A stretch of 64,000 nucleotides of DNA from Pseudogemmobacter bohemicus (GTDB lineage Bacteria; Pseudomonadota; Alphaproteobacteria; Rhodobacterales; Rhodobacteraceae). This document shows, one piece after another, positions 1 through 64,000 of this stretch. The first letter of the stretch is position 1, and the number at the start of each line of letters is the position of its first letter. The notes under the pieces were generated by a model. That model saw nothing but the letters and a program-made list of their open reading frames with translations, was not told where the DNA came from and searched no databases. The position numbers and the translations under genes were made by a program. The stretch spans positions 128,260-192,259 of the forward strand of contig NZ_QNHG01000006.1 in assembly GCF_003290025.1 (NCBI RefSeq). The letters run 5' to 3'.

Positions 1-546
1 ATCCAGGCTGTCGGCCGGCGGCAGCACCAGAAGCCCATCGGCAAAGGCACGCCATTGCGGTTCGGTCAGCTCGTATTTCGCGAGGTAATAGGCCCTGGCG
101 CCGAGTTTATCGAGCTGATCCGAGGTCGCCGCCCGCCCTTCGGCCGTCAGGCTGAACGCGCCCGAAACCGGCGAGATCCAGGGGCTGTTCGACAGCACCG
201 ATTGCGGTGTTTCCGCAGCAATATCAATGATCCGCCCGAAATTGCCGGCCACCTGGTCCAGCGGATGGGTCGCAGGCACATCGACGCGGCGAAACATCAT
301 ATGCCGGCCACAGGGCATCGCCAGCGCGATCTCTTCGGCGAGGATTGCCGGCGCGGCGATCTCCGGGCAGGGCACCTCGCCGATTTCCTCCGCCCCCGCC
401 TCGATCAGCGCGCGCCTGGCCGCGCTCCAGGCGGCGGGGTCGTCGATCTGGCACCAGGGCGCCGGGGGGGCGGCCTCCTGCGCCCGGAGCGGCGCGGCGG
501 CAAGCGCGATCAGCACGAGAACCAGGCCGAAAAGCCGTTCAGTCAT
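1..546 (-). CDS. Secreted SUMF1/formylglycine-generating-enzyme-like protein (partial)
   Basis: Reading leftward from the ATG at 546, the frame stays open to the window edge, so only about 182 N-terminal residues are seen. It begins with a signal peptide (hydrophobic stretch ending near LRAQ). Near residue 155 it reads AYYLAKYELTEPQWRAF, which resembles the 'fyigkyEVTnaqyraF' entry of the SUMF1/PvdO/EgtB fold. Family members are metal-dependent oxidoreductases, or non-catalytic modules with the same fold; the active-site region lies off the window, so activity cannot be judged. The start overlaps the stop of the upstream permease by 8 bases (ATGACTGA), so it is probably the last known member of an operon running VWA protein, ABC ATPase, permease, SUMF1-like protein. 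The domain assignment rests on one motif. Confidence 0.65.
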   Translation of the reverse strand, partial: MTERLFGLVLVLIALAAAPLRAQEAAPPAPWCQIDDPAAWSAARRALIEAGAEEIGEVPCPEIAAPAILAEEIALAMPCGRHMMFRRVDVPATHPLDQVAGNFGRIIDIAAETPQSVLSNSPWISPVSGAFSLTAEGRAATSDQLDKLGARAYYLAKYELTEPQWRAFADGLLVLPPADSLD

Positions 547-1756
547 GGCGCAACCCCTCTGCAATCTGCATTCTTGCGATCCGCCAGCCGGCCACGCAGC
601 CCGAAAGCATCCCCGCCCCGCAGGCGATCAGCACCGCCAGCGCCGCCAGCAGGGGCGTCAGTGCCATGATCTCACCCTGCAGCCCGCCGATCCCCGCCAG
701 CGCGTGATTGACAAAGGGTTGCGCCGCCAGCACACCCCCGGCCGCCAGCACCGCCCCCGCCAGCGCGATCATCGCGCCTTGCAGCGAAGGCAGCGCCGCG
801 ACCGAGCCGGTGCCGAACCCCATCAGCCGCAGCAGCGAAATCTCGCGCGCCTTCTCCATCGCCGCCGCAGCCAGATGCAGACCCAGCGTCAGCGCGAAGC
901 CCAATACGGTGAAACTGCCGATCACGCTGAAAACCCAGCCGATTCCGGCCTCAAGCGCCAGCGCCGCCTCGATCTCTTCGGCACGGGTGGTGACATCGAA
1001 CCCCTCGGCCATCAGACCGTCGCGCAGCCCCGGCACATCGCGGATATCGCGCGCATAAAGCCGGAAGCTCGCGAAGGTCCGGGCCGGTGCGTCGAGCCCT
1101 CTGCCCGGCACCGCCTCCCAGCCAAGCTCGGGCACCGCATAGCCCTCGCGCCAGCGCTCCACCGCCGTCTCGAAAGCGCGGTCGACAAAGATATCGTCGC
1201 TTTGCATCAGGTCGCGCGGCAGCACCGCCAGCACTTTCAGCTTATGGCGCGCCGCCTCGCGGCTCTCACCGACCTGGCGCTGGATGATCACCTCGACCTC
1301 GGTGCCGGCGCCGACCTCCAGCTCCTGCGCGATGCGCTCGGTCAGCACGGTTTCCGACAGGCCAGCGGGCACCGGCAGCGCCGCCAGCAACGGGTCGCCC
1401 GGCGCCGTCGGGATCAGGCGCGGCTCGGCAATGCCGCGGCTCTCCTCCCCCCGAAGCCGCACCGAGGCCGCCAGATAGCGCGCGCGCGGCAGCAGAAAGC
1501 CGACCCGCCCATCCAGGGCCAGCCGGTCGAACCAGTCCTGCGGGATCTGCTGGTCATTGGCCAGTTTCAGCTCAAGAATGCGCGGGTCCGAGCGCAGCCG
1601 CGAAAGCGTGTTCTCCACCACCCCCTGGCTGAGACCACCCAAAAGCAACACCGGAACCAGCGCCACCGCGACCGCGACCACAAGGCACAGGGTCGAGGGC
1701 CAGCCATGCAGCAGATCGCGCAAGGCAAGACCGGACAGGGTGACAAACCGCCTCAT
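539..1756 (-). CDS. FtsX/MacB-like ABC transporter permease
   Basis: 405 residues. One N-terminal membrane helix (about residues 22-45) is followed by a periplasmic domain of about 220 residues, then three helices near residues 275-300, 320-345 and 365-390. This is the four-helix FtsX/LolCE/MacB layout. The cytoplasmic loop AMEKAREISLLRLMGFG is the typical FtsX coupling segment. Such permeases do not import solutes; they transmit ATPase work to the periplasm, for example lipoprotein release, hydrolase control or efflux. The start overlaps the stop of the ATPase gene by 4 bases, so the two are translationally coupled and form one transporter. What they act on is unknown; the flanking secreted VWA and SUMF1-like proteins are obvious candidates as partners. 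Confidence 0.85.
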   Translation of the reverse strand: MRRFVTLSGLALRDLLHGWPSTLCLVVAVAVALVPVLLLGGLSQGVVENTLSRLRSDPRILELKLANDQQIPQDWFDRLALDGRVGFLLPRARYLAASVRLRGEESRGIAEPRLIPTAPGDPLLAALPVPAGLSETVLTERIAQELEVGAGTEVEVIIQRQVGESREAARHKLKVLAVLPRDLMQSDDIFVDRAFETAVERWREGYAVPELGWEAVPGRGLDAPARTFASFRLYARDIRDVPGLRDGLMAEGFDVTTRAEEIEAALALEAGIGWVFSVIGSFTVLGFALTLGLHLAAAAMEKAREISLLRLMGFGTGSVAALPSLQGAMIALAGAVLAAGGVLAAQPFVNHALAGIGGLQGEIMALTPLLAALAVLIACGAGMLSGCVAGWRIARMQIAEGLRHD

Positions 1757-2469
1757 GCGGCCGTCCCGGGGATCAGTTCCGCCACCACCTCGTCGGGATA
1801 GTCATGCAGGCGGACGCGGCACAGATCAAAGCCGAATTGCGCCAGCAATTCCGGCCAGTGGCTTGCCACCACCATCGCCGTCCCCGCCGCCGCCGAGGTG
1901 ATCGCCGCCAGGGTGCGCTGCGCATTTTCGGTGTCCAGCGCCGCCGTCGGCTCATCGGCCAGCAGGATCCGCGCCCCGGTGGCGAGGCCCCGCAGCACCT
2001 GGGCCCGCTGCCGCTGCCCGCCCGAGAGATGCGCCGGTCGCTTGTCGAGGTGCTCTGCAATGCCGAGTTGCCCGGCGATTTCCTCAAGCCCGGGCATATC
2101 GCGGCGGCGCGACAGCCCCTGCGCCAGACGCGCATTGGCCCGCACGCTCAGATAGGGCAAAAGCCCGCCATCCTGCAGCACATAGCCAATATGGCGGCTG
2201 CGGCGGGCGGCCAGCGCACCGCCTTTGCCGGCCCGGACCAGCCGGGTGACATCCTCACCAGCCAGCGTAAGGCGGTTCAGCGCTGCCGGCCTGGAAATCA
2301 GCGCCAACAGGTCGAGAAAGGTGCTTTTCCCCGACCCGCTTTCGCCAATCAGCCCGATCCGGGCGCCGGGCATCAGCGTGAAGGCCGGCACCTCCATTCG
2401 CCAGGGTTTGGCGCCCTGGCGCGGCGGTCGGCGCAGGCTCAACCCTTCAAGGGCCAGAAGCGACTCCAT
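1753..2469 (-). CDS. ABC transporter ATP-binding protein (LolD/MacB type)
   Basis: 238 residues, a single nucleotide-binding domain. It has Walker A GESGSGKST (about residues 42-50), signature LSGGQRQRAQVL, Walker B ILLADEPTAALD and H-loop VVASHW. Length and motif order match the ATPases that pair with FtsX-type permeases (LolD, MacB N-domain, FtsE). It sits 10 bases downstream of the VWA gene and overlaps the permease start by 4 bases. It should energise the 539-1756 permease. No sequence feature identifies the substrate. Confidence 0.9.
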   Translation of the reverse strand: MESLLALEGLSLRRPPRQGAKPWRMEVPAFTLMPGARIGLIGESGSGKSTFLDLLALISRPAALNRLTLAGEDVTRLVRAGKGGALAARRSRHIGYVLQDGGLLPYLSVRANARLAQGLSRRRDMPGLEEIAGQLGIAEHLDKRPAHLSGGQRQRAQVLRGLATGARILLADEPTAALDTENAQRTLAAITSAAAGTAMVVASHWPELLAQFGFDLCRVRLHDYPDEVVAELIPGTAA

Positions 2470-2479
2470 GCGCCACGCC

Positions 2480-5209
2480 TCACGGCAGATGCGTCAGGCG
2501 CACCGGCGTCGCCTCCAGTCCCGGATCCCCGGCGCCGAAATCGGCCCAGTTCTTGGTCTGGTTGAAAATATCCTCGTAAATCTTACGCTTGGCTTCGAGA
2601 TTTTCGATGAATTCCTGCTGCTGCGCCACCGACATCGAGGTCCAGTAACCCTGATCCAGCCGCAGAACCTGGCTGCGATAGGGCAGGTTTTTCAGGAAAG
2701 AGGGCAGGATCGCCTCGATGGTGGAACTGTCGCCCGAGCGGATATTGTCCGGATCGGTCGCTGTTTCCGCCGCCAGTTTTTGCAGATTGGCAAAGAAGGT
2801 CTGCGGATTGTCGCCGCCCGAGCGGAAGGCCTCGATAATTGCCGCCAGCCGTTTATCCAGCGTCGAAAGCTGGTTGCGCGTCAGGAAGGCGGAAACCTCC
2901 AGTGTTTCGGTCTCGGGCGAGGTCAGATCGCGGTCCGAGGCCCAGCCCGACAGGAAGGCCGGCGCCGCGCCCTCGTCGATTTTGCCAAGGCTTTCCAGCT
3001 GGGCGCGGAAGATCTCATTGGTGACCACTGCCGCGATTTTCTCTTCGGGATCGGCGATATCCTCGGGGATCGGCTCGTCATCCTCATCGCGCAGCAATTC
3101 ACCGGCATTGACCGTCATCGTCGCGCTGGCCACTTCGGTCGCCAGCCGCGAAACGGTGCGGGCGAATTTCTCATCCGAGGTGGCGTCGATCCCGATATAT
3201 TTGTCGCTGCCGATATCGCCGGTTGCAGCCAGCTCGGCATATTGGCCGCGCGCAATATCGGCATCGCCTTTGGCATTCGCCGGGGTCAACAGATGCATCG
3301 GAACGATGACGATCCCGTTCTGCCGCGCCTTTTCCCGCAACCGCGTCAGGGTCATATCGGGATCGGCGGTGCCCTCGCCCGTGCGGGCCGAGGCATCGGT
3401 CACCAGAATGATCAGCCGCGCGTCATAGGGAGACCAGTCATTCTCGTCTATCGCATCCGAAATGCCGGCAATCGAGTCCTCGGAAAAACCCTTGGTCGAG
3501 GCCTTCGCCTCGCTGATCTGATCGAGATTGGACAGCACAGTGCTGGCCGGCACCTCTGGATCCAGCGGCTGGAACACGCGGGTCACATATTCCAGCCCGT
3601 TGGGATTGGCATCAATATTGTCGCGAAAGCCCACAAGCCCGAACGAAACATATCCGGAGGATTCATACTTGCTGAAGGCGTCGTAGAAATATTCGACCGC
3701 CTGGCGGGTGCGGTCGATGAAGGGCCGCATCGAGATGGTGGTATCGATCACAAAGACCACGCCGACCCGGAACTCGCCGCTGTTTGCCGCCGCCTCCCGG
3801 CCGCTGTTGTTGAAACTGCCTTCGTCCCGCGCGCCGATGGTGCTGGAGGGCGCAGCCGGCAGCGCCGCCACCCGCACCAGCGTGGTGTCGGTGGTGCCGT
3901 CAAACATCTCGCTGCGCCAGTCGAGGATCGGCAGCAGATAGGGGCGGGAATCATAGGTCACCGCCGATTGCGGCTCGATGGCGACCAGCCGGCTGTCCCA
4001 GTCCGGATCGGGCGCGCCGCGCTGATCGGCAATGGAATCATAAAGCTTCAGCGCCTCGCGTTCGTAGAACGGGCTGGAGACCAGCGAGTTCAGCGCCGAT
4101 TCATCGTCGAAAAACAGCACCTGCTGGCGTTTGCCGCGTGGGGCGAATTGCATGACCAGCATATTGGTCCAGTCGACGCCCTTATCGGCGCGGACCCAGC
4201 CCTCCGGCCCGCCGCGCACGGTGCGGCCGATCCGCATCCAGGCCTCGCCGCCGACCTCCTGGCGTTCAAAAACATAGAGGATTGAGAAGACCGGCACCTC
4301 GGAGCCCGCATCCGTCGCACCCGGCTCGGCATGGCTGACCATACCGGGCTGCGCGATGACGCGGATGAAGGCTTCCGGATTTTCCGGATCGGTAAGCGGC
4401 ATCGGGCCGTCAGCGGTGACAGGCTCTTCGGCATCGCCCCCCTCCGTCACCGCCGGAATGTCATCGGTGGCGGGATCCGCCGCTGCGCTGTCCCCGGCGC
4501 CGGCCTCCGGCGCATCGGGTTGATCGGTTGCAACTTCGGCAGGCTTTGCCTCACCTGCCGCCTCGGGGGCGGACCCGGCGGGCGTCCCATCTTCGCTGGC
4601 GGATTCTGTCGCGGCAGCGTCAGGCGCTGCGGAATCGGGTCGTTGCGCGCCCGAGGCAGAGCCGGAACCGGCCTCAGCAGCTTCGGGGGCGGCCACATCA
4701 TCCGTGGCTTCGGCGGGCACCGCAGCCTCCGCCGCAGCGGGTTCGGGTTCCGCAGGCAGCGCCCCGGCGCTGACCGGCGGCGATTCGGGCAGCGGAGCCG
4801 CCTCGGCCGGGGCCGATTTTGCACCCTTTTCAAGCTCTGCCAGCTGCGCATCGCGCGCCTCGACCTCGCCTTTCGCAATATCGAGCGCCTCACCTGCCCG
4901 GGTTACCGCCTCGGTCTGGCGGGTGGGCGTCACCGTACAACCCTCGCCATTCCCGGCCGCCGGCAACGCCAGCTCCGGCAATACCGGCGCCGGAGCCAGG
5001 CTGGCCTTGTCAGCCTCGGGCGCCAGCTTTCCGATCCGGAAATCCTGCCCGTCCAGCCGCGATTGCAGCCGCCGCCGCGCCTGTTCCAGCGATTTCATCC
5101 CGTCAACGGCGGTCCGCAGCTCCGCCTCGAATTTCGTATCGCATTCCGCGGCCGCAATCGCCGTGGTGCTCAGGAGGAATGCGACAGCGGCAGAGATAAA
5201 TCGTGACAT
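2480..5209 (-). CDS. Secreted VWA-domain protein with SH3-like module
   Basis: 909 residues. A signal peptide (about residues 1-21) is followed by a helical segment, a strongly Ala/Glu/Pro-rich spacer (about 130-275), a bacterial SH3-like stretch (about 280-370) and a VWA domain (about 480-690). The MIDAS-type motif reads DTTIS at residues 489-493, the D-x-T-x-S form; a metal-binding fold is likely. The C-terminal 200 residues are helical and not recognised. Similar SH3+VWA proteins occur in proteobacterial operons with Ser/Thr kinases or ABC transporters (family knowledge), but the function is not settled. It heads a minus-strand operon with the ATPase, permease and SUMF1-like gene. The upstream DNA has a CCGTC-A-GACGG inverted repeat just before the start. 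Confidence 0.8.
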   Translation of the reverse strand: MSRFISAAVAFLLSTTAIAAAECDTKFEAELRTAVDGMKSLEQARRRLQSRLDGQDFRIGKLAPEADKASLAPAPVLPELALPAAGNGEGCTVTPTRQTEAVTRAGEALDIAKGEVEARDAQLAELEKGAKSAPAEAAPLPESPPVSAGALPAEPEPAAAEAAVPAEATDDVAAPEAAEAGSGSASGAQRPDSAAPDAAATESASEDGTPAGSAPEAAGEAKPAEVATDQPDAPEAGAGDSAAADPATDDIPAVTEGGDAEEPVTADGPMPLTDPENPEAFIRVIAQPGMVSHAEPGATDAGSEVPVFSILYVFERQEVGGEAWMRIGRTVRGGPEGWVRADKGVDWTNMLVMQFAPRGKRQQVLFFDDESALNSLVSSPFYEREALKLYDSIADQRGAPDPDWDSRLVAIEPQSAVTYDSRPYLLPILDWRSEMFDGTTDTTLVRVAALPAAPSSTIGARDEGSFNNSGREAAANSGEFRVGVVFVIDTTISMRPFIDRTRQAVEYFYDAFSKYESSGYVSFGLVGFRDNIDANPNGLEYVTRVFQPLDPEVPASTVLSNLDQISEAKASTKGFSEDSIAGISDAIDENDWSPYDARLIILVTDASARTGEGTADPDMTLTRLREKARQNGIVIVPMHLLTPANAKGDADIARGQYAELAATGDIGSDKYIGIDATSDEKFARTVSRLATEVASATMTVNAGELLRDEDDEPIPEDIADPEEKIAAVVTNEIFRAQLESLGKIDEGAAPAFLSGWASDRDLTSPETETLEVSAFLTRNQLSTLDKRLAAIIEAFRSGGDNPQTFFANLQKLAAETATDPDNIRSGDSSTIEAILPSFLKNLPYRSQVLRLDQGYWTSMSVAQQQEFIENLEAKRKIYEDIFNQTKNWADFGAGDPGLEATPVRLTHLP

Positions 5210-5563
5210 ATGCTAATGATCCGTCAGACGGTTAAATCGGGTCGGCTATTGGCCGGGCTTCACGGCCATGTGATAGTTACCGGAACCGACCAGGCTGGCA
5301 AGTCGGATCATGGCGGCTTTCTGCCGGGCGGCGGCGGGAATCGGGCGTCAGGCTGCAGCAGATCATCCGCCGGTTGACAGAAGGTTAGCAGCGGAAAAAT
5401 GGCCAGGATCCGGTCAGAATTCCGCCCTTGAGTCTGGCCCCGTCTGCGCGCCTCGCCCGGGATAAGACAGAAAGGACTTGCACGAATCCAACATTTCCGC
5501 GAATAGTCACGGAAAAGGACGATAAAACGTCAGATTTCGTGACCACGAAGTGAATGCGGGCAG
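5210..5563. promoter_or_regulatory. Divergent region before the VWA gene and repA, with two inverted repeats
   Basis: No convincing gene lies in these 354 bases. Toward repA there is a possible promoter TTGCAC (5478-5483), 18-base spacer, AATAGT (5502-5507). The repeat TTTCCG (5494-5499)/CGGAAA (5510-5515) overlaps it, and the near-perfect palindrome TTCGTG-AC-CACGAA (5536-5549) lies 14 bases before the repA start. In repABC plasmids RepA, helped by RepB, represses this promoter by binding upstream operators (established), so these repeats are the natural candidates. A TTGACA at 5374-5379 lacks a good -10 partner. Assignment to RepA is inference. Confidence 0.5.
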
Positions 5564-6748
5564 ATGACAAAACACCACGAACAGGACGACCTGAACAAGG
5601 TCATCCGCGAACATTCCGAATGGCTGGCGGCGCAACTCCATGCGCAACGGGCGAATCTTTTCCCGCCAGACGCCTCCAAACAGATGCGCCGCTTCACATC
5701 CGGTGAGGCCGCCGCGCTGCTCGGCGTGAACGATTCCTATCTGAGGAAGCTCAGCCTTGACGGCAAGGGCCCCTCCCCCGATCTGACGCCCGGCAACCGG
5801 CGGCTCTATTCGGCGGAAGATATCCACGAACTGCGTGTTTTGCTTGAGAAAACCGCCAGAAAACCCGGCGATTACCTGCCGGGGCGGCGCGACGGTGACC
5901 ACCTCCAGATCATCGGTGTGATGAATTTCAAAGGGGGGTCAGGCAAGACCACCACCGCCGCCCATCTGGCGCAGCGCCTGGCGCTGACCGGCTACCGCGT
6001 GCTGGCGATTGACCTTGACCCCCAGGCATCGCTGACCGCGCTCCATGGCGTGCAGCCGGAATTCGACCTGACCGAGGGCGGCACGCTCTATGACGCGATC
6101 CGCTATGACAATCCCGGCCCGATCCAGGATGTGATCCGCAAGACCTATATTCCCGGCCTCGACCTGATTCCGGGCAATCTGGAACTTATGGAATTCGAAC
6201 ATGACACGCCCCGGGCGCTGGCCCAGGGCAATGCGGGTCTGTTCTTCTTCCGCGTCAAGGAAGCGCTTGCCGCCGTCGATGCCGATTACGATGTGGTGGT
6301 GATCGACTGCCCGCCGCAGCTGGGATTCCTGACCATGTCGGCGCTCTCGGCCGCGACCGGGGTTCTGGTGACGATCCATCCGGAAATGCTCGACGTGATG
6401 TCGATGTCGCAATTCCTGCGCATGACCGCCGATCTGATGGATGTGATCGCCGAATCCGGCGCCGATATGTCGCATGACTGGATGCGCTATCTGCTGACCC
6501 GCTACGAGCCGACCGACGCGCCGCAAAACCGCATCACCGCCTTTCTGCGCACCATGTATGGCGACAAGGTACTGAACGCGCCGATGCTGAAATCGACCGC
6601 CATTTCCGATGCCGGGCTGACGAAACAGACCCTTTACGAGGTCGACCGTTCCGCCTTTACCCGCACCACCTATGACCGCGCGGTGGAAAGCCTGAACGCG
6701 GTGAATGACGAAATCGCGGCGCTGATCCAGAAGACCTGGGGCCGCTGA
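5564..6748 (+). CDS. repA: Plasmid partitioning protein RepA (ParA-type ATPase)
   Basis: 394 residues. An N-terminal helix-turn-helix region (about 40-95, with RFTSGEAAALLGVNDSYLRK) precedes a ParA ATPase domain. The deviant Walker A KGGSGKT is at residues 123-129, followed by LAIDLDPQASLT and the Walker B strand VVVIDCPPQLG. This is the standard repABC RepA layout and length. It is an ATPase that segregates the replicon with RepB and parS, and it represses the repABC promoter. It starts the repA-repB-repC operon; repB follows after 73 bases. The inverted repeats just upstream (5494-5515, 5536-5549) are probably its operators. Confidence 0.95.
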   Translation: MTKHHEQDDLNKVIREHSEWLAAQLHAQRANLFPPDASKQMRRFTSGEAAALLGVNDSYLRKLSLDGKGPSPDLTPGNRRLYSAEDIHELRVLLEKTARKPGDYLPGRRDGDHLQIIGVMNFKGGSGKTTTAAHLAQRLALTGYRVLAIDLDPQASLTALHGVQPEFDLTEGGTLYDAIRYDNPGPIQDVIRKTYIPGLDLIPGNLELMEFEHDTPRALAQGNAGLFFFRVKEALAAVDADYDVVVIDCPPQLGFLTMSALSAATGVLVTIHPEMLDVMSMSQFLRMTADLMDVIAESGADMSHDWMRYLLTRYEPTDAPQNRITAFLRTMYGDKVLNAPMLKSTAISDAGLTKQTLYEVDRSAFTRTTYDRAVESLNAVNDEIAALIQKTWGR

Positions 6749-6821
6749 GCCCGCCTGCCGGATCCGCCGTAACAAGAGCCCGAACGGGCCAGAGAAAGGG
6801 GCTGAGCCATGAGTATGTGCC

Positions 6822-7814
6822 ATGACTGACGGCAAGAAAAAGCGTCTCTCGATGCTGGATTCCCTCGCCGCTGCCGGGGCGCCGATGGCGACGCCCAGCA
6901 TGATGGTGACCAACCGGGCGCTGCGCTCGGCGCGCGATGCTGTCGACAGCCACCGCATCTGGGAACTCGACCCTGCGCTGGTCGACGATACCCGCTTCCG
7001 CGACCGGCTCGATCCCGGCGATGTGCTCGACCTGCGCGCCTCGATCGAGGCCAATGGTCAGACCGTGCCGATCCTTGTGCGCCGCGCACCGGGCGAGGCA
7101 GAGCGCTATCTGCTGGTCTATGGCCGCCGCCGGCTTGAGGCGATCCGCGGCTCGGACAAGGTCACCAAAGTCCGCGCCCTGATCGCCAGCATGGACGAAG
7201 ACGCGGCGATCCGCGCCCAGGTCTCGGAAAACACCGCAAGGCGCGATCTGAGCTATATCGAGCGCGCCCTTTTCGCCCGTGAATTGCTCGACAGCGGTTT
7301 CGGCAATCAAAGCCAGATCGCCGAGGTGCTCAACACCACCAAATCGGCGATCTCGATGGCGCTGACCGTGGCGAACGGGATCGGCACCGATCTCGCCCGC
7401 GCCATCGGCCCCGCCCATGGCATCGGCCGCCCCCGCTGGGAAGCGCTGGCGCAGGACATCGCCACCAGCGGCGAGAATATCGCGCCACTGATCCTCGCGG
7501 CCCATACCGCCCATGCCGAGGCGCAACTGGTCGAGGGTGACGCGGCACCTGACGCCTCGATGCTGGCCTTTCAGGCGGTGACGAAACTCATCGCGCGCGA
7601 CCAGCAACCCGAGGCAAAAGCGCCCCCTGCCCCGTCAGCCCCCGCCCCGCGCCGGCTGACCCTCGCGGGCAAACCAGCGGGCCAGGTCAGCCGCAGCCCG
7701 AAGGGGTTGCGCATCGAACTGAGCGTTCAGGAAAGCGACTTCCTCGCCTGGGTCGAATCCCAGGCCCAGGAGGTCATCGAAGAGCTTCACGCCCGCTGGC
7801 AACGCGGCGCGTAA
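6822..7814 (+). CDS. repB: Plasmid partitioning protein RepB (ParB-type)
   Basis: 330 residues. It carries ParB/Spo0J-type motifs: IEANGQTVPILVR, the box GRRRLEAIR (about residue 103) and SENTARRDLSYIERALFA, followed by a helix-turn-helix region and a C-terminal dimerisation segment. It binds parS and works with RepA in segregation. The closest candidate site is the palindrome at 9228-9243 just after repC. Placed between repA and repC in the same direction, as in all repABC replicons. An in-frame ATG at 6834 is not obviously better, and neither start has a strong ribosome site. Confidence 0.95.
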   Translation: MTDGKKKRLSMLDSLAAAGAPMATPSMMVTNRALRSARDAVDSHRIWELDPALVDDTRFRDRLDPGDVLDLRASIEANGQTVPILVRRAPGEAERYLLVYGRRRLEAIRGSDKVTKVRALIASMDEDAAIRAQVSENTARRDLSYIERALFARELLDSGFGNQSQIAEVLNTTKSAISMALTVANGIGTDLARAIGPAHGIGRPRWEALAQDIATSGENIAPLILAAHTAHAEAQLVEGDAAPDASMLAFQAVTKLIARDQQPEAKAPPAPSAPAPRRLTLAGKPAGQVSRSPKGLRIELSVQESDFLAWVESQAQEVIEELHARWQRGA

Positions 7815-7863
7815 AGAGCAGTGAACAGGCACCATAAAACAGGAGGCACGACCACGGCAGAAT

Positions 7864-7899
7864 AAAAAAGGTCCCGCAGAACTTACGCCCCACGAGACC
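7864..7899 (-). terminator. Intrinsic terminator of the antisense RNA
   Basis: On the minus strand GGTCTCG (7899-7893) pairs with CGGGACC (7876-7870), seven pairs with one G-U, across a 16-base loop. A run of six T follows (7869-7864). In repABC systems the same hairpin forms the loop of the antisense RNA that contacts the repC leader. Confidence 0.8.
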
Positions 7900-7913
7900 C
7901 CTTTGATCTTAGC
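7864..7913 (-). ncRNA. repABC counter-transcribed RNA (incompatibility RNA)
   Basis: The repB-repC spacer holds, on the minus strand, a promoter-like pair (TTGCGG, 17-base spacer, TACCTT at 7948-7920) and, about 50 bases further, a stem-loop followed by six T. Start and length are inferred from these elements. In repABC plasmids a roughly 50-60 nt antisense RNA from exactly this place blocks repC expression and gives incompatibility (established). Position, polarity and size all fit. The 5' end could be off by several bases. Confidence 0.75.
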
Positions 7914-7919
7914 ACCTTC

Positions 7920-7948
7920 AAGGTAATCGCAGGGTTCAGCGACCGCAA
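7920..7948 (-). promoter_or_regulatory. Promoter of the antisense RNA
   Basis: Minus-strand TTGCGG (7948-7943), 17-base spacer and TACCTT (7925-7920), a moderate sigma-70-type match. Transcription would begin near 7913 and reach the terminator ending at 7864. Confidence 0.55.
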
Positions 7949-7986
7949 GTCCTTAGTGATTCGCGGAACCGGATTTCTTTGCCTTC

Positions 7987-9225
7987 GTGACAGAAAAAAT
8001 GGGATATACCCCGGTAACGCCTTTCGGGCGGGTGCTGGATGCTGCGCAAATGGCGCGGCTGAGGCAGGCTGACACGCCGCGCCCGGCTTCGTTTACCCCT
8101 GTGCATGGCACCCTTCCCGCGCCGCAATCCATCAGCAAATGGGATATGCTGCGGGAGATCACCGCGGCGCGGAAGAGCCTCGGGCTCAGCGACCGTGACC
8201 TGACGGTACTCCAGGCGCTGATCAGCTTTCACCCCGGCGCCGACCTGTCGGGCGGGCCAGGTCAGATGGTGGTGTATCCCTCGAATGCCGCGATCTGCGC
8301 CAGGCTGAACGGGATGCCGGACTCGACCATGCGCCGTCATCTGGCCGCCCTGGTCAGCGCCGGCATTCTGACCCGCCGCGACAGCCCGAACGGCAAGCGC
8401 TATGCCCGCCGCAACCGCGCAGGTGGCGTCGCCTTCGGCTTTGACCTCTGGCCGCTGGTTGCCCGTCGCGAAGAGATCCTCGCCACTGCCGCAGCCGAAC
8501 GCCGCGCAACCGAAGAACTGCATCACCTGCGCGAAACCGTCAGTCTGATGCGCCGTGATCTCGCAGCCCTCGTGCTCTGGGGCGAGACCGAGCACCCTTC
8601 CCTGCCGGCCTGGACCAGGCTTGCCAATCTCGGCATTCTCAGCGGTCGCACGCTCCGCCGCAAACCAGTCCGCGAGGACCTGCTGCGGCTGCAATCCGTG
8701 CTGGCAGCCGCGCTGGCGGAGCTGGGCCTCTTACTGGATCTGACTTCGCCCGATGAGCCCACAGCCGAAGAAATGAGCAGCAATGCCGCCGATAATGAGC
8801 AGCACATTCAGAATTCAGAGAAAGACTTAATTGAATCTGAATCGGGCGTAGAAAATATGGCGATGGCGGATACGGCACAAGAAAGTCGACAGGGCAGGGC
8901 GCCTGCACCCTTGCCCTTGCGCCTGGTACTGGATGCCTGCGGCGAGGTGCAAACCTATGCAGCGCAAAAAATTGCCTCATGGCGCGATTTGCTGACCGCC
9001 TGTGAAACCCTGCGTCCCATGATGGGGATTTCTCCTGACCTTTGGCATGAGGCAAGACGGCGGCTTGGCAATGAGGACGCAGCCATTGTTCTTTCCGCAA
9101 TGCTGCAACGCTTTGCAGCGATCCGCTCTCCCGGGGCCTATCTCAGGCGGCTGATCCAGAAGGCCGGGGAGGGAGATTTTTCCCCGACACCGATGATTCT
9201 GGCACTGATGCGTCAGGCCGCCTGA
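7987..9225 (+). CDS. repC: Replication initiator RepC
   Basis: 412 residues from the GTG at 7987; an ATG at 7999 (residue 5) is an equally possible start and neither has a strong ribosome site. The protein has the RepC-type N-terminus (TPFGR near residue 12) and a winged-helix region around PSNAAICARLNGMPDSTMRRHLAAL followed by NGKRYARR. RepC binds the origin, which lies inside its own gene in this plasmid family. The central part (about residues 265-295) is coded by unusually AT-rich DNA with repeats, matching the expected oriV. Expression should be limited by the antisense RNA upstream. The parS palindrome begins 3 bases after the stop. Confidence 0.93.
   Translation: MTEKMGYTPVTPFGRVLDAAQMARLRQADTPRPASFTPVHGTLPAPQSISKWDMLREITAARKSLGLSDRDLTVLQALISFHPGADLSGGPGQMVVYPSNAAICARLNGMPDSTMRRHLAALVSAGILTRRDSPNGKRYARRNRAGGVAFGFDLWPLVARREEILATAAAERRATEELHHLRETVSLMRRDLAALVLWGETEHPSLPAWTRLANLGILSGRTLRRKPVREDLLRLQSVLAAALAELGLLLDLTSPDEPTAEEMSSNAADNEQHIQNSEKDLIESESGVENMAMADTAQESRQGRAPAPLPLRLVLDACGEVQTYAAQKIASWRDLLTACETLRPMMGISPDLWHEARRRLGNEDAAIVLSAMLQRFAAIRSPGAYLRRLIQKAGEGDFSPTPMILALMRQAA
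8795..8865. other. Candidate origin of replication (oriV) inside repC
   Basis: This AT-rich patch stands out from GC-rich surroundings. It holds the tandem repeat ATTCAGA (8806-8812 and 8813-8819) and its inverse TCTGAAT (8836-8842), so the RepC sequence around it is low in complexity. Origins of repABC replicons lie within repC in an AT-rich segment (established); placing it here is inference. Confidence 0.6.
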
Positions 9226-9227
9226 GG

Positions 9228-9243
9228 GTTCACAGCTGTGAAC
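9228..9243. other. parS centromere site
   Basis: GTTCACAGCTGTGAAC is a perfect 16-base palindrome and fits the repABC parS pattern GTT-N4-GC-N4-AAC. It begins 3 bases after the repC stop. I saw no second copy in the window, so a single-site centromere is likely. Confidence 0.8.
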
Positions 9244-9863
9244 TTCTGTCCCGACCTCGTGGATATATTGGATGTGCGATCGTTGCATCTCCTCAGTCTG
9301 CGGGCAACGGTGCAGGCCGCTATGAGCGCGCTGAGATATACCCGAAGCGGTTCATCCGTTCCACCTGACCGTTGCGATCAGGTTGTGCCTGATGTGGATG
9401 GTCGTCGTGCTGCCATGATCAACTTGTCCCAAAAGCATCCCTTTATTACAAGGAAAGGAACGCACCATCAAACCGGTGGATCAGATACCCAAGACACTAA
9501 AATGCAGGATTAGAGCCTGTTTTGGTCTTGATACAACGGTACGGATTGAGAGGAGAAATGAGCTGCGAACAGGGCGCGGCATACCGACTGTGCCACTGCG
9601 GAGTGTCATGGCCGCAGTGGCTGGCGATCCGCTAAAAAGCGGCTCTGATATGCCGGAAAACAGCTGAATCATAAACCAACAGCGCCCGACCTGCGGCACA
9701 ACTGTTCCTGCCCGGCACACCATGCTTCGCAGGCTCTCCGATCTCCTTGGCCGCGCTGCGGCTGGCATTGGTGCAATTCCGGCCAGTTTTCCGCGCGGGC
9801 TCTGCGACATAACTGTAAACAGGGCTTGAAGCCGGTATTGTCCTGAGTATAGACAGCCGCAAC
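9244..9863. other. Gap without a convincing gene
   Basis: About 620 bases between parS and the tRNA. Short frames exist on both strands, but none shows a recognisable domain, a good ribosome site or coherent composition. An apparent minus-strand protein covering 9481-9954 is an artefact: its N-terminus is the antisense of the tRNA. The segment probably holds decayed plasmid or mobile DNA. Confidence 0.5.
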
Positions 9864-9953
9864 GGACAGTTGGCCGAGTGGTCGAAGGCGCACGCCTGGA
9901 AAGTGTGTAGGCGGGGAACCGTCTCGAGGGTTCGAATCCCTCACTGTCCGCCA
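9864..9953 (+). tRNA. tRNA-Ser (GGA)
   Basis: 90 bases with a full cloverleaf. The acceptor stem GGACAGT pairs with ACTGTCC; D stem GCC/GGC; anticodon stem CACGC/GTGTG around loop CTGGAAA with anticodon GGA at 9898-9900. A long variable arm typical of serine tRNAs is present, then T stem GAGGG/CCCTC with TTCGAAT, discriminator G and encoded CCA (9951-9953). It decodes UCC/UCU. It lies at the edge of a region with integrase and phage remnants, so its 3' end may be or have been an integration site; no duplicate of the 3' end was found nearby. Confidence 0.96.
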
Positions 9954-10464
9954 ATCACCACTGAAATGGCTTGATAATTTCGGATTTTTGGCGGTACATC
10001 CGCCTATGAGCCCGCCATCTATTTTGCGATTGGATGCTATCAGTTGCAGCAAAGGGCAGATCTTTCGCTGTTTCGCTTATCATCTTTCCTAAAATCGCCG
10101 GTTCGTGAGCATATTGCGCAACGGCTCACACTTCAGTCTCGTGCCAAGGCCCAAGCCTGCGACCACCTCTCCCTCACGCACGGGTTATCCGCTCACCGCT
10201 GGTGGATGGATCGTCCCAAACGAATCGAGCCTTGTCTTCTGTCATGCAGGAAAGGCCAGCGCACAAGGCGAGACTCTGGGCGATCCCTGGCTTCCCTGGA
10301 GGTGGATGCACCCGGCGGCTGCATCGCTGCTGATATGGTCGAACGGCCCGAGGTCGCGCCCTGATCTGACGACCAGCCGTAACGAAGGCCAGAGGGGGCC
10401 GCCGATGGCTCAAAAGTCGCGCCGGATACAAGTGTGGTAGCCTGGCGGCGGGACTACCTCAGGC
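9954..10464. other. Gap without a convincing gene
   Basis: About 510 bases after the tRNA. Overlapping short frames on both strands have no recognisable motif or ribosome site. Together with the broken genes that follow, it looks like decayed integrated DNA. Confidence 0.45.
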
Positions 10465-11007
10465 TCACCAGAGGTGTGGAGGAGGAAGAAGGGCGGTGCC
10501 ATAAAGGGCGGCCGCTGCGATGAGGCGCGGAGACCAGAGGCTGAAGATCCGAAGATCGAGAATTCGTCCAGTCAGAAGATCGGTCACTTTCGGGCCAACC
10601 AGACGTATGCGCTCGGCTACCGCTTCGAGTTCAGGGGTTTCGATATATTGCTTGTATGTTGTCAAAATCTGGGACAGTTCCTCGACCTTTTCGGACAGAA
10701 CTTCTCCGTTTGGCCATTCAATTTCGCTTACTTTGAAGCGAATTTTCTCTGTCGCTTTGAAGATGACGGCTTTCTCCTCTGCGCTGAGCTCGCGGCCAGG
10801 CCGGAGAGCGGCGAGACCGGCTATGATAGGCTCCTGGATATCGTCTATTTGCCGCATGTCCGGCAGGTTCAGTTTTGCCTTGACCGAGAGCGCTGCCTTC
10901 ATTTCCCGGTAGCTTGCCTGCAGCTCAGAGAGAAGCGCCTCGACGGTTGCCCCCCGGTTTTCATCTCGGATAGGGCGATGGTCCCCGAGTATCTCAGCGA
11001 AAAGCAT
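10465..11007 (-). CDS. Hypothetical helical protein
   Basis: 180 residues, mostly charged and amphipathic helices (for example SELQASYREMKAALSVKAK and EKVEELSQILTTYKQYIE), then a short hydrophobic C-terminus. This composition is more protein-like than the frames opposite it. No family is recognised. The 5' end overlaps the excisionase remnant on the other strand by 30 bases, and no good ribosome site precedes the ATG at 11007, so the true start may differ or the gene may be a fragment. It lies in the decayed island after the tRNA. Confidence 0.45.
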   Translation of the reverse strand: MLFAEILGDHRPIRDENRGATVEALLSELQASYREMKAALSVKAKLNLPDMRQIDDIQEPIIAGLAALRPGRELSAEEKAVIFKATEKIRFKVSEIEWPNGEVLSEKVEELSQILTTYKQYIETPELEAVAERIRLVGPKVTDLLTGRILDLRIFSLWSPRLIAAAALYGTALLPPPHLW

Positions 11008-11100
11008 GTGGCTGCACTGCTGGGCCGGTCACGCGCCTGGCTCTCCAGATGCCGCCAGGCGCTTGCGCGGGAAGGCTTCCCCTGTGTGACCGCCTCATAG
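10978..11100 (+). pseudogene. Excisionase/AlpA-like helix-turn-helix remnant
   Basis: The ATG at 10978 opens a 40-residue frame with YLSEKHVAALLGRSRAWLSR, a typical excisionase-like helix-turn-helix placed just before an integrase. The frame ends after GFPCVTAS. Shifting by one base gives a more plausible continuation (LCDRLIGLT, then a stop), which suggests a frameshift. It precedes the integrase-like frame by 37 bases, the normal xis-int order. Function is probably lost. Confidence 0.5.
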
Positions 11101-11137
11101 GCTTGACCTGATCCGCCTCGATAATGACCCGACATAC

Positions 11138-11855
11138 ATGCCCGGTTTCGTGAAGTCCGGCCCGGCGCTCTACTGGCGCCCGCCGAAGGCGGATATTGTT
11201 AGTGGATACCGGATCAAGAACTACCGCCTGCGGGGGACCAAGGAGGAAATGGGCGCCAAGTGCCGGGAACTGACCCGCGAGTTGCTGCGCTGGCGGGACG
11301 GTTCGCCAAAGGTGGAGGCCGGAACATGGTCGTGGATCATTGGCCGCTACAAGAGCGACGAGTTTTCCCCGATCCACGCTCTGAAGGCAAACTCCCGGGC
11401 CTCATATCTCGAAGCCTTGGACAAATGGGCGGTAGCCATCGGGAAGCTGCGGATTAGCTCGATCGACTTCGAAACCCTGATGCTCCTGAAGACGGCCATG
11501 GAGAAGAAGGGCAGAAGCGTCTCCTATATCCATCGGATGTTCACCCATCTCCGGATCTCCGAAGCGTTCGACGCCTGGCATGCCACCGGCCTGAATTATC
11601 ACGCGGCGATCACCGACGAGGAATCCCGGGAAGAACTCGGGCGGGAAATGCGGTGCATCGAGGTTGTCGCCATTCATCTGTCGGCAGAGACCGCCGATGA
11701 TGTCTGGCGGCTGCAACTGCGGCCCCACGAATGCCGCGCACGAGGACAAGGATTATCTGGTCATGCGGGCGTTCTGGCAGTGCGGTATTCCCGTTCCCGA
11801 AAGCGTCAAAGCTTGGACGCAGCAGATCGAGCAGCCGAAGATGTTCCGAAACTAG
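11138..11855 (+). pseudogene. Degenerate phage integrase remnant
   Basis: The first 140 residues (MPGFVKSGPALYWRPPKAD onward) resemble the N-terminal arm and core-binding domains of tyrosine recombinases encoded next to excisionases, including YIHRMFTHLR where the core-binding domain ends. The catalytic domain (R, H-x-x-R, Y) is absent. After about 11720 the coherent reading moves to another frame (AAHEDKDYLVMRAFWQCG, stop at 11855), as if two gene pieces were joined. I read this as a truncated, rearranged integrase. Confidence 0.45.
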
Positions 11856-11860
11856 TCAGG

Positions 11861-12142
11861 CTAACGGCTTTGGGCAGCCTTATATACTAGGCTTTTGTCC
11901 CGCCTCCCTACAGCCACCACTATCACAGTGACCGTGGCATCATCCACTTCGTATACCAAACGATATCCGAGACTTAACAATTTGATCTTAAAGCGCTTTG
12001 TTGCACCACGCAACTGCGACTTAGGAACCCTTGGCGCTTCGCACCACACTCTCAGCTTTCTCTTAAACTGGGCGCAAACTGCCTCAGGAAGCTCACGCCA
12101 TTCTTCTAACGCTGGCGGCAGAAATTCCAGACTATAGATCAT
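11861..12142 (-). CDS. RelE/ParE-family toxin (StbE-like)
   Basis: 93 residues with the compact RelE/StbE fold pattern: N-terminal MIYSLEFLPPALEEWREL, KRKLRVWCEAPRVPKSQLRG, the core strands KIKLLSLGYRLVYEVDD and the C-terminal VGRRDKSLVY. RelE-type members cleave mRNA on the ribosome, while ParE-type ones poison gyrase; the StbE-like pattern favours RNA cleavage but this is not proven. It overlaps the antitoxin gene by 11 bases, the usual antitoxin-first order. It probably stabilises the replicon or the island. Confidence 0.88.
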   Translation of the reverse strand: MIYSLEFLPPALEEWRELPEAVCAQFKRKLRVWCEAPRVPKSQLRGATKRFKIKLLSLGYRLVYEVDDATVTVIVVAVGRRDKSLVYKAAQSR

Positions 12143-12380
12143 CCAACGTAACTTTCACAGGTTTCAGGCCTGCGCGTTCATCTGCAATCGCATTCAGTTC
12201 CAAGTCCTCTAGAGCATCGAGAATCTGGGCATATAGTTCTGGAGGAACGCAGTAAAACGCAGGCTCATTATGATTAAGAACGACAAGGCTTGCACCTGCC
12301 GCTTGAGCCATCGCAGCCATAGGGTTGCGCTTGAATTCAGTGATACTGGCCGCCAGGGCCGCATGGATCATTTGGGTCAT
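12132..12380 (-). CDS. Antitoxin of the RelB/StbD (Phd/YefM) type
   Basis: 82 residues from the ATG at 12380. The frame is open up to 12461, but the family N-terminus (MIHAALAASITEFKRNP) begins only three residues after this ATG. Phd/YefM-like features include the N-terminal DNA-binding segment, VVLNHNEPAFYCVPPELY and an acidic C-terminus ending KVTLDDL that would contact the toxin. It should neutralise the toxin and repress the operon. Immediately upstream, ACGCACA occurs twice in tandem, and the promoter carries a palindromic operator at 12495-12510. Confidence 0.82.
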   Translation of the reverse strand: MTQMIHAALAASITEFKRNPMAAMAQAAGASLVVLNHNEPAFYCVPPELYAQILDALEDLELNAIADERAGLKPVKVTLDDL

Positions 12381-12488
12381 TGAGCCGTTGATATGTGCGT
12401 TTGTGCGTATGAATTCGTGCTGTCGTTGGATGCTCTTCTTTTTCTCTGGAGCAGAAACCAAGCACGATGTCAGCTTATGACAGACCTG

Positions 12489-12518
12489 TATATAGCTCCA
12501 TAAATGGAGCCATGTAAT
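12489..12518 (-). promoter_or_regulatory. Promoter and operator of the toxin-antitoxin operon
   Basis: Minus strand: ATTACA (12518-12513), 18-base spacer, TATATA (12494-12489). The palindrome GCTCCAT-AA-ATGGAGC (12495-12510) fills the spacer, so a bound repressor would exclude RNA polymerase. This is the standard autoregulation geometry for such modules; the binding protein is inferred to be the antitoxin. Confidence 0.6.
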
Positions 12519-12574
12519 GGTCTAATTTGAGAAGCTGACACAGCGCCCAACATGCCATTGGGAACCCGTAATCC

Positions 12575-13223
12575 CTACGGAACGTGTAAGACCGAAGGCC
12601 GCAGCGGGATCACTTCTTGCCCCTGAACGATCTGCCGAGCCAGATCTCGCAGCGCCATCAGGGATGTGTTGGCATCCATGTCGCTCCCCCCGTCCGCGAT
12701 CAGGATCTTGAGGGCGAATTCCTCGACCATTTCCGGCACGATCAGCGCGGCCTCGTCGCCGATGGCGGCGATCCGGTCGTAGCTCTCCCCCCTTTCCCTT
12801 GGCGATCAGCTCTATCCATTCACCGTGGAGCGCCCGCAGAGGGCTGACGGGCATGGGCAGATCAGGGGGGACCAAGCCGGCCGTGTTTTCAGCAAGGCGC
12901 CGACATTCGGCCAGGATATCATCCTCCTCGTTGAGAAGCTCCGGATCACCGCCGTCGCACCTCGCCATCAGTTGGAAGATCAGATCCATCGGGAGCTGTG
13001 TCGGCATTTCGCAAAGGATATCCGTCAGCTCCCAAACTATCCCGTGCGAAGTCGAGAAATCTTCGTCGCTGAACTCGCCCAGGTTCAACATGCGCCGCAT
13101 CGGCGCGAGAACACGGTAAAGACGCGCAATCGGTGTTGTCGCATCCTCGGGCGATACCGCTGCATTGTCGCAGCTCAAGCCTTCCTGGGCGATGGATGTG
13201 CGGATATGTTTGGCCTCAGCCAT
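12575..13223 (-). pseudogene. Frameshifted gene of unknown function (about 215 residues if repaired)
   Basis: The ATG at 13223 follows a strong ribosome site (AAGGAGA, 10 bases upstream). The protein reads coherently (MAEAKHIRTSIAQEGLSCDN onward, then acidic helices) to IELIAKGKGG, after which the frame turns into Arg-rich nonsense. Dropping one base from the six-G run near 12787-12792 restores ESYDRIAAIGDEAALIVPEM and continues to a TAG at 12575-12577, giving about 215 residues. Either a real one-base insertion or a sequencing error in the G run. No family recognised; the context is a decayed island. Confidence 0.6.
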
Positions 13224-13383
13224 TCTGCGATCTCCTTCAACAGATCGAGTCTCGGTTAGGCTCGGCAGGTGGTGCAAACACTTGTCGGGCCGCTTCACGA
13301 TAGCAGCAGTTGATAGTTAATCAACCGGGCGATGCGCGGGCCGGTGCATGAGATGCTTGCCCGCGCTGTGCCATCCTTCCGCT

Positions 13384-13959
13384 ATGTCCAACCTCCTCAC
13401 CCTCGCGCCACAGCGCCCCGCTCGCCTGTCGCCCCGCCTCCGGGACGCGATCCGCCTCAATGTCACCGAAGGTTTGTTAATCACAGACGCCTGCGAGAAG
13501 GCGGGCCTCAGCCGTGCAGCCTGGTATAAGGCCATGAAACGCCCAGCCGTGCAGACCTATACCGAGGAGGTCGCGGCGAAGTTCGTGGCGGGGGTCAGTG
13601 CGAAGAAAGAGCGGGCCAAAGCTATCGCTCTCGAACAGGGCCTCGAACTCATGCTGACATCCAAGAACGAGTCCATCGGCGCGCGTATGGTTGAGTTCTT
13701 CGCCGCCGATGCGAAGGTTTCGCCTGTCTCACTCCATGTCGACGCCCGGCAGCAGAACATGGTTGGCTACGAATACACGCGGCCCCTGAATAATGGTTTT
13801 GCCGATCCGCGCCAGGCGCTGATGGCCGGGGGTGCCAATTGTCCGCCTGCAATACCAGGGCGGATGGGGCTGCTGGGCGCGGCGTTTTCCCTGCAGCGGC
13901 TGATCGCTTTCGGGGTGATTGTGATCCTGGTCGGCGCTGTGTTCAACCTGTTCCGGTGA
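13384..13959 (+). CDS. Phage small-terminase-like helix-turn-helix protein
   Basis: 191 residues from the ATG at 13384. Residues 15-60 (LRDAIRLNVTEGLLITDACE, then AGLSRAAWYKAMKRP) form a helix-turn-helix like that of small terminase subunits or related phage DNA-binding proteins. A helical middle follows. The last 55 residues change character: a Gly/Pro-rich link, then one membrane helix (LIAFGVIVILVGAVFNLF). This tail looks joined from other DNA, since small terminases lack membrane helices. The end overlaps the convergent GMC oxidase gene by 17 bases. Probably a phage remnant; function unclear. Confidence 0.5.
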   Translation: MSNLLTLAPQRPARLSPRLRDAIRLNVTEGLLITDACEKAGLSRAAWYKAMKRPAVQTYTEEVAAKFVAGVSAKKERAKAIALEQGLELMLTSKNESIGARMVEFFAADAKVSPVSLHVDARQQNMVGYEYTRPLNNGFADPRQALMAGGANCPPAIPGRMGLLGAAFSLQRLIAFGVIVILVGAVFNLFR

Positions 13960-15460
13960 CGCCGCGCGCCCAGGTCTCGGCCACGGCCAGCACCGCCGCA
14001 TGGATCGGACCGGCGGTCAGGCCGGGCAGCACCGAGGCATCGACCAGCGCGAGGTTGTCGAGCCCGTTCAGCCGCAGATCGGGGGCGCAGACCGCGCCGG
14101 CATCGCGCCCCATGCGGCAGGTGCCGGATGGGTGATGATGGGTGATTGCGGCTTTTGCGATAAAGGCGTCGATATCGGCATCGGTGGTCAGCGGGCCGGG
14201 CAGGATCTCATGGTCGCGCCATCCGGCCAGTTCGGGCCTGGCGCCGATTTCCCGCGCGGCCTTCAGCGCCTCGCGGAACAGGCGGCGGTCGTGACCGGTC
14301 GAGATATAGCGCGGCTCGATCAGCAGCGGGTCGGAGGGGCAGGGGCCGGTGACGCGGATCTCGCCCCGGCTGGTCGGATGGGTCACGCCGAAGAGGAAAC
14401 TATAGGCGGTGCCCGGGGCAGGGGGGGTGAACAGTTCCGAGGTGATCGGGCCGACGCCGCAGCCGACCACGATCTCGGGCTGGCCGGTGGCGGTGAAGTC
14501 ACCCGCCCGCATATAGGCCATGCTTTCGGAATGCTGCAGGAGAGAGGGGGGCACATGCCGGCGCGCGGCGTAGAGATTGCCGGCGCCAAGCAGATGGTCC
14601 ATCAGGTTCTGCCCCAGCTCCGGCACGTTCAGCCGGCATTGGATACCTGCCGCCGCCAGCACCGCCTCCGGCCCGATGCCCGAGCGCATCAGCAGCGCCG
14701 GGCTCTCCAGCGCGCCGGCGGAGAGGGCGATCCGATCGGCCTCGATCCGGCCCGCCGAGGTCTCCAGCGCGGTCACGCGCGCCCCGGTCAGGGTCAGCCT
14801 GGTGGCGAGAGTGCCGGTCAGGATGGTGAGGTTGGCGCGTGCCCGCACGGCAGGGGTCAGCCAGGCTTCGGCAGTGGTGACACGCTTGCCGTCGCGGATC
14901 ATCAGCGAATTGGGCGTCACGCCGACCATCTCGCCGGTGTTATGGCCGTTGAGGCGTTTCAGCCCCAGCCCGGCGCCGGCTTCGATATAGGCGCGCGCAA
15001 GGGGGGAGACCTCTTCTCCCGGCAGCCAGACCGGCATCGGGCCGCCTTGTCCATGGAGGCCGTCGCCGCCCAGCGTATGGTCTTCGATGGCGAGGAAGGC
15101 GGGCATGAGGCCGTCCCAGGACCATTGGGGATCGCCGGTGGCATGCTCCCAGGCGGCGAAATCCTCGCGGCAGCCGCGGAAATGGCCAAGCGCATGCAGC
15201 AGCGAAGACCCCCCCAGCCCGCGCCCGCGCGCCCAGGACAGAGAGCGCCCGGCAAGCCCCGGTTGCGGCGTGGTGCGGTAATCCCAGTCATAATCGCGAT
15301 GCTGGATCAGGGGCCACATCTGCGGCTTGAGGATATCGGGGTCGGTGGGTTCGCCCCCGGCCTCGATCAGCACCACCTGCCGCGCGGGGTCTTCGGACAA
15401 ACGCGCCGCCAGCAGCGCCCCGGCCGAGCCGCCGCCGATGATCGCAAGATCATAGCGCAT
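13943..15460 (-). CDS. GMC-family flavin oxidoreductase, candidate pyridoxine 4-oxidase
   Basis: 505 residues. An N-terminal FAD-binding motif (DLAIIGGGSAGALLAARLSE) is followed by the GMC signature region (SWARGRGLGGSSLLHA) and a C-terminal active-site block (THHHPSGTCRMG and VDASVLPGLTAGPIHAAV). GMC enzymes oxidise alcohols with FAD. In vitamin B6 degradation a GMC enzyme, pyridoxine 4-oxidase, makes pyridoxal; the presence of a pyridoxamine-pyruvate aminotransferase in the same cluster makes this the favoured guess, but a choline-dehydrogenase-like or other alcohol oxidase is possible. It is the last gene of the leftward operon, 3 bases after the NicX-like gene. Confidence 0.75.
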   Translation of the reverse strand: MRYDLAIIGGGSAGALLAARLSEDPARQVVLIEAGGEPTDPDILKPQMWPLIQHRDYDWDYRTTPQPGLAGRSLSWARGRGLGGSSLLHALGHFRGCREDFAAWEHATGDPQWSWDGLMPAFLAIEDHTLGGDGLHGQGGPMPVWLPGEEVSPLARAYIEAGAGLGLKRLNGHNTGEMVGVTPNSLMIRDGKRVTTAEAWLTPAVRARANLTILTGTLATRLTLTGARVTALETSAGRIEADRIALSAGALESPALLMRSGIGPEAVLAAAGIQCRLNVPELGQNLMDHLLGAGNLYAARRHVPPSLLQHSESMAYMRAGDFTATGQPEIVVGCGVGPITSELFTPPAPGTAYSFLFGVTHPTSRGEIRVTGPCPSDPLLIEPRYISTGHDRRLFREALKAAREIGARPELAGWRDHEILPGPLTTDADIDAFIAKAAITHHHPSGTCRMGRDAGAVCAPDLRLNGLDNLALVDASVLPGLTAGPIHAAVLAVAETWARGVTGTG

Positions 15461-15463
15461 GGC

Positions 15464-16507
15464 TTATTTCTGATCCGCAGGAACGACCACGCCATCCACA
15501 GTCATCGCCTCGCCATCCAGCGAGACCGAGCAATTCCTGAGCGGAATATCCAGGTGACAGGGCGTGTCGCGGTCGCCGCCCGCCTCGGTATTCGGGCCTG
15601 AGGACCAGAGGAAATTCCCCGCGAAGCTGCGGGCATCCATCCCCAGCTGCGATTGCGGGTTGTAAAGGCCCAGCACCGTCCAATGCGCGCGGTTTTCCAG
15701 CCCCCAGCCGACATGGGCCATGGCATAGGCGCGGGGATCGTTGAAGCTTTCCATGAATTTGCGCATGAATTCGGCTTCGGTCCTGCCTTTGATATCGACG
15801 ATCATGCCTTTCTCGATGGTCACGATCACCTGCTCGCGGGCGTAGTGCTTGAAGGGCAGGATGATGTCGCCCTCGTCGATCACGATGGTGCCTTCGGCGC
15901 TGCCCTCATCCGGCCAGCGGGCCGAGAAGCAGGAGGGCCAGTGATCCCAGCGGCCGGGCTCATCGGCCAGACCATATTGCGTCAGCACCGGATATTGCCC
16001 CAGCTTGCAGCGGAAATCGGTGCCCGCAGCCGAGGTCACATGCATCTCTTTCGCCGCGCCGATCTTTTTCGCCGCCGCCAGCACGCGCAGCTTGTCCTCC
16101 GGGCGCGGGATCTGGCGCATCATAATCTCGGGCGGCTCGACGGCCAGCAGCATGCGGGTGCCACCTTTCAGCACCTCTTCCTGTTCCTTCGAGAACAGCA
16201 GTTGCAGCGTGTCGATCACCAGATCGGATGCCTTCAGACAGGCCAGGGCCGCCGAATTCAGCTCCAAAGCGGTCTTGCCGACATAGCCGGATTTATCCGG
16301 CGACAGCGCCTTTTCGCCATTCATCACCGGCAGATTCAGCTCGGTCACCACCGCGCCGAGGTCGGAGGCCGCGAGTTTGGCGATATAGGCGATCTGGCGG
16401 TTGGAATCGTCGCCGGTCAGCACCGTCACCTGCTCGCCCGGTTTCAGCTTGCACATGGAAAGAACCTCTTTCCAGCCCTTGAGGAAATGCGCGTCGCTGA
16501 TGGCCAT
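15464..16507 (-). CDS. nicX: 2,5-dihydroxypyridine 5,6-dioxygenase (NicX-type)
   Basis: 347 residues, aminopeptidase-T-like fold. NicX is an Fe(II) extradiol-type enzyme that opens 2,5-dihydroxypyridine to N-formylmaleamate in nicotinate degradation. The residues here at positions 265 (H in AHVGWG), 318 (H) and 320 (D, in PCHLDIP) coincide with the iron ligands I recall for the Pseudomonas putida enzyme, and the length agrees (about 350). A good ribosome site (AGGAAGG) precedes the ATG at 16507. It sits between a flavin reductase and a GMC oxidase in a ring-degradation operon. The natural substrate here may be a substituted dihydroxypyridine. Confidence 0.82.
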   Translation of the reverse strand: MAISDAHFLKGWKEVLSMCKLKPGEQVTVLTGDDSNRQIAYIAKLAASDLGAVVTELNLPVMNGEKALSPDKSGYVGKTALELNSAALACLKASDLVIDTLQLLFSKEQEEVLKGGTRMLLAVEPPEIMMRQIPRPEDKLRVLAAAKKIGAAKEMHVTSAAGTDFRCKLGQYPVLTQYGLADEPGRWDHWPSCFSARWPDEGSAEGTIVIDEGDIILPFKHYAREQVIVTIEKGMIVDIKGRTEAEFMRKFMESFNDPRAYAMAHVGWGLENRAHWTVLGLYNPQSQLGMDARSFAGNFLWSSGPNTEAGGDRDTPCHLDIPLRNCSVSLDGEAMTVDGVVVPADQK

Positions 16508-16537
16508 GGGATGATCCTTCCTGTCTGGATGCCGCGG

Positions 16538-17053
16538 TCAGAGCGCGGTCGTATGGGCGAGGGTGAAGAAGCTGCGGTTGAAATGCAGCAAGGGGGAGGG
16601 GGCGGAACCGAAGCGGATGGCGCGGACCTCGCCGATAAAGATCGAATGGCTGCCGGTCTCGGTTGCGCTGGCGATTTCGCAATCAAGGTTCACCAGCGCG
16701 CCGTCCAATGCGGGGGCGCCGGTGGCGAGGCTGGTCCAGCCATGCGGTGCGAATTTATCCTCGCCCTGGTCGCCGGTCTGACCGGCGAAACGCAGCGCGG
16801 TCTCGCGCTGGTCATCGGCGAGGATATTGACGCAGAAGCTCCCCGCGCTGGTGATGGCGCGATGGGCCTCGCCGCCCCGGTTGACACAGACCAGCATCGA
16901 GGGCGGTGCGACCGACATTGAACAGACGGCGGTTGCGGTCAGTCCGCGCCGGGCGGGGCCTTCGCCTGCGGTGATGATGTTCACCGTGGCCGCGAGCAGC
17001 CGCATCGCGGCGCGGAAGTCATCGGCCAGGGGGTTTGTGGGGCTGTGGATCAT
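16538..17053 (-). CDS. Flavin reductase of a two-component monooxygenase (HpaC-like)
   Basis: 171 residues with the flavin reductase domain: RLLAATVNIITAG, GLTATAVCSMSVAPPSMLVC, SGSFCVNILADDQRE, and the C-terminal GSHSIFIGEV with LLHFNRSF. Family members use NAD(P)H to make free reduced flavin for a partner oxygenase. The partner here is presumably the HpaB-type protein at 20236-21723. The start overlaps the upstream amidase stop by 4 bases. Confidence 0.9.
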   Translation of the reverse strand: MIHSPTNPLADDFRAAMRLLAATVNIITAGEGPARRGLTATAVCSMSVAPPSMLVCVNRGGEAHRAITSAGSFCVNILADDQRETALRFAGQTGDQGEDKFAPHGWTSLATGAPALDGALVNLDCEIASATETGSHSIFIGEVRAIRFGSAPSPLLHFNRSFFTLAHTTAL

Positions 17054-18348
17054 GGTCTCGCCTTTTGCAGCTGTTCCAGCCAGAGGGCGGCAGAGGCCAG
17101 CCGGTGATCTGCGGCCCGCGCACCCACCAGCTGCACGCCGATCGGCAGGCCTTTGGCGCCGGTGGCGCCGGGCAGGTTGATCAGCGGCACCTGCAAGACG
17201 CTCCAGAGCCGGTTGAAGATCGGATCGCCGGTCGCCATGCCCTCGGGGGCCTCGCCGGGGGCGGCGAGGGTGAGCACGGCGTCGAAGCGCGACAGCAGAT
17301 CGTCCATCTGGCCCCGGATCGCAGGCAGCTGTTCAAGGGCGGCGCGGTAGCGCGGTTCCGTGACGCGGCGCTGGTCTTCCAGCATGGCGCGGGTGACGGG
17401 GCTGAGGCCGGACCAGTGGTCGCGGATTTCCGGGGCGAGGGAATTGGTGACCTCCCAGCCCATCACTGCCTCATGCAGATCGAAAATACCGTCATACCAG
17501 GCGGGGGGCTCAAGGATCGTGACTTCGGCTCCGGCCTGTCCGGCCCGGGCGGCAAGGCTGAAAACAGTCTCTGTACTTGCGGAATCAGCCTTTTCGAGGC
17601 GGGTTCCAGGCAGCACGGCGAGGCGCGGGCGGGCAGGGGGGGCGAGTTGCGCCAGGGCCTCATATCCCGACAGCGCCGCCGCCGCATGGGCCGCGTCTTC
17701 GATGCCGCGCGCAAGGATCCCCAGCGTGTCGAGGCTGTGGCAGAGCACCTTGATGCCCACGGTATTGATCAGCCCGAAAGAGGGTTTCAGGGCAGTGACG
17801 CCGCAGAAACTCGCCGGGCGGATCACCGAGCCGGAGGTCTGCGTGCCGTAAGCCAGGGGCACATGACCGGCGGCGACTGCGGCGCAGGAGCCTGATGACG
17901 AACCGCCCGGCGTATGGGCCGGATTACGCGGGTTCCGGGTCTTGTTCGGGCTGGCCATCGCGAGCTCGGTCGAGACGGTCTTGCCAAGGATCAACCCGTC
18001 TGCGGCGCGGGTCAGCGAGACCGCCGCCGCATCCCAGGGCGGCTGGAAGCCGTCATAGATCCTGGTGCCATAGCCCGTGGGTATGTCTCTGGTGTCGATC
18101 ACATCCTTGACGCCGACCGGCACCCCTGCCAGCGGCCCTTTCGCGCCCTGCCGGTCGAGCGCATCGGCGGATGCCCGGGCCTGACCCGGGTCGAGATGCT
18201 GCCAGGCCATGACCGGGCCGTCAGTCGCGGCGATATGCTCCAGATGTGCCTCGGTGACCTGGCGGGCAGTGAGCTCACCCGAAGCGACACAGGCAGCGAT
18301 CTCACGGGCGGAAAGGGCAAGGATAGTCTCTGTTTTCATCCGTATCAC
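17050..18348 (-). CDS. Amidase-signature family hydrolase
   Basis: 432 residues from a GTG at 18348 that overlaps the preceding stop; an ATG at 18339 is the alternative start. Amidase-signature features: VGVKDVIDT (catalytic Lys), PGGSSSGSCAAVAAG (cis-Ser) and TQTSGSVIRPASFCG (nucleophile Ser). These enzymes hydrolyse amides. In this operon a plausible task is removal of formyl or amide groups from the ring-opening product of the NicX-type enzyme, which in known pathways needs a deformylase and an amidase from other families; that role is inference. Confidence 0.85.
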   Translation of the reverse strand: MIRMKTETILALSAREIAACVASGELTARQVTEAHLEHIAATDGPVMAWQHLDPGQARASADALDRQGAKGPLAGVPVGVKDVIDTRDIPTGYGTRIYDGFQPPWDAAAVSLTRAADGLILGKTVSTELAMASPNKTRNPRNPAHTPGGSSSGSCAAVAAGHVPLAYGTQTSGSVIRPASFCGVTALKPSFGLINTVGIKVLCHSLDTLGILARGIEDAAHAAAALSGYEALAQLAPPARPRLAVLPGTRLEKADSASTETVFSLAARAGQAGAEVTILEPPAWYDGIFDLHEAVMGWEVTNSLAPEIRDHWSGLSPVTRAMLEDQRRVTEPRYRAALEQLPAIRGQMDDLLSRFDAVLTLAAPGEAPEGMATGDPIFNRLWSVLQVPLINLPGATGAKGLPIGVQLVGARAADHRLASAALWLEQLQKARP

Positions 18349-19778
18349 CCGAAGATCGCCGGGCGGCGATCCGCCCAGGGCCAGGTTTTTTCGATATCAT
18401 GGGCGAGTTGCAGCAGCGTGGCGTCCTCGCCAAATCCGGCGCCGATATGGATACCGATGGGCAGGCCGGAGGCGCTTGTCCCGAAGGGGACAGACATGGC
18501 CGGGCAGCCCGAGGCGTTGAAGACGGCGGTGAACGGCGAATGCGCCCAGAACTGGTCGTAGAAGGCATCAAGCGTCTGGCCGGTGCCGGCAAGTTTGCCA
18601 AGCGGCGGCGCGGGTTCGGCTGCCGCCGGGGTCAGCACGGCATCATAGCGCGAGAAGAAGCGGCCAAGCGCGCGGGCGGTTCCGTGCAGCGTCTGGACGG
18701 CCGCAAGGTAGGTGGTGGCGGGCAGCGCCAGCGCCTCGCGCACCCATTCGCGGTTAACCTCTTCCAGCTGCGCGAGGCGGGGCGAATGCCGGTCGCCGCC
18801 GGTCACGCCAAGCGCCACATTGGTGCCCACGACCTGGCGCCAGGCGGTCTTCAGCGCCGCCGCATCATAGCCCATATCGCTGATCGGAATGACGGTATGA
18901 TCCAGATCCCGCAGCGCCCGCACCGCCGATTCTGTGACGCGGATCATCTCGGGGTCGATGGTCTCGCCGAGGGGGGCCCGGGTCAGGACTGCGATTTTCA
19001 GGTATTCGCAGGGCCTGTCGAGTGCTGCAAGATAGCCGGGTTTTGCCGGCGACGCCCAGGGGTCACCGATATCCGGGCCACCGCTGATGTCCAGCATCGC
19101 CGCGCTGTCGCGGACCGACCAGGTTACCGCATGGGGGGTGGACATGCCGCCGATGGCCTCGGCCGCGACCGGCCCGACCGGGTTCACAAGGCGCGAGGGT
19201 TTGAACCCGAACAGCCCGCAATGGCTGGCGGGGAGGCGGGTCGAGCCTGCGCCGTCTGATGAGTTCGCGAGCGGCACCATGCCCGAGGCCACCGCAGCGG
19301 TCGATCCGCCCGACGATCCGCCGGCGGTTCGGGTCACATCCCAGGGATTGCGGGTCGGTCCGAAGGCCTCGGGCTCCGAGGTGAAAGACAGCGCGAATTC
19401 CGGCGTGTTCGACTTGCCGAGGATCACCATTCCTGCCGCCTTGTAGCGCGCGGTGATGGTGGAATCGCGCTGGCTGACCACACCGCGCAACAGTTCCGAG
19501 CCGGAGGACAAGAGCATCCCTTCGGCCTCGAACCCGGTATTTTTCAACAGCATCGGCACCCCCGCAAGGGGGCTGAAGGGCAGATAGCCGTCGGGCTTCA
19601 TGTAACCCCGGACCTGTTCACGGGCGAGGTCGAAATGCTCATGCACCACCGCGTTCAACTGCGGGTTCAGCCGCTCTATCCGCTCAATCGCGGCCTCAAG
19701 CACTTCCGAAGGCGATATCTCGAATTCGTCGAGCAGCTTCGTGATGGCGATCCCGTCGAGTTTTGCCAGCTCCTGCAT
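18345..19778 (-). CDS. Amidase-signature family hydrolase
   Basis: 477 residues. Catalytic Lys in VPMLLKNTG, cis-Ser in GGSSGGSTAAVASG and nucleophile Ser in SDGAGSTRLPASHCG. Only moderately similar to the neighbouring amidase at 17050-18348, so the two probably act on different substrates rather than being a recent duplication. It begins 4 bases after the SnoaL-like gene and overlaps the next amidase by 4 bases. Likely works after ring opening; substrate unknown. Confidence 0.87.
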   Translation of the reverse strand: MQELAKLDGIAITKLLDEFEISPSEVLEAAIERIERLNPQLNAVVHEHFDLAREQVRGYMKPDGYLPFSPLAGVPMLLKNTGFEAEGMLLSSGSELLRGVVSQRDSTITARYKAAGMVILGKSNTPEFALSFTSEPEAFGPTRNPWDVTRTAGGSSGGSTAAVASGMVPLANSSDGAGSTRLPASHCGLFGFKPSRLVNPVGPVAAEAIGGMSTPHAVTWSVRDSAAMLDISGGPDIGDPWASPAKPGYLAALDRPCEYLKIAVLTRAPLGETIDPEMIRVTESAVRALRDLDHTVIPISDMGYDAAALKTAWRQVVGTNVALGVTGGDRHSPRLAQLEEVNREWVREALALPATTYLAAVQTLHGTARALGRFFSRYDAVLTPAAAEPAPPLGKLAGTGQTLDAFYDQFWAHSPFTAVFNASGCPAMSVPFGTSASGLPIGIHIGAGFGEDATLLQLAHDIEKTWPWADRRPAIFG

Positions 19779-19782
19779 CGTC

Positions 19783-20166
19783 TCAGCCCATCTGTGCTTT
19801 GAAAAGGTCGAGATCCCAGAGGTCTTTGGTGACCATCAGCGCCCCGTCCCGGATTTCAAACAGATGCAGCCCGTCCAGCGCAATGGGGCGCTTTTGCCCG
19901 TCTTTGCCGGTGAAGGTGCCGGTCATGTGATAGGGCACCGCAACATGACCGGCGGCGCGGATATAGCCCCGGCGGGACCAGGCGACATCGGGGAGCATGC
20001 GCCAGAAGCCCTCCAGCCCCTGGGCCAGCGCCTCGCGGCCCTGACGGGATTTCGCCATGGCGATCTCGTCATGGCGGCCGTCAGGGGCGTAAAGCGCGGC
20101 GGCGCCCTGGGCATCGCGTGCCGCATAGGCCGCGTAGAAACGGTCGATCAGCTCCTGGTGGTGCAT
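19783..20166 (-). CDS. SnoaL/NTF2-like small protein
   Basis: 127 residues of NTF2/SnoaL pattern: N-terminal helices (ELIDRFYAAYAARDAQGAAA LYAPD-type), the strand-rich middle GYIRAAGHVAVPYHMTGTF and the end LHLFEIRDGALMVTKDLWD. Proteins of this fold act as isomerases, hydratases or small-ligand binders in catabolic and polyketide pathways. It lies between the monooxygenase and the amidases in one operon, so a step on a pathway intermediate is likely; the reaction cannot be told. Confidence 0.75.
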   Translation of the reverse strand: MHHQELIDRFYAAYAARDAQGAAALYAPDGRHDEIAMAKSRQGREALAQGLEGFWRMLPDVAWSRRGYIRAAGHVAVPYHMTGTFTGKDGQKRPIALDGLHLFEIRDGALMVTKDLWDLDLFKAQMG

Positions 20167-20235
20167 GACTGCGCCCCAAATATTCCGGGAAAAATCCCGC
20201 CCGCAGCCGAGGCCACGGGCGGGCTCGATCAGGGG

Positions 20236-21723
20236 TCATTCGATCCCGGCGATCTTCTTCACCTGGGCAACATAGGTGTCCCGTTTCACCTCATTATAGA
20301 GGCGGGCGCGCAGCGCCGGTGCCGGCGTCGCATTGACGTTTTCAAACAGCGCCACCCGACCGGCCAGCGAGCCGGAGGTCATATCCCAGATGAAGTTCAT
20401 CAGCTGTTCCTTGACCATGGCGGAAACACCGTGGCCGGGCAGCAGCTCATGCAGGAAATGGCCGACATCGGGGTTGTCGAACGCGTTCTTGCCAAAGCGC
20501 ATCACCAGACCCTGGCCGCACATCTCTTGCAGGATGTGGATGATCTTCGGGTAGTTTTCGATGGAATAGAGCCGCCCTGCGGTCAGCATGCCGACATCGG
20601 GGCGCACCACACCGCCTTCGAGTTCGACCGCCAGCGCCTCGGCGGCGGTCACAAAGGCGCGCAGCGTCTGCGCATATTCGACCAGCTGGCCAAGCATCAT
20701 CTGCACCGCCGGGATCTTGCCGGTGCCGAGGTAGTCGAGCACCATCTGACCGGCGCCGACGAACAGTTCGGCCTTGACCGCCAGACGGGTCAGCACATGC
20801 CAATGCGCATAGACGCAGACCGGGCCATACCAGGACATGCCGGTCGGGTCGCCGAGGTTGAAGAGGCGCTCTTTCGGCACGAAGACATTGTCGAAGACGA
20901 TGAACTGGTCGGCTTCCTCGCCAAGGCTGGAGACCGGATGGTCGAATTTCGACGCCTCTGGCTGCGAGACCATCTCGCGCGAGATCATCTTGATGCCGTC
21001 GGTGTCGATCGGGACGGAACCCCAGATACAGGCCTCTGGCGGCGTCTCCATCAACCCGCCGAGATTGGTGAAGAAGATGTCATTGGCCTGGGCGGCAATC
21101 GAGCCCACGGTCTTGGCGCCATAGATATAGACGCCGTCTTTGGTGACCTTTTTCACCTTGAGCATCGAGGCCTCGGATGCCTTGGGCGACGAGCGGTCGG
21201 CCTGCGGCCCGGCGAGGCTTTCCGAGGCGGTCAGGTTGTTGTTCTGACCGAATTCCATATAGGCTTCGATATTGGCGCCAAAATCGGGGTTGATGCCGTC
21301 GATCATCGACTTTTTCTGCCGGAAGGTCGGCAGATAGGCGTAAAGGCCGGCCACAATCGCCGGGGACAGATCCGGCGGGCGGCCAAAGGTGCCGGCGGTT
21401 TTCAGCGAAGTATACTCGATCATCTTCCGGCGCGCCGCGAGGTCTTCTTTCGAGCGCGGCACCTGCCAGGCACGGCTGATCACGGCGCCCACCTTGTCGT
21501 CGTAATAGGTGGTCGCCTCCTGGTATTCCGGATCGAACTGATCGTCGAACATCGAGGCCAGCGTATCGACCCCCCTGGCCAGCGCCGGCTCGTCATAGAC
21601 GGAGCCAAGCTTGCGGCCGCCGACCCAGATCTGCCGGTTGTCTTTCAGCGAGTCCTTATATTCGGCGCCCGTCTTCAGGCGGTGCGGCTTTCCGTTGATG
21701 GTGGTGGGTTTTCCCTGTTGCAC
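20236..21723 (-). CDS. HpaB-type FADH2-dependent monooxygenase
   Basis: 495 residues of the 4-hydroxyphenylacetate 3-monooxygenase/4-hydroxybutyryl-CoA dehydratase fold (GAEYKDSLKDNRQIWVGGRK, FDNVFVPKERLF, YGPVCVYAHWHVLTRLAVKA). It starts at a GTG (21723) preceded by AGGAGAG. HpaB-type enzymes hydroxylate phenols using reduced flavin from a separate reductase, here probably the protein at 16538-17053 in the same operon. With a NicX-type dioxygenase present, the likely substrate is a hydroxypyridine, which would be hydroxylated before ring opening. Assigning a pyridine substrate is inference from context. Confidence 0.85.
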   Translation of the reverse strand: MQQGKPTTINGKPHRLKTGAEYKDSLKDNRQIWVGGRKLGSVYDEPALARGVDTLASMFDDQFDPEYQEATTYYDDKVGAVISRAWQVPRSKEDLAARRKMIEYTSLKTAGTFGRPPDLSPAIVAGLYAYLPTFRQKKSMIDGINPDFGANIEAYMEFGQNNNLTASESLAGPQADRSSPKASEASMLKVKKVTKDGVYIYGAKTVGSIAAQANDIFFTNLGGLMETPPEACIWGSVPIDTDGIKMISREMVSQPEASKFDHPVSSLGEEADQFIVFDNVFVPKERLFNLGDPTGMSWYGPVCVYAHWHVLTRLAVKAELFVGAGQMVLDYLGTGKIPAVQMMLGQLVEYAQTLRAFVTAAEALAVELEGGVVRPDVGMLTAGRLYSIENYPKIIHILQEMCGQGLVMRFGKNAFDNPDVGHFLHELLPGHGVSAMVKEQLMNFIWDMTSGSLAGRVALFENVNATPAPALRARLYNEVKRDTYVAQVKKIAGIE

Positions 21724-21794
21724 GGGGTCTCTCCTGTTGGGATTTCGGGGCCCGGCCTCTCGTTTCGGAGGGTTCGGGCGGGATGGGTCTGGCG

Positions 21795-22202
21795 TCAGCC
21801 TTTGGCCTTTTCATCGCGCATCTGGCGGATCACCTCGGTCGCGCAGCGCATCGCATCCAGCGCCGCCGGCACGCCGCAATAGATCGCGGCCTGCAAGATC
21901 ACCTCGACGATCTCCTCTTCGGTGATGCCGTTATTGATGGCGCCGCGCACATGGATCTTCACCTCATGCGGCCGGTTCAGCGCGATCAGCATGGCGAGGT
22001 TCAGGAAGGAACGGGTCTTGCGCTCCAGCCCCGGGCGGGTCCAGATTTCGCCCCAGCACCATTCGGTTACGAGTTTCTGCAAAGGCGCGGTCAGGTCATC
22101 CGCATTGGCGAGGGAGGGTGCGACATAGGCGTCGCCCAGAACCTCACGGCGGACCTGCAGCCCTTTTTGAAACTGCTCACCCTCGAATTCGGGACGGGTC
22201 AT
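21795..22202 (-). CDS. Carboxymuconolactone-decarboxylase-family protein (PcaC-like)
   Basis: 135 residues with the CMD pattern (RKTRSFLNLAMLIALNRPHE, HVRGAINNGITEEEIVEVIL, YCGVPAALDAMR). The CxxC of the AhpD subgroup is absent, so it is PcaC-like rather than a peroxidase partner. PcaC decarboxylates gamma-carboxymuconolactone; here it may decarboxylate or isomerise a ring-cleavage product, unproven. First gene of the leftward operon; its promoter region is shared with the divergent lactonase gene. Confidence 0.85.
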   Translation of the reverse strand: MTRPEFEGEQFQKGLQVRREVLGDAYVAPSLANADDLTAPLQKLVTEWCWGEIWTRPGLERKTRSFLNLAMLIALNRPHEVKIHVRGAINNGITEEEIVEVILQAAIYCGVPAALDAMRCATEVIRQMRDEKAKG

Positions 22203-22274
22203 GTCATTCTCCGCTGGGGATTTGGTTTTTCGGGCCCCTGATGCCGGGGATGGCGGGCCTCGTGATCTGGGGTC

Positions 22275-22333
22275 AGGTTAGACATGGCGCGCTTGACCTG
22301 TCAACAGATTGTATGACAGGATTACGGTCATAC
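22275..22333. promoter_or_regulatory. Divergent promoter and operator of the pyridine/B6 cluster
   Basis: GTATGAC (22311-22317) and GTCATAC (22327-22333) form a perfect inverted repeat with a 9-base spacer. Just beside it, on the minus strand, lies a consensus -35 TTGACA (22304-22299), 18-base spacer and TAACCT (22280-22275), directed at the leftward operon. The palindrome is therefore immediately upstream of that -35 and between both operons. Related half-sites recur at 27436-27460 and 29170-29189. The cluster's GntR protein is the inferred binder. Confidence 0.6.
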
Positions 22334-22393
22334 TGATAGACAAAGCGCCGCTGCCCGGAAATGAGGCAGCCGTAAAGGGGAGGCGAAGCCGGG

Positions 22394-23242
22394 ATGCGAG
22401 AGGAGCGGGATCACCCTGCCGATGCTGCGGTTTTCGAGCTTTTCGCGCTGCGTTACGCCGAGCATTCCGGCCGCCATCAGGGCGAGAATTTCGTCGATCC
22501 GGCTGACCCGCATGAGGCCGGGTCGAACCTTGATTACTTCATCTGGCTGGCGCGGCGGGGGGCTGAAACCCTGGTGATCGACACCGGTTTCGGGCCTGAT
22601 GCCGCGCGCCGGCGCGGGCGCCGTCTGTTCAGAACCGCCCGCGAGGCGCTGGCGCTGGTGGGGGTTGATTCGCATCAGGTGGAGACGGTGATCCTCACCC
22701 ATCTTCACTATGACCATGCCGGCAGCCTGACCGATTTTCCGCGCGCGCAGTTCCATCTGCAAGAGGCCGAGGCCGCCCATGCCACCGGGCCTTGCATGTG
22801 CGACCCGGCGGCGCGGGGCGTGTTCGATGTCGAGAATATCGTCGAGTACATCCGCAGCCTTTACGCCGGGCGCATCACTTTTCATCAGGGCGATCACGAT
22901 CTGGGCAATGGCATCAGATTGCATGAAATCCCGGGCCACAGCGCGGGATTGCAGGCGGTCTCTGTGCCCACCGCGCGGGGGCGGGTGCTGCTCGCATCAG
23001 ATGCCACCCATCTTTACGCCAATCTGGCGCGGCATGCGCCTTTTCCGATCCTCTGGGATGAGGCGCGGCTGCGCCAGGGATTCGCGCGGCTGGAGGCGCT
23101 GGCACCCTCCGCCGATCATATCATCCCGGGCCATGACCCGCTGGTGATGCAGGCCTATCCCGCCGTGTCAGAGCCGCTTTCGGGCATCGCAGTGCGGCTG
23201 GATACGGCGCCGCTTCTGTCCTTCGCCGAGCTCAGCCGATGA
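22394..23242 (+). CDS. Metallo-beta-lactamase-fold lactonase, candidate 4-pyridoxolactonase
   Basis: 282 residues with the metal motif THLHYDH (about residue 101), then distal ligands in EIPGHSAG and LLASDATH. The pattern is that of N-acyl-homoserine-lactone lactonases and 4-pyridoxolactonase. In Mesorhizobium the 4-pyridoxolactonase, pyridoxamine-pyruvate aminotransferase and pyridoxal dehydrogenase (an SDR) genes are neighbours; here the same three kinds of gene are in one operon, favouring 4-pyridoxolactonase. A ribosome site (GGGGAGG) precedes the ATG. Its stop overlaps the SDR start by 4 bases. Confidence 0.75.
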   Translation: MREERDHPADAAVFELFALRYAEHSGRHQGENFVDPADPHEAGSNLDYFIWLARRGAETLVIDTGFGPDAARRRGRRLFRTAREALALVGVDSHQVETVILTHLHYDHAGSLTDFPRAQFHLQEAEAAHATGPCMCDPAARGVFDVENIVEYIRSLYAGRITFHQGDHDLGNGIRLHEIPGHSAGLQAVSVPTARGRVLLASDATHLYANLARHAPFPILWDEARLRQGFARLEALAPSADHIIPGHDPLVMQAYPAVSEPLSGIAVRLDTAPLLSFAELSR

Positions 23243-23991
23243 GCCGGGGCGTGCTGATCACCGGCGCGGCGCTTGGCCTTGGGCTGGGTCTGGCGAAGGC
23301 TTTCGCCGAAGCCGGCGACCGGGTGTTTCTGTCGGATATTTCTCCCGCCGTTTCCGATGCGGCGGCGGGTCTTGCGGCGGGCAGCCATTGTGCCGATCTC
23401 TCTGCCCCGGGCGCGGCTGCGGATCTGGCGGCGCGGGCGGCGGATCATCTGTGCGGTGTCGATATCCTGATCAACAATGCGGTGATCCGGCGCATGGCCG
23501 AGGTTCCCGACCTGCCCGATGCCGATTGGGACCGCGCAATGGAGGTGAACCTTTCCGCGCCCTTCCGCCTGATCAAAGCCTGCCTGCCGGGGATGAAGGC
23601 GAAAGGCTGGGGGCGGATCATCAATATGGGCTCGGTCTATAGTCTGATCGCGCTGGCAGGCCGGGCGGATTACGTCACCACCAAACATGCGATCACCGGG
23701 CTGACGCGGACGGTGGCGCTGGAACTGGCCGGGACCGCGATCACCTGCAATGCGATATGCCCCGGGCTGATGGCGACCGATTCGGCGCTGGCCCGCATCG
23801 CGGCGCTGGCTGAGACGCGGGGCATCAGCGCAGCCGAGGCGGAGCGGGAATTCCTTTCGACCCGTCAGCCGGGGGGTAAATTCATCCCGATGGAGACGGT
23901 GACGGCGCTGGCTTTGTTCCTGTGCGGAGAGACCAGCGCGGGGCTGAACGGGGCGGCGATCCCGGTGGATAATGGCTGGTCCTTTGCCTGA
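23239..23991 (+). CDS. Short-chain dehydrogenase, candidate pyridoxal 4-dehydrogenase
   Basis: 250 residues, classical SDR: cofactor motif TGAALGLGLG, NNA-type motif INNAVIRR, catalytic Ser in NMGSVYS and YxxxK in YVTTKHA (YVTTK). The C-terminal half resembles 3-hydroxybutyrate-dehydrogenase-like SDRs. In a B6 route this would oxidise pyridoxal (hemiacetal) to 4-pyridoxolactone for the adjacent lactonase. The overall similarity I recall to the Mesorhizobium enzyme is only family-level, so another hydroxy substrate is possible. Confidence 0.78.
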   Translation: MSRGVLITGAALGLGLGLAKAFAEAGDRVFLSDISPAVSDAAAGLAAGSHCADLSAPGAAADLAARAADHLCGVDILINNAVIRRMAEVPDLPDADWDRAMEVNLSAPFRLIKACLPGMKAKGWGRIINMGSVYSLIALAGRADYVTTKHAITGLTRTVALELAGTAITCNAICPGLMATDSALARIAALAETRGISAAEAEREFLSTRQPGGKFIPMETVTALALFLCGETSAGLNGAAIPVDNGWSFA

Positions 23992-24018
23992 GGGCGGGGC
24001 CGCAAGCAGGAGAGTGTG

Positions 24019-24867
24019 ATGGTGGCCGCGGGCGCGAAGCTGGTGGTCAATGACCGCGATGCGGGCGCGGTGGCCGCGCTGGTCGCGAAAGGGGCCGGGG
24101 ATGCGGGATCGCTGAAGGCGCTTTGTGCCCGCGCAGAGACGGTTTTCCTCTCGCTGCCGACGCCCGAAGTGGTGCTGGCGGTCGGGCGCGAGATTGCCGC
24201 GCATCCCGGGCGGGTGCAGCGGGTGGTGGATCTGTCGACCACCGGCCCCAAGGTCGAGATGGATCTGGCCGAGGTGCTGGCCGGCGCCGGCATCGCGCTG
24301 ATCGACAGCCCGGTTTCGGGCGGGGTTGCGGGGGCAAAGAAGGGGACGCTCGCGCTGATGGCCGCCGGACCCTCGCCGCATTTCGAAACGGTCGAGCCGC
24401 AGCTGCTGGCTTTGGGCAAGGTGATCCGGGTCGCGGCAGAGCCGGGCAAGGCCCAGGTGATGAAGCTGATCAACAATATCTGCTCGGCGGCCTCGCTCGC
24501 GATCACATCCGAGGCGATGGTGATGGGCGCGAAGGCCGGGCTTGATGCCGATGTGATGATCGAGGTTCTGAATGCGGGCTCGGGCCGCACCTCGGCCAGT
24601 GTCGACAAGATCCCGCGTTTCGTGCTGCCGCGCGGCTTTGATTTCGGCTTCGCGATTGCACTGTCTCTGAAAGACATCCGGCTGTGCCTGGAAGAGGCCG
24701 AACGTCTTGGCTGTCAGATGCTGGTCGGCAATGCGGTCAGGACGCTGTTCTCCATCACCAAAGCCCAGTTCGGCCCCGATGCCGATATGACCGAGATCAT
24801 CCGCCCGCTGGAGGTCTGGGCCGGGGCCGAGCTGCGCGGCAAGGCGGCAGAAGGGGCTGGCGGCTGA
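24019..24867 (+). CDS. 3-hydroxyisobutyrate-dehydrogenase-like protein lacking its N-terminal nucleotide motif
   Basis: 282 residues from the ATG at 24019, chosen because AGGAG lies 6 bases upstream (the frame also has a GTG at 24016). Beta-hydroxyacid dehydrogenase features are clear: LVVNDRD, VFLSLPTPEVV, the substrate signature region IDSPVSGGVAGAKKG, and Lys in KLINNICSAAS. However the usual first 15-20 residues with the Gly-rich GxGxxG Rossmann motif are missing, and no in-frame sequence upstream supplies them. Either the enzyme is inactive or it has an unusual cofactor use. It overlaps the PrpD-type gene by one base. Confidence 0.78.
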   Translation: MVAAGAKLVVNDRDAGAVAALVAKGAGDAGSLKALCARAETVFLSLPTPEVVLAVGREIAAHPGRVQRVVDLSTTGPKVEMDLAEVLAGAGIALIDSPVSGGVAGAKKGTLALMAAGPSPHFETVEPQLLALGKVIRVAAEPGKAQVMKLINNICSAASLAITSEAMVMGAKAGLDADVMIEVLNAGSGRTSASVDKIPRFVLPRGFDFGFAIALSLKDIRLCLEEAERLGCQMLVGNAVRTLFSITKAQFGPDADMTEIIRPLEVWAGAELRGKAAEGAGG

Positions 24868-26216
24868 TGGGCCTCAGCCGCCGGATCGCCGGTTTTGCCG
24901 CCGATCCCGGCCCGCTGCCGGACAAGGTGCGGGCGGCGGGGCGGCGGGCGTTTCTGAACATGGTTGGCTGTGCGATCGGCGGCGCAGGGGAGGCGGCGAT
25001 TGACCGCCTTGTGGCGCTGCTGCCTGCGTTTTCCGGCCCCGCCACGACCAGTCTGATCGGGCGGGGCGCGCGCGCCGATATGCTCTGGGCCGCCTGCATC
25101 AACGCGGCGGCGGCGAATATCTTCGACTATGACGACACCCATATCCCGACCGTGATCCACCCCGCCGCCCCGGTCGGCCCGGCGGTGCTGGCGCTGGCCG
25201 AGAGCCTTGCGGCGGAGGGGAGGCCGGTTCCGGGCACGGCGCTGATCCGCGCCTTTGTCACCGGGATGGAGGTGACCTGCCGCCTTGGTCTCGCGCTGCA
25301 TCCCGTGCATTACACGCGTGGCTGGCATATCACCTCGACCTGCGGCACCTTCGGGGCGGCGCTGGCGGCGGGGCAGATCCTGGGTCTGACCGAGGCGCAG
25401 ATGGTCGACGCCATGGGGCATGCGCTGGCGCAGAATGCCGGCTCGGTCGAGACGCTGGGAACGATGTCGAAAAGCCTTTCGGTCGGGCAGGCGGCCCGGG
25501 CCGGGCTGATGGGGGCGCTGCTGGCACAAGACGGTTTTACCGGCCCGGCGGCGCCGCTGGAAGGGGAGCGGGGCTTCCTTGCGCTGCATTCCGATGCGCC
25601 GGATCTGGCGGCGTTTGACGGTCTGGGCCAGCGGTGGGAGGTTTTGCAGAACACTTTCAAACCTTACCCCTGCGGAGTGGTTCTGAACCCGGTGATCGAG
25701 GCCTGCCTTGCGCTGCATGGCGAGGGGATCGACGCAGACCGGATCGCGCGGGTCACGCTGACCGGGCATCCTTTGCTCAGACAGCGTACCGACCGGCCGG
25801 GGGTTGAGACGGGGCGGCTCGCCCAGGTCTCGGCGCAGCATGCGGTGGCGGTGAGCCTCTTGCGCGGCGAGGCGGGGCTGGCGGCCTTCTCGGATGCCGC
25901 AGTGGCCGGGCCGCTGCTGCGCGCATTCGGCTCCAGGCTGGCTTTTTGTGACGATCCGGGCTTCGCGCTGGAGGCGGCGGAGGTCACGCTGGACCTGACA
26001 GATGGCCGCCGCATCACCCGCCGGGTCGAGGCGGCAAAGGGCGGGCTTGCCCATCCGATGACAGAGGCCGATCTTGCGGCGAAACTGCGCGGCCAGATCC
26101 GCCATAACGGCGCCAGGCTGGACGCCGATGCCCTGATCCGGGCGCTGGAAACGATTGAGGACCGCGACAACGCGGCCGACTTCCTCGCTTTGACGCGAGG
26201 GGCAACAGGAGAGTGA
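24867..26216 (+). CDS. MmgE/PrpD-family protein
   Basis: 449 residues from the ATG at 24867, coupled to the previous stop (TGATG). MmgE/PrpD pattern: RRAFLNMVGCAIGG, NAAAANIFDYDDTHIP, HPAAPVGPAVLALAE, TRGWHITSTCGTFGAAL, KPYPCGVVLNPVIEA. The family contains 2-methylcitrate dehydratase and cis-aconitate decarboxylase. A dehydratase or decarboxylase of a ring-cleavage dicarboxylate (maleate- or succinate-like) would fit the operon. The exact reaction cannot be told. Confidence 0.87.
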   Translation: MGLSRRIAGFAADPGPLPDKVRAAGRRAFLNMVGCAIGGAGEAAIDRLVALLPAFSGPATTSLIGRGARADMLWAACINAAAANIFDYDDTHIPTVIHPAAPVGPAVLALAESLAAEGRPVPGTALIRAFVTGMEVTCRLGLALHPVHYTRGWHITSTCGTFGAALAAGQILGLTEAQMVDAMGHALAQNAGSVETLGTMSKSLSVGQAARAGLMGALLAQDGFTGPAAPLEGERGFLALHSDAPDLAAFDGLGQRWEVLQNTFKPYPCGVVLNPVIEACLALHGEGIDADRIARVTLTGHPLLRQRTDRPGVETGRLAQVSAQHAVAVSLLRGEAGLAAFSDAAVAGPLLRAFGSRLAFCDDPGFALEAAEVTLDLTDGRRITRRVEAAKGGLAHPMTEADLAAKLRGQIRHNGARLDADALIRALETIEDRDNAADFLALTRGATGE

Positions 26217-26217
26217 G

Positions 26218-27417
26218 ATGACCAGACCGATTGCGCCTCCGGTGATGACGCTGACCACCGGCCCCGTCGATGCCTATCCCGAGGTGCTGCGTGCCCTGTC
26301 GCGGCCCGTCCTTTACGATTACGACCCGGCTTTCCTCGAATTCTATGAATCGGTGAATGCGAAAGTGCAGCGCGCCTTCCATACCGACACGCCGCCGGTG
26401 ATCCTGCAGGGAGAGCCGGTGCTGGGGCTGGAGGCCGCCGCCGCCTCGGTCATCGCGAAAGGCGATGTGGTGCTGAACCTGGTCTCGGGTGTCTATGGCA
26501 AGGGTTTCGGTTATTGGGCGGCACGCTATGCCGGCGAACTGATCGAGCTGGAAGTGCCCTATAATGAGGTGCTGACGGCGGCGGCGGTGGCAGAGGCGCT
26601 GAAGGCCCGCCCCGATGTGGCGGTGGTATCGCTCTGCCACCATGACACGCCTTCGGGCACACTGAACCCGGTTGATGAGATCGGGGCGGCGGTGCGCGCA
26701 GCGGGCAAGATCTTCATCGTCGATTCGGTTTCGGCCTTTGGCGGGGTGAAGGTGCTGCCCGAGGATTGCCAGGCGGATATTTTTGTCACCGGCCCGAATA
26801 AATGCCTCGGCTGCCCGCCGGGCCTGTCGCTTTTGCATGTGTCGGAACGGGGCTGGGCGAAGATCGCGGCCAACAAGGACGCGCCGAAGGATTCGATCCT
26901 TTCGATTGCCGACTGGCGGCGCGCGCATCTGGCGGGGCAGGGCTTCCCCTTCACGCCCTCGGTTTCTGAGATCAACGCCCTGGACGCGGCGCTTGATGTC
27001 TACCTCACCGAAGGCGAGGAGGCCGTCTGGGCCCGCCATGCCCTGACCGCCAAAGCCTGCCGCGCCGGAATTCTGGCCGCCGGAATGCAGCTTTGGGCGG
27101 CCCGCGAAGAGATCGCCTCGCCGACCTGCACCGCCGTGAAGACGCCGGACGGGATCGACGAACCGGCTCTGCGCGCGCTGATCCGGGCGCGGTATGGGGT
27201 GATGCTGTCCTCGGGGCGTGGCGAGACGCTGGGTCGCCTGACCCGCATCGGCCATATGGGGCCTACCGCGAAACCGACCTATGCCATGGTGGCGGTGGCC
27301 GCGATGGCGGGGGGGATGCAGGCGATGGGTGTCAGGGGCATCGACCCCGGCGCCGGGGTTGCAGCGGCGCTGGCGGTGATCGACGCGGCGGCGGATAAGG
27401 CGGCGGCCAAGGTTTGA
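26218..27417 (+). CDS. ppat: Pyridoxamine-pyruvate aminotransferase
   Basis: 399 residues, fold-type I aminotransferase. The sequence closely follows the Mesorhizobium enzyme as I remember it: TTGPVDAYPEVLR, VLYDYDPAF, LQGEPVLGLEAAAAS, GVYGKGFGYWA, CHHDTPSGT, VTGPNKCLG with the reactive Lys at 195, and SGRGETLGRLTRIGHMGP with Arg 332 and 341 nine residues apart, as in the two substrate-binding Arg of the characterised enzyme. It converts pyridoxamine plus pyruvate to pyridoxal plus alanine, and uses no bound PLP cofactor because its substrate takes that place. It ends the rightward operon, one base after the PrpD-type gene. Confidence 0.87.
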   Translation: MTRPIAPPVMTLTTGPVDAYPEVLRALSRPVLYDYDPAFLEFYESVNAKVQRAFHTDTPPVILQGEPVLGLEAAAASVIAKGDVVLNLVSGVYGKGFGYWAARYAGELIELEVPYNEVLTAAAVAEALKARPDVAVVSLCHHDTPSGTLNPVDEIGAAVRAAGKIFIVDSVSAFGGVKVLPEDCQADIFVTGPNKCLGCPPGLSLLHVSERGWAKIAANKDAPKDSILSIADWRRAHLAGQGFPFTPSVSEINALDAALDVYLTEGEEAVWARHALTAKACRAGILAAGMQLWAAREEIASPTCTAVKTPDGIDEPALRALIRARYGVMLSSGRGETLGRLTRIGHMGPTAKPTYAMVAVAAMAGGMQAMGVRGIDPGAGVAAALAVIDAAADKAAAKV

Positions 27418-27435
27418 GCCTTTCGCCAGGGCCGT

Positions 27436-27460
27436 TTGTCGTATAGTAACATTGTCATAT
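27436..27460 (+). promoter_or_regulatory. Candidate GntR operator before the regulator gene
   Basis: TTGTCGTAT (27436-27444) and TTGTCATAT (27452-27460) form a direct repeat at a 16-base offset. They match the half-site T-R-T-C-R-T-A-Y seen at 22311-22333 and 29170-29189. A hairpin TGCCGC/GCGGCA follows at about 27464-27485. The site lies about 50 bases before the GntR gene, so autoregulation is likely (inference). Confidence 0.45.
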
Positions 27461-27508
27461 TGGCTGCCGCGCATCATTATGCGGCAACCCCGATCATAGT
27501 GGTATGGA

Positions 27509-28216
27509 ATGAACGGCAAAGCCCTCCCGCTGGAGTTCAGAGTGACCAAGGCCGCTGCTCCGGTGCGCCATTCGGTGACCGAGAGCATCCGCAACTCGAT
27601 CGCGCTTGGCTATTTCACCGCCGGGCAGCGCATTACCGAGCGCGACCTTTGCGAGATGACCGGCGTGTCCCGCACCGCCGTGCGCGAGGCGCTGCGCCAG
27701 CTGGAAAGCGAAGGGCTGGTGCAGGTCGTGCCGCATCGCGGGCCGATTGTCGCCACGCTGACCCCCGAACAGGCCGAGGGCATCTACCAGGTCCGGATCG
27801 AGCTGGAGGGTCTGGCCTGCGAGCTTTTCACCCGCAACGCCACCGATGCGGATATCGCCGCGCTGAAAGCGTCGTTCGAGGGGCTTAAGGGCATCGGCAG
27901 CATGACCGACCCGCTGGAGCGGCTGACCGCCAAGAACGCCTTTTACGAGAGCCTGATCTTCGGCGCCCATAATGAGGCGCTTGGCCATACGCTTTCCTCG
28001 CTGAATGCCCGCGTGATGGTCTTGCGCGCGACCTCGCTGGCGGCACCGGGCCGCACGGCGGAAAGCCTGCAAGAGCTGGAAGAACTGGTCGATCACCTCT
28101 CTGCCCGGCGTGGCAAAGAGGCGAGAAAGCTCGCCGCCCGCCATGTGATGAATGCGGGCAAGGTGGCGATCGAGATCCTGAAAAAGCGCCTCGCCCAGGA
28201 AGCGGCTGAAGGCTGA
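27509..28216 (+). CDS. GntR-family (FadR/FCD subfamily) regulator of the cluster
   Basis: 235 residues. The N-terminal winged helix (about 15-75) contains RITERDLCEMTGVSRTAVRE and ALRQLESEGLVQVVPHRG. A C-terminal FCD ligand domain (about 90-220) follows, with EQAEGIYQVRIELEGLACEL and HNEALGHTLSSLNARV. FCD regulators usually respond to small acids made in the pathway they control. It stands right after the rightward operon and before the convergent SDR, with similar operator half-sites in three intergenic regions around it; it is the likely repressor or sensor of the B6/pyridine genes. Confidence 0.85.
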   Translation: MNGKALPLEFRVTKAAAPVRHSVTESIRNSIALGYFTAGQRITERDLCEMTGVSRTAVREALRQLESEGLVQVVPHRGPIVATLTPEQAEGIYQVRIELEGLACELFTRNATDADIAALKASFEGLKGIGSMTDPLERLTAKNAFYESLIFGAHNEALGHTLSSLNARVMVLRATSLAAPGRTAESLQELEELVDHLSARRGKEARKLAARHVMNAGKVAIEILKKRLAQEAAEG

Positions 28217-28241
28217 AGGCGCCCCGGGGGTTTCGGGGGGG

Positions 28242-28258
28242 GGGGGCTGATCGCCCCC
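28242..28258. terminator. Hairpin between convergent genes
   Basis: GGGGGC (28242-28247) pairs with GCCCCC (28253-28258) across loop TGATC. It lies between the stops of the GntR gene and the opposing SDR gene, so it could serve both strands, but it has no T run. It begins inside a 12-base G tract (28235-28246). Confidence 0.4.
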
Positions 28259-28267
28259 TGTCGGGCG

Positions 28268-29035
28268 TCAGATTCCGGGCGTTGCGCCGCCATCGACATT
28301 GATCACCGTGCCATGGACATAGCTTGCCGCCGGGCTGCACAGGAATCGCAGCACATTGGTGACCTCGTCGGGCTGGCCGTAAGCGGCGATGCCGTGCTCG
28401 ATCCGCATCTCCTCCTGGGCCCCGGCAAAGCTGATGCCACGCTCCGCCGCGCGGGTCTCGATGCGGCGGGCAAGGCGGTCGGTGACGATATGGCCGGGGC
28501 AGAGCGTGTTGATGCGGATGCCCGCGCCTTGCGCGCGTTTCGAGATCGCCTTGGTGAAATTGATCAGCGCGGAATTGACCGGGCCGCCAATGGTGAAATC
28601 GGGCTCGGGCGTATGGGCGCCGACGCCGGAAATATTGACGATCACGCCTTTCGAGGCCTCCAGAGCCTGCCATGCGGCGCGGCAGAACCGCACGCTGGCG
28701 TGGAATTTCAGCGCGAATCCCTCAATGAAATCCTCGTCAGACAGCGCGAGGAAATCGCCGCGTCTGGTGGCGCCGGCATTGTTCACCAGCGCATCGATTC
28801 GCCCGAGCCGGGCCAGCGTCGCGCCGACCACCCCGGCCGCCGCGCCGGGCTGCGAGAGATCGGCTGCGGTGATGACCACCTGCGGCGCGCCGGCAGCCAG
28901 CGCCTCTTGCGCGGTTTCCTCAAGCGCCGCCGCATCGCGCGCCGCCAGCGAAAGCGCGAATCCGTCTTTCGCAAGGCCGATGGCAAAGGCTTTCCCGAGG
29001 CCCCGGCTCGCTCCGGTCACGATGGCGCTGCGCAT
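28268..29035 (-). CDS. Short-chain dehydrogenase/reductase
   Basis: 255 residues from the ATG at 29035, chosen because the Rossmann strand (AIVTGASRGLGKAFA) starts directly after it and a GGGAAAAG site precedes it; the frame itself is open to 29113. NNAG motif (VNNAGATRRG) and catalytic Ser (ISGVGAH) are present. The usual Tyr of YxxxK appears replaced: the corresponding place reads GGPVNSALINFTKAISK, so the active site is non-standard. C-terminal CPGHIVTDRL and a VDGG-type end are normal. It faces away from the BMP-transporter gene and shares candidate GntR half-sites (29170-29189). Substrate unknown. Confidence 0.78.
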   Translation of the reverse strand: MRSAIVTGASRGLGKAFAIGLAKDGFALSLAARDAAALEETAQEALAAGAPQVVITAADLSQPGAAAGVVGATLARLGRIDALVNNAGATRRGDFLALSDEDFIEGFALKFHASVRFCRAAWQALEASKGVIVNISGVGAHTPEPDFTIGGPVNSALINFTKAISKRAQGAGIRINTLCPGHIVTDRLARRIETRAAERGISFAGAQEEMRIEHGIAAYGQPDEVTNVLRFLCSPAASYVHGTVINVDGGATPGI

Positions 29036-29169
29036 GTCTTTTCCCTGTTCTGGCCGCTGAGATCGGCCGTTTTTCTGGCGCCGAGCCATGGAATATGATG
29101 AAAATTCAGTCATCTGACGGAAAATTCAACCAGGGCATCAGGCAGAGGATTTTTTCACATTGTATTACG

Positions 29170-29189
29170 GTATGATAATGTTATCGTAT
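29170..29189. promoter_or_regulatory. Candidate GntR operator upstream of the SDR gene
   Basis: GTATGATA (29170-29177), four bases, TATCGTAT (29182-29189): a near-palindrome made of two half-sites like those at 22311-22333, here with a 4-base spacer. The surroundings (29136-29190) are AT-rich for this genome, as expected for a promoter serving the minus-strand SDR. Confidence 0.45.
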
Positions 29190-29349
29190 TCTTGTGCTGT
29201 CAATCGGGGTCCTGGTGTCTCATGCCGCGGAAAGGGGAATTTCCCCGTGTAACCGCAGCCGGCAGATCGGAAATCCCGTGATTAGGTCCGCCTGGTGGAA
29301 GAAGGGGTCTGATGTTCAGATATGCGGCAAATTGCGCGGTCTCCGGCGG

Positions 29350-29790
29350 TCACTCCGCCGGTTTTGTCGCGCAAAGGGTGCCCCCGGCCGAGGTCGCGCA
29401 ATCCAGCGCGACCGGGGCAGGGGCGGTGCCCGCCCGCCGCTCAAGCGGGATTTCGGCACGGGTGGGCCAGGCATTGCCCTCGGCCCCGCACCAGACCCGT
29501 TGCACCGCCATTTCATCGCCGACCTCGTTCAGGCGGAACACGGTGCCGCTGCCCAGATCATATCCGAACCGGATCTCCAGCGTCTCGCCGGGGGCCGCAT
29601 GGCCCAGATCTTCGGAAAACCAGTGCGCGATTGCCGCACCGCATTCCAGCGCCGCATCTCCGGTATTGGTTATCGCGATTTCCACACTATGCTGCGCGGC
29701 AGATGCCGGTGCGGAATATACCCCGGCGATACTGGCGACGAACGCCAGAACAGGGGTCGTAACAGAAAGTATGCGGGGAAACTGCATCAT
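29350..29790 (-). CDS. Small secreted protein of unknown function
   Basis: 146 residues. A signal peptide (VTTPVLAFVASIAGVYSAPASA, cleaved near residue 31) is followed by a mature domain with five Cys (ECGAAIAHW, QRVWCGAEG, LDCATSAG, LCATK), probably disulfide-bonded and beta-rich. No family recognised. Coding is supported by the signal peptide and the conserved-looking mature part. It is divergent from the BMP substrate-binding gene and might be co-regulated. Start may be either of two consecutive ATG codons; no strong ribosome site is visible. Confidence 0.6.
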   Translation of the reverse strand: MMQFPRILSVTTPVLAFVASIAGVYSAPASAAQHSVEIAITNTGDAALECGAAIAHWFSEDLGHAAPGETLEIRFGYDLGSGTVFRLNEVGDEMAVQRVWCGAEGNAWPTRAEIPLERRAGTAPAPVALDCATSAGGTLCATKPAE

Positions 29791-29877
29791 AAGCCGTAGG
29801 TTCGGAGGTCAACTGACCGGATGGCATCCGGGCCGCGGCTGAGTGTCAACTGTAAAACGACAACAGGGAAAGATGAG

Positions 29878-30912
29878 ATGAAAAAGACCATTACCGGCAC
29901 TGTCAGCCGCTCGGTTCTTGCGCTCGCCCTTATGGGCTGGGCGGGGGTGGCCTCGGCGGATGAGATTGATTCCATTGCGATTCTCGCGCCCGAAATGGGC
30001 ACCGATATGGGCTGGAACCAGCAAGGCGTCGATGCGGCCCGCAAAGCCGGCGAGGCGGCGGGGATCGAGGTTATCGTGGCCGAGAATCTCGGTTACGGCG
30101 ATGTGCGTCCGACGCTGCGCGAACTGGCCGAAGACGGCGCCGATCTGCTGATCGGCCATGCCTCGGGCTACAACACTTCGGCGCCCGAGATCGGCGAGGA
30201 ACTGGGCGTTCCGGTGGCGATTGTCGATATGCCGGACAAGCTGTCGAAGGGTAAGGTTGCCGATTATACCGCGACCGGCTCGGATGGCGCCTATCTCGCG
30301 GGCCGTCTGGCCGCCAAAATGACCCGCACCGGTATTGTCGGTATCGTGGTCTCGGGCGAGCCGCCGTCCTGGAACAATATGTCCATCGCCTTTGCCGAGG
30401 GCGTCAAGGCCGAGAAGCCCGAGGTCGAGGTCCGCTATGCGGTGATCGGGCCGGCCGCCTATGCCGATGCCGCCGGCGGCAAGCGCGTGACGGAAACCGT
30501 GATCGCCTCGGGCGCGGATATCATCTTCGGCCAGGGCAACGGGTCTTCCTTCGGTATGTTGCAGGCGGTGGAAACCACGCCGGCGACCGATGGCGGCAAG
30601 GCCTATTTCATCGACGTGATCGGCGACAAGACCTCGATCGACAAGGGGTATCTCTTGTCCTCGGTCGTCTGGGATCTTACCCCGGTCTATGCCGCGATGA
30701 TTGCCGATCTGAAAGCCGGCACTTACGGCGAGAAGAATTACGACATCAAACTCTCGGATGACAGTCTGCACCTGCTGAAGACCGCCAATATCCCCGATGA
30801 TGTCTGGGCCGAGATCGAGGCGCTGAAGGCCGAGATCATCTCGGGCACGATTAAGGTCGAGGCGAAGTATGACGCCGCGAGCGTGCGTGCCCTGGTGAAA
30901 GCCGTCGAGTAA
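29878..30912 (+). CDS. BMP-family ABC substrate-binding protein
   Basis: 344 residues from the ATG at 29878 (AGGGAAAG upstream; an earlier ATG at 29821 would put a non-signal stretch in front). Signal peptide ends near ASADE. BMP/PnrA-type pattern: SIAILAPEMGTDMGWNQQG, DLLIGHASGYN, ATGSDGAYLAGRLAAKM, IFGQGNGSSFGML. Such proteins feed Nup/BMP importers, which often carry nucleosides. Next to the B6/pyridine genes the ligand may be a pyridine compound such as pyridoxine or pyridoxamine (inference). A strong hairpin lies between it and the ATPase gene. Confidence 0.88.
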   Translation: MKKTITGTVSRSVLALALMGWAGVASADEIDSIAILAPEMGTDMGWNQQGVDAARKAGEAAGIEVIVAENLGYGDVRPTLRELAEDGADLLIGHASGYNTSAPEIGEELGVPVAIVDMPDKLSKGKVADYTATGSDGAYLAGRLAAKMTRTGIVGIVVSGEPPSWNNMSIAFAEGVKAEKPEVEVRYAVIGPAAYADAAGGKRVTETVIASGADIIFGQGNGSSFGMLQAVETTPATDGGKAYFIDVIGDKTSIDKGYLLSSVVWDLTPVYAAMIADLKAGTYGEKNYDIKLSDDSLHLLKTANIPDDVWAEIEALKAEIISGTIKVEAKYDAASVRALVKAVE

Positions 30913-30925
30913 GCGGCGACTGCCG

Positions 30926-30950
30926 GGGCGGGGCCGCACTGGCCCCGCCC
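30926..30950 (+). terminator. Intercistronic hairpin after the binding-protein gene
   Basis: GGGCGGGGCC (30926-30935) pairs perfectly with GGCCCCGCCC (30941-30950) across loop GCACT. There is no T run, so it more likely protects the upstream message or reduces readthrough than terminates fully, giving more binding protein than membrane parts. Confidence 0.6.
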
Positions 30951-31012
30951 GCCAGCGACATTTCCCGCGTGGCCAGAGCGCCGGATGCGGGCTTTCCATG
31001 AAGGACCACTCC

Positions 31013-32587
31013 ATGCAGTCACCAGTCGGGGCGGCGGTGTCAGAACCGCCCGCGACCCCGGGACCTGTTGTCGCGCTGAAAGGCCTGACCAAGCGATTCC
31101 CGGGCGTGATCGCCAATAACAATGTCAGTGCGCAGATTTTCCCGGGCGAGGTGCATGTGCTTCTCGGTGAGAACGGCGCCGGGAAATCCACCCTGGTCGG
31201 CATGCTTTCGGGGCTGCAACAGCCCGATCAGGGCCATATCGAGATCGGGGGCGCGCGCGTCACCGTCACCTCGCCGCGCCATGCACTGTCTTTGGGCATC
31301 GGCACCGTGTTCCAGCATTCGATGCTGGTGCCGTCTTTGTCGGTCGTTGACAATTTCACCCTTGGTGGCACCTGGTGGAAGCGCCCGGATCGCGAGGGCC
31401 AGGCGGCGCGCATTGTGGAAACAGCGGCGCGGCTTGGTTTGCGCGTTGATCCTTTCGCGCTGGTTTCGACCCTTTCGCTGGGCGAGCGGCAGCAGGTCGA
31501 GATCCTGCGCGCGCTGATGCGCGGCTCGCGCTGTCTGATCCTGGACGAGGCGACGGCGATGCTGACCCCGCATGAGGCGGTCTCGCTGGGGGAACTGATG
31601 CGGCGCCTGGTGGCAGAGGGGCTGGCGATCATCTTCATCACCCATAAGCTGAATGAGGCGCTGGCTTACGGCGACCGGATTTCGGTGCTGCGGCTGGGGA
31701 AGAATGCGGGCGAGATCGGGCCTCAGGAACTGCGCGCCCAGACCGATGCCGGGAATACCGCGCGGATCATCGCGCTGATGTTCGGCGCCGGTTCCGGCTC
31801 GGCCGCCGGGGAGGGGGCGCCGCGCTCAGGGCGAGAACCCGGCCCCCTGGTGCTGGAGGTTGCCGGCCTGACCGCCGGCGCTGGCCGCATCCCGCTGCAA
31901 AACGCGACATTTTCGGTGCATCGGGGCGAGATCCTCGGCCTCGCGGGCATCGACGGCAATGGGCAAAAGGAACTGGCCGAGGCTTTGTCGGGCCAGGTGC
32001 CCTCGGCCGGATCGGTGCGGCTGAACGGGCGCGAGATCGGCGGGATGACCGTTGGCGGGCGCCGCGCGGCGGGGCTGCGCTATGTCACCGATGACAGGCT
32101 GGGCGAGGGCACGGTCGGCGCCTTCCCGGTCGCGGTGAATTTCCTGCTGAAAGAGATCGGCTCGACGCCCTTCTGGCAAAAGGGTCTGGAAAAGCCACAG
32201 GCGATCCGCGCCCAGGCCGAAGAGCATGTGAAGAATTTCGACATCCGCACCCCGGGCGTGCAGACGCCGGTGGGCAAGCTTTCGGGTGGCAATATCCAGA
32301 AGGTTTTGCTGGCGCGTGAGCTGACCGGAAGCGCCGAGGCGGTGATTTTCGCCAAGCCGACCTACGGCCTTGATGTGCAGAATATCCGCGCGACGCGGGA
32401 CCGGATCCGCGAGGCGGCAGAGGCCGGCAAGGCGGTCTTGCTGATCTCGACCGATCTGGATGAGCTGCTGGAGCTGGCCGACCGGATCGCGGTGATCGAC
32501 CGCGGCCGGATCCGCGGCATTGTCGATAATGACGCGCGCGCGCGCGATGCCATCGGCCGCCTGATGAGCGCGGGAGAAGAGCCATGA
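31013..32587 (+). CDS. BMP/nucleoside-type ABC importer ATPase (two domains)
   Basis: 524 residues from the ATG at 31013, favoured over 30998 because AAGGA lies 8 bases upstream. Two nucleotide-binding domains: the first has [21 protein letters not shown] and ILDEATAML. The second has a degraded Walker A (GIDGNGQKE), signature LSGGNIQKVLLAREL and a Walker B region reading FAKPTYGLD instead of the usual form, so probably only the first domain hydrolyses ATP, as is usual in this family. It drives the two permeases that follow. It overlaps the first permease by 4 bases. Confidence 0.9.
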   Translation: MQSPVGAAVSEPPATPGPVVALKGLTKRFPGVIANNNVSAQIFPGEVHVLLGENGAGKSTLVGMLSGLQQPDQGHIEIGGARVTVTSPRHALSLGIGTVFQHSMLVPSLSVVDNFTLGGTWWKRPDREGQAARIVETAARLGLRVDPFALVSTLSLGERQQVEILRALMRGSRCLILDEATAMLTPHEAVSLGELMRRLVAEGLAIIFITHKLNEALAYGDRISVLRLGKNAGEIGPQELRAQTDAGNTARIIALMFGAGSGSAAGEGAPRSGREPGPLVLEVAGLTAGAGRIPLQNATFSVHRGEILGLAGIDGNGQKELAEALSGQVPSAGSVRLNGREIGGMTVGGRRAAGLRYVTDDRLGEGTVGAFPVAVNFLLKEIGSTPFWQKGLEKPQAIRAQAEEHVKNFDIRTPGVQTPVGKLSGGNIQKVLLARELTGSAEAVIFAKPTYGLDVQNIRATRDRIREAAEAGKAVLLISTDLDELLELADRIAVIDRGRIRGIVDNDARARDAIGRLMSAGEEP

Positions 32588-33669
32588 GTGACGTTTCACT
32601 GCCCGTTGCAGGGGGTAAATCAGGCGGCAAGCCGGGGCGGGACTGGCTCTGGATGCTGGCTTTGCTGATCGGGCCTTTGCTGGCGGCGCTGGCGCTTGGC
32701 GGGCTGATCCTGCTGGCGATGGGGGTCAATCCGCTCAGCTATTACGCCTTTGTGGTCGAGCGTTCGATCCTCAGGCCCTCGGGGCTGGAGGCGACACTGA
32801 CCCGGATGGGCCCGCTGCTTCTGATCGCGGCGAGCCTGATCGTGGCGTTTCGCGCCGGGATCTGGAATCTCGGTGGTGACGGGCAGTTCCTGTTGGCCGC
32901 TGTGATGGTGGCTGCGATGACCCCCCTGATGCATGAGGCGGGGATGCCGGTCTGGCTGGTGCTGGTCACGGGCCTTCTGACCGGCGCGGTGATCGGCGCG
33001 GCCTGGTCGGTTCTGCCGGCGCTGCTGAAAGCCTTTCAGGGGATCAACGAGATCATCACCACGCTGATGATGAGCTTTCTGGGGGTCTCTTTCGCCAATG
33101 TGCTGGTGAAGCTCGCGTTTCTCGATCCCGCCACCACCACACCGCAGACCCGCACCCTGCCGGTCGAGGCGCGGCTGCCGCGTCTTTTCGATACCACGGT
33201 GTCTTCGGGGCTGCTCATCGGGCTGGTCGTGGTGGTTCTTGTCCATCTGATGATGACGCGGACGGCCTTCGGGATGCGGTTGCGGGTGGTGGGTGCGAAC
33301 CCCCGCGCGGCGGTTCATGCCGGGCTGTCGGTTCCGAAACTGACCATCGCGGTCTTTGCGATCTCGGCCGCGCTGGCGGGATTGTCGGGGGCGGTCGATA
33401 TCCTCGGGACGCAAGGCAATGTCCGCGCCGACTGGAACCCGGCCTATAGCCTGACGGTGGTGCCGCTGGTTTTTCTGGCCCGGCTGAACGGGTTTGGCTC
33501 GATTGCCTATGTCTTCCTCTTCTCCGCCCTGACCATTGGCGGCGAAAGCGCCGCGCGCCGCCTTGGCGTCCCGAGCTTCTTCTCGCTTGTCATCGTGGCG
33601 CTGCTGCTGATCACCCTCGGCCTCGCGGAATATGCCGACAAGCGCCGCCGCGCGCGCGCCAGACAATGA
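32584..33669 (+). CDS. BMP/nucleoside-type ABC importer permease 1
   Basis: 361 residues with about nine or ten membrane helices (LLIGPLLAALALGGLILLAM and onward) and the family segment FRAGIWNLGGDGQFLLAA, plus INEIITTLMMSF. Members pair with the shorter second permease downstream to form the channel. Overlaps the ATPase gene; 7 bases before the next permease. Confidence 0.9.
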   Translation: MSDVSLPVAGGKSGGKPGRDWLWMLALLIGPLLAALALGGLILLAMGVNPLSYYAFVVERSILRPSGLEATLTRMGPLLLIAASLIVAFRAGIWNLGGDGQFLLAAVMVAAMTPLMHEAGMPVWLVLVTGLLTGAVIGAAWSVLPALLKAFQGINEIITTLMMSFLGVSFANVLVKLAFLDPATTTPQTRTLPVEARLPRLFDTTVSSGLLIGLVVVVLVHLMMTRTAFGMRLRVVGANPRAAVHAGLSVPKLTIAVFAISAALAGLSGAVDILGTQGNVRADWNPAYSLTVVPLVFLARLNGFGSIAYVFLFSALTIGGESAARRLGVPSFFSLVIVALLLITLGLAEYADKRRRARARQ

Positions 33670-33676
33670 GGCCCTG

Positions 33677-34603
33677 ATGTTTACCGAGACCTTCCTCATC
33701 ACCCTCTTCCTCGGCGCCGTCATGGCGGGCATGCCTTTGCTGCTTGCCGGCCTTGGCGAGCAGCTGTCGGAAAAGGCGGGCGTTCTGAATATCGGCCTTG
33801 AGGGCATGATCCTCGCCGGAGCCTATGCCGGTTTCCTGGTGGCCTGGACCAGCGGCAGCTCTGCGCTTGGCTTTCTGGGCGGCGCCGGCGCGGGGATGAT
33901 TGTCGCCTCGCTGATGGTCGTCTTCTGCGTCATCCTTGGCCTCAATCAGATCGTGATCGGCATCGCGCTGACGCTGCTGGTCCAGGGTCTGACCGCGCTT
34001 TTACACTTCGTCCAGTTCTCGCGCAGCTATCCAAGGCTTGACGGCATGCAGAGCTGGCCGGTCCCCGGCCTGTCGCAGATCCCCGTTATCGGGCCGATGT
34101 TCTTCAACCATAACCCCATCGTCTATCTCACGGTGATCCTGGTTGCGGTTTTTGCCTGGATCTACCGGATGACGCATCTCGGTTCCGCGCTCCAGGCGGC
34201 GGGCGACAAACCGGCTGCGCTGGATGCCGCCGGGGTCGATGTGATCCGCACCCGCGCGCTGGCGGTGCTGACCACCGGCGCGCTTGCGGGCCTTGGCGGC
34301 GCCTTCATGTCGGTTGCCGTCGCGGGCGTCTTCATCCCGTTTATGAGCCATGGCAACGGCTTCATCGCCATCGTGCTGGCCATGCTGGCGCGGGGCAGGC
34401 CGCTCTGGGTGCTGGGCGGTGCGCTTTTGTTCGGTGCAAGCCTTTCCATGACCACCGCCTTGCAGGTGGCGGGGGTCAATGTGCCGGTCGATGTGATCCA
34501 GATGCTGCCCTTTGCCATGGTCATGCTGGTCTTGCTGGTCGCCGGCCGCAAGGCCAGCCTGCCGGCAGCTCTGGGCGAAAGCTTCGAGCGTGGCGCCCGT
34601 TAA
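33677..34603 (+). CDS. BMP/nucleoside-type ABC importer permease 2
   Basis: 308 residues from the ATG at 33677. Membrane protein with the family segment LSEKAGVLNIGLEGMILAGAYAGF and several helices after it. It completes the importer whose binding protein and ATPase lie upstream. Its TAA overlaps the stop of the convergent epimerase gene by a few bases, leaving no room for a conventional terminator between them. Confidence 0.9.
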   Translation: MFTETFLITLFLGAVMAGMPLLLAGLGEQLSEKAGVLNIGLEGMILAGAYAGFLVAWTSGSSALGFLGGAGAGMIVASLMVVFCVILGLNQIVIGIALTLLVQGLTALLHFVQFSRSYPRLDGMQSWPVPGLSQIPVIGPMFFNHNPIVYLTVILVAVFAWIYRMTHLGSALQAAGDKPAALDAAGVDVIRTRALAVLTTGALAGLGGAFMSVAVAGVFIPFMSHGNGFIAIVLAMLARGRPLWVLGGALLFGASLSMTTALQVAGVNVPVDVIQMLPFAMVMLVLLVAGRKASLPAALGESFERGAR

Positions 34604-35466
34604 AGCGCCGCCATCTCGACCGAAAGCCCGAAATCCCGCGCCTCACCCGGGGCGAGGGTCAGGCTATAGGGCCGCGCCGCCAGCTCTGGCCCGGCGCCGA
34701 TCTGCGATGGCAGACCCTGCCAGGGCTCGACACAAAGGAAGCCGGCCCGCTGCGGTCGCCACAGCACCAGGTTTTCCAGCCCGCGCCAGCGGATTTCCAG
34801 CCCGCGGGCGCCGCTGCCATAGAAGAGCCCATCCCCGGACCCCTCGGCCAGGATGATCGAGGACGAAGGGTGAAATGTCGCATCCTCCACCGCCAGCCGC
34901 CCGTCATGGAAGGGTGTCGGGATCTGGCCACCGGTCAGGAAATTCTCGCGCTGCTCTGCCGGGGCGGGGGAGGCGCCATTCAGCAGCCGCACCTCATGCG
35001 CGCCTGCAACCCCCGGCAGTGGCAGCGCAAAGCCCGGATGATAGCCAAAGCTGAACGGCATCGGCCGCGCGCCGCTGTTCTCGATCCGCGTTTCACAATC
35101 CAGCCGGTCGCCGCTCAGCCGGTAAGATTGCAGCAGCCTGAAATCGAACGGATAACTTTCGCGGCTGGCGGCATTCGCCACCAGTTCAAAGCGGCAGAAA
35201 TCCGGGCCGCTTTCCAGCAGCTGAAACCGGCTCAGCATCGCAAAACCGTGGATGGTCATGGGGTGATCCTGGCCGTCGATCCCGACGCGATTGTCGATCG
35301 CCCTGCCGCAGATCGGGAATAAAAGCGGGCTCGACTGATCCCAGAAATCCGGGTCCGCCTGCCAGAGCAGCTCTTGCCCGCGCTGTTGCAGTGACCGCAA
35401 CTCGGCCCCGAAAATCGCGATTTCCGTCGTCACAGTGCCGCTTTCAAGCCTGATCCGTTCGGTCAT
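34600..35466 (-). CDS. Aldose 1-epimerase-like protein (LacX type)
   Basis: 288 residues from the ATG at 35466, chosen for the GGGAGGGG site 8 bases upstream; the frame extends to 35499. Galactose-mutarotase-like fold: LWQADPDFWDQSSPLLFPI, HGFAMLSRF (His), FSFGYHPGFALPL (His-Pro), and LCVEPWQG with the conserved Glu. It interconverts sugar anomers or binds a related sugar. It overlaps the glycosyltransferase gene by 23 bases, so both probably act on the same glycoside or sugar. Confidence 0.8.
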   Translation of the reverse strand: MTERIRLESGTVTTEIAIFGAELRSLQQRGQELLWQADPDFWDQSSPLLFPICGRAIDNRVGIDGQDHPMTIHGFAMLSRFQLLESGPDFCRFELVANAASRESYPFDFRLLQSYRLSGDRLDCETRIENSGARPMPFSFGYHPGFALPLPGVAGAHEVRLLNGASPAPAEQRENFLTGGQIPTPFHDGRLAVEDATFHPSSSIILAEGSGDGLFYGSGARGLEIRWRGLENLVLWRPQRAGFLCVEPWQGLPSQIGAGPELAARPYSLTLAPGEARDFGLSVEMAAL

Positions 35467-36742
35467 TTCCGCCCCTCCCAATCGCTGCAAGCACCGCATC
35501 CGCCGCCCGCTCCACCCCGGGATCGGCCTTCATCGCCGCCGAAACCGCCGCCAGATGCGCCCGCATCGGCGCGTGATCCAGCAGCCCCTCGATCACCTCG
35601 GCCAGCTCGGAAGGCGTCCAGTCCGAGCGGTGCATCATCACCCCACAGCCGGTATCATCGGCGCGGCGCGCATTGTCATGCCCGTCCCAGCAATAGGGCA
35701 TGATCAGCGAGGGAACGCCATGGAACAGCGCCTCGCAAAAGGAATTATTGCCGCCGTGATGGATGAAAAGCTGCGCCTCGGACAGCACGGCGGGCTGCGG
35801 GAACCAACTGCCCAGCAGCACATTGTCGGGCACGTCGTGATACGCGTCCAGGTAGCCCCCGACATTGACGAAGAACCGCGCTCTGATCCCGGCAAAGACC
35901 GCGATCATCCGGCGGATCAGCGGGATATCCGAGGCGCCGAGGCTGCCGAAGCTCATATAGACCAGCGGGCCGCGATTATCGGGCAGGGGGGGCGGATCAT
36001 AGGCGCCTTCATCGCGTACGCAGCCCTCAAGAAAGGTGAAACTGGCCTGGGGCAGCGGCTCGGCGCGCCTGTAGCGCACGGCAGTGGGTGCCAGCAAAAG
36101 ATTGTTCCAGGCTGAATTTTCCAGAAACATCCCGGGCGGCAGCGGTCTCAGCCCACGCTGGCGGCGAAAGCCGTTATAGCGGTCATGCGCGGCTTTGGTG
36201 GCGGCCAGCGCCTCGGTCTCGAATTCGGCACGCCCGGTCTGATCGCCTGGCGACAGGCCCGAAAGCGGCGGCGGAATCAGCGGATCGGAGATCTCTGTCT
36301 CGGCGCAGGAGACGACCCGGATCCAGGGAACCCCTGCGCGCAGGATCGCCGGAAACATCACCACATTGTCCAAAAGCACAAGATCGGGCTGGATCTGTGC
36401 CAGCAGGGATTCAAGCGAGTCCTCAACGGCGATGACGGTATCGACAATCGCCTCCCATGTCGGGGCGACGTAAGAGCGCAGCTGCTCCAGCGGGGTCTGG
36501 TCGAAATGGCTCAGATGGGTGTCGACAAAGCTCTGCCAGTAATCGCCGGACCCGGCGAGGCGCGCCGGGCTCAGGTGATATTCGCGGAACCCATATTCGG
36601 CAAAGACGCCGGTAAAGCCCGGATGGCAAAGGAAAACCGGCTCGGCGCCGCGTGCGCGCAGCGCCCGGGCAATGCCGACACAGTTCAGCGCGGCGCCAAA
36701 GCTGGCTTCGGGAAAAAAGGCGATCAGGGCCGGGCGGCTCAT
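35444..36742 (-). CDS. UGT/MGT-like glycosyltransferase (GT1-type)
   Basis: 432 residues of the GT-B fold. N-domain begins IAFFPEASFGAALNCVGIAR; the C-domain donor site contains SWFPQPAVLSEAQLFIHHGG and NNS, then PYCWDGHDNARR. This is the nucleotide-sugar signature of macrolide/UDP-glycosyltransferases that attach sugars to small molecules. A clear paralogue lies at 41706-42986 across the polyamine-type transporter. Its start overlaps the GntR stop by 4 bases, and the epimerase follows. Acceptor unknown; no polyketide or antibiotic genes are nearby, so it may modify a catabolic substrate or a toxin. Confidence 0.82.
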   Translation of the reverse strand: MSRPALIAFFPEASFGAALNCVGIARALRARGAEPVFLCHPGFTGVFAEYGFREYHLSPARLAGSGDYWQSFVDTHLSHFDQTPLEQLRSYVAPTWEAIVDTVIAVEDSLESLLAQIQPDLVLLDNVVMFPAILRAGVPWIRVVSCAETEISDPLIPPPLSGLSPGDQTGRAEFETEALAATKAAHDRYNGFRRQRGLRPLPPGMFLENSAWNNLLLAPTAVRYRRAEPLPQASFTFLEGCVRDEGAYDPPPLPDNRGPLVYMSFGSLGASDIPLIRRMIAVFAGIRARFFVNVGGYLDAYHDVPDNVLLGSWFPQPAVLSEAQLFIHHGGNNSFCEALFHGVPSLIMPYCWDGHDNARRADDTGCGVMMHRSDWTPSELAEVIEGLLDHAPMRAHLAAVSAAMKADPGVERAADAVLAAIGRGGNDRTDQA

Positions 36743-37668
36743 GCGGGGCCTCCGCGCCGGATCGGGGCACCACGCCCGGCGGCTTCGGGGCGGCGGATGC
36801 CCGAGCGCCGCAGATGCAGCACCATCTGATCGGCGGCGAGTTCCGGCTGGCTGCGTTCAAGGCTGTCGAGAATGTCGAGATGCTCGCCCATGGCCTGGCG
36901 CATGCGGAAGGGCGGCGGCGGCGCGTCCTTTTGCGCCAGCCGACGCAGCCGGTGATGCGCGATCAGCGCGCCCGAGAGGAAGCGGTTGCCCGAGCTTTCC
37001 GCGATCAGCATGTGGAAATCATGGTCCAGCCGCCGGAAGGACACAGCGGCCAGCCGGCTTTCCGGAGCCTCGGCAAAATCGCGCATCTGTGGCCTGAGCG
37101 CACCGGCACGCGGCGCGTCCAGCTGGAATCCAGGGGCAAGAATGGCCTGCGGCTCCGCCATCAGCCGGAAGGCAAAACTCTCGGCAATGGCGCGCGGCGT
37201 GTCGAGCAAGGGCTGAAACGCCCAGGCCCGTCCTGGCAATTGGGTGATGAATCCGTCTGTTGACAGTATTTTTAATGCATTCAGTACAGAGTGCCTGGAT
37301 GTTGCATAACGTCTGACCAAAGCGCTGACGGATTGCAGATCGCCGATCCGTCGCGCCGCACGATCTGCGAGGATGCGTTCGGGCAGGGTCTGTTCCTCAT
37401 CGCCGATCCGGGTTTGCGCCTCGGCCAGACCCTCTTGCGGGCCAAGCGCCAGGAAATAGCCCTCTTCGGCGCGTTTGACCACAATTCCCTTTTCTTCCAG
37501 CAGCCTGAGTGCGGACCTTATCGGGGTGCGCGAGATGCCGAAGCTGCGCGACAACGCCTCTTCCGGCAGATGCTCGCCCGGTTTCATCCCGCGCTCCAGC
37601 GCGAAGGCGACCACCTGGCGGGCCAGTTCAAGATGGTTCAACCGGGCGGTGCGGCGTGTCCCCGTCAT
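36739..37668 (-). CDS. GntR-family regulator with two winged-helix segments
   Basis: 309 residues, longer than usual FCD-type GntR proteins (about 220-250). Residues about 12-75 form the GntR winged helix (FGISRTPIRSALRLLEEKGI). A second helix-turn-helix-like segment follows at about 90-155 (LVRRYATSRHSVLNALKIL, then STDGFITQLPGRAWAF). An FCD ligand domain fills the rest (HDFHMLIAESSGNRFLSGAL). It starts the leftward GntR-glycosyltransferase-epimerase operon and is divergent from the polyamine-type ABC operon, so it probably controls both. It may bind a longer or double operator. Confidence 0.82.
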   Translation of the reverse strand: MTGTRRTARLNHLELARQVVAFALERGMKPGEHLPEEALSRSFGISRTPIRSALRLLEEKGIVVKRAEEGYFLALGPQEGLAEAQTRIGDEEQTLPERILADRAARRIGDLQSVSALVRRYATSRHSVLNALKILSTDGFITQLPGRAWAFQPLLDTPRAIAESFAFRLMAEPQAILAPGFQLDAPRAGALRPQMRDFAEAPESRLAAVSFRRLDHDFHMLIAESSGNRFLSGALIAHHRLRRLAQKDAPPPPFRMRQAMGEHLDILDSLERSQPELAADQMVLHLRRSGIRRPEAAGRGAPIRRGGPA

Positions 37669-37836
37669 CGCATTCCTCTCCTCTCTGCCGACCGCACGCT
37701 GTGGTAATTTCCGGAACAGTAAATACAGTTTGACGTACTTTTTTTAGCAACCGTACGATCAGAAGCATCGGTCATCAAGAACCGGCAAAAAAATCTCCGC
37801 CGCACCGGAATGCGGCATCCAACAGGAGGAATGCTG
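37669..37836. promoter_or_regulatory. Divergent promoter region between GntR and the polyamine-type ABC operon
   Basis: 168 bases with no gene. It is AT-rich around 37710-37760, with GACGTAC and CCGTACGATC elements flanking a run of T at about 37738-37745. A strong ribosome site (AGGAGG, 37824-37829) precedes the ATG at 37837. Exact -35/-10 boxes are not clear. Confidence 0.4.
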
Positions 37837-38904
37837 ATGAAAGGCAAGCGCCTGAGTGCCTTCGCTTTGGCCGGGGCTATGAGCGGGGCCCTGGCCTCGG
37901 GCCTTATATCGTCGGGTGCGGCGCTGGCCGATCCGCTGACCGTCTCGAACTGGGATGGCTATATGGCCCCCGATGCCATCGCCAAATTCAACGAGGCAAG
38001 CGGCAACACGGCCGAACTGGTGCTGCATGCCACCAATGAAGAGATCATGGGCAAGATCATCGCCTCGGGCGGCAAGGGCTATGACGTGGTTTTCGTCTCG
38101 TCGCCTTTTGCCGAGGTGTTGTTCCAGATGGGCCTGACCGAACCGCTGGACCATGCCAAAATCCCGAACCTCGCCAATCTCTACCCCGAGGCGACCGAAC
38201 TGAAACACGACCCGGGCAATACATTCTCGGTGCCCTATGCCTGGGGGACGACCGGGCTGTGCTACCGCTCGGACCTCGTTGAGGGCACGCCTGACAGCTG
38301 GTTCAACCTGCTCGCCCCGGTCGATGCGCTGAAGGGCAAGGTCACCATGCTGGCGACCGATCGCTGGCTGCTGGGCGCCGGCTTTCTTGCCAAAGGCTAT
38401 TCGGTGAACGAGACCGATCCGGCGAAACTGGCCGAGGTCAGGGATTTGCTGATCGCCGCGAAAAAGACCCTGCTCGCCTATGATGACACCACCTTCTATT
38501 CCAAACTGGTTTCCGGCGAGGCGCTGCTGGTCGAGGCCTGGGATGGCTGGTGCAATTACGGCATCGCCGAGAATGCGGACATCAGATATGTCGTGCCGAA
38601 AGAGGGGTCAGACCTCTGGGCCGATACGATGGTCATTCTGAAAGCGTCGGAAAACAAGGACGCGGCGCATGCGTTCATCAACTTCATTCTCGATGCCGAA
38701 AACCACCGCTGGGCGGCCGAGAACATCCTTTACAAGGTGCCGAACAAACCGGCGATGGAAGGGCTGGCGCCGGAACTCCTGACCCAGTTTCCCAATATGG
38801 CGATGACGCCCTCTGAACTGATGGCGCATGAGCAGCTGAGGAATGTCGGTGAGGCGCAGCGGGATTATTCGCGCATCGTCTCGGAGATCATGGCATCGAA
38901 CTGA
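37837..38904 (+). CDS. Polyamine-type ABC substrate-binding protein (PotD family)
   Basis: 355 residues from the ATG at 37837 (AGGAGG with a 7-base gap; an ATG at 37831 is too close to it). Signal peptide ends near ALADP. PotD/PotF-like pattern: LTVSNWDGYMAPDAIAKFNE, PYAWGTTGLCYRSDL, WDGWCNYGIAEN, FINFILDAENHRWAAENILY. The fold binds spermidine, putrescine or related cations. The neighbours (glycosyltransferases, cupins, aldehyde dehydrogenase) suggest an unusual amine or a glycosylated amine (inference). A hairpin follows the stop. Confidence 0.88.
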   Translation: MKGKRLSAFALAGAMSGALASGLISSGAALADPLTVSNWDGYMAPDAIAKFNEASGNTAELVLHATNEEIMGKIIASGGKGYDVVFVSSPFAEVLFQMGLTEPLDHAKIPNLANLYPEATELKHDPGNTFSVPYAWGTTGLCYRSDLVEGTPDSWFNLLAPVDALKGKVTMLATDRWLLGAGFLAKGYSVNETDPAKLAEVRDLLIAAKKTLLAYDDTTFYSKLVSGEALLVEAWDGWCNYGIAENADIRYVVPKEGSDLWADTMVILKASENKDAAHAFINFILDAENHRWAAENILYKVPNKPAMEGLAPELLTQFPNMAMTPSELMAHEQLRNVGEAQRDYSRIVSEIMASN

Positions 38905-38924
38905 TGCCATCGACCTGATCCTGT

Positions 38925-38947
38925 GGCCGGGCTGTGATGGCCCGGTC
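38925..38947 (+). terminator. Intercistronic hairpin after the binding-protein gene
   Basis: GGCCGGGC (38925-38932) pairs with GCCCGGTC (38940-38947), eight pairs with one G-U, loop of 7. No T run. Same position relative to the binding-protein gene as the hairpins at 30926, 54780 and 62324. Confidence 0.5.
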
Positions 38948-38970
38948 CTGTCCCCGCTCAGAGTGCCCCG

Positions 38971-39819
38971 ATGCAGGACCGCAAATCCCTGTTCCTGATG
39001 ACGCCTGCTTTGGCCTGGCTGACCGCTTTCATGGTGGTGCCCTGCCTGTTGATCCTGACGCTCGCCTTCTTTCGGCGCGGGGTTTACGGCGGCATTGAAT
39101 ACACGTTCACGCTGGAAAATCTCCGGCTGGTGATCGACCCGCTTTACGCCTGGATCTTCCTGAAATCGGCCTGGATTGCCGGGCTGGCGGCGCTGATCGC
39201 CAGCGTGATCGGCTACGCCGCCGCTTTCGCCATTGCCGCGCTGCCCCGGCGCAATCAGCCGCTGGTGTTGTTCTTCGCCATTCTGCCCTTCTGGTCGAAT
39301 TACCTGGTGCGGACCTATGCCTGGATCGTGCTGCTGAACCGCGAGGGGCTGATCGTCGGCCTGGCACGGGGCCTTGGTTATGAGGGCGAGCTGCCGGCAA
39401 TGCTGTACACCGAGACGGCGGTGGTGATTGGCCTTGTCTATAACTACCTGCCCTTTGTCATTCTGGCCTGCTACGCGCCTTTGTCGCGACTGAACCCCGA
39501 GATTGCCGAGGCCTCATCCGATCTGGGCGCCAGCGGCTGGACCACCTTCCGCCGGGTGATCCTGCCGATGAGTTTCACCGGCCTCGCCACCGGCTTTGTT
39601 TTCGTCTTCGTGCTGTCGATCGGCAATTTCGTGACGCCGGCACTTTTGGGCGGCGGGCAGTTCCAGATGGTCGGGAATCTTGTCTATGCGCAGTTCCTGA
39701 CCGCCAATGACTGGCCCTTCGGTGCCGCGATTTCGATGGTGCTGATCGCGGTGATGATGCTTTTTCTGACGCTGCAGACCTTTGTGGCCGAGCGTGGCTC
39801 GGGCGGGGGGCTGCGATGA
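38971..39819 (+). CDS. Polyamine-type ABC permease (PotB-like)
   Basis: 282 residues, six membrane helices, and the coupling motif EASSDLGASGWTTFRRVILP (EAA loop). Pattern FWSNYLVRTYAWIVLL is typical of PotB/PotH permeases. It forms the channel with the next gene, which it overlaps by 4 bases. Confidence 0.92.
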   Translation: MQDRKSLFLMTPALAWLTAFMVVPCLLILTLAFFRRGVYGGIEYTFTLENLRLVIDPLYAWIFLKSAWIAGLAALIASVIGYAAAFAIAALPRRNQPLVLFFAILPFWSNYLVRTYAWIVLLNREGLIVGLARGLGYEGELPAMLYTETAVVIGLVYNYLPFVILACYAPLSRLNPEIAEASSDLGASGWTTFRRVILPMSFTGLATGFVFVFVLSIGNFVTPALLGGGQFQMVGNLVYAQFLTANDWPFGAAISMVLIAVMMLFLTLQTFVAERGSGGGLR

Positions 39820-40601
39820 AAGCGCCCGCCAGCCTGACCCTGACCATCCTCGTGCTGGTCTTCGCCTTTCTCTATATTCCGATTTCGGTTCTGGTGGGGC
39901 TTTCCTTCAACGCCGGCGGCATGCCCACGGCCTGGACCGGGTTCTCGCTGAAATGGTATGGCTCGCTGTTTCAGAACCAGGACATTCTGCGCGCGGCCTG
40001 GAATACGCTGATCGTGGCGCTGGTCTCGACCTTTTTCGCGACGCTTTTGGGCACGCTGCTGGCCATCGGGGTCGAGATCCGCCGCCGCCGGGGCCGCATG
40101 ATCGAGACGCTGATTTTCGCGCCGATGGTGATTCCCGATATCGTGCTGGCGATTGCGCTTTTGAGTTTCTTTTCGCTGACGGATTTCCGGCTGGGCCTGC
40201 ATACGGTGATCCTGTCGCATGTGGTGTTCAACCTGGCCTTTGTCTGCGCGGTGGTGCGGGCGCGGCTCAGGGTGTTCGACTGGTCGGTGGCCGAGGCCTC
40301 CGCCGATCTCGGCGCCTCGATGCTGGTGACGCTTTGGCGGGTGATGCTGCCGGTGCTGGCGCCGGCAATCATCGCAGGCGCGCTGCTCGCCTTCACGCTG
40401 TCGGTGGATGAATTCATCATCGCCTTCTTCACCGCAGGCTCCAGCCGCGCCTCGATCACTTTGCCGATGCAGATCTATTCGATGATCCGCTTCGGCATCA
40501 CGCCCGAGATCAACGTGCTGGCAGTGCTGGTGATGGTATTTTCGCTGGTCACGCTGACGCTGGCGCAACGCTTCAACCGCGGGAGCCTGACCGGACCATG
40601 A
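39816..40601 (+). CDS. Polyamine-type ABC permease (PotC-like)
   Basis: 261 residues, six helices. EAA loop EASADLGASMLVTLWRVMLP; conserved LSVDEFIIAFFTAG near the C-terminus as in PotC/PotI. Overlaps the ATPase gene by 4 bases. Partner of the PotB-like permease. Confidence 0.92.
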   Translation: MKAPASLTLTILVLVFAFLYIPISVLVGLSFNAGGMPTAWTGFSLKWYGSLFQNQDILRAAWNTLIVALVSTFFATLLGTLLAIGVEIRRRRGRMIETLIFAPMVIPDIVLAIALLSFFSLTDFRLGLHTVILSHVVFNLAFVCAVVRARLRVFDWSVAEASADLGASMLVTLWRVMLPVLAPAIIAGALLAFTLSVDEFIIAFFTAGSSRASITLPMQIYSMIRFGITPEINVLAVLVMVFSLVTLTLAQRFNRGSLTGP

Positions 40602-41677
40602 GCGCCTTTCTCTCTGTGCAGGATCTGGAAAAGCGGTTCGGGACGCAGCGCGCGGTGGACGGCGTCAGTCTCGATATCCGCCAGGGTGAGTTTTTCGCGC
40701 TGCTTGGCGCCTCGGGGTCGGGGAAGACGACGCTTCTGCGGATGCTGGCCGGGTTCGAGGCACCATCCTCGGGCCGGGTGTTGCTGGATGGCCAGGACAT
40801 CACCGCGCTGGCGCCGAACCGGCGGCCGGTGAACCTCATGTTCCAGTCCTATGCGCTGTTTCCGCATATGACGGTGGCGAAGAATATCGCTTACGGGCTT
40901 GAGATGGAGCGCCTGGCGCGCGGTGAGATTGCCGCGCGCGTCGATGAGATGCTGGCAAAGGTGCAGCTGGCGCATCTGGCGGGGCGCAAGCCCGATCAGC
41001 TTTCGGGCGGGCAGCGGCAAAGGGTGGCGCTGGCGCGGGCGCTGGTGAAACGGCCGAAACTTCTCTTGCTGGATGAGCCGCTTGGCGCGCTGGACAAGAA
41101 GCTGCGCTCCGAGATGCAGCTGGAGCTGAAACGGATCCAGCACGAGTTCGGCATCACCTTCATCGTGGTGACCCATGACCAGGAAGAGGCGCTGGTCATG
41201 GCCGATCGCATCGCGATCCTGAAAGACGGAAGCCTGTTGCAATGCGGCACGCCCCGCGAGGTCTATGAACAGCCCCTGAACCGCTTCGCTGCCGAATTCA
41301 TCGGTGTGATGAATTTCATCCCTCTTATCCGCAACGGCGACAGCCTCACCACCATGACCGGCGCTCCGATCTCAACAGTCGCCCCGGTCCCGAATGACGT
41401 GCAGCTGGTCGCCGCAGTGCGACCAGAAAGACTGGAGATTGGGCCGCTGCGGCTCGATACCTCAGCAAGCGAGAGCGCCCGACCCGACAACCGGCTGACG
41501 GGCACCATCACCGCGCTGGCCTATCACGGGCTTGATCTTCAGCTCCATATCGCCACCGACGCCGCCCCGATCATCGCCCGCCTCACCGCCGATCAGGCCG
41601 AAAGCCGCGATCTGGGCCCGGGCAAAACCGTCACACTCAGCTGGAAAGCCGCTGACACAAAGCTCTTTCCCGCCTGA
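40598..41677 (+). CDS. Polyamine-type ABC ATPase (PotA-like)
   Basis: 359 residues: one nucleotide-binding domain (GASGSGKTTLLRMLAGFE, LSGGQRQRVALARALV, LLLLDEPLGALDKKLR, VTHDQEEAL) followed by a TOBE-type C-terminal domain (about 245-355). Completes the importer. A glycosyltransferase gene with a good ribosome site follows 28 bases later in the same direction, so the operon probably continues. Confidence 0.93.
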   Translation: MSAFLSVQDLEKRFGTQRAVDGVSLDIRQGEFFALLGASGSGKTTLLRMLAGFEAPSSGRVLLDGQDITALAPNRRPVNLMFQSYALFPHMTVAKNIAYGLEMERLARGEIAARVDEMLAKVQLAHLAGRKPDQLSGGQRQRVALARALVKRPKLLLLDEPLGALDKKLRSEMQLELKRIQHEFGITFIVVTHDQEEALVMADRIAILKDGSLLQCGTPREVYEQPLNRFAAEFIGVMNFIPLIRNGDSLTTMTGAPISTVAPVPNDVQLVAAVRPERLEIGPLRLDTSASESARPDNRLTGTITALAYHGLDLQLHIATDAAPIIARLTADQAESRDLGPGKTVTLSWKAADTKLFPA

Positions 41678-41705
41678 CCCACCGCCTGATCCAAGGAGGA
41701 TACCC

Positions 41706-42986
41706 ATGCCGCAAAAGACCTTCGCCTTCTTCCCCGAAGCGGCCTTCGGCCCGGCGCTGAACTCGGTCGGCATCGCCCAGGCCGTCACTGCCATGGGGCA
41801 TAAAGCGGTCTTCCTCTCGGATCCGGGCTTCGTCCCCGTCTATGAGGGTTACGGCTTCGAGGCCCATCCCGTCGCTCTGTCAGAGCCGATGCCCGCCGAA
41901 CAAATGGCCAAATTCTGGGAGGATTTCATCAACGGCCATATCCCGAATTTCTGTAAGAAACCGATCGAGCAGATCGACAATTATGTAAAGGAATGCTGGG
42001 AAGCCATCGTCGATTCAGCCAAATGGGCGCAAAAAGACCTGCCCGCAGTGCTGGCCCGTATCAAACCCGATGTGATCGCGGTCGATAACGTCATTCTTTT
42101 CCCCGCGATCAAACAATTCGGCGTGCCCTGGGTACGGGTCATCTCCTGTTCGGAAAACGAGATCGAGGATGAGGATATCCCGCCGCATCTCTCGGGCCTT
42201 GGTGAAAACGACCGCGCGGGCCATGCGGCATTTCGCGAGAAATTCAACCGGGTGATCAAACCGATCCATGACGATTTCAACGCCTTCCTTGCGGTAAACG
42301 GTGAAGATCCCTATCCGGTCGGCCAGTTTTTCGAGGCCTCGCCTTACCTCAATCTCCTCCTCTACCCGTCCGAGGTCACCTATAAGCGCCGCCACCCGCT
42401 TGATCCGGAACAATTCCAGTATCTCCAGGGCTGCGTTCGCAAAGAGGCCGCTTATGAGGTGCCGAAATTCGCGAAAAACAATGACGGGCCGCTGCTTTAC
42501 ATCTCTTTCGGTTCGCTCGGGGCGGGGGATACGGAACTTCTGAAACGCCTGATTGCGCTGGTTGGCCGCTCGCGCTACCGCGCGCTGGTCAATGTCGGTG
42601 ATTACAAGGACAGCTATACGGATGTGCCGGAAAATGTGGTGATCGAATCCTGGTTCCCGCAGCCCTCGGTGATCCCCCAGGTCGATGCCGTGATCCATCA
42701 CGGCGGCAATAACAGCTTTACCGAATGCCTCTATTTCGGAAAGCCTGCGATCATCATGCCCTATGTCTGGGACGGGCATGACAATGCCACCCGCGTCCAG
42801 GAAACCGGCCATGGTTTCCGCTCGGATCGCTATGACTGGACGGATGCGGAGCTGACCGCGAAGATCGAGGCCTGCCTGACCGATGCCACGCTTCAGGCCC
42901 GGCTCAGAGCCACATCGAAACATATGCAGGCCTGCGAAGGGCCTAAAACGGCGGCAAAACTGCTGACCGATCTGCTGGAGAAGTGA
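41706..42986 (+). CDS. UGT/MGT-like glycosyltransferase (GT1-type), paralogue of 35444-36742
   Basis: 426 residues from the ATG at 41706 (AAGGAGG upstream). The opening FAFFPEAAFGPALNSVGIAQ and the donor site SWFPQPSVIPQVDAVIHHGG/NNS, then PYVWDGHDNATRV, closely match the paralogue at 35444-36742, but the middle differs in length and charge. Two such enzymes around one importer suggest either two acceptors or forward and reverse processing of a glycoside (inference). Followed within 1-12 bases by two cupin genes and an aldehyde dehydrogenase. Confidence 0.82.
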   Translation: MPQKTFAFFPEAAFGPALNSVGIAQAVTAMGHKAVFLSDPGFVPVYEGYGFEAHPVALSEPMPAEQMAKFWEDFINGHIPNFCKKPIEQIDNYVKECWEAIVDSAKWAQKDLPAVLARIKPDVIAVDNVILFPAIKQFGVPWVRVISCSENEIEDEDIPPHLSGLGENDRAGHAAFREKFNRVIKPIHDDFNAFLAVNGEDPYPVGQFFEASPYLNLLLYPSEVTYKRRHPLDPEQFQYLQGCVRKEAAYEVPKFAKNNDGPLLYISFGSLGAGDTELLKRLIALVGRSRYRALVNVGDYKDSYTDVPENVVIESWFPQPSVIPQVDAVIHHGGNNSFTECLYFGKPAIIMPYVWDGHDNATRVQETGHGFRSDRYDWTDAELTAKIEACLTDATLQARLRATSKHMQACEGPKTAAKLLTDLLEK

Positions 42987-42987
42987 C

Positions 42988-43356
42988 ATGACCAATCTCA
43001 AAAGCTCCGCCCCCCATATCCACGGGGCCGAGACCTATGACGATCTCGCCGACTGGGGCGTGCAGCCCGATGCCCTTGCGGGCGCCTCACATTCAACCGG
43101 GCGGCTCTTGTGGAAGACGCAACTTCCCGGCGGTGGCCAGTCGGAATCCGGGATCTGGGTCTGCACGCCCGGCACCTGGAAAATCTCGGTTCCGCGTGAC
43201 GAGTTCTGCCATTTCGTCGCGGGCCGCGCCCGCTACACCGCCAAAGACGGCACCGTCACCGAGGTCGGCCCCGGTTCCTGCGTCGTCTTCCCCGCCGGTT
43301 ACGAGGGCACCGCCGAAGTGATCGAGACCATCCGCAATATCTATATGCTCGCCTGA
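42988..43356 (+). CDS. Cupin-domain protein 1
   Basis: 122 residues, single cupin of the DUF861/ureidoglycine-aminohydrolase-like type: SGIWVCTPGTWKISVPRDEF, CHFVAGRARYTAKDG, GPGSCVVFPAGYEG. It lacks a complete His-rich metal site, so it may bind ligand rather than catalyse. Tandem paralogue with the next gene (same length, same motif order: WICTPGxW, DEFCHF, FPxxxxG). One base after the glycosyltransferase stop. Confidence 0.8.
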   Translation: MTNLKSSAPHIHGAETYDDLADWGVQPDALAGASHSTGRLLWKTQLPGGGQSESGIWVCTPGTWKISVPRDEFCHFVAGRARYTAKDGTVTEVGPGSCVVFPAGYEGTAEVIETIRNIYMLA

Positions 43357-43365
43357 GGTTTCATC

Positions 43366-43734
43366 ATGTCCAAAGCCGTCAATACCGACCTGACCACCCC
43401 CTTGATGCAAAACCCCAAAGCGATCACCGATGTGGTCGACTGGGGCGTGATCGACACCATGGTCGAGGGCGAAAGCCATGTCTCGGGCCGGGTGCTGTTT
43501 CGCAACGCAGACGGATCATCCGAATGCGGCATGTGGATCTGCACGCCGGGCAAATGGGTCTGCCATGTCACCTCGGACGAGTTCTGCCATTTCCTTGAGG
43601 GGCGCTGCACCTATGTCCACGAGTCGGGCGATGTGATCGAGATCACCCCCGACACCGCCGCCTTCTTCCCGAAGGACTGGAAAGGCGTCTGCACCGTCCA
43701 TGAGACGATCCGCAAAGTCTATATGATCCGCTGA
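43366..43734 (+). CDS. Cupin-domain protein 2
   Basis: 122 residues, paralogue of the preceding cupin: CGMWICTPGKWVCHVTSDEF, CHFLEGRCTYVHESG, ITPDTAAFFPKDWKG, ending YMIR. The twin arrangement suggests a heteromeric or sequential pair. Small-molecule isomerase, hydrolase or binding role; no reaction can be assigned. Confidence 0.8.
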   Translation: MSKAVNTDLTTPLMQNPKAITDVVDWGVIDTMVEGESHVSGRVLFRNADGSSECGMWICTPGKWVCHVTSDEFCHFLEGRCTYVHESGDVIEITPDTAAFFPKDWKGVCTVHETIRKVYMIR

Positions 43735-43745
43735 GAGGGCCGGAA

Positions 43746-45248
43746 ATGTCCGATCTGTGCTATTACCTCACCCCCGGTTTCCACCAAAGCCAGGGCGTTG
43801 CGCATGACGTGATCGACCCGGCGACGCTGGGCGTGGTCGGCCAGCGGGTGGAGGTGACCGGGGCCGAGGCTGAGGCGGTGATCGCCCGGGTGAACCTTGC
43901 GCAAAAGGCCTGGAAACGGGTCGATGCGAAGACCCGCGCGAAGATCCTGCATGATTTGGCCGGCCGGATCGAGGCCGCCGATTTCCGCGCCTGCGCCACG
44001 CTGATGAGCCGCGAGATGGGCAAACCCTGGCCCGAAGCCATCGGCGAGATCGCCAATGTCGCGCCGATCTTCCGCTATTACGCGGAAATGGCGCGGGATG
44101 AGGCCGGCAAGATCGCTGGCACCACGCAGATCGGCTCCACCCAATATGTGCGCTATGAACCGCTTGGCGTTTCCGTCCATATCATGCCGTTCAACTTCCC
44201 GATCCTGTTGATGTGCTGGACGGTGGCGGCGTCTTTGGCGGCGGGGAATGGCTGCATCATCAAACCGGCCGAGGCGACGACGCTGTCGACGCTGGAATTT
44301 ATGAAGGTGTTTGACGGGCTGCCCGAGGGGCTGGTCGCCTGCCTGCCCGGCGGACGCGCTTTGGGTGAGGCGCTGGTCGGGTCCGATCACACCCATGCGG
44401 TGGCCTTTACCGGCTCGGTTGCCGGGGGCAGGGCGGTCGCCATGGCGGCGGCGGCAAAGATGAAGCCGGCGGTGATCGAGGCGGGCGGGTCCGACCCGAT
44501 GGTGATCGCGGCCTCGGCACCTTTGGAGGTTGCGGCGGCGGGGGCGGTGACTGCCGCCTTCCATATGTCGGGCCAGGTCTGTACCTCGACCGAGCGGATC
44601 TATGCGGTGGATGCGATCCATGACGCGTTCATCGCGGCTTTCGTGGCTGAAACACAGCGGCTCAGGATCGGGAACGGGCTGGGGCGGCACGAGATCGGCC
44701 CGCTGGTCTCAAAAGCGGCGCGCGACAAGGTGATGCGTCTGGTGGCGGATGCCATCGCGAAAGGCGCAAAGCTCGAATGCGGGGGCCGCATCCCTCCGGG
44801 GCTGGAAACCGGCTGGTTCTATGAGCCCACGATCCTCACCGGCTGCTCCCCGGATATGGAGATCCTCAGCGAAGAAATCTTCGGCCCCGTGGTCGCGGTC
44901 GTCCGCGTGGCTGATTTCGATGCTGCGATAGAGGCGGCGAATGACAGTCCCTTTGGCCTTGGCGCCTCGATCTTCACCACATCGCTGGAGGAGGCGATCG
45001 AGGCCTCGGAACGGCTTGAGGCCGGCATGGTCTGGGTCAACAACCCGATGATCGACAATGATGCGCTGCCCTTTGGCGGCTGGAAGGCCTCGGGGCTGGG
45101 GCGCGAGCTGGGGCGCCAGGGGCTCGACGCGTTCCGGCGCTCGAAAATGGTGATCCTGGATCACCGGCCCGTGCGGCAATCCTGGTGGTATCCCTATCCC
45201 GATGACTGGTTCCCCGATCAGGAGGGCGGTGGTCGCAAACACAGCTAA
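43746..45248 (+). CDS. Aldehyde dehydrogenase (succinate-semialdehyde type)
   Basis: 500 residues. NAD(P) ALDH motifs: FNFPILLMCWTVAASLAAGN, FTGSVAGGRAVAMAAAA, VIEAGGSDP (general base Glu), FHMSGQVCTSTERIYAV (catalytic Cys) and EEIFGPVVAVVRV. Length and motif set suit semialdehyde dehydrogenases. In this position it would oxidise the aldehyde made from an imported amine (as in putrescine use) or a sugar-derived semialdehyde. It is the last gene of the operon that starts at 37837. Confidence 0.9.
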   Translation: MSDLCYYLTPGFHQSQGVAHDVIDPATLGVVGQRVEVTGAEAEAVIARVNLAQKAWKRVDAKTRAKILHDLAGRIEAADFRACATLMSREMGKPWPEAIGEIANVAPIFRYYAEMARDEAGKIAGTTQIGSTQYVRYEPLGVSVHIMPFNFPILLMCWTVAASLAAGNGCIIKPAEATTLSTLEFMKVFDGLPEGLVACLPGGRALGEALVGSDHTHAVAFTGSVAGGRAVAMAAAAKMKPAVIEAGGSDPMVIAASAPLEVAAAGAVTAAFHMSGQVCTSTERIYAVDAIHDAFIAAFVAETQRLRIGNGLGRHEIGPLVSKAARDKVMRLVADAIAKGAKLECGGRIPPGLETGWFYEPTILTGCSPDMEILSEEIFGPVVAVVRVADFDAAIEAANDSPFGLGASIFTTSLEEAIEASERLEAGMVWVNNPMIDNDALPFGGWKASGLGRELGRQGLDAFRRSKMVILDHRPVRQSWWYPYPDDWFPDQEGGGRKHS

Positions 45249-45340
45249 TCTGACCGCATGGTCAAAATTTGTGCGGCGAAGGGCTGTCTCTTGCACGAGG
45301 GGCATGGCACAAGACGAAACCGTTGACTTGCGGGCCTCTG

Positions 45341-45360
45341 GCTCTCACCACTGTGAGAGC
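45341..45360 (+). promoter_or_regulatory. Inverted repeat upstream of the second BMP operon
   Basis: GCTCTCAC (45341-45348), CACT, GTGAGAGC (45353-45360): perfect 8-base arms, 27 bases before the ATG. A -35-like TTGACT lies at 45323-45328. It may be an operator or a leader hairpin; no T run follows, so a plain terminator is unlikely. Confidence 0.45.
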
Positions 45361-45386
45361 AACATGTCCGGCCACAGGGGGTAAAC

Positions 45387-46379
45387 ATGACAAAGGATCT
45401 TCGTCTTTCACGCCGCTTTCTTCTGCAATCGGGGCTGATCCTCGGCGCCTCCTCGCTGCCTGTGCTGCGGCCCGCCTATGCCGCGACGGCGGTAAAGGTC
45501 GCGGGCGTGCATGGCTCGCCGGTGGAAAACGCCTGGAACTCGGTCTTGCATAAGGCGTTGCTTGAGGCGGCGGCAGAGGGTGCGATTGAATACACCTTCT
45601 CGGAGGGGGTTTCGGCCACCGATTACCCGCGCGCGATGCGCGAATATGCCGAAGCCGGCAACCAGCTGATCATCGGCGAGACATTCCCGGTTGAACGTCA
45701 GGGCCGCGAAGTCGCCGCCGATTACCCGGAAACCGCCTTTGTGATGGGCTCGTCCGGCGGGCCGGAGGGGGATAATTTCGGTACTTTCGGCACCTGGAAT
45801 TATGATGGCGCCTATCTGGCCGGGATGCTGGCCGGCAAGATGACGAAGTCGAATGTGGTGGGTTCGGTCGGCGCCATGCCGATCCCGGAAATCAACCTGC
45901 TGATCAATGCCTTCGGTGAGGGCGTGAAGGCGGTCAACCCCGATGCCAGGCTGCTGGTATCCTGGATCGGCACCTTCTTTGACCCGCCGAAAGCGCGCGA
46001 GGCGGGGCTTGCCATGATCGACGCCGGAGCGGATATCCTCTTTGGCGAGCGGATCGGCACCGCAGATGCCGCGAAAGAGCGGGGCATCAAGGCCATCGGC
46101 TCGCTGATCGACTATACGCCGATGTATCCCGACACGGTTTTCGCCAATGCGCTCTGGGGCTTCCGCCCGATTCTGAACGCCATCGTCGCCGATGTGGCGG
46201 CAGGCAATCCGACCGGCAAGGACTATACCCCCTTCGGCCTGATGAAAGAGGGCGGCAGCGATATTTCCTATGTGACCGGCGTTGCGCCTGCCGATGCCGA
46301 GGCCGCGATGGAGAAGGTCCGGGCCGGGATCAAGGCCGGCTCCTTCACCGTGCCGCAGAACTTCGACGAGCCGAAGTAA
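45387..46379 (+). CDS. BMP-family ABC substrate-binding protein with Tat-like signal
   Basis: 330 residues. N-terminus LSRRFLLQSGLILGASSLPV has a twin-arginine pattern, unusual for a binding protein, and cleavage likely near AYAAT. BMP pattern: KVAGVHGSPVENAWNSVLHK, LIIGETFPV, GTWNYDGAYLAGMLAGKMTK, ILFGERIGTADAAK, VTGVAP. It would serve the importer encoded at 47780-51289. The ligand is probably a nitrogen heterocycle or related amide, given the amidase and deaminase-like genes in the same operon (inference). Confidence 0.85.
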   Translation: MTKDLRLSRRFLLQSGLILGASSLPVLRPAYAATAVKVAGVHGSPVENAWNSVLHKALLEAAAEGAIEYTFSEGVSATDYPRAMREYAEAGNQLIIGETFPVERQGREVAADYPETAFVMGSSGGPEGDNFGTFGTWNYDGAYLAGMLAGKMTKSNVVGSVGAMPIPEINLLINAFGEGVKAVNPDARLLVSWIGTFFDPPKAREAGLAMIDAGADILFGERIGTADAAKERGIKAIGSLIDYTPMYPDTVFANALWGFRPILNAIVADVAAGNPTGKDYTPFGLMKEGGSDISYVTGVAPADAEAAMEKVRAGIKAGSFTVPQNFDEPK

Positions 46380-46385
46380 GCCTGG

Positions 46386-47783
46386 ATGGGGTCAGATGCG
46401 ACAGGACTGGCCTCGGCGATCCGCCGGGGTCATCTGACAGCGGCAGAGGCGATGGAGGCCTCTTTCGCGCAGGCAGAGGCGCGCGCCGGTCTTGGCGCGC
46501 TGGCCCATCTGAACAAAGCGCGCGGGCGGGCGCTGGCCGGCGAATTCGACGCGCTTCCCGGCAATGCGCCGCAGCGCTATGCGGCTTTTGGCGGCGTGCC
46601 ACTGGTCGTGAAAGACCTTGGCGCGCCATTTCTGGGCTTTCCGGTCGCGGCCGGGTCAGCGCTGTTCCCGCGTGAGGGGATGGGCGAACACAGCCAGCTT
46701 GCGGCGCGGTTCCGGGCGGCGGGGCTGTGCCCTTTCGCGCTGACCACGGTGCCGGAATTCGGCCTGTCGCTGGCCTCGGAACCTGCCATCGGGCCGGTGG
46801 CCAGAAACCCGCTGAACCCGGATCTGTCGCCCGGCGGGTCTTCGGGCGGTGCGGCGGCGGCGGTGGCTGTCGGGATCGCGGCGATTGCGCATGCGACCGA
46901 TGCCGGTGGCTCGATCCGGGTGCCGGCGGCGGCCTGCGGCCTTGTTGGGCTGAAGCCGGGGCGGGGCTCGGTGCCGGGCGGTCCGGGCTTTGGCAATCAC
47001 CTTGGAGGCATTGCAAGCGAGCTGGCGATCTGCCGCTCGGTCCGCGATGCCGAGGCGATCTTTGCCGCCTGCACCATTGGCGGCACAAGGGTGCCTTTCG
47101 CGAGCCCGCTGCTGGAAGAGGCGAAATCGGGGCCGCTGACCATCGGCCTTGTCACCGAAACCGGCCCCTGGCCCATCGACGAAAGCCGCATCGAAGCCGT
47201 TGAGGCGGCGGCGCGGGTTCTGGCCAGGAACGGCCATCGCATCCGCCCGCTGGAGGGCGAGGCGGTGATGGATCTGGCGGTGCGCTCGGCCAGGGTCTTT
47301 GCCGATGTGGTCTCGATCAATCTGGCGGAACTGTCCTCGCAGCTGGATTTCTCGCTGGCAGAGCCGATGACCCAGGCGGTAGTGGCGCGCGGGCTGGCGA
47401 TGCCGGTGACCGCGCTCTGGGCCAGCCTGAACGATATGGTCTTTGTAGCGCGGGACCTGTGGCGGTTTTTCGACGGGGTCGATCTGTTGCTGACGCCGAT
47501 GCTGGCGGGGCCGCCGCTGCCTTTGGGTGCCTTTCCGACCGATCATTCGGACACCGATCTGCATTTCGACCGCATGGCCCGTTTCGCCCCGCTGGCCAGC
47601 CTTGCCAATATCTCTGGCGCGCCCGCGATCACGCTGCCATTCGGTGCTGATGAGGCCGGTTTGCCGCTGCCGGTGCAGCTGATCGCGCCGATGGGGCAGG
47701 AGCGGCGGCTGCTTTCAATCGCCGCCCGGCTGGAGGTAGAAGAGCGCTGGACCCATCCCTTTCCCGTCGCGGGGCTGACATGA
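46386..47783 (+). CDS. Amidase-signature family hydrolase
   Basis: 465 residues. Catalytic Lys in [10 protein letters not shown], cis-Ser in [16 protein letters not shown] and nucleophile Ser in [14 protein letters not shown]. It lies inside a transporter operon, 6 bases after the binding-protein gene and overlapping the ATPase gene by 4 bases, so it very probably acts on the imported compound or its product. Third amidase of this superfamily in the window. Confidence 0.88.
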
Positions 47784-49309
47784 GCGAAACCGTTCTCGAT
47801 ATCTCGCAGGTCAGCAAGCGGTTCGGTGCGACACTGGCCAATGATGCGATTTCGCTGAGCCTGGAACGCGGCGAAATCATCGCGCTTCTGGGCGAGAATG
47901 GGGCCGGCAAGACCACGCTGATGTCGATGCTGTTCGGCCATTACACCCCTGATTCCGGGCATATTTCCGTGATGGGTCGGCTTTTGCCGCCGGGTCGGCC
48001 CAGGGCTGCGATCCGCGCAGGCATCGGCATGGTGCATCAGCATTTCTCGCTGGCGCCGAACCTGTCCGTGCTGGAAAATGTGATGACCGGCACCGAGAGC
48101 CTCTGGCGCCCCTGGTCCGACAAGGCGAAGGCGCGGGCGCGGCTGATGGAGATTTCCGCGCGGTTCGGGCTGAAGGTCGTGCCGGAGGCGCGGCTGGGCG
48201 ATCTTTCGGTCGGCGAACAGCAACGGGTCGAGATCCTGAAAGCGCTTTATAATGACGCAAAGATCCTCGTGCTGGACGAGCCGACCGCTGTTCTGACCAA
48301 TCTGGAAGCCGAACATATGTTCGCGACACTGAAGGATATGGCACGCCAGGGGCTCTCGATCATCTTCATTTCGCATAAGCTGGATGAGGTGATGAATACG
48401 GCCGACCGGGTGGTGGTGCTGCGCGGGGGGCGCGTGGTGGCAGAGCGCCGCGCGATGGAGACCTCAAAGGCGGAACTCGCCGGGCTGATGGTCGGGCGGG
48501 CGGTGACGCGGCCCTTGCGGGAGGCGGCAACCCCGGGCGTGGTGGTGCTGGAGGCGAAAGCGGTCACCCTGCGCGAGGCGGGCGTCGAGCGGCTGAAAGC
48601 GGTCGATTTCCATCTGCGCGAAGGCGAAGTGCTGGGGATCATCGGCGTATCGGGCAATGGCCAGGCGTCGCTTGCGCGGCTGGTCGGTGGCCTTGCGCGA
48701 CGCAGCGCGGGGGAGATGACGCTTTTTGGCCGGCCCATCGGTGACATGTCGGTGCGCGAGGTGGTCGAGGCCGGCATCGGCCGCATCCCCGAAGACCGCA
48801 CCCATGACGGCGTGATCGGCGAGATGGCGATCTGGGAAAATGCGGTGCTGGAGCGCCTGCCGGAATTCACCCGCCGCGGCCTTGTCGACCGCAAGGCGGG
48901 GATGGATTTCGCCCGCCGCATCATTGACGGGTTCGATGTGCGCGGCGGCACGCCCGCCAGCCGTATCCGGCTTTTGTCGGGTGGGAATATGCAAAAGCTG
49001 ATCCTCGGGCGGAACCTGATCGAACATCCGAAGATCCTCATCGCTGCCCAGCCGGCGCGGGGCCTTGATGAAGGCGCGGTGGCGGCGGTCCACGCGCGCA
49101 TCCTGGAGGCACGGCGCGCGGGCACGGCGGTGCTGCTGATCTCGGAAGACCTTGACGAGGTGATGGCGCTGGCGGATCGCATTCAGGCGATTGTCGGCGG
49201 CCGGCTGTCGCCGCCGGTCTCGCCCGAACGGGTCGATGCCCGGCATCTGGGGCTGATGATGGCCGGCGAATGGGCCCGTGAACGGGAAGGGGCGGCGAAT
49301 GCGGTTTGA
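47780..49309 (+). CDS. BMP/nucleoside-type ABC importer ATPase (two domains)
   Basis: 509 residues. Domain 1: [46 protein letters not shown]. Domain 2: [14 protein letters not shown] (Walker A without GKS/T), [26 protein letters not shown]. Only domain 1 seems catalytically complete, as in the family. Overlaps the next permease gene by 11 bases. Confidence 0.9.
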
Positions 49310-50348
49310 GCGGCGCGAACAGATACCGCCGGCGCTGGCGCTTCTGACGCCGCTGATCGCGGTGGCGGTCTCGCTGGCGCTGGCCGGCGGGCTGATTGCC
49401 CTGGCCGGAGCGCCGGTGCTTACCGCTTTCGGCAAGATTCTGACCGGCGCGTTTGGTTCGAAACTGGCGGCGACCGAAACGCTGGCGCGCGCGGCGCCGC
49501 TGATCCTGACCGGGCTGGCGGCAGCGGTCGCTTTTCGCGCGCGGCTGTGGAATATCGGGGCCGAGGGGCAGCTTTACCTTGGCGCCATTGCCGTCGCGGC
49601 GGCCAGCGCGCATCTTTTCGGCGGCCTGCCGGGCGTGGTGCAGATCCCGCTTCTGTTCCTGACCGGAGCGCTGGCGGGGATGGTGCTGTTGCTGATCCCG
49701 CTCTGGCTCAGGCTGCGGTTCCAGGTCGATGAGGTGGTGACGACGCTGCTTCTGAACTTCGTGGCGCTCTTGTTCGTGTCGATGCTGATCGACACGGTGC
49801 TGAAGGACCCGCTGGCCTTCGGCTGGCCGCAATCGGTGCCGGTGGCGCCGGAGGCGGAACTGCCGAAGATCATCCCGCGCTCGCGGCTGCATATCGGCCT
49901 TCTGGTGGCGGTGGCGGTGGCTTTCGTGGTGCATTTCATCCAGGCGCGCACCGCCTTCGGGCTGCAATCGCGCGCGGCTGGCCTCAACCCGTCGGGCGCG
50001 GCCTTTGCCGGTGTGCCGCTTGGCCGCACGCTGGTGCTGGTCGCCATGCTGTCGGGTGGCCTCGCGGGCCTTGCGGGCGCGGTCGAGGTGATGGGGATCA
50101 CCTCTTACGTTACCACCGAGCTGTCGCCGGGATATGGCTATTCGGGGATCGTGGTCGCGATGCTGGCGGGGCTGAACCCGCTGGGCGTGGTGCTGGCCGC
50201 TTTGTTCACGGCGGTGATGTTTGTCGGGGCCGATGCGATGAGCCGCTCGCTGGCGGTGCCGAGCTATATCGCGGATGTCACCGTGGCGCTGTCTTTGCTG
50301 TGCATGCTGGTTGCGATCTTCTTCACCCAATACAGGATCCGCAGATGA
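49299..50348 (+). CDS. BMP/nucleoside-type ABC importer permease 1
   Basis: 349 residues from the ATG at 49299 (GGAAGGGG upstream). Multi-helix membrane protein with RARLWNIGAEGQLYLGAIAV and FQVDEVVTTLLLNFVAL, the family equivalents of the segments in 32584-33669. Overlaps the next permease by 4 bases (ATGA). Confidence 0.9.
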   Translation: MRFERREQIPPALALLTPLIAVAVSLALAGGLIALAGAPVLTAFGKILTGAFGSKLAATETLARAAPLILTGLAAAVAFRARLWNIGAEGQLYLGAIAVAAASAHLFGGLPGVVQIPLLFLTGALAGMVLLLIPLWLRLRFQVDEVVTTLLLNFVALLFVSMLIDTVLKDPLAFGWPQSVPVAPEAELPKIIPRSRLHIGLLVAVAVAFVVHFIQARTAFGLQSRAAGLNPSGAAFAGVPLGRTLVLVAMLSGGLAGLAGAVEVMGITSYVTTELSPGYGYSGIVVAMLAGLNPLGVVLAALFTAVMFVGADAMSRSLAVPSYIADVTVALSLLCMLVAIFFTQYRIRR

Positions 50349-51289
50349 GCGCGCTTTGGGACATACTCGCCTCGGCGGGGCTCTGGGCGGCGGTGCTGAG
50401 GATCGCGACGCCGCTGATATTCGCGACGCTCGGCGCGCTTTTATGCGAGCGCGCAGGCGTGCTGAACCTTGGGATCGAGGGGATTATGACCTTCGGCGCC
50501 ATGATCGGCTGGTTCGCGGTCTGGAACGGGGCGGATCTCTGGACCGGGTTATTTGTCGCCTGCCTGTCGGGGATGGTGTTCGGGCTGCTGCATGCCGGCC
50601 TGACGGTGACGCTGGGGCTGTCACAGCATGTCTCCGGCCTTGGCGTCACGCTTTTCGCGTCTTCCTTCAGCTATTATCTCTTCCGCCTGCTGGTTCCCGT
50701 CGAAGGGACGCCCCCCAAGATCATCCCCTTCCAGCCGCTGCATATTCCTGGCCTCTCGGATCTGCCCTGGCTGGGTCAGGCGCTGTTCACCCAGACCGCG
50801 CCGACCTGGGTTGCGATTGTGCTGGCCATCGTGATGGCGCTGGCGCTGTTCCGCACGCCGCTTGGCCTTGCCATCCGCATGACCGGCGAGAACCCGCATG
50901 CGGCCGAGGCCCAGGGCATCAACCCCATGGTGATGCGCTATGGCGCGGTGATCTTTGGCTCGGGCCTGATGGCGGCCGGGGGCGCTTTTCTGACCCTTTC
51001 CGCCTTTGACAGCTTTATCCCGACCATGATCCAGGGGCGCGGCTGGATCGGCATCGCGCTGGTGGTCTTTGCCTCCTGGCGGCCCGGGCGCGCGCTGGCC
51101 GGTGCGCTGCTGTTTGCATTTTTCGACGCGTTCCAGCTGAGGCTGCAAACCGTGATCGGCGGCGCGGTGCCCTATCAGCTTTTCCTGATGACCCCCTTCA
51201 TCCTCTCGATCCTGGCGCTGGCTTTGATGGCGCGGCGCGCCCGCGTGCCCCAGGCTCTGATGCAACCCTATCGGCGCGGCGAGCGTTAA
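50345..51289 (+). CDS. BMP/nucleoside-type ABC importer permease 2
   Basis: 314 residues from the ATG at 50345. Family segment CERAGVLNLGIEGIMTFGAM, with about eight helices. Shorter partner of the preceding permease. Ten bases before the amidohydrolase gene, which has a weak AAGGAG site. Confidence 0.9.
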   Translation: MSALWDILASAGLWAAVLRIATPLIFATLGALLCERAGVLNLGIEGIMTFGAMIGWFAVWNGADLWTGLFVACLSGMVFGLLHAGLTVTLGLSQHVSGLGVTLFASSFSYYLFRLLVPVEGTPPKIIPFQPLHIPGLSDLPWLGQALFTQTAPTWVAIVLAIVMALALFRTPLGLAIRMTGENPHAAEAQGINPMVMRYGAVIFGSGLMAAGGAFLTLSAFDSFIPTMIQGRGWIGIALVVFASWRPGRALAGALLFAFFDAFQLRLQTVIGGAVPYQLFLMTPFILSILALALMARRARVPQALMQPYRRGER

Positions 51290-51298
51290 GGAGTCCCC

Positions 51299-52606
51299 AT
51301 GTTCGACACTATCATCCGGGGCGCCAATCTGCCCGATGGCCGCGAAGGCTGTGATATCGGCATCCGGAAGGGTGTGATCGCGGCGGTGGAGAAGCACCTG
51401 CCCCCCGAAAGCGGCACCGGAGCCGGCACCGTGATCGAGGCCGCCGGCAGGCTGGTCTCACCCGCTTTTTGCGACCCGCATTTCCATATGGATGCGACGC
51501 TTTCGCTGGGCCTGCCACGGATGAATGCCTCGGGCACGCTGCTGGAAGGCATTGCGCTTTGGGGCGAGCTGCGCCCGACGCTGACCCGTGAGGCGCTGGT
51601 GGAGCGCGCGCTGCGCTACTGTGATCTGGCGGTGAGCCAGGGGCTTTTGCACATCCGCACCCATGTCGATACCTCGGACCCGAAACTGGTCACCGCGCAG
51701 GCGATGCTGGAGGTGCAGGACCTGGTGAAGGATTATATCGACCTGCAGCTGGTCGCCTTTCCGCAGGATGGCTATTTCCGCGCGGCGGAGGGCGCGAAAT
51801 CGCTGGAGCGGGCGCTGGATATGGGCGTCGGCATCGTCGGCGGCATCCCGCATTTCGAGCGCACGATGGAAGAGGGCCGCACCTCGCTGGAGGCGCTGTT
51901 CCGCATCGCGGCGGATCGCGGATTGCCGGTCGATGTGCATTGCGACGAGACCGACGATCCCCTCAGCCGCCATGTCGAGACCATGGCGGCCCAGACCATC
52001 CGTTTCGGGTTGCAGGGGCGGGTCAATGGCTCGCATCTGACCTCAATGCATTCGATGGACAATTACTATGTCTCGAAACTGATCCCGCTGATCGCCGAGG
52101 CGGGGATGAATGCGACGCCGAACCCGCTGATCAATATCATGCTGCAAGGCCGGCACGACAGTTACCCGAAACGGCGCGGCATGACGCGGGTGCGCGAGCT
52201 GATGGCGGCAGGGGTCAATGTCTCGCTGGGGCAGGATTGCTGTATGGATCCCTGGTATTCGATGGGGTCAGGCGATATGCTTGAGGTCGCGCATATGGCG
52301 GTTCATGTCGGGCAAATGGGCGGGATTGCCGAGAAACAGCAGATCTTTGACGCGGTGACGGTGAATTCGGCCAGAACGATGGGGCTTGACGGCTACGGGA
52401 TCGCGCCGGGCTGCAAGGCGAACCTTGTCGTGCTTCAGGCGGCGGATGTGACCGAGGCGATCCGTCTGAAACCGACCCGGCTTTATGTGCTGCGCGAGGG
52501 GCGCGTGATCAGCCAATGCGCGCCGCGTTTGCCTGCGCTGAGCCTGCCGGGGCGGCCGGCGCAGATTGATCCGGGGCTGGATTACCTGCCGCCAAGCAAG
52601 GGCTGA
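51299..52606 (+). CDS. Cytosine-deaminase-like amidohydrolase
   Basis: 435 residues, metal-dependent amidohydrolase. Ligand motifs DPHFHMD (HxH), VDVHCDETDD, then HLTSMHS, and GQDCCMDPW with the conserved Asp. The segment NPLINIMLQGRHDSYPKRRG followed by MTRVRELMAAGVNVSLGQD strongly resembles CodA, the cytosine deaminase. CodA relatives also act on creatinine, isoguanine and triazine side chains. As the last gene of the operon it should deaminate or hydrolyse the imported N-heterocycle. The 3' end overlaps the convergent LysR gene by 25 bases. Confidence 0.85.
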   Translation: MFDTIIRGANLPDGREGCDIGIRKGVIAAVEKHLPPESGTGAGTVIEAAGRLVSPAFCDPHFHMDATLSLGLPRMNASGTLLEGIALWGELRPTLTREALVERALRYCDLAVSQGLLHIRTHVDTSDPKLVTAQAMLEVQDLVKDYIDLQLVAFPQDGYFRAAEGAKSLERALDMGVGIVGGIPHFERTMEEGRTSLEALFRIAADRGLPVDVHCDETDDPLSRHVETMAAQTIRFGLQGRVNGSHLTSMHSMDNYYVSKLIPLIAEAGMNATPNPLINIMLQGRHDSYPKRRGMTRVRELMAAGVNVSLGQDCCMDPWYSMGSGDMLEVAHMAVHVGQMGGIAEKQQIFDAVTVNSARTMGLDGYGIAPGCKANLVVLQAADVTEAIRLKPTRLYVLREGRVISQCAPRLPALSLPGRPAQIDPGLDYLPPSKG

Positions 52607-53544
52607 GCAGGGCCTGCCACGCCGCTGGCCAGCAGCCTTTCGCGCAGATGCAGCGCCAGCGGCGAAAGCGGGCGACGCTTGAGATCCAGCAGATAATAGC
52701 GCGAGACCCGGATATCGCCCGGCGTGCGCAGCGTGACGAATCCAGCACTGAGCGGCGGGCGGATCAGCAACGCCGCCACCTCATCCGACAGGGGCGCAAT
52801 CGCATCTGTCTGCACCAGATAGGCGAGGGTCAGCAGGGTCGAGGGGCTGTTGACCACATTCGAGGGCTCTGAAAGCCCCAGCCCGGCAAAGGCCGCCAAA
52901 GCCGCTTCGCGGATCGGTGCGCCGCGCTGCTGCATGATCCATTCATAGCTTTGCAGCTCGGCCAGCGTCACGACCGGCGCCCGCGCCAGCGGATGCCCGG
53001 CCCGGGCCAGCAGCGCGACTTTTTCATCCTGCAAGGGCAGGATGTTGAAATCGCGGCTGTCGAATTCCGGCAGGATCCGGGCCAGCACGAAATCCATCTC
53101 GCCCGCCGCCAGATGGGTCAGCAGATCGCGCGAGGGCAGCACGTCGATGGTGATATCGGCACCGGGAGAGGTTTCTTTCACCTCGCGCACGGCGGTCACC
53201 AGATGGCGCACTGCCGGCCCGGTCACCGCGCCGATCCGGACCGAGCCGCTATGGCCTTCCCTCAGATGGCGTAGCTCGGTCGCCATCGAACCCATTTCGC
53301 GCAGGATGACCCTCGCGCGGCGCAGCACGGCCAGGCCGGCCTCGGTCGGCTCCATCCCTTTGGGCTGGCGCAGAAAAAGCGCGCTGCCGATCTGGCGTTC
53401 GGTCTCGGCCAGCATGCGCGAGGCCGCCGGTTGCGTCATCCCCACCGCCTCGGATGCCAGCTGCAACTGGCCGCTTTCCGCGATCTCATGGATCAGCCGC
53501 AGCTGGGTCGGCTTCAGCATCAGGCGGGGAAGAGGCTTATCCAT
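52582..53544 (-). CDS. gbpR: LysR-family regulator of sugar uptake (GbpR-like)
   Basis: 320 residues. LysR helix-turn-helix at about 10-70 (LRLIHEIAESGQLQLASEAV, TQPAASRMLAETERQIG), then the ligand domain. In Agrobacterium the LysR protein GbpR is divergent from chvE and activates it in response to galactose or arabinose; this gene sits in the same relation to chvE at 53689. Its end overlaps the preceding amidohydrolase gene by 25 bases on the opposite strand. Confidence 0.82.
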   Translation of the reverse strand: MDKPLPRLMLKPTQLRLIHEIAESGQLQLASEAVGMTQPAASRMLAETERQIGSALFLRQPKGMEPTEAGLAVLRRARVILREMGSMATELRHLREGHSGSVRIGAVTGPAVRHLVTAVREVKETSPGADITIDVLPSRDLLTHLAAGEMDFVLARILPEFDSRDFNILPLQDEKVALLARAGHPLARAPVVTLAELQSYEWIMQQRGAPIREAALAAFAGLGLSEPSNVVNSPSTLLTLAYLVQTDAIAPLSDEVAALLIRPPLSAGFVTLRTPGDIRVSRYYLLDLKRRPLSPLALHLRERLLASGVAGPAQPLLGGR

Positions 53545-53688
53545 ATCATTTCCGATATGCAGAATGCGTAAGATGTAATTTTACCATCATACGGGTGAAA
53601 AGCTAGTCTCCCGTCTGAGCCGTTGGAGGAACGGCGCAACGAGGGAATCGGCTGCCAGGCGCGGCCAGGGACCCAAAGGGAGGAAGAC
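53545..53688. promoter_or_regulatory. Divergent promoter region of gbpR and chvE
   Basis: 144 bases without a gene. The AT-rich part (53550-53600) includes an imperfect dyad, GATGTAA-TT-TTACCATC, around 53571-53588, where the LysR protein may bind. A strong ribosome site GGGAGGAAG precedes the chvE ATG. Confidence 0.45.
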
Positions 53689-54744
53689 ATGACATTCAAA
53701 GCCGCCACGGTCGCACTGGCGATCAGCGCCTCGTTCCTTGCTTTCGGTGCAATGGCCGAGACCATCGGCATCGCCATGCCCACCAAATCGTCCGCCCGCT
53801 GGATCGGCGACGGCAATTCCATGGTCGAGCAGTTCAAGGCCGCCGGTTACGACACCGATCTGCAATATGCCGAAGATGATATTCCGAACCAGCTGGCCCA
53901 GATCGAGAATATGATCGCCAAGGGCGTCGACGTGCTGGTGATCGCCTCGATTGACGGCACCACCTTGTCGAATGCGCTGGAAAACGCCCAGGCCGCCGGC
54001 ATCAAGGTCATCGCCTATGACCGCCTGATCCGCGACACCGATGCGGTCAGCTATTACGCCACCTTTGACAATTTCAAGGTTGGCGTGCAGCAGGCCGAAA
54101 GCCTGGTGAAGGGCCTGAAAGAGCGCTTCCCGGATGCGAAGCCCTGGAATGTAGAGCTGTTCGGCGGCTCGCCCGACGACAACAACGCCTTCTTCTTCTA
54201 CAACGGCGCGATGTCGGTGCTGCAGCCGCTGATCGACGACGGCTCCATCGTGATCGGCTCGGGCCAGACCGGCATGGATAAGGTCGGCACGCTGCGTTGG
54301 GATGGTGCGGTCGCGCAGTCGCGGATGGATAACATCCTCTCGGCCAATTACAACGACAAGCAGGTGAATGGCGTGCTTTCGCCCTATGACGGGCTGTCGA
54401 TCGGCATTCTGTCGTCGCTGAAAGGCGTCGGTTACGGTTCGGGCGATCTGGCGATGCCGATTGTCACCGGCCAGGATGCGGAACTGCCCTCGGTGAAGTC
54501 GATCCTCGCCGGCGAGCAATATTCCACCGTCTTCAAGGATACCCGTGAACTGGCCCGCGTCACCGTCGGCATGGTCGATGCGATGCTGAAAGGCGGCGAG
54601 CCGGAGATCAACGACACCGCTACCTATGACAATGGCGTCAAAGTGGTGCCGTCCTATCTGCTGGAGCCGGTCGCGGTTGATGCCGCGAACTGGGAAGAGG
54701 TGCTGGTCGGCTCGGGCTACTATAAAAAAGAAGACGTTCAGTAA
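53689..54744 (+). CDS. chvE: Multiple sugar-binding periplasmic protein ChvE
   Basis: 351 residues from the ATG at 53689 (the frame runs further upstream, but this ATG follows the ribosome site and starts the signal peptide). Mature protein begins [19 protein letters not shown], the ChvE pattern, with [52 protein letters not shown] and [16 protein letters not shown]. ChvE binds aldoses such as galactose, arabinose and xylose. It is followed by gguA-gguB-gguC. Confidence 0.93.
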
Positions 54745-54779
54745 GCCTGACTTCCGCAGCCGCAGACAGGAAGACACTG

Positions 54780-54819
54780 ACCGCGCCGCCTCCGCACTCC
54801 CCGGAGCCGCTGGCGCGGT
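54780..54819 (+). terminator. Intercistronic hairpin after chvE
   Basis: ACCGCGCC (54780-54787) pairs with GGCGCGGT (54812-54819); inside, CTCCG (54790-54794) pairs with CGGAG (54802-54806). A long GC-rich stem with TTATCT after it. Likely keeps chvE message more abundant than gguAB. Confidence 0.6.
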
Positions 54820-54846
54820 TATCTCCCCCAGCCCCGGAGATTTAGC

Positions 54847-56400
54847 ATGACCGCGCTTCTGGAAATGCGCAGCATCGGCAAGACTTTCCCCGGTGTGAAG
54901 GCGCTGGATCAGGTCAACCTGAGCGTCGAGGCCGGCGAGATCCACGCGATCTGCGGCGAGAACGGTGCGGGAAAATCCACGCTGATGAAGGTGCTTTCCG
55001 GCGTCTATCCGGCCGGAAGCTATGAGGGGGATATCCATTATGACGGTGCCCTTGCCAGCTTCCGCTCGATCCGCGACAGCGAGGCGAAGGGCATCATCAT
55101 CATCCACCAGGAGCTGGCGCTGGTGCCGCTTTTGTCGATTGCCGAGAATATGTTTCTCGGCAATGAGGTCGCGCGCCGGGGCGTGATCAGCTGGCCCGAG
55201 GCCTGGGCGAGAACCACGGATCTTCTGGCGAAAGTCGGGCTGAAAGAGACGCCGCAGACGCCGGTGGGCAAGCTGGGCGTCGGCAAGCAGCAACTGATCG
55301 AGATCGCCAAGGCGCTGGCGAAAGAGGTGCGGCTCCTGATCCTGGATGAGCCGACCGCCGCTTTGCAGGAAAATGACAGCGCCAAGCTGCTGGATCTGAT
55401 GCTGGAGCTGAAAGCCCAGGGCGTCACCCAGATCATCATCAGCCACAAGCTGAATGAAATCCGCCGTGTGGCCGACCGGGTCACCGTGATCCGCGACGGC
55501 TCGACCGTCTCGACCATGACCCAGGACGAGATCACCGAAGACCGTATCATCCGCGATATGGTCGGGCGCGATATGGAAAACCGTTACCCCGCCCGAACCC
55601 CGAATATCGGTGAGGTGCTGATGGAGGTGAAGGACTGGTCCGTCACCCATCCCGAACAGGCGCGCCAGGTGATCCAGGGCGCCGCTTTCACCGTGCGGCG
55701 CGGCGAGATCGTCGGCATTGCCGGCCTGATGGGATCGGGGCGGACGGAACTGGCGATGAGCCTCTTCGGCCGCTCATACGGGCGCAATATCACGGGTGAG
55801 GTCACGCTCAAGGGTCAACCCGCTGATCTGAGCACGGTCTCTGCCGCGATCCGCGCCGGGCTGGCCTATGTCACCGAAGACCGCAAGGTGCTTGGGCTGA
55901 TCCTGCCCGAGCCGATTGCAAAGAATGTGACGCTGGCCAATCTGAAGGGCGTCGCGGATCGTGGTGTGCTCTCGCATGGCCGCGAGGCCCAGGTGGCCGA
56001 AGGCTACCGCAAGGCGATGCGGATCCGCACGCCCTCGGTGTTCCAGCAGGTGGGCAATCTCTCGGGCGGCAATCAGCAAAAGGTGGTGCTGTCGAAATGG
56101 CTCTTTACCGGGCCGGATGTGCTGATCCTCGATGAACCCACGCGCGGCATCGACGTCGGCGCGAAATACGAGATCTACAACATTATGAACGACCTCGCGG
56201 CCCAGGGGCGCGGGGTGGTGATGATCAGCTCGGAGATGCCGGAGCTTCTGGGCATGTGCGACCGGATCTGTGTGATGAATGAGGGTCGGATCATTGGTGA
56301 ACTGTCCAGGAACGAGGCAAGCCAGGAGACCATCATGGCGATGATTCTCAGGGATGGGGTCCTGCGCGATGGCGCGACGAGCGGGGAGAGGGTGGCCTGA
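54847..56400 (+). CDS. gguA: Sugar ABC importer ATPase GguA
   Basis: 517 residues, two nucleotide-binding domains. Domain 1: [46 protein letters not shown]. Domain 2: [50 protein letters not shown]. This is the CUT2/GguA (xylose/galactose MglA-like) arrangement. ATP supply for gguB, whose start shares a base with its stop. Confidence 0.93.
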
Positions 56401-57587
56401 TGTCGGAAGAAAAGGGAATTCGCGCGCATCTGGGCGGGCATTTGCGCGAAAACGGCATGTTGCTGGCGCTGCTGGCGATTGTGGCCTTCTTCACCATCCT
56501 GCTGCAGCTGCGCGAGCAGCCGGTGAACTTTCTGCAGCCGGTGAATATCGCGAATATTTTCCTGCAAAACGGCCATGTCATCATTCTGGCGCTTGGCATG
56601 CTGCTGGTGATCGTGGCGGGCCATATCGACCTCTCGGTCGGCTCGGTCGCGGCGCTGACCGGGGCGGTGGCGGCCTGGCTGATCGTCACGCTGGGCTGGC
56701 CTGTCTGGGCGGCGGTGCCCGCGACCCTGCTGGTCGGCGCGGCAATCGGCGCGGCCCAGGGTTATTGGGTGGCCTATTGGCGGATCCCGTCCTTCATCGT
56801 GACGCTCGCCGGGATGCTGGTCTTTCGCGGTGCGACGATGTGGATGCTCAGCGGCCAGAATATCGGACCCTTCCCGCGCGAATTCCAGTTCATGGCCAAT
56901 GGCTACCTGCCCGATATCACCGGCATCGGCAAACCGCATGGGCTGACGCTGATCCTTTCGGTCGCGGCGATCCTGACGCTTTGCTGGCTGGGTCTGCGCG
57001 CCCGCGCCCGCGATGCCGGTTTCGGCATCAGCCCCGAGCCGATGGGCCTTTTCATCACCCGCATGGCGGTGGTGGCGCTGGCCATCGGCTTTGTCGGCTG
57101 GCAACTGGCAAGCTTTCGCGGCTTTCCCGTCGTGATGCTGCTTCTGGTGGTGCTGACGGTGATCTATGCATTCTTCACCGAAAACACCGTTGCCGGCCGC
57201 CGCATCTATGCGCTTGGCGGCAATGAAAAGGCGACCAAACTCTCGGGCATCCGGACCGAGCGCATGGTGTTCCTCTGCTTTGTGAATATGGGTGTGCTGG
57301 CCTCGCTGGCGGGCATGCTGATCACGGCGCGGCTGAATTCGGCGACGCCAAAGGCCGGCGTCGGGTTCGAGCTGGATGCCATTGCCTCGGTCTTTATCGG
57401 CGGGGCGGCGATGGCGGGCGGTTCGGGCACCATCGTGGGCGTCGTGATCGGGGCGCTGATCATGGGCGTGATGAATATGGGCATGTCGATGATGAATCTC
57501 GGCATCGACTTCCAGCAGATGATCAAGGGCCTCGTGCTGCTCGCGGCGGTCTGGTTCGACATTTACAGCAAACAGAAACGGGGCTGA
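56400..57587 (+). CDS. gguB: Sugar ABC importer permease GguB
   Basis: 395 residues. CUT2 permease: FLQNGHVIILALGMLLVIVA, GHIDLSVGSVAALTGAVAAW, YAFFTENTVAGRRIYALGGN and GGAAMAGGSGTIVGVVIGAL. About ten helices. Longer than RbsC-type permeases, matching GguB. Transports the ChvE-bound aldose. Confidence 0.93.
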   Translation: MSEEKGIRAHLGGHLRENGMLLALLAIVAFFTILLQLREQPVNFLQPVNIANIFLQNGHVIILALGMLLVIVAGHIDLSVGSVAALTGAVAAWLIVTLGWPVWAAVPATLLVGAAIGAAQGYWVAYWRIPSFIVTLAGMLVFRGATMWMLSGQNIGPFPREFQFMANGYLPDITGIGKPHGLTLILSVAAILTLCWLGLRARARDAGFGISPEPMGLFITRMAVVALAIGFVGWQLASFRGFPVVMLLLVVLTVIYAFFTENTVAGRRIYALGGNEKATKLSGIRTERMVFLCFVNMGVLASLAGMLITARLNSATPKAGVGFELDAIASVFIGGAAMAGGSGTIVGVVIGALIMGVMNMGMSMMNLGIDFQQMIKGLVLLAAVWFDIYSKQKRG

Positions 57588-57591
57588 ACCG

Positions 57592-58581
57592 ATGTTCCTC
57601 TCGCAAATCCGCCAGACTGACGGCAGCCGCGCGGTGGTGTTCCGCCAGGGAGAGACCGCGCGCATCCTGCCGGGCGCGGAGACGGTGACCGGGCTTGCCC
57701 GCGCCGCGATTGCGGCAAAGCGCAGCCTGATCGCAGAGGCGCTTTCCCGGGGCGAGGGCGAAGTGGTCGATCTTGGGGCAGCTCTGGCCGGTGGCCGCGT
57801 GCTGTTGCCGGTCGATCACGACGATCCGGCGCATCTGCATCTGACCGGCACCGGGCTGACGCATCTCGGATCGGCGGCGACGCGCAATTCGATGCATGCG
57901 AAAGCCGATCCCGATACGCTGACCGACAGCATGAAGATGTTTCGCATGGGGCTGGAGGGCGGCAAGCCCGCAGATGGCCGCATCGGCGTGCAACCGGAAT
58001 GGTTTTACAAGGGGAATGGCTATAACGCCGTCGCGCCTGGCGCCGCGCTGCTCTCGCCGGGCTGCGCGCTGGATGCGGGCGAAGAGCCTGAAATCGCCGG
58101 CCTCTACCTGATCGGCGACGATGGCACCCCCTACCGGCTGGGCTGGGCGCTGGCGAATGAGTTTTCCGACCATGTGACGGAGCGCGGCAATTACCTCTGG
58201 CTTGCGCATTCGAAGCTGCGGCCTGCCAGCTATGGCCCCGAGATGCTGCTCGGCGATCTGCCGCAGGATATCCAGGGCACCAGCCGCATCATCCGGGAGG
58301 GCACTCTGATCTGGGAAAAGCCGTTCCTGTCGGGCGAGGCCAATATGTCCCATTCGGTGGCGAATCTGGAACATCACCACTTCAAATATGATCTCTTCCG
58401 CCAGCCCGGCGATGTGCATGTGCATTTCTTCGGCACCGCCACGCTCAGCTTTGCCGACGGCATCCGCACCGAAGCGGGCGATATCTGGCAGATTTCGGCG
58501 CCCGAATTCGGTGCAGCCCTGGAGAACCCCCTTGATCAGCGCCCGGCCGAGATCGGGCCGGTCACTGTTACCCCTCTCTGA
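57592..58581 (+). CDS. gguC: GguC/AraD1-family fumarylacetoacetase-like enzyme
   Basis: 329 residues. FAH-like motifs: HLTGTGLTHLGSAATRNSMH, EWFYKGNGYNAVAPG, EEPEIAGLYLIGDDG, and the C-terminal VHVHFFGTATLSFADGI. Proteins of this family accompany chvE-gguAB and have been proposed as dehydratases of 2-keto-3-deoxy-L-arabonate in non-phosphorylating arabinose use (family inference). Position just before the arabonate dehydratase supports that. Confidence 0.85.
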   Translation: MFLSQIRQTDGSRAVVFRQGETARILPGAETVTGLARAAIAAKRSLIAEALSRGEGEVVDLGAALAGGRVLLPVDHDDPAHLHLTGTGLTHLGSAATRNSMHAKADPDTLTDSMKMFRMGLEGGKPADGRIGVQPEWFYKGNGYNAVAPGAALLSPGCALDAGEEPEIAGLYLIGDDGTPYRLGWALANEFSDHVTERGNYLWLAHSKLRPASYGPEMLLGDLPQDIQGTSRIIREGTLIWEKPFLSGEANMSHSVANLEHHHFKYDLFRQPGDVHVHFFGTATLSFADGIRTEAGDIWQISAPEFGAALENPLDQRPAEIGPVTVTPL

Positions 58582-58593
58582 AAGTCACTCGCA

Positions 58594-60351
58594 ATGTCCG
58601 AGAAGCCCGCTCCGTTCAAGCCAGCGCCGTGGCCCCGCAAGCTCCGCTCGACCCATTGGTATAGCGGCACCTCGCGCGATACGATCTACCATCGCGGCTG
58701 GATGAAGAACCAGGGCTATCCGCATGATCTGTTCGATGGTCGCCCGATCATCGGCATTATGAACACCTGGTCCGACCTGACGCCCTGCAATGGTCATCTG
58801 CGCGACCTTGCGGAAAAGGTGAAGGCGGGGATCTGGGAAGCCGGCGGCTTCCCGGTCGAGGTGCCGGTGTTTTCTGCATCCGAGAACACCTTCCGCCCGA
58901 CCGCGATGATGTATCGCAACATCGCCGCCATGGCGGTCGAGGAACAGATGCGCGGCCAGCCGATTGACGGCGCCGTGCTGCTGGTCGGTTGCGACAAGAC
59001 CACGCCGTCCCTCCTGATGGGCGCGGCCTCGACCGACATCCCCTCGATCGTGGTGACCGGCGGGCCGATGCTGAACGGCTATTTCCGGGGCGAGCGGGTG
59101 GGCTCGGGCACCCATCTGTGGAAATTCTCGGAAGCCGTGAAGGCGGGCGAGATGACCCAGGAGGATTTCCTTGAGGCCGAGGCCTCGATGAGCCGCTCGA
59201 CCGGCACATGCAATACGATGGGCACGGCCTCGACGATGGCCTCGATGGCCGAGGCGCTTGGCATGGCTTTGTCGGGGAATGCCGCGATCCCGGCGGTGGA
59301 CAGTCGCCGCCGCGTCATGGCGCAGATGTCAGGGCGGCGGATCGTCCAGATGGTCAAGGACGACCTGAAACCCTCGGATATTATGACGAAACAGGCGTTT
59401 GAAAACGCGATCCGCACCAATGGCGCGATTGGCGGCTCGACCAATGCTGTCGTGCATATGCTGGCAATTGCGGGCCGGGTGGGGATCGACCTGACGCTGG
59501 ATGACTGGGACCGCTGCGGGCGCGATGTGGCGACCATCGTGAACCTGATGCCCTCGGGCAAGTTCCTGATGGAAGAGTTCTTCTATGCCGGTGGTCTGCC
59601 GGTGGTGCTGAAACGTCTGGGCGAGGCCGGGAAGCTGCATAAGGACGCGCTGACCGTCTCGGGTGAGACGATCTGGGACGAGGTCAAAGACGTTCGCAAC
59701 TGGAACGAAGACGTGATCCTGCCCGCCGACAAACCGCTGACCGCGCAGGGCGGTATTGCGGTCGTGAAGGGCAATCTGGCCCCCAAAGGCGCGGTGCTGA
59801 AGCCTTCGGCGGCCAGCGCGCATCTTCTGACCCATCGCGGTCGCGCCGTGGTGTTTGAAGACATCGACGACTACAAGGCGAAGATCAATGACGAGGCGCT
59901 CGACATTGACGAGACCTGTGTGATGGTGATGAAGAATTGCGGCCCGAAAGGCTATCCGGGCATGGCAGAGGTTGGCAATATGGGCCTGCCGCCCAAGGTT
60001 CTGCGCAAGGGGATCACCGATATGGTGCGGATCTCCGACGCACGGATGTCGGGGACGGCCTATGGCACCGTGGTGCTGCATACCTCGCCCGAGGCGGCGG
60101 CGGGGGGGCCGCTGGCGGTGGTGCGGGATGGCGATATGATCTCGCTTGATGTCCCGAACCGGTCGCTGGTGCTGGAGATTTCCGACGAGGAACTGGCGGC
60201 GCGGCTTGCGGAATGGACGCCTCCGGCAGAGCGCCCGGCCTCGGGCTATGCCTGGCTGCATCACACCCATGTCGGCGGCGCGGATACCGGCGCGGATCTC
60301 GATTTCCTGAAAGGCTGCCGGGGCCGCGATGTGGGTAAGGACAGCCATTGA
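58594..60351 (+). CDS. L-arabonate/galactonate-type dehydratase (IlvD/Edd family)
   Basis: 585 residues, the length of sugar-acid dehydratases (about 580), shorter than 6-phosphogluconate dehydratase. Fe-S and active-site Cys lie in CDKTTPSLLMGA, STGTCNTMGTAS and KNCGPKGYPGMAE; the N-terminus HWYSGTSRDTIYHRGWMKNQ is typical of L-arabonate dehydratase. It removes water from L-arabonate (or D-galactonate/fuconate) to give a 2-keto-3-deoxy acid. Overlaps the next gene, the sugar 1-dehydrogenase, by one base. Confidence 0.88.
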   Translation: MSEKPAPFKPAPWPRKLRSTHWYSGTSRDTIYHRGWMKNQGYPHDLFDGRPIIGIMNTWSDLTPCNGHLRDLAEKVKAGIWEAGGFPVEVPVFSASENTFRPTAMMYRNIAAMAVEEQMRGQPIDGAVLLVGCDKTTPSLLMGAASTDIPSIVVTGGPMLNGYFRGERVGSGTHLWKFSEAVKAGEMTQEDFLEAEASMSRSTGTCNTMGTASTMASMAEALGMALSGNAAIPAVDSRRRVMAQMSGRRIVQMVKDDLKPSDIMTKQAFENAIRTNGAIGGSTNAVVHMLAIAGRVGIDLTLDDWDRCGRDVATIVNLMPSGKFLMEEFFYAGGLPVVLKRLGEAGKLHKDALTVSGETIWDEVKDVRNWNEDVILPADKPLTAQGGIAVVKGNLAPKGAVLKPSAASAHLLTHRGRAVVFEDIDDYKAKINDEALDIDETCVMVMKNCGPKGYPGMAEVGNMGLPPKVLRKGITDMVRISDARMSGTAYGTVVLHTSPEAAAGGPLAVVRDGDMISLDVPNRSLVLEISDEELAARLAEWTPPAERPASGYAWLHHTHVGGADTGADLDFLKGCRGRDVGKDSH

Positions 60352-61262
60352 TGAAAGTCGCACTCGTCGGCATCGGAAAGATCGCGCTTGACCAGCATGT
60401 GCCGGCGCTGAACGCGAGCGCCGACTGGGAGCTGGCGGCGACGGTCTCGCGTTCGGGCACGGTTCCGGGTGTCGCGGCGTTCACGCGCATCGAAGACATG
60501 CTGGCGGCGCGGCCCGATATTGAGGTCGTCTCGCTGGCCCTGCCGCCGGTGCCGCGCTTTTCTGCCGCAGAGGCGGCGCTGAAAGCCGGGCGGCATGTGA
60601 TGCTGGAAAAGCCGCCTGGCGCCAGCCTCGCTGAGGTGCATGCGCTGGAGGCGCTGGCGCGGGAAAAGGGTGTCACGCTCTACACCACCTGGCATTCGCG
60701 CGAGGCCGAGGCGGTGGCAGCGGCGAAGGCCTGGCTTGCGGGTAAGGTCGTGAAATCCGGCCATATCACCTGGCGCGAGGATGTCCGCAAATGGCATCCG
60801 GGCCAGGACTGGATTTTCGAGGCGGGCGGTATGGGGGTGTTTGATCCCGGCATCAATGCGCTCTCGATCCTGACCGAAATCCTGCCGGTTCCGCTGCATC
60901 TGACCGGCGCCGAGCTGGACTTCCCCGCCAACCGCCAGGCCCCGATTGCCGCGCGGCTGCGTTTCGCGCAAGGCATCACCGCGGATTTCGATTTCCGCCA
61001 GGAAGGCCCGCAGACCTGGGATATGGAATTTGCCACCGATGCGGGCGGCATCGCGCTGCGGATGGGTGGCAACCTGCTGGAGATCAACGGAAAACCAGCC
61101 GGCGGCGAGAATACGATCATGGGCGAATATCCGGCGCTTTATGCACGGATGGCGGCCCTTGTGCGGGCGGGCGGCAGGGATGTCGATCTGCGCCCGATGG
61201 TGCTGGTGGCCGATGCCTTCACGCTGGGGCAGCGCGTTACCGTTGCGCCTTTCGAATTCTGA
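60351..61262 (+). CDS. L-arabinose/D-galactose 1-dehydrogenase (Gfo/Idh/MocA family)
   Basis: 303 residues from the ATG at 60351, which places the Rossmann strand (VALVGIGKIALDQHVPAL) at the N-terminus. Further pattern: MLEKPPGASLAEV (Glu-Lys-Pro), FATWHSR-type TTWHSREAEAV, WREDVRKWHPGQDWIFEAGG, and FDPGINALSI. These follow the Azospirillum-type L-arabinose 1-dehydrogenase as I remember it. It oxidises the aldose to its lactone in the first step. A lactonase gene is not evident in this window. Confidence 0.88.
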   Translation: MKVALVGIGKIALDQHVPALNASADWELAATVSRSGTVPGVAAFTRIEDMLAARPDIEVVSLALPPVPRFSAAEAALKAGRHVMLEKPPGASLAEVHALEALAREKGVTLYTTWHSREAEAVAAAKAWLAGKVVKSGHITWREDVRKWHPGQDWIFEAGGMGVFDPGINALSILTEILPVPLHLTGAELDFPANRQAPIAARLRFAQGITADFDFRQEGPQTWDMEFATDAGGIALRMGGNLLEINGKPAGGENTIMGEYPALYARMAALVRAGGRDVDLRPMVLVADAFTLGQRVTVAPFEF

Positions 61263-61355
61263 GCCCGGCAGGGCCAGGACCTGGATCCGGGGTGACAACC
61301 CCGGTGACGACCACGGCCGGAAGAGGACCGGCCAGAACCCTTGAGGGAGGAAAAC
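61263..61355 (+). promoter_or_regulatory. Spacer with two GC hairpins before the ytfQ-like gene
   Basis: 93 bases. CGGGG-TGACAA-CCCCG (about 61290-61305) and GGCCGG-AAGAGGA-CCGGCC (about 61315-61333) can each fold. A strong GAGGGAGGAAAA ribosome site precedes the ATG at 61356. The ytfQ-like operon may start here or be read through. Confidence 0.4.
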
Positions 61356-62315
61356 ATGACCATCAGAACTTTGCTGGCAGGTGCTGCCATTGTTGCACTC
61401 GGAGCCGGGGCCGCTGCGGCGCAGGACAAGGTGATCGGCTTTTCGCAAATCGGTTCGGAATCGGGCTGGCGCGCAGCCGAGACCTCGCTGACCAAATCGC
61501 AATCGGAAGAGCGCGGCTACCAGCTGCAATTCTCGGATGCGCAGCAAAAGCAGGAAAACCAGATCGCGGCTTTGCGCTCGTTCATCGCGCAAGGCGTTGA
61601 CGCGATCCTGATCGCGCCGGTTGTGGCGACCGGCTGGGACGCTGTGCTGCAAGAGGCGAAAGAGGCCGAGATCCCGGTCGTGCTGCTGGACCGTATGGTT
61701 GACAGCGACCCGTCGCTTTACCTGACCGCCGTGGGCTCGAACCTGGTGCATGAGGGCGAAGTGGCCGGCAAATGGCTCGCCGAGACCGTTGGCGACAGGG
61801 AGTGCCGCATTGTCGAATTGCAGGGGACGACGGGGTCTTCGCCCGCCATCGACCGCAAGAAAGGGTTCGAGCAGGGCATCGCCGGCTATGACAACCTGAA
61901 GATCGTGCAAAGCCAGACCGGTGACTTCACCCGCAGCCTTGGCAAGGAAGTCATGGAAAGCTTCCTCCAGGCCGAGAATGGCGGCAAGGATATCTGCGCG
62001 CTTTACGCCCATAATGACGATATGGCGGTCGGCGCGATCCAGGCGATCAAGGAAGCCGGCCTGAAGCCCGGCACCGATATCCTGGTGGTCTCGATCGACG
62101 CGGTGCCGGATATCTTCAAGGCGATGGCCGATGGCGAGGCCAATGCGACGGTCGAACTGACCCCGAATATGGCAGGCCCGGCCTATGACGCGCTGGAAGC
62201 CTATTGGAAAGACGGCACCGAGCCGGCCAAATTCATCCAGACCGAGTCGAAGCTTTACACCCAGTCGGATGATCCGGCCGGTCAGTACGAAGCCCGCAAA
62301 GATCTCGGTTACTGA
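61356..62315 (+). CDS. ytfQ: Galactofuranose-type ABC substrate-binding protein (YtfQ-like)
   Basis: 319 residues from the ATG at 61356 (strong ribosome site; an ATG at 61341 would lack one). Signal peptide ends near AAAQD. YtfQ pattern: VIGFSQIGSESGWRAAETSL, GVDAILIAPVVATGWDAVLQ, VVLLDRMV, GTTGSSPAIDRKKGFEQGI, SIDAVPDIFKAMADGEANAT. YtfQ-type proteins bind galactofuranose and arabinofuranose, fitting the arabinose/galactose genes upstream. Two hairpins follow. Confidence 0.9.
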   Translation: MTIRTLLAGAAIVALGAGAAAAQDKVIGFSQIGSESGWRAAETSLTKSQSEERGYQLQFSDAQQKQENQIAALRSFIAQGVDAILIAPVVATGWDAVLQEAKEAEIPVVLLDRMVDSDPSLYLTAVGSNLVHEGEVAGKWLAETVGDRECRIVELQGTTGSSPAIDRKKGFEQGIAGYDNLKIVQSQTGDFTRSLGKEVMESFLQAENGGKDICALYAHNDDMAVGAIQAIKEAGLKPGTDILVVSIDAVPDIFKAMADGEANATVELTPNMAGPAYDALEAYWKDGTEPAKFIQTESKLYTQSDDPAGQYEARKDLGY

Positions 62316-62323
62316 GTGATGAC

Positions 62324-62354
62324 GGCGGCAGGCTGTGATTACCTGCCGCCTTTT
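62324..62354 (+). terminator. Attenuator-like hairpin with T run after ytfQ
   Basis: GGCGGCAGG (62324-62332) pairs perfectly with CCTGCCGCC (62342-62350) and is followed by TTTT. A second perfect hairpin CGCAGGC-TTT-GCCTGCG follows at 62360-62376. Together they should reduce readthrough into the ATPase gene, the usual excess of binding protein. Confidence 0.7.
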
Positions 62355-62397
62355 ATCCGCGCAGGCTTTGCCTGCGAGGCGCGGGGGGGCCTGAACG

Positions 62398-63891
62398 ATG
62401 TTGCTTTCCATCCGGTCGCTGACCAAGACTTTCCCCGGCACCAAAGCGCTGGACGGGGTGAATTTCGACCTGCGCGCGGGTGAGGTCCATGCGCTGCTGG
62501 GCGAGAACGGCGCCGGTAAATCGACGCTGATCAAATGCCTGACCGGCGCCTATAGCCGCGATGCCGGCACCGTCACGCTGGACGGCGCGGAAATCGCGCC
62601 GCGCTCGACCGTCGAGGCGCAGGATCTGGGCATCGGCACCGTCTATCAGGAGGTCAACCTGCTGCCCAATCTGACTGTGGCGCAGAACCTTCTCTTCGGG
62701 CGTGAGCCGGGGCGCTTTGGCCTGATCTCGTCGCGCGCGATGCGGGCGGAGGCTAAGGCGCTGCTGGCGCAATACGGGCTTGATCTGAATGTCGACCGCG
62801 ATCTGGGCTCTTATTCGGTGGCGATCCGCCAGATCATCGCGATTGCCCGCGCAGTGTCGCTGTCGGGCAAGGTGCTGATCCTCGACGAGCCGACCGCCAG
62901 CCTTGATGCCGCCGAGGTGCGGATGGTGTTCGACGTGGTGCGCTCGCTGCGGGAGCGTGGCCTCGGGATCATTTTCGTGTCGCATTTCCTCGATCAGGTG
63001 TTTGACCTGACCGACCGCGTCACCGTTTTGCGCAATGGCCAATATGTGACGACCGAAGACACGGCCAGCCTGAACCGGGTGAAGCTGATCGAACATATGC
63101 TGGGCCGGACCTTGCAGGATGAGGTGCTGCATTCGCGCCCGGCGGATCGCGGCCCGCGTCCGGAAATGCTGTCTTTTCAGGGCTTTGGCCGTCGCGGCGC
63201 CGTAGAGCCCTTTGATCTGGTCGTGGGCGAGGGCGAGGTGGTCGGCCTTGCCGGTCTGCTGGGGTCAGGGCGCAGTGAAAGCGCCGAGGCGCTGTTCGGG
63301 CTGAAACCCGCGACGGGCGGAGAGGCGAAGGATCAGGCGGGGAAACTGGATCTGTCCTCGCCCGCCCGCGCCATTGCGGCGGGCTTTGGCTTTGCGCCCG
63401 AGGATCGCAAGACCGATGGCATCATCGCCGATCTCTCGATCCGCGAGAATATCATTCTGGGCCTCCAGGCAAGGCGCGGCTGGGCACGGCCCATCGCGCG
63501 GGCGGAACAGAACCGCATCGCCGACGATTATATCAAACGGCTCGATATCCGCACCTCGGGGCGCGAGAAACGGATTGGCGACCTTTCGGGCGGCAATCAG
63601 CAAAAGGCGGTGCTGGCGCGCTGGCTGGCGATGAATCCGCGCTTTCTGATTCTGGATGAGCCGACGCGCGGCATTGATGTCGGCGCCCATGCCGAGATCC
63701 TGCATCTGGTCCATGAGCTGGTCGCCAAAGGCATGTCGCTGCTGGTGATCTCATCCGAGCTGGATGAACTGGTGGCGGTGGCGGACCGGGTGATCGTCTT
63801 GCGCGACCGCCGCCATATCGCGGAACTCACAGGCGAGGCCGTCTCGGGTGAGCGCATCATGCGCGCCATCGCAGGCGGGGAGGGGGGCTGA
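62398..63891 (+). CDS. ytfR: Galactofuranose-type ABC ATPase (YtfR-like)
   Basis: 497 residues, two nucleotide-binding domains. Domain 1: [50 protein letters not shown]. Domain 2: [50 protein letters not shown]. Matches YtfR/MglA-type ATPases. Its stop shares a base with the start of the permease gene (TGATG). Confidence 0.9.
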   Translation: MLLSIRSLTKTFPGTKALDGVNFDLRAGEVHALLGENGAGKSTLIKCLTGAYSRDAGTVTLDGAEIAPRSTVEAQDLGIGTVYQEVNLLPNLTVAQNLLFGREPGRFGLISSRAMRAEAKALLAQYGLDLNVDRDLGSYSVAIRQIIAIARAVSLSGKVLILDEPTASLDAAEVRMVFDVVRSLRERGLGIIFVSHFLDQVFDLTDRVTVLRNGQYVTTEDTASLNRVKLIEHMLGRTLQDEVLHSRPADRGPRPEMLSFQGFGRRGAVEPFDLVVGEGEVVGLAGLLGSGRSESAEALFGLKPATGGEAKDQAGKLDLSSPARAIAAGFGFAPEDRKTDGIIADLSIRENIILGLQARRGWARPIARAEQNRIADDYIKRLDIRTSGREKRIGDLSGGNQQKAVLARWLAMNPRFLILDEPTRGIDVGAHAEILHLVHELVAKGMSLLVISSELDELVAVADRVIVLRDRRHIAELTGEAVSGERIMRAIAGGEGG

Positions 63892-64000
63892 TGCCGGATC
63901 TGTTGAAACGTATCGCACCGCAGCTGATTGCGCTGGCAGCCCTGGTGGCGCTGGTTTCGGTGTTCTATCCGGGGTTCCTGTCGGTCAGCTATAATGACGG
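63891..64000 (+). CDS. ytfT: Galactofuranose-type ABC permease, start only (YtfT-like)
   Basis: The ATG at 63891 opens a frame that stays open to the window end (about 36 residues). It begins with a short cytoplasmic stretch and a first membrane helix (LIALAALVALVSVFYPGF), as CUT2 permeases do. The name rests mostly on its place after the ytfQ- and ytfR-like genes. Confidence 0.75.
   Translation, partial: MPDLLKRIAPQLIALAALVALVSVFYPGFLSVSYND

Follow-up and report, generated by a model that had tools for sequence, protein, structure and literature searches.

A locus on a plasmid-like replicon of Pseudogemmobacter bohemicus that probably imports vitamin B6 and opens its ring with enzymes not known from either described B6 pathway

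How would a bacterium that takes vitamin B6 as far as pyridoxal open the pyridine ring if the enzymes of the described routes are missing? This question is raised by a plasmid-like replicon of Pseudogemmobacter bohemicus, on which we analysed a window of 64,000 nucleotides; a B6 gene set occupies 13943..29035, with a transporter just outside it at 29821-34603. Two catabolic routes for vitamin B6 are characterised, according to PMC3538738, and our search of the open-access PubMed Central literature, with subscription journals outside that scope, found no route of the kind proposed here. A sequence-only reading had described a hybrid of B6 and pyridine degradation. The genes it named all correspond to open reading frames that score well for coding at the positions given, their families agree with the Pfam, NCBIfam and PDB matches, and two genes could be added to its list, for a 3-hydroxyisobutyrate-dehydrogenase-like protein (HIBDH; 24016..24867, plus strand) and a GntR regulator (27509..28216, plus strand). 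We consider it likely that the products of this locus degrade vitamin B6 along a pathway with a ring-opening half unlike that of either described route.

B6 as the entry substrate is supported by close homology. The GMC flavoprotein PNOX (13943..15460, minus strand) matches pyridoxine 4-oxidase 4ha6 with 735 bits over residues 4-499 (496 residues), the next family member reaching 251 bits, and by this relationship is a close pyridoxine 4-oxidase relative. The aminotransferase PPAT (26218..27417, plus strand) exceeds the cut-off of the pyridoxamine-pyruvate aminotransferase model NF046070 (641.8 bits, cut-off 600) and matches 2z9u with 564.5 bits, a PDB entry titled aspartate aminotransferase that we take to be the M. 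loti PPAT. Both are catabolic rather than salvage enzymes, and both belong to route I. Close homology indicates that PNOX would convert pyridoxine, and PPAT pyridoxamine, to pyridoxal, and that the vitamin would be imported by a B6-type ABC transporter. Its parts lie on the plus strand and all four exceed the cut-offs of NCBIfam models that carry NCBI's annotation 'putative B6 ABC transporter': the substrate-binding protein of the BMP/PnrA family (29821..30912; NF047927, 474.1 bits, cut-off 400), the ATP-binding protein (30998..32587; NF047930, 728.5 bits, cut-off 670), permease 2 (32584..33669; NF047929, 517.2 bits, cut-off 400) and permease 1 (33632..34603; NF047928, 485 bits, cut-off 465).

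The module downstream of pyridoxal, comprising an HpaB-type hydroxylase with its flavin reductase, two amidases and a NicX-like dioxygenase, recurs in 38 further loci in three gene orders (types A, B and C), which places the cluster beyond chance. Presence at these loci was counted by tblastn with self-set thresholds, because codon-score gene calling missed genes in some of them (L028-L032, L045); five of the 38 relatives gave no flavin reductase at the locus. For genome-wide comparison we used 39 NicX-type genomes, namely G000, G007 and G012 together with the host genomes of loci L018-L055, 36 of these 38 loci being represented (L027 and L033 left out). All 39 have a PPAT match, above cut-off in 38 and partial in G012 (483 bits), and all 39 have a PNOX match at 53-100% identity. 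Three of the PNOX matches (G102, G125, G128) are interrupted by a single in-frame stop when the frame is read through. The B6-type transporter adjoins the module in all 18 type B and C loci, in a different gene order, and also in the type A loci that were extended or seen whole (L103, L105, L109); PPAT and PNOX adjoin the transporter in the six extended type B/C regions (L098-L102, L104). Within the window, PNOX closes the NicX operon, PPAT belongs to the divergent operon, and the two operons share a putative operator. This linkage and the adjoining transporter support the suggestion of the sequence-only reading that the genes form one pathway entered by B6. PPAT does not imply the module: in the class, where 385 genomes were compared with our own among them, eight exceed the PPAT cut-off (best five first-look candidates per genome scored), and of these eight only our own has the HpaB. 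One of four PPAT plasmids, from Haematobacter, is without an annotated NicX-type gene in the 25 kb shown.

After pyridoxal, no enzyme of a known B6 route was identified, in genome-wide searches that covered pyridoxal 4-dehydrogenase, 4-pyridoxolactonase and FHMPC dehydrogenase. Pyridoxal 4-dehydrogenase exceeded its cut-off in 0/39 genomes versus 3/3 controls (best 49 first-look candidates per genome), and in the own genome none of the best 49 of 67 candidates matched at E up to 1e-60. FHMPC dehydrogenase likewise exceeded its cut-off in none of the 39 versus all three controls, of which one passed by a narrow margin at 500.1 bits (best 41 candidates per genome). The 4-pyridoxolactonase survey covered 40 genome handles, of which G001 and G100 are apparently the same genome, having identical match coordinates; none of the 39 distinct genomes exceeded the cut-off, and the control protein scored 490.8 bits. 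For these three enzymes, which have NCBIfam models, canonical route I by distant homology was rejected. As to MHPCO and AAMS hydrolase, the cluster proteins scanned gave no FAD_binding_3 or alpha/beta-hydrolase match. NF047926, considered as a further B6 model, proved to be an unrelated integrase and was discarded. Queried with a NicC-type protein, the PDB lists MHPCO at about 95 bits.

These results also bear on two proteins that had been placed in the upper route. The MBL-fold lactonase-like hydrolase (22394..23242, plus strand; PF00753, HxHxDH motif), previously called 4-pyridoxolactonase-like, scores 45 bits with NF047925 (cut-off 325), and the 3-hydroxybutyrate-dehydrogenase-like SDR1 (23239..23991, plus strand; named from NCBIfam scores) scores 119.3 bits with the pyridoxal 4-dehydrogenase model NF047923 (cut-off 325). 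For SDR2 (28268..29035, minus strand; PF13561), the latter model was not among the best 25 of 94. Because the canonical families exceed their cut-offs in 0/39 genomes, the MBL protein and the SDRs are distinct from the B6 enzymes already known, and both labels fall away. The word 'hybrid' understates the departure from known B6 enzymes past pyridoxal.

The HpaB-type protein (20236..21723, minus strand; PF11794/PF03241) is not HpaB itself, as it remains below the equivalog cut-offs of TIGR02309 (208.7 versus 480.2 bits) and TIGR02310 (136.6 versus 885.2 bits). Its best PDB relatives are 4-nitrophenol and chlorophenol 4-monooxygenases, which act para; HpaB is an ortho-hydroxylase. An HxH pair lies at the site of the WVH histidine of 7dbw, HMMER aligning the first His and MAFFT the second, and the first His is present in 35/35 proteins. 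By way of this 7dbw alignment, rather than a direct alignment with HadA, the pair may correspond to the HadA-type base described in PMC8342789. The neighbouring flavin reductase of HpaC/RutF type (16538..17053, minus strand; PF01613, 135.7 bits) is below the cut-off of all eight NCBIfam models listed and would supply reduced flavin to the hydroxylase. On a Peribacillus plasmid, an HpaB protein 48% identical to that of the window and a NicX-like protein stand beside families that we take to be NicD, NicE and NicF of nicotinate clusters, a grouping which suggests a 2,5-dihydroxypyridine as the product of this HpaB branch. Other HpaB matches include one of 40% in Aminobacter, with no NicX-like gene annotated in 25 kb, and one on an unannotated Neorhizobium plasmid.

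The NicX-like Fe(II) ring-cleaving dioxygenase (15464..16507, minus strand; 390 bits to 7cn3) gave no Pfam or NCBIfam match at the thresholds used and is 51.5% identical to P. putida NicX; as with the HpaB-type protein, its fold can be taken from identity to relatives with known structures. The B6-linked proteins form one clade (support 99/97). The iron ligands His265, Ser302, His318 and Asp320, assigned in PMC7910607, are kept in 39/39 proteins of this B6 clade, as is His189. The same paper has Glu177 binding the N1/O1 edge of 2,5-dihydroxypyridine; this residue is Gln in 39/39 B6-clade proteins versus Glu in 7/7 reference NicX proteins. Neighbours of nicC/D/E/F type are absent from the window cluster and present in four of the six reference NicX loci opened, the other two being a variant context and an unannotated record.

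Both amidases belong to the amidase-signature family (PF01425). AmdA (18345..19778, minus strand) has 6-aminohexanoate cyclic dimer hydrolase as its nearest solved structure (240 bits), with the motifs GGSSGG and D-x-(G/A)-G-S-x-R in 30/30 relatives; its Lys was read by eye, the regular expression matching 0/30. AmdB (17050..18348, minus strand) is nearest to malonamidase E2 (253 bits), and its signature Lys and both Ser are present by eye (the Ser patterns matched 0/29). Assuming that the two reference enzymes act on a secondary amide and on a dicarboxylic monoamide, respectively, the nearest structures would suit these substrate types for AmdA and AmdB. In two Neorhizobium loci (L038, L043) both genes are away from their usual place, and the one of these that was extended (L102) has divergent amidase copies (47 and 42%) farther along.

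Together, these data fit best with ring opening through a 2,5-dihydroxypyridine-type intermediate, one of the options of the sequence-only reading. From family chemistry, order and comparison we infer that the HpaB-type enzyme and its reductase would hydroxylate C6, para to the 3-OH, of pyridoxal or a C4-oxidised derivative, and that the NicX-like enzyme would cleave the resulting ring between C2 and C3 to the N-acetyl amide of a substituted maleamic acid. The product would be N-acetyl rather than N-formyl because the methyl group sits on C2. AmdA would then remove the acetyl group as acetate, and AmdB would free ammonia from the monoamide. As no enzyme other than PPAT and PNOX has a characterised close relative that acts on a B6 compound, the placing of hydroxylation at C6 and of cleavage at C2-C3 is drawn by analogy from the families. 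No dedicated pyridoxal-oxidising gene is common to all three locus types. A narrower version, which we propose tentatively and at somewhat less than an even chance, has the HpaB-type enzyme acting directly on pyridoxal and thereby bypassing 4-pyridoxolactone and 4-pyridoxate, the NicX-family enzyme opening 6-hydroxypyridoxal to an N-acetyl maleamate, and the two amidases releasing acetate and ammonia.

Other readings accommodate part of these observations. Hydroxylation of a B6 compound could instead be an ortho reaction at C4 that expels the formyl or carboxyl group and gives a 3,4-dihydroxypyridine, which the NicX-like enzyme would open. The ortho chemistry of HpaB itself, the uniform change of Glu177 to Gln, implying a different substrate edge, and the want of a conserved pyridoxal-oxidising gene all speak for this course. 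We nevertheless consider it unlikely, given that the nearest solved relatives act para, that the HxH pair is a putative HadA-type base, that in Peribacillus this HpaB branch stands together with NicD/NicE/NicF-like families, and that two amidases fit an imide/amide pair.

Less probable still is the second option of the sequence-only reading, in which some other natural pyridine is the substrate of the NicX/HpaB operon, and the B6 genes merely adjoin it or were attached for salvage. HpaB and NicX-like genes do occur on Thioclava, Terrarubrum and Peribacillus plasmids that have no PPAT match at E up to 1e-100, in a search confined to the plasmids; the NicX-like proteins of these plasmids, however, fall outside the branch that unites the B6 clade with reference NicX. 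Against this option also stand the PPAT and PNOX matches in every NicX-type genome, the position of PNOX inside the NicX operon and of PPAT under the shared operator, and the adjoining transporter in all type B and C loci. That the locus belongs to an ordinary route I of the Mesorhizobium type, with the missing genes elsewhere in the genome, is very improbable: PNOX and PPAT are indeed route I enzymes, and the genome-wide searches covered enzymes other than MHPCO and AAMS hydrolase, but the three canonical enzymes exceed their cut-offs nowhere among the 39 genomes while the positive controls do, and the conserved module would be left without a role.

The para-hydroxylation model shares with route I of Pseudomonas MA-1 and Mesorhizobium loti the feeding of pyridoxal by pyridoxine 4-oxidase and PPAT, and clusters with canonical upper genes carry transporter homologues at 53-68%; it differs in lacking above-cut-off pyridoxal 4-dehydrogenase, 4-pyridoxolactonase and FHMPC dehydrogenase and in the proposed ring opening by HpaB, NicX-like enzyme and two amidases. 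With nicotinate degradation (NicC-NicX-NicD-NicF-NicE) it has in common a NicX-family dioxygenase and, as proposed here, the sequence of hydroxylation, cleavage to an N-acyl amide and two hydrolyses. NicX clusters use a single-component FAD monooxygenase, an alpha/beta hydrolase, an isochorismatase-type amidase and an Asp/Glu-racemase-type protein, whereas the present locus has HpaB/flavin reductase, two amidase-signature enzymes and Gln for Glu177. If true, a third route would matter for some three dozen species, almost all of them Alphaproteobacteria. It would provide substrates for their HpaB- and NicX-family proteins, whose present annotations are 4-hydroxyphenylacetate hydroxylase and 2,5-dihydroxypyridine dioxygenase, and would account for the pathway that the putative B6 transporter supplies there. 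It would also introduce a new reaction, an acetyl-amide-forming pyridine cleavage.

The lower half of the pathway is uncertain. It would start from a C6 acid that carries a hydroxymethyl group and might close to a furanone, and this acid could be finished by a lineage-specific set comprising a PcaC-like decarboxylase, an MBL or PcaD-like lactonase, dehydrogenases and a PrpD or enoyl-CoA-hydratase-like enzyme, perhaps ending near formylsuccinate or succinate semialdehyde. The PcaC-like protein of the carboxymuconolactone-decarboxylase family (CMD; 21795..22202, minus strand; PF02627) falls just under the PcaC cut-off (TIGR02425, 151.5 versus 155.7 bits). In the nine type B genomes, its best matches are 34-42%, away from the locus, in eight, with none in G125. 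Type C loci have a PcaD-like hydrolase beside the PcaC-like gene, as in the lower beta-ketoadipate pathway; unlike that pathway, the PcaC- and PcaD-like proteins remain below the equivalog cut-offs, and no protocatechuate genes are among those identified in the cluster. A SnoaL/NTF2-like small protein (19783..20166, minus strand; PF12680, 61.5 bits), possibly an isomerase or hydrolase, has a counterpart at the locus of 35 of the 38 relatives. Comparison with L018 places the likely start of the MmgE/PrpD-family dehydratase/hydratase-like gene (24867..26216, plus strand; PF03972, PF19305) at 24867. In the same comparison, the HIBDH of the window (PF14833/PF03446) is without the N-terminal Rossmann GxGxxG, its match starting at profile position 18, which points to an apparent loss of the nucleotide-binding motif.

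Because MBL, SDR1 and PrpD are absent from type B and C loci, and CMD and HIBDH from type B loci, at our tblastn thresholds, the lower half does not form a single conserved pathway. HIBDH passes these thresholds in two of nine type C loci, yet all nine have a 37-41% match above 60 bits. In L029, HpaB, SnoaL, AmdA, HIBDH, SDR1, MBL and CMD are lost from the locus and PPAT, PNOX and NicX are kept.

The proposal that the divergent operons share control gains support from an operator-like perfect inverted repeat between them, GTATGAC-N9-GTCATAC (22311..22333, no strand assigned), a candidate operator for both. It is the only site with two or fewer mismatches in the window, which also means that no second operator of this kind precedes the GntR gene or the transporter; five mononucleotide shuffles of the window yielded no site with 0 or 1 mismatch. 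Type B/C loci L038-L055 contain none with two or fewer mismatches, and among the extended type B/C regions L101 alone has one, with two mismatches. The divergent region could be extracted from 19 loci, the own included; in 18 of these the repeat is exact or has one mismatch, the exception being L036. The likely controller of the locus is the GntR/FCD regulator (PF00392/PF07729), beside which SDR2 is kept in L103 and L105.

The cluster is laid out as two divergent operons. The leftward one (22202 to 13943, minus strand) encodes a PcaC-like protein, an HpaB-type hydroxylase, a SnoaL-like protein, amidases A and B, a flavin reductase, a NicX-like dioxygenase and pyridoxine 4-oxidase (PNOX). The rightward one (plus strand) encodes an MBL protein, SDR1, a 3-hydroxyisobutyrate dehydrogenase (HIBDH)-like protein, an MmgE/PrpD protein and pyridoxamine-pyruvate aminotransferase (PPAT), then GntR; SDR2 follows on the opposite strand, and after it a four-gene ABC transporter (29821-34603). 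Against the pyridoxine 4-oxidase structure 4ha6, PNOX scores 735 bits (residues 4-499), compared with 251 for the next family; PPAT scores 641.8 bits against a model cut-off of 600 and 564.5 bits against structure 2z9u. All four transporter proteins exceed the cut-offs of the NCBIfam 'putative B6 ABC transporter' models. The sequence-only reading had taken MBL and SDR1 for upper-route B6 enzymes; both fail the specific models.

We searched with the NicX-like protein, taking one genome per species, and obtained 40 loci. Two of these, from Amycolatopsis, are outgroups with about 40% identity, and identity in the other 38 is 63-97%. Of these 38 loci, HpaB is encoded in 37, amidase B in 36, amidase A and SnoaL in 35 each, and flavin reductase in 33. 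Three arrangements were distinguished. Type A (20 loci), which resembles the window, occurs in Paracoccus, Ochrobactrum and environmental Brucella, Ciceribacter/Rhizobium, a Mesorhizobium MAG and others. In type B (nine loci; Neorhizobium, Rhizobium, Roseibium, Labrenzia and two MAGs), the B6 transporter and HpaB point in opposite directions, and 7/9 loci also encode an AbrB-type membrane protein. Type C (nine loci; Ancylobacter, Chthonobacter) also has the B6 transporter; genes close to NicX include PcaC-like (9/9), PcaD-like (called in 8/9), enoyl-CoA-hydratase-like (9/9) and HIBDH-like (37-41% match, 9/9) ones, the families of the last three being read from one locus, L050. The transporter adjoins the module in all 18 type B and C loci; among the type A loci seen far enough, it is found in the window, in L103 and L105 and on a R. 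daejeonense plasmid, with two transporter genes in L029. PNOX and PPAT matches occur in all 39 NicX-type genomes searched, PPAT exceeding the cut-off in 38; across the class, with the best five candidates per genome scored, PPAT exceeds it in 8/385 genomes, the window's own included. These counts therefore define a common core of B6 transporter, PPAT, PNOX, HpaB, flavin reductase, SnoaL, two amidases and NicX-like protein. The converse does not hold, as PPAT presence does not imply the HpaB module: among these 385 genomes, a close HpaB match occurs in the own genome only, with matches of about 40% in four others, none of them PPAT genomes. At the B. grignonensis locus (L029, 8393-9400), HpaB, SnoaL and amidase A are absent, and the segment running from PrpD to amidase B, in which they lie, seems to have been lost. 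In ten type B and C loci, a 148-residue protein (cluster c14; L038 5862-6308) lies between the B6 transporter and HpaB, and it has no Pfam or NCBIfam match.

Two catabolic B6 routes are described as known in PMC3538738. Among the best candidates per genome, neither canonical pyridoxal 4-dehydrogenase nor FHMPC dehydrogenase exceeded the cut-off in any of the 39 NicX-type genomes, versus 3/3 controls for each, one FHMPC dehydrogenase control genome scoring 500.1 bits at a cut-off of 500. Likewise, 4-pyridoxolactonase was over the cut-off in 0/39 distinct NicX-type genomes (control protein, 490.8 bits). No HpaB/NicX B6 route appeared among the papers listed by a search of the open-access literature. 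Separately, three other genomes (L077 and L086 in G260, L078 and L087 in G166, L079 in G435) hold B6 clusters with PNOX, PPAT, canonical pyridoxal 4-dehydrogenase, lactonase, transporter homologues, FHMPC dehydrogenase, GST and RidA. Where the sequence reaches, those of G260 and G166 add a cupin and an LVIVD protein; the family and size of the cupin allow the guess that it cleaves rings in the manner of gentisate dioxygenase. Next to the G166 cluster lies a divergent HpaB (26%). The three clusters are possibly a further ring-opening variant.

The NicX-like protein shares 51.5% identity with P. putida NicX. The four iron ligands named in PMC7910607, together with His189, are retained in 39/39 B6-clade sequences. 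Position 177, where the NicX glutamate is described there as binding N1 and O1 of 2,5-dihydroxypyridine, is Gln in 39/39 B6-clade sequences versus Glu in 7/7 reference NicX proteins; position 105 changes from His to Phe in all 39, a substitution with which NicX is described as staying active (PMC7910607). In the tree, the B6 clade forms one side of a branch (support 99/97) beside the reference NicX proteins. Of six reference NicX loci inspected, four include genes for an FAD monooxygenase, a racemase, an alpha/beta hydrolase and an isochorismatase-type protein, one is a variant and one is unannotated. The window cluster has none of these partners.

The closest solved structures to the HpaB-type protein are nitrophenol and chlorophenol 4-monooxygenases. 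A Peribacillus HpaB relative (48%) neighbours a NicX-like protein, an alpha/beta hydrolase, isochorismatases and racemases, an association indicating that a 3-hydroxypyridine is hydroxylated in the para position. For amidase A the nearest relative is 6-aminohexanoate cyclic dimer hydrolase, which cleaves secondary amides, and for amidase B it is malonamidase E2, whose substrate is a dicarboxylic monoamide; the pair suits an N-acetyl amide as first substrate and a maleamate-type acid as second. Plasmids of Thioclava, Terrarubrum and Peribacillus (L106-L108) encode HpaB proteins at 63, 59 and 48% and NicX-like proteins at 40, 38 and 47%, the latter annotated as leucyl aminopeptidase, falling outside the B6 clade and accompanied by isochorismatase-type genes. 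PPAT was not found on these plasmids, and their clusters are probably routes for other 3-hydroxypyridines.

For the module of the window, homology predicts uptake by the B6 transporter and conversion of pyridoxine or pyridoxamine to pyridoxal. By family analogy, the ring would then be hydroxylated at C6 and cleaved between C2 and C3, with release of ammonia and of acetate derived from C2 and its methyl group. C4 may or may not be oxidised before the hydroxylation; no dehydrogenase is conserved at all three locus types. The lower half varies between lineages: type A pairs the PcaC-like decarboxylase with an MBL protein, type C with the PcaD-like hydrolase (159 bits, cut-off 256), pairings that weakly suggest a butenolide stage.

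The region separating the divergent operons contains a perfect repeat, GTATGAC-N9-GTCATAC, whose conservation extends to 18/19 loci with an extractable divergent region. Allowing up to two mismatches, the window has no second copy, and L038-L055, of types B and C, have none.

The window comes from contig C6 in a genome of 5.6 Mb and carries RepB- and RepC-type plasmid replication genes at 6822-9225; the locus therefore lies on a plasmid or chromid. Paracoccus sp. IB05 carries a related locus (NicX-like protein 97%, remaining proteins 82-97%), and the Paracoccus NicX-like sequences nest in an otherwise Rhizobiaceae group (support 92/96), suggesting lateral transfer. Compared with L018, the HIBDH-like gene of the window (24016-24867) lacks about 19 N-terminal residues, including the GxGxxG nucleotide-binding motif, owing to either an in-frame deletion or an assembly fault. 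Further along, two macrolide-type glycosyltransferases, a PotF/PotD-like substrate-binding protein, two EutQ-like cupins and an aldehyde dehydrogenase (35444-45248) probably form a separate amine or sugar-conjugate cluster, and a row at 45387-52606 with an amidase (46386-47783), transporter-like reading frames and a cytosine deaminase (51299-52606, 745 bits) is a possible nucleobase-use operon.
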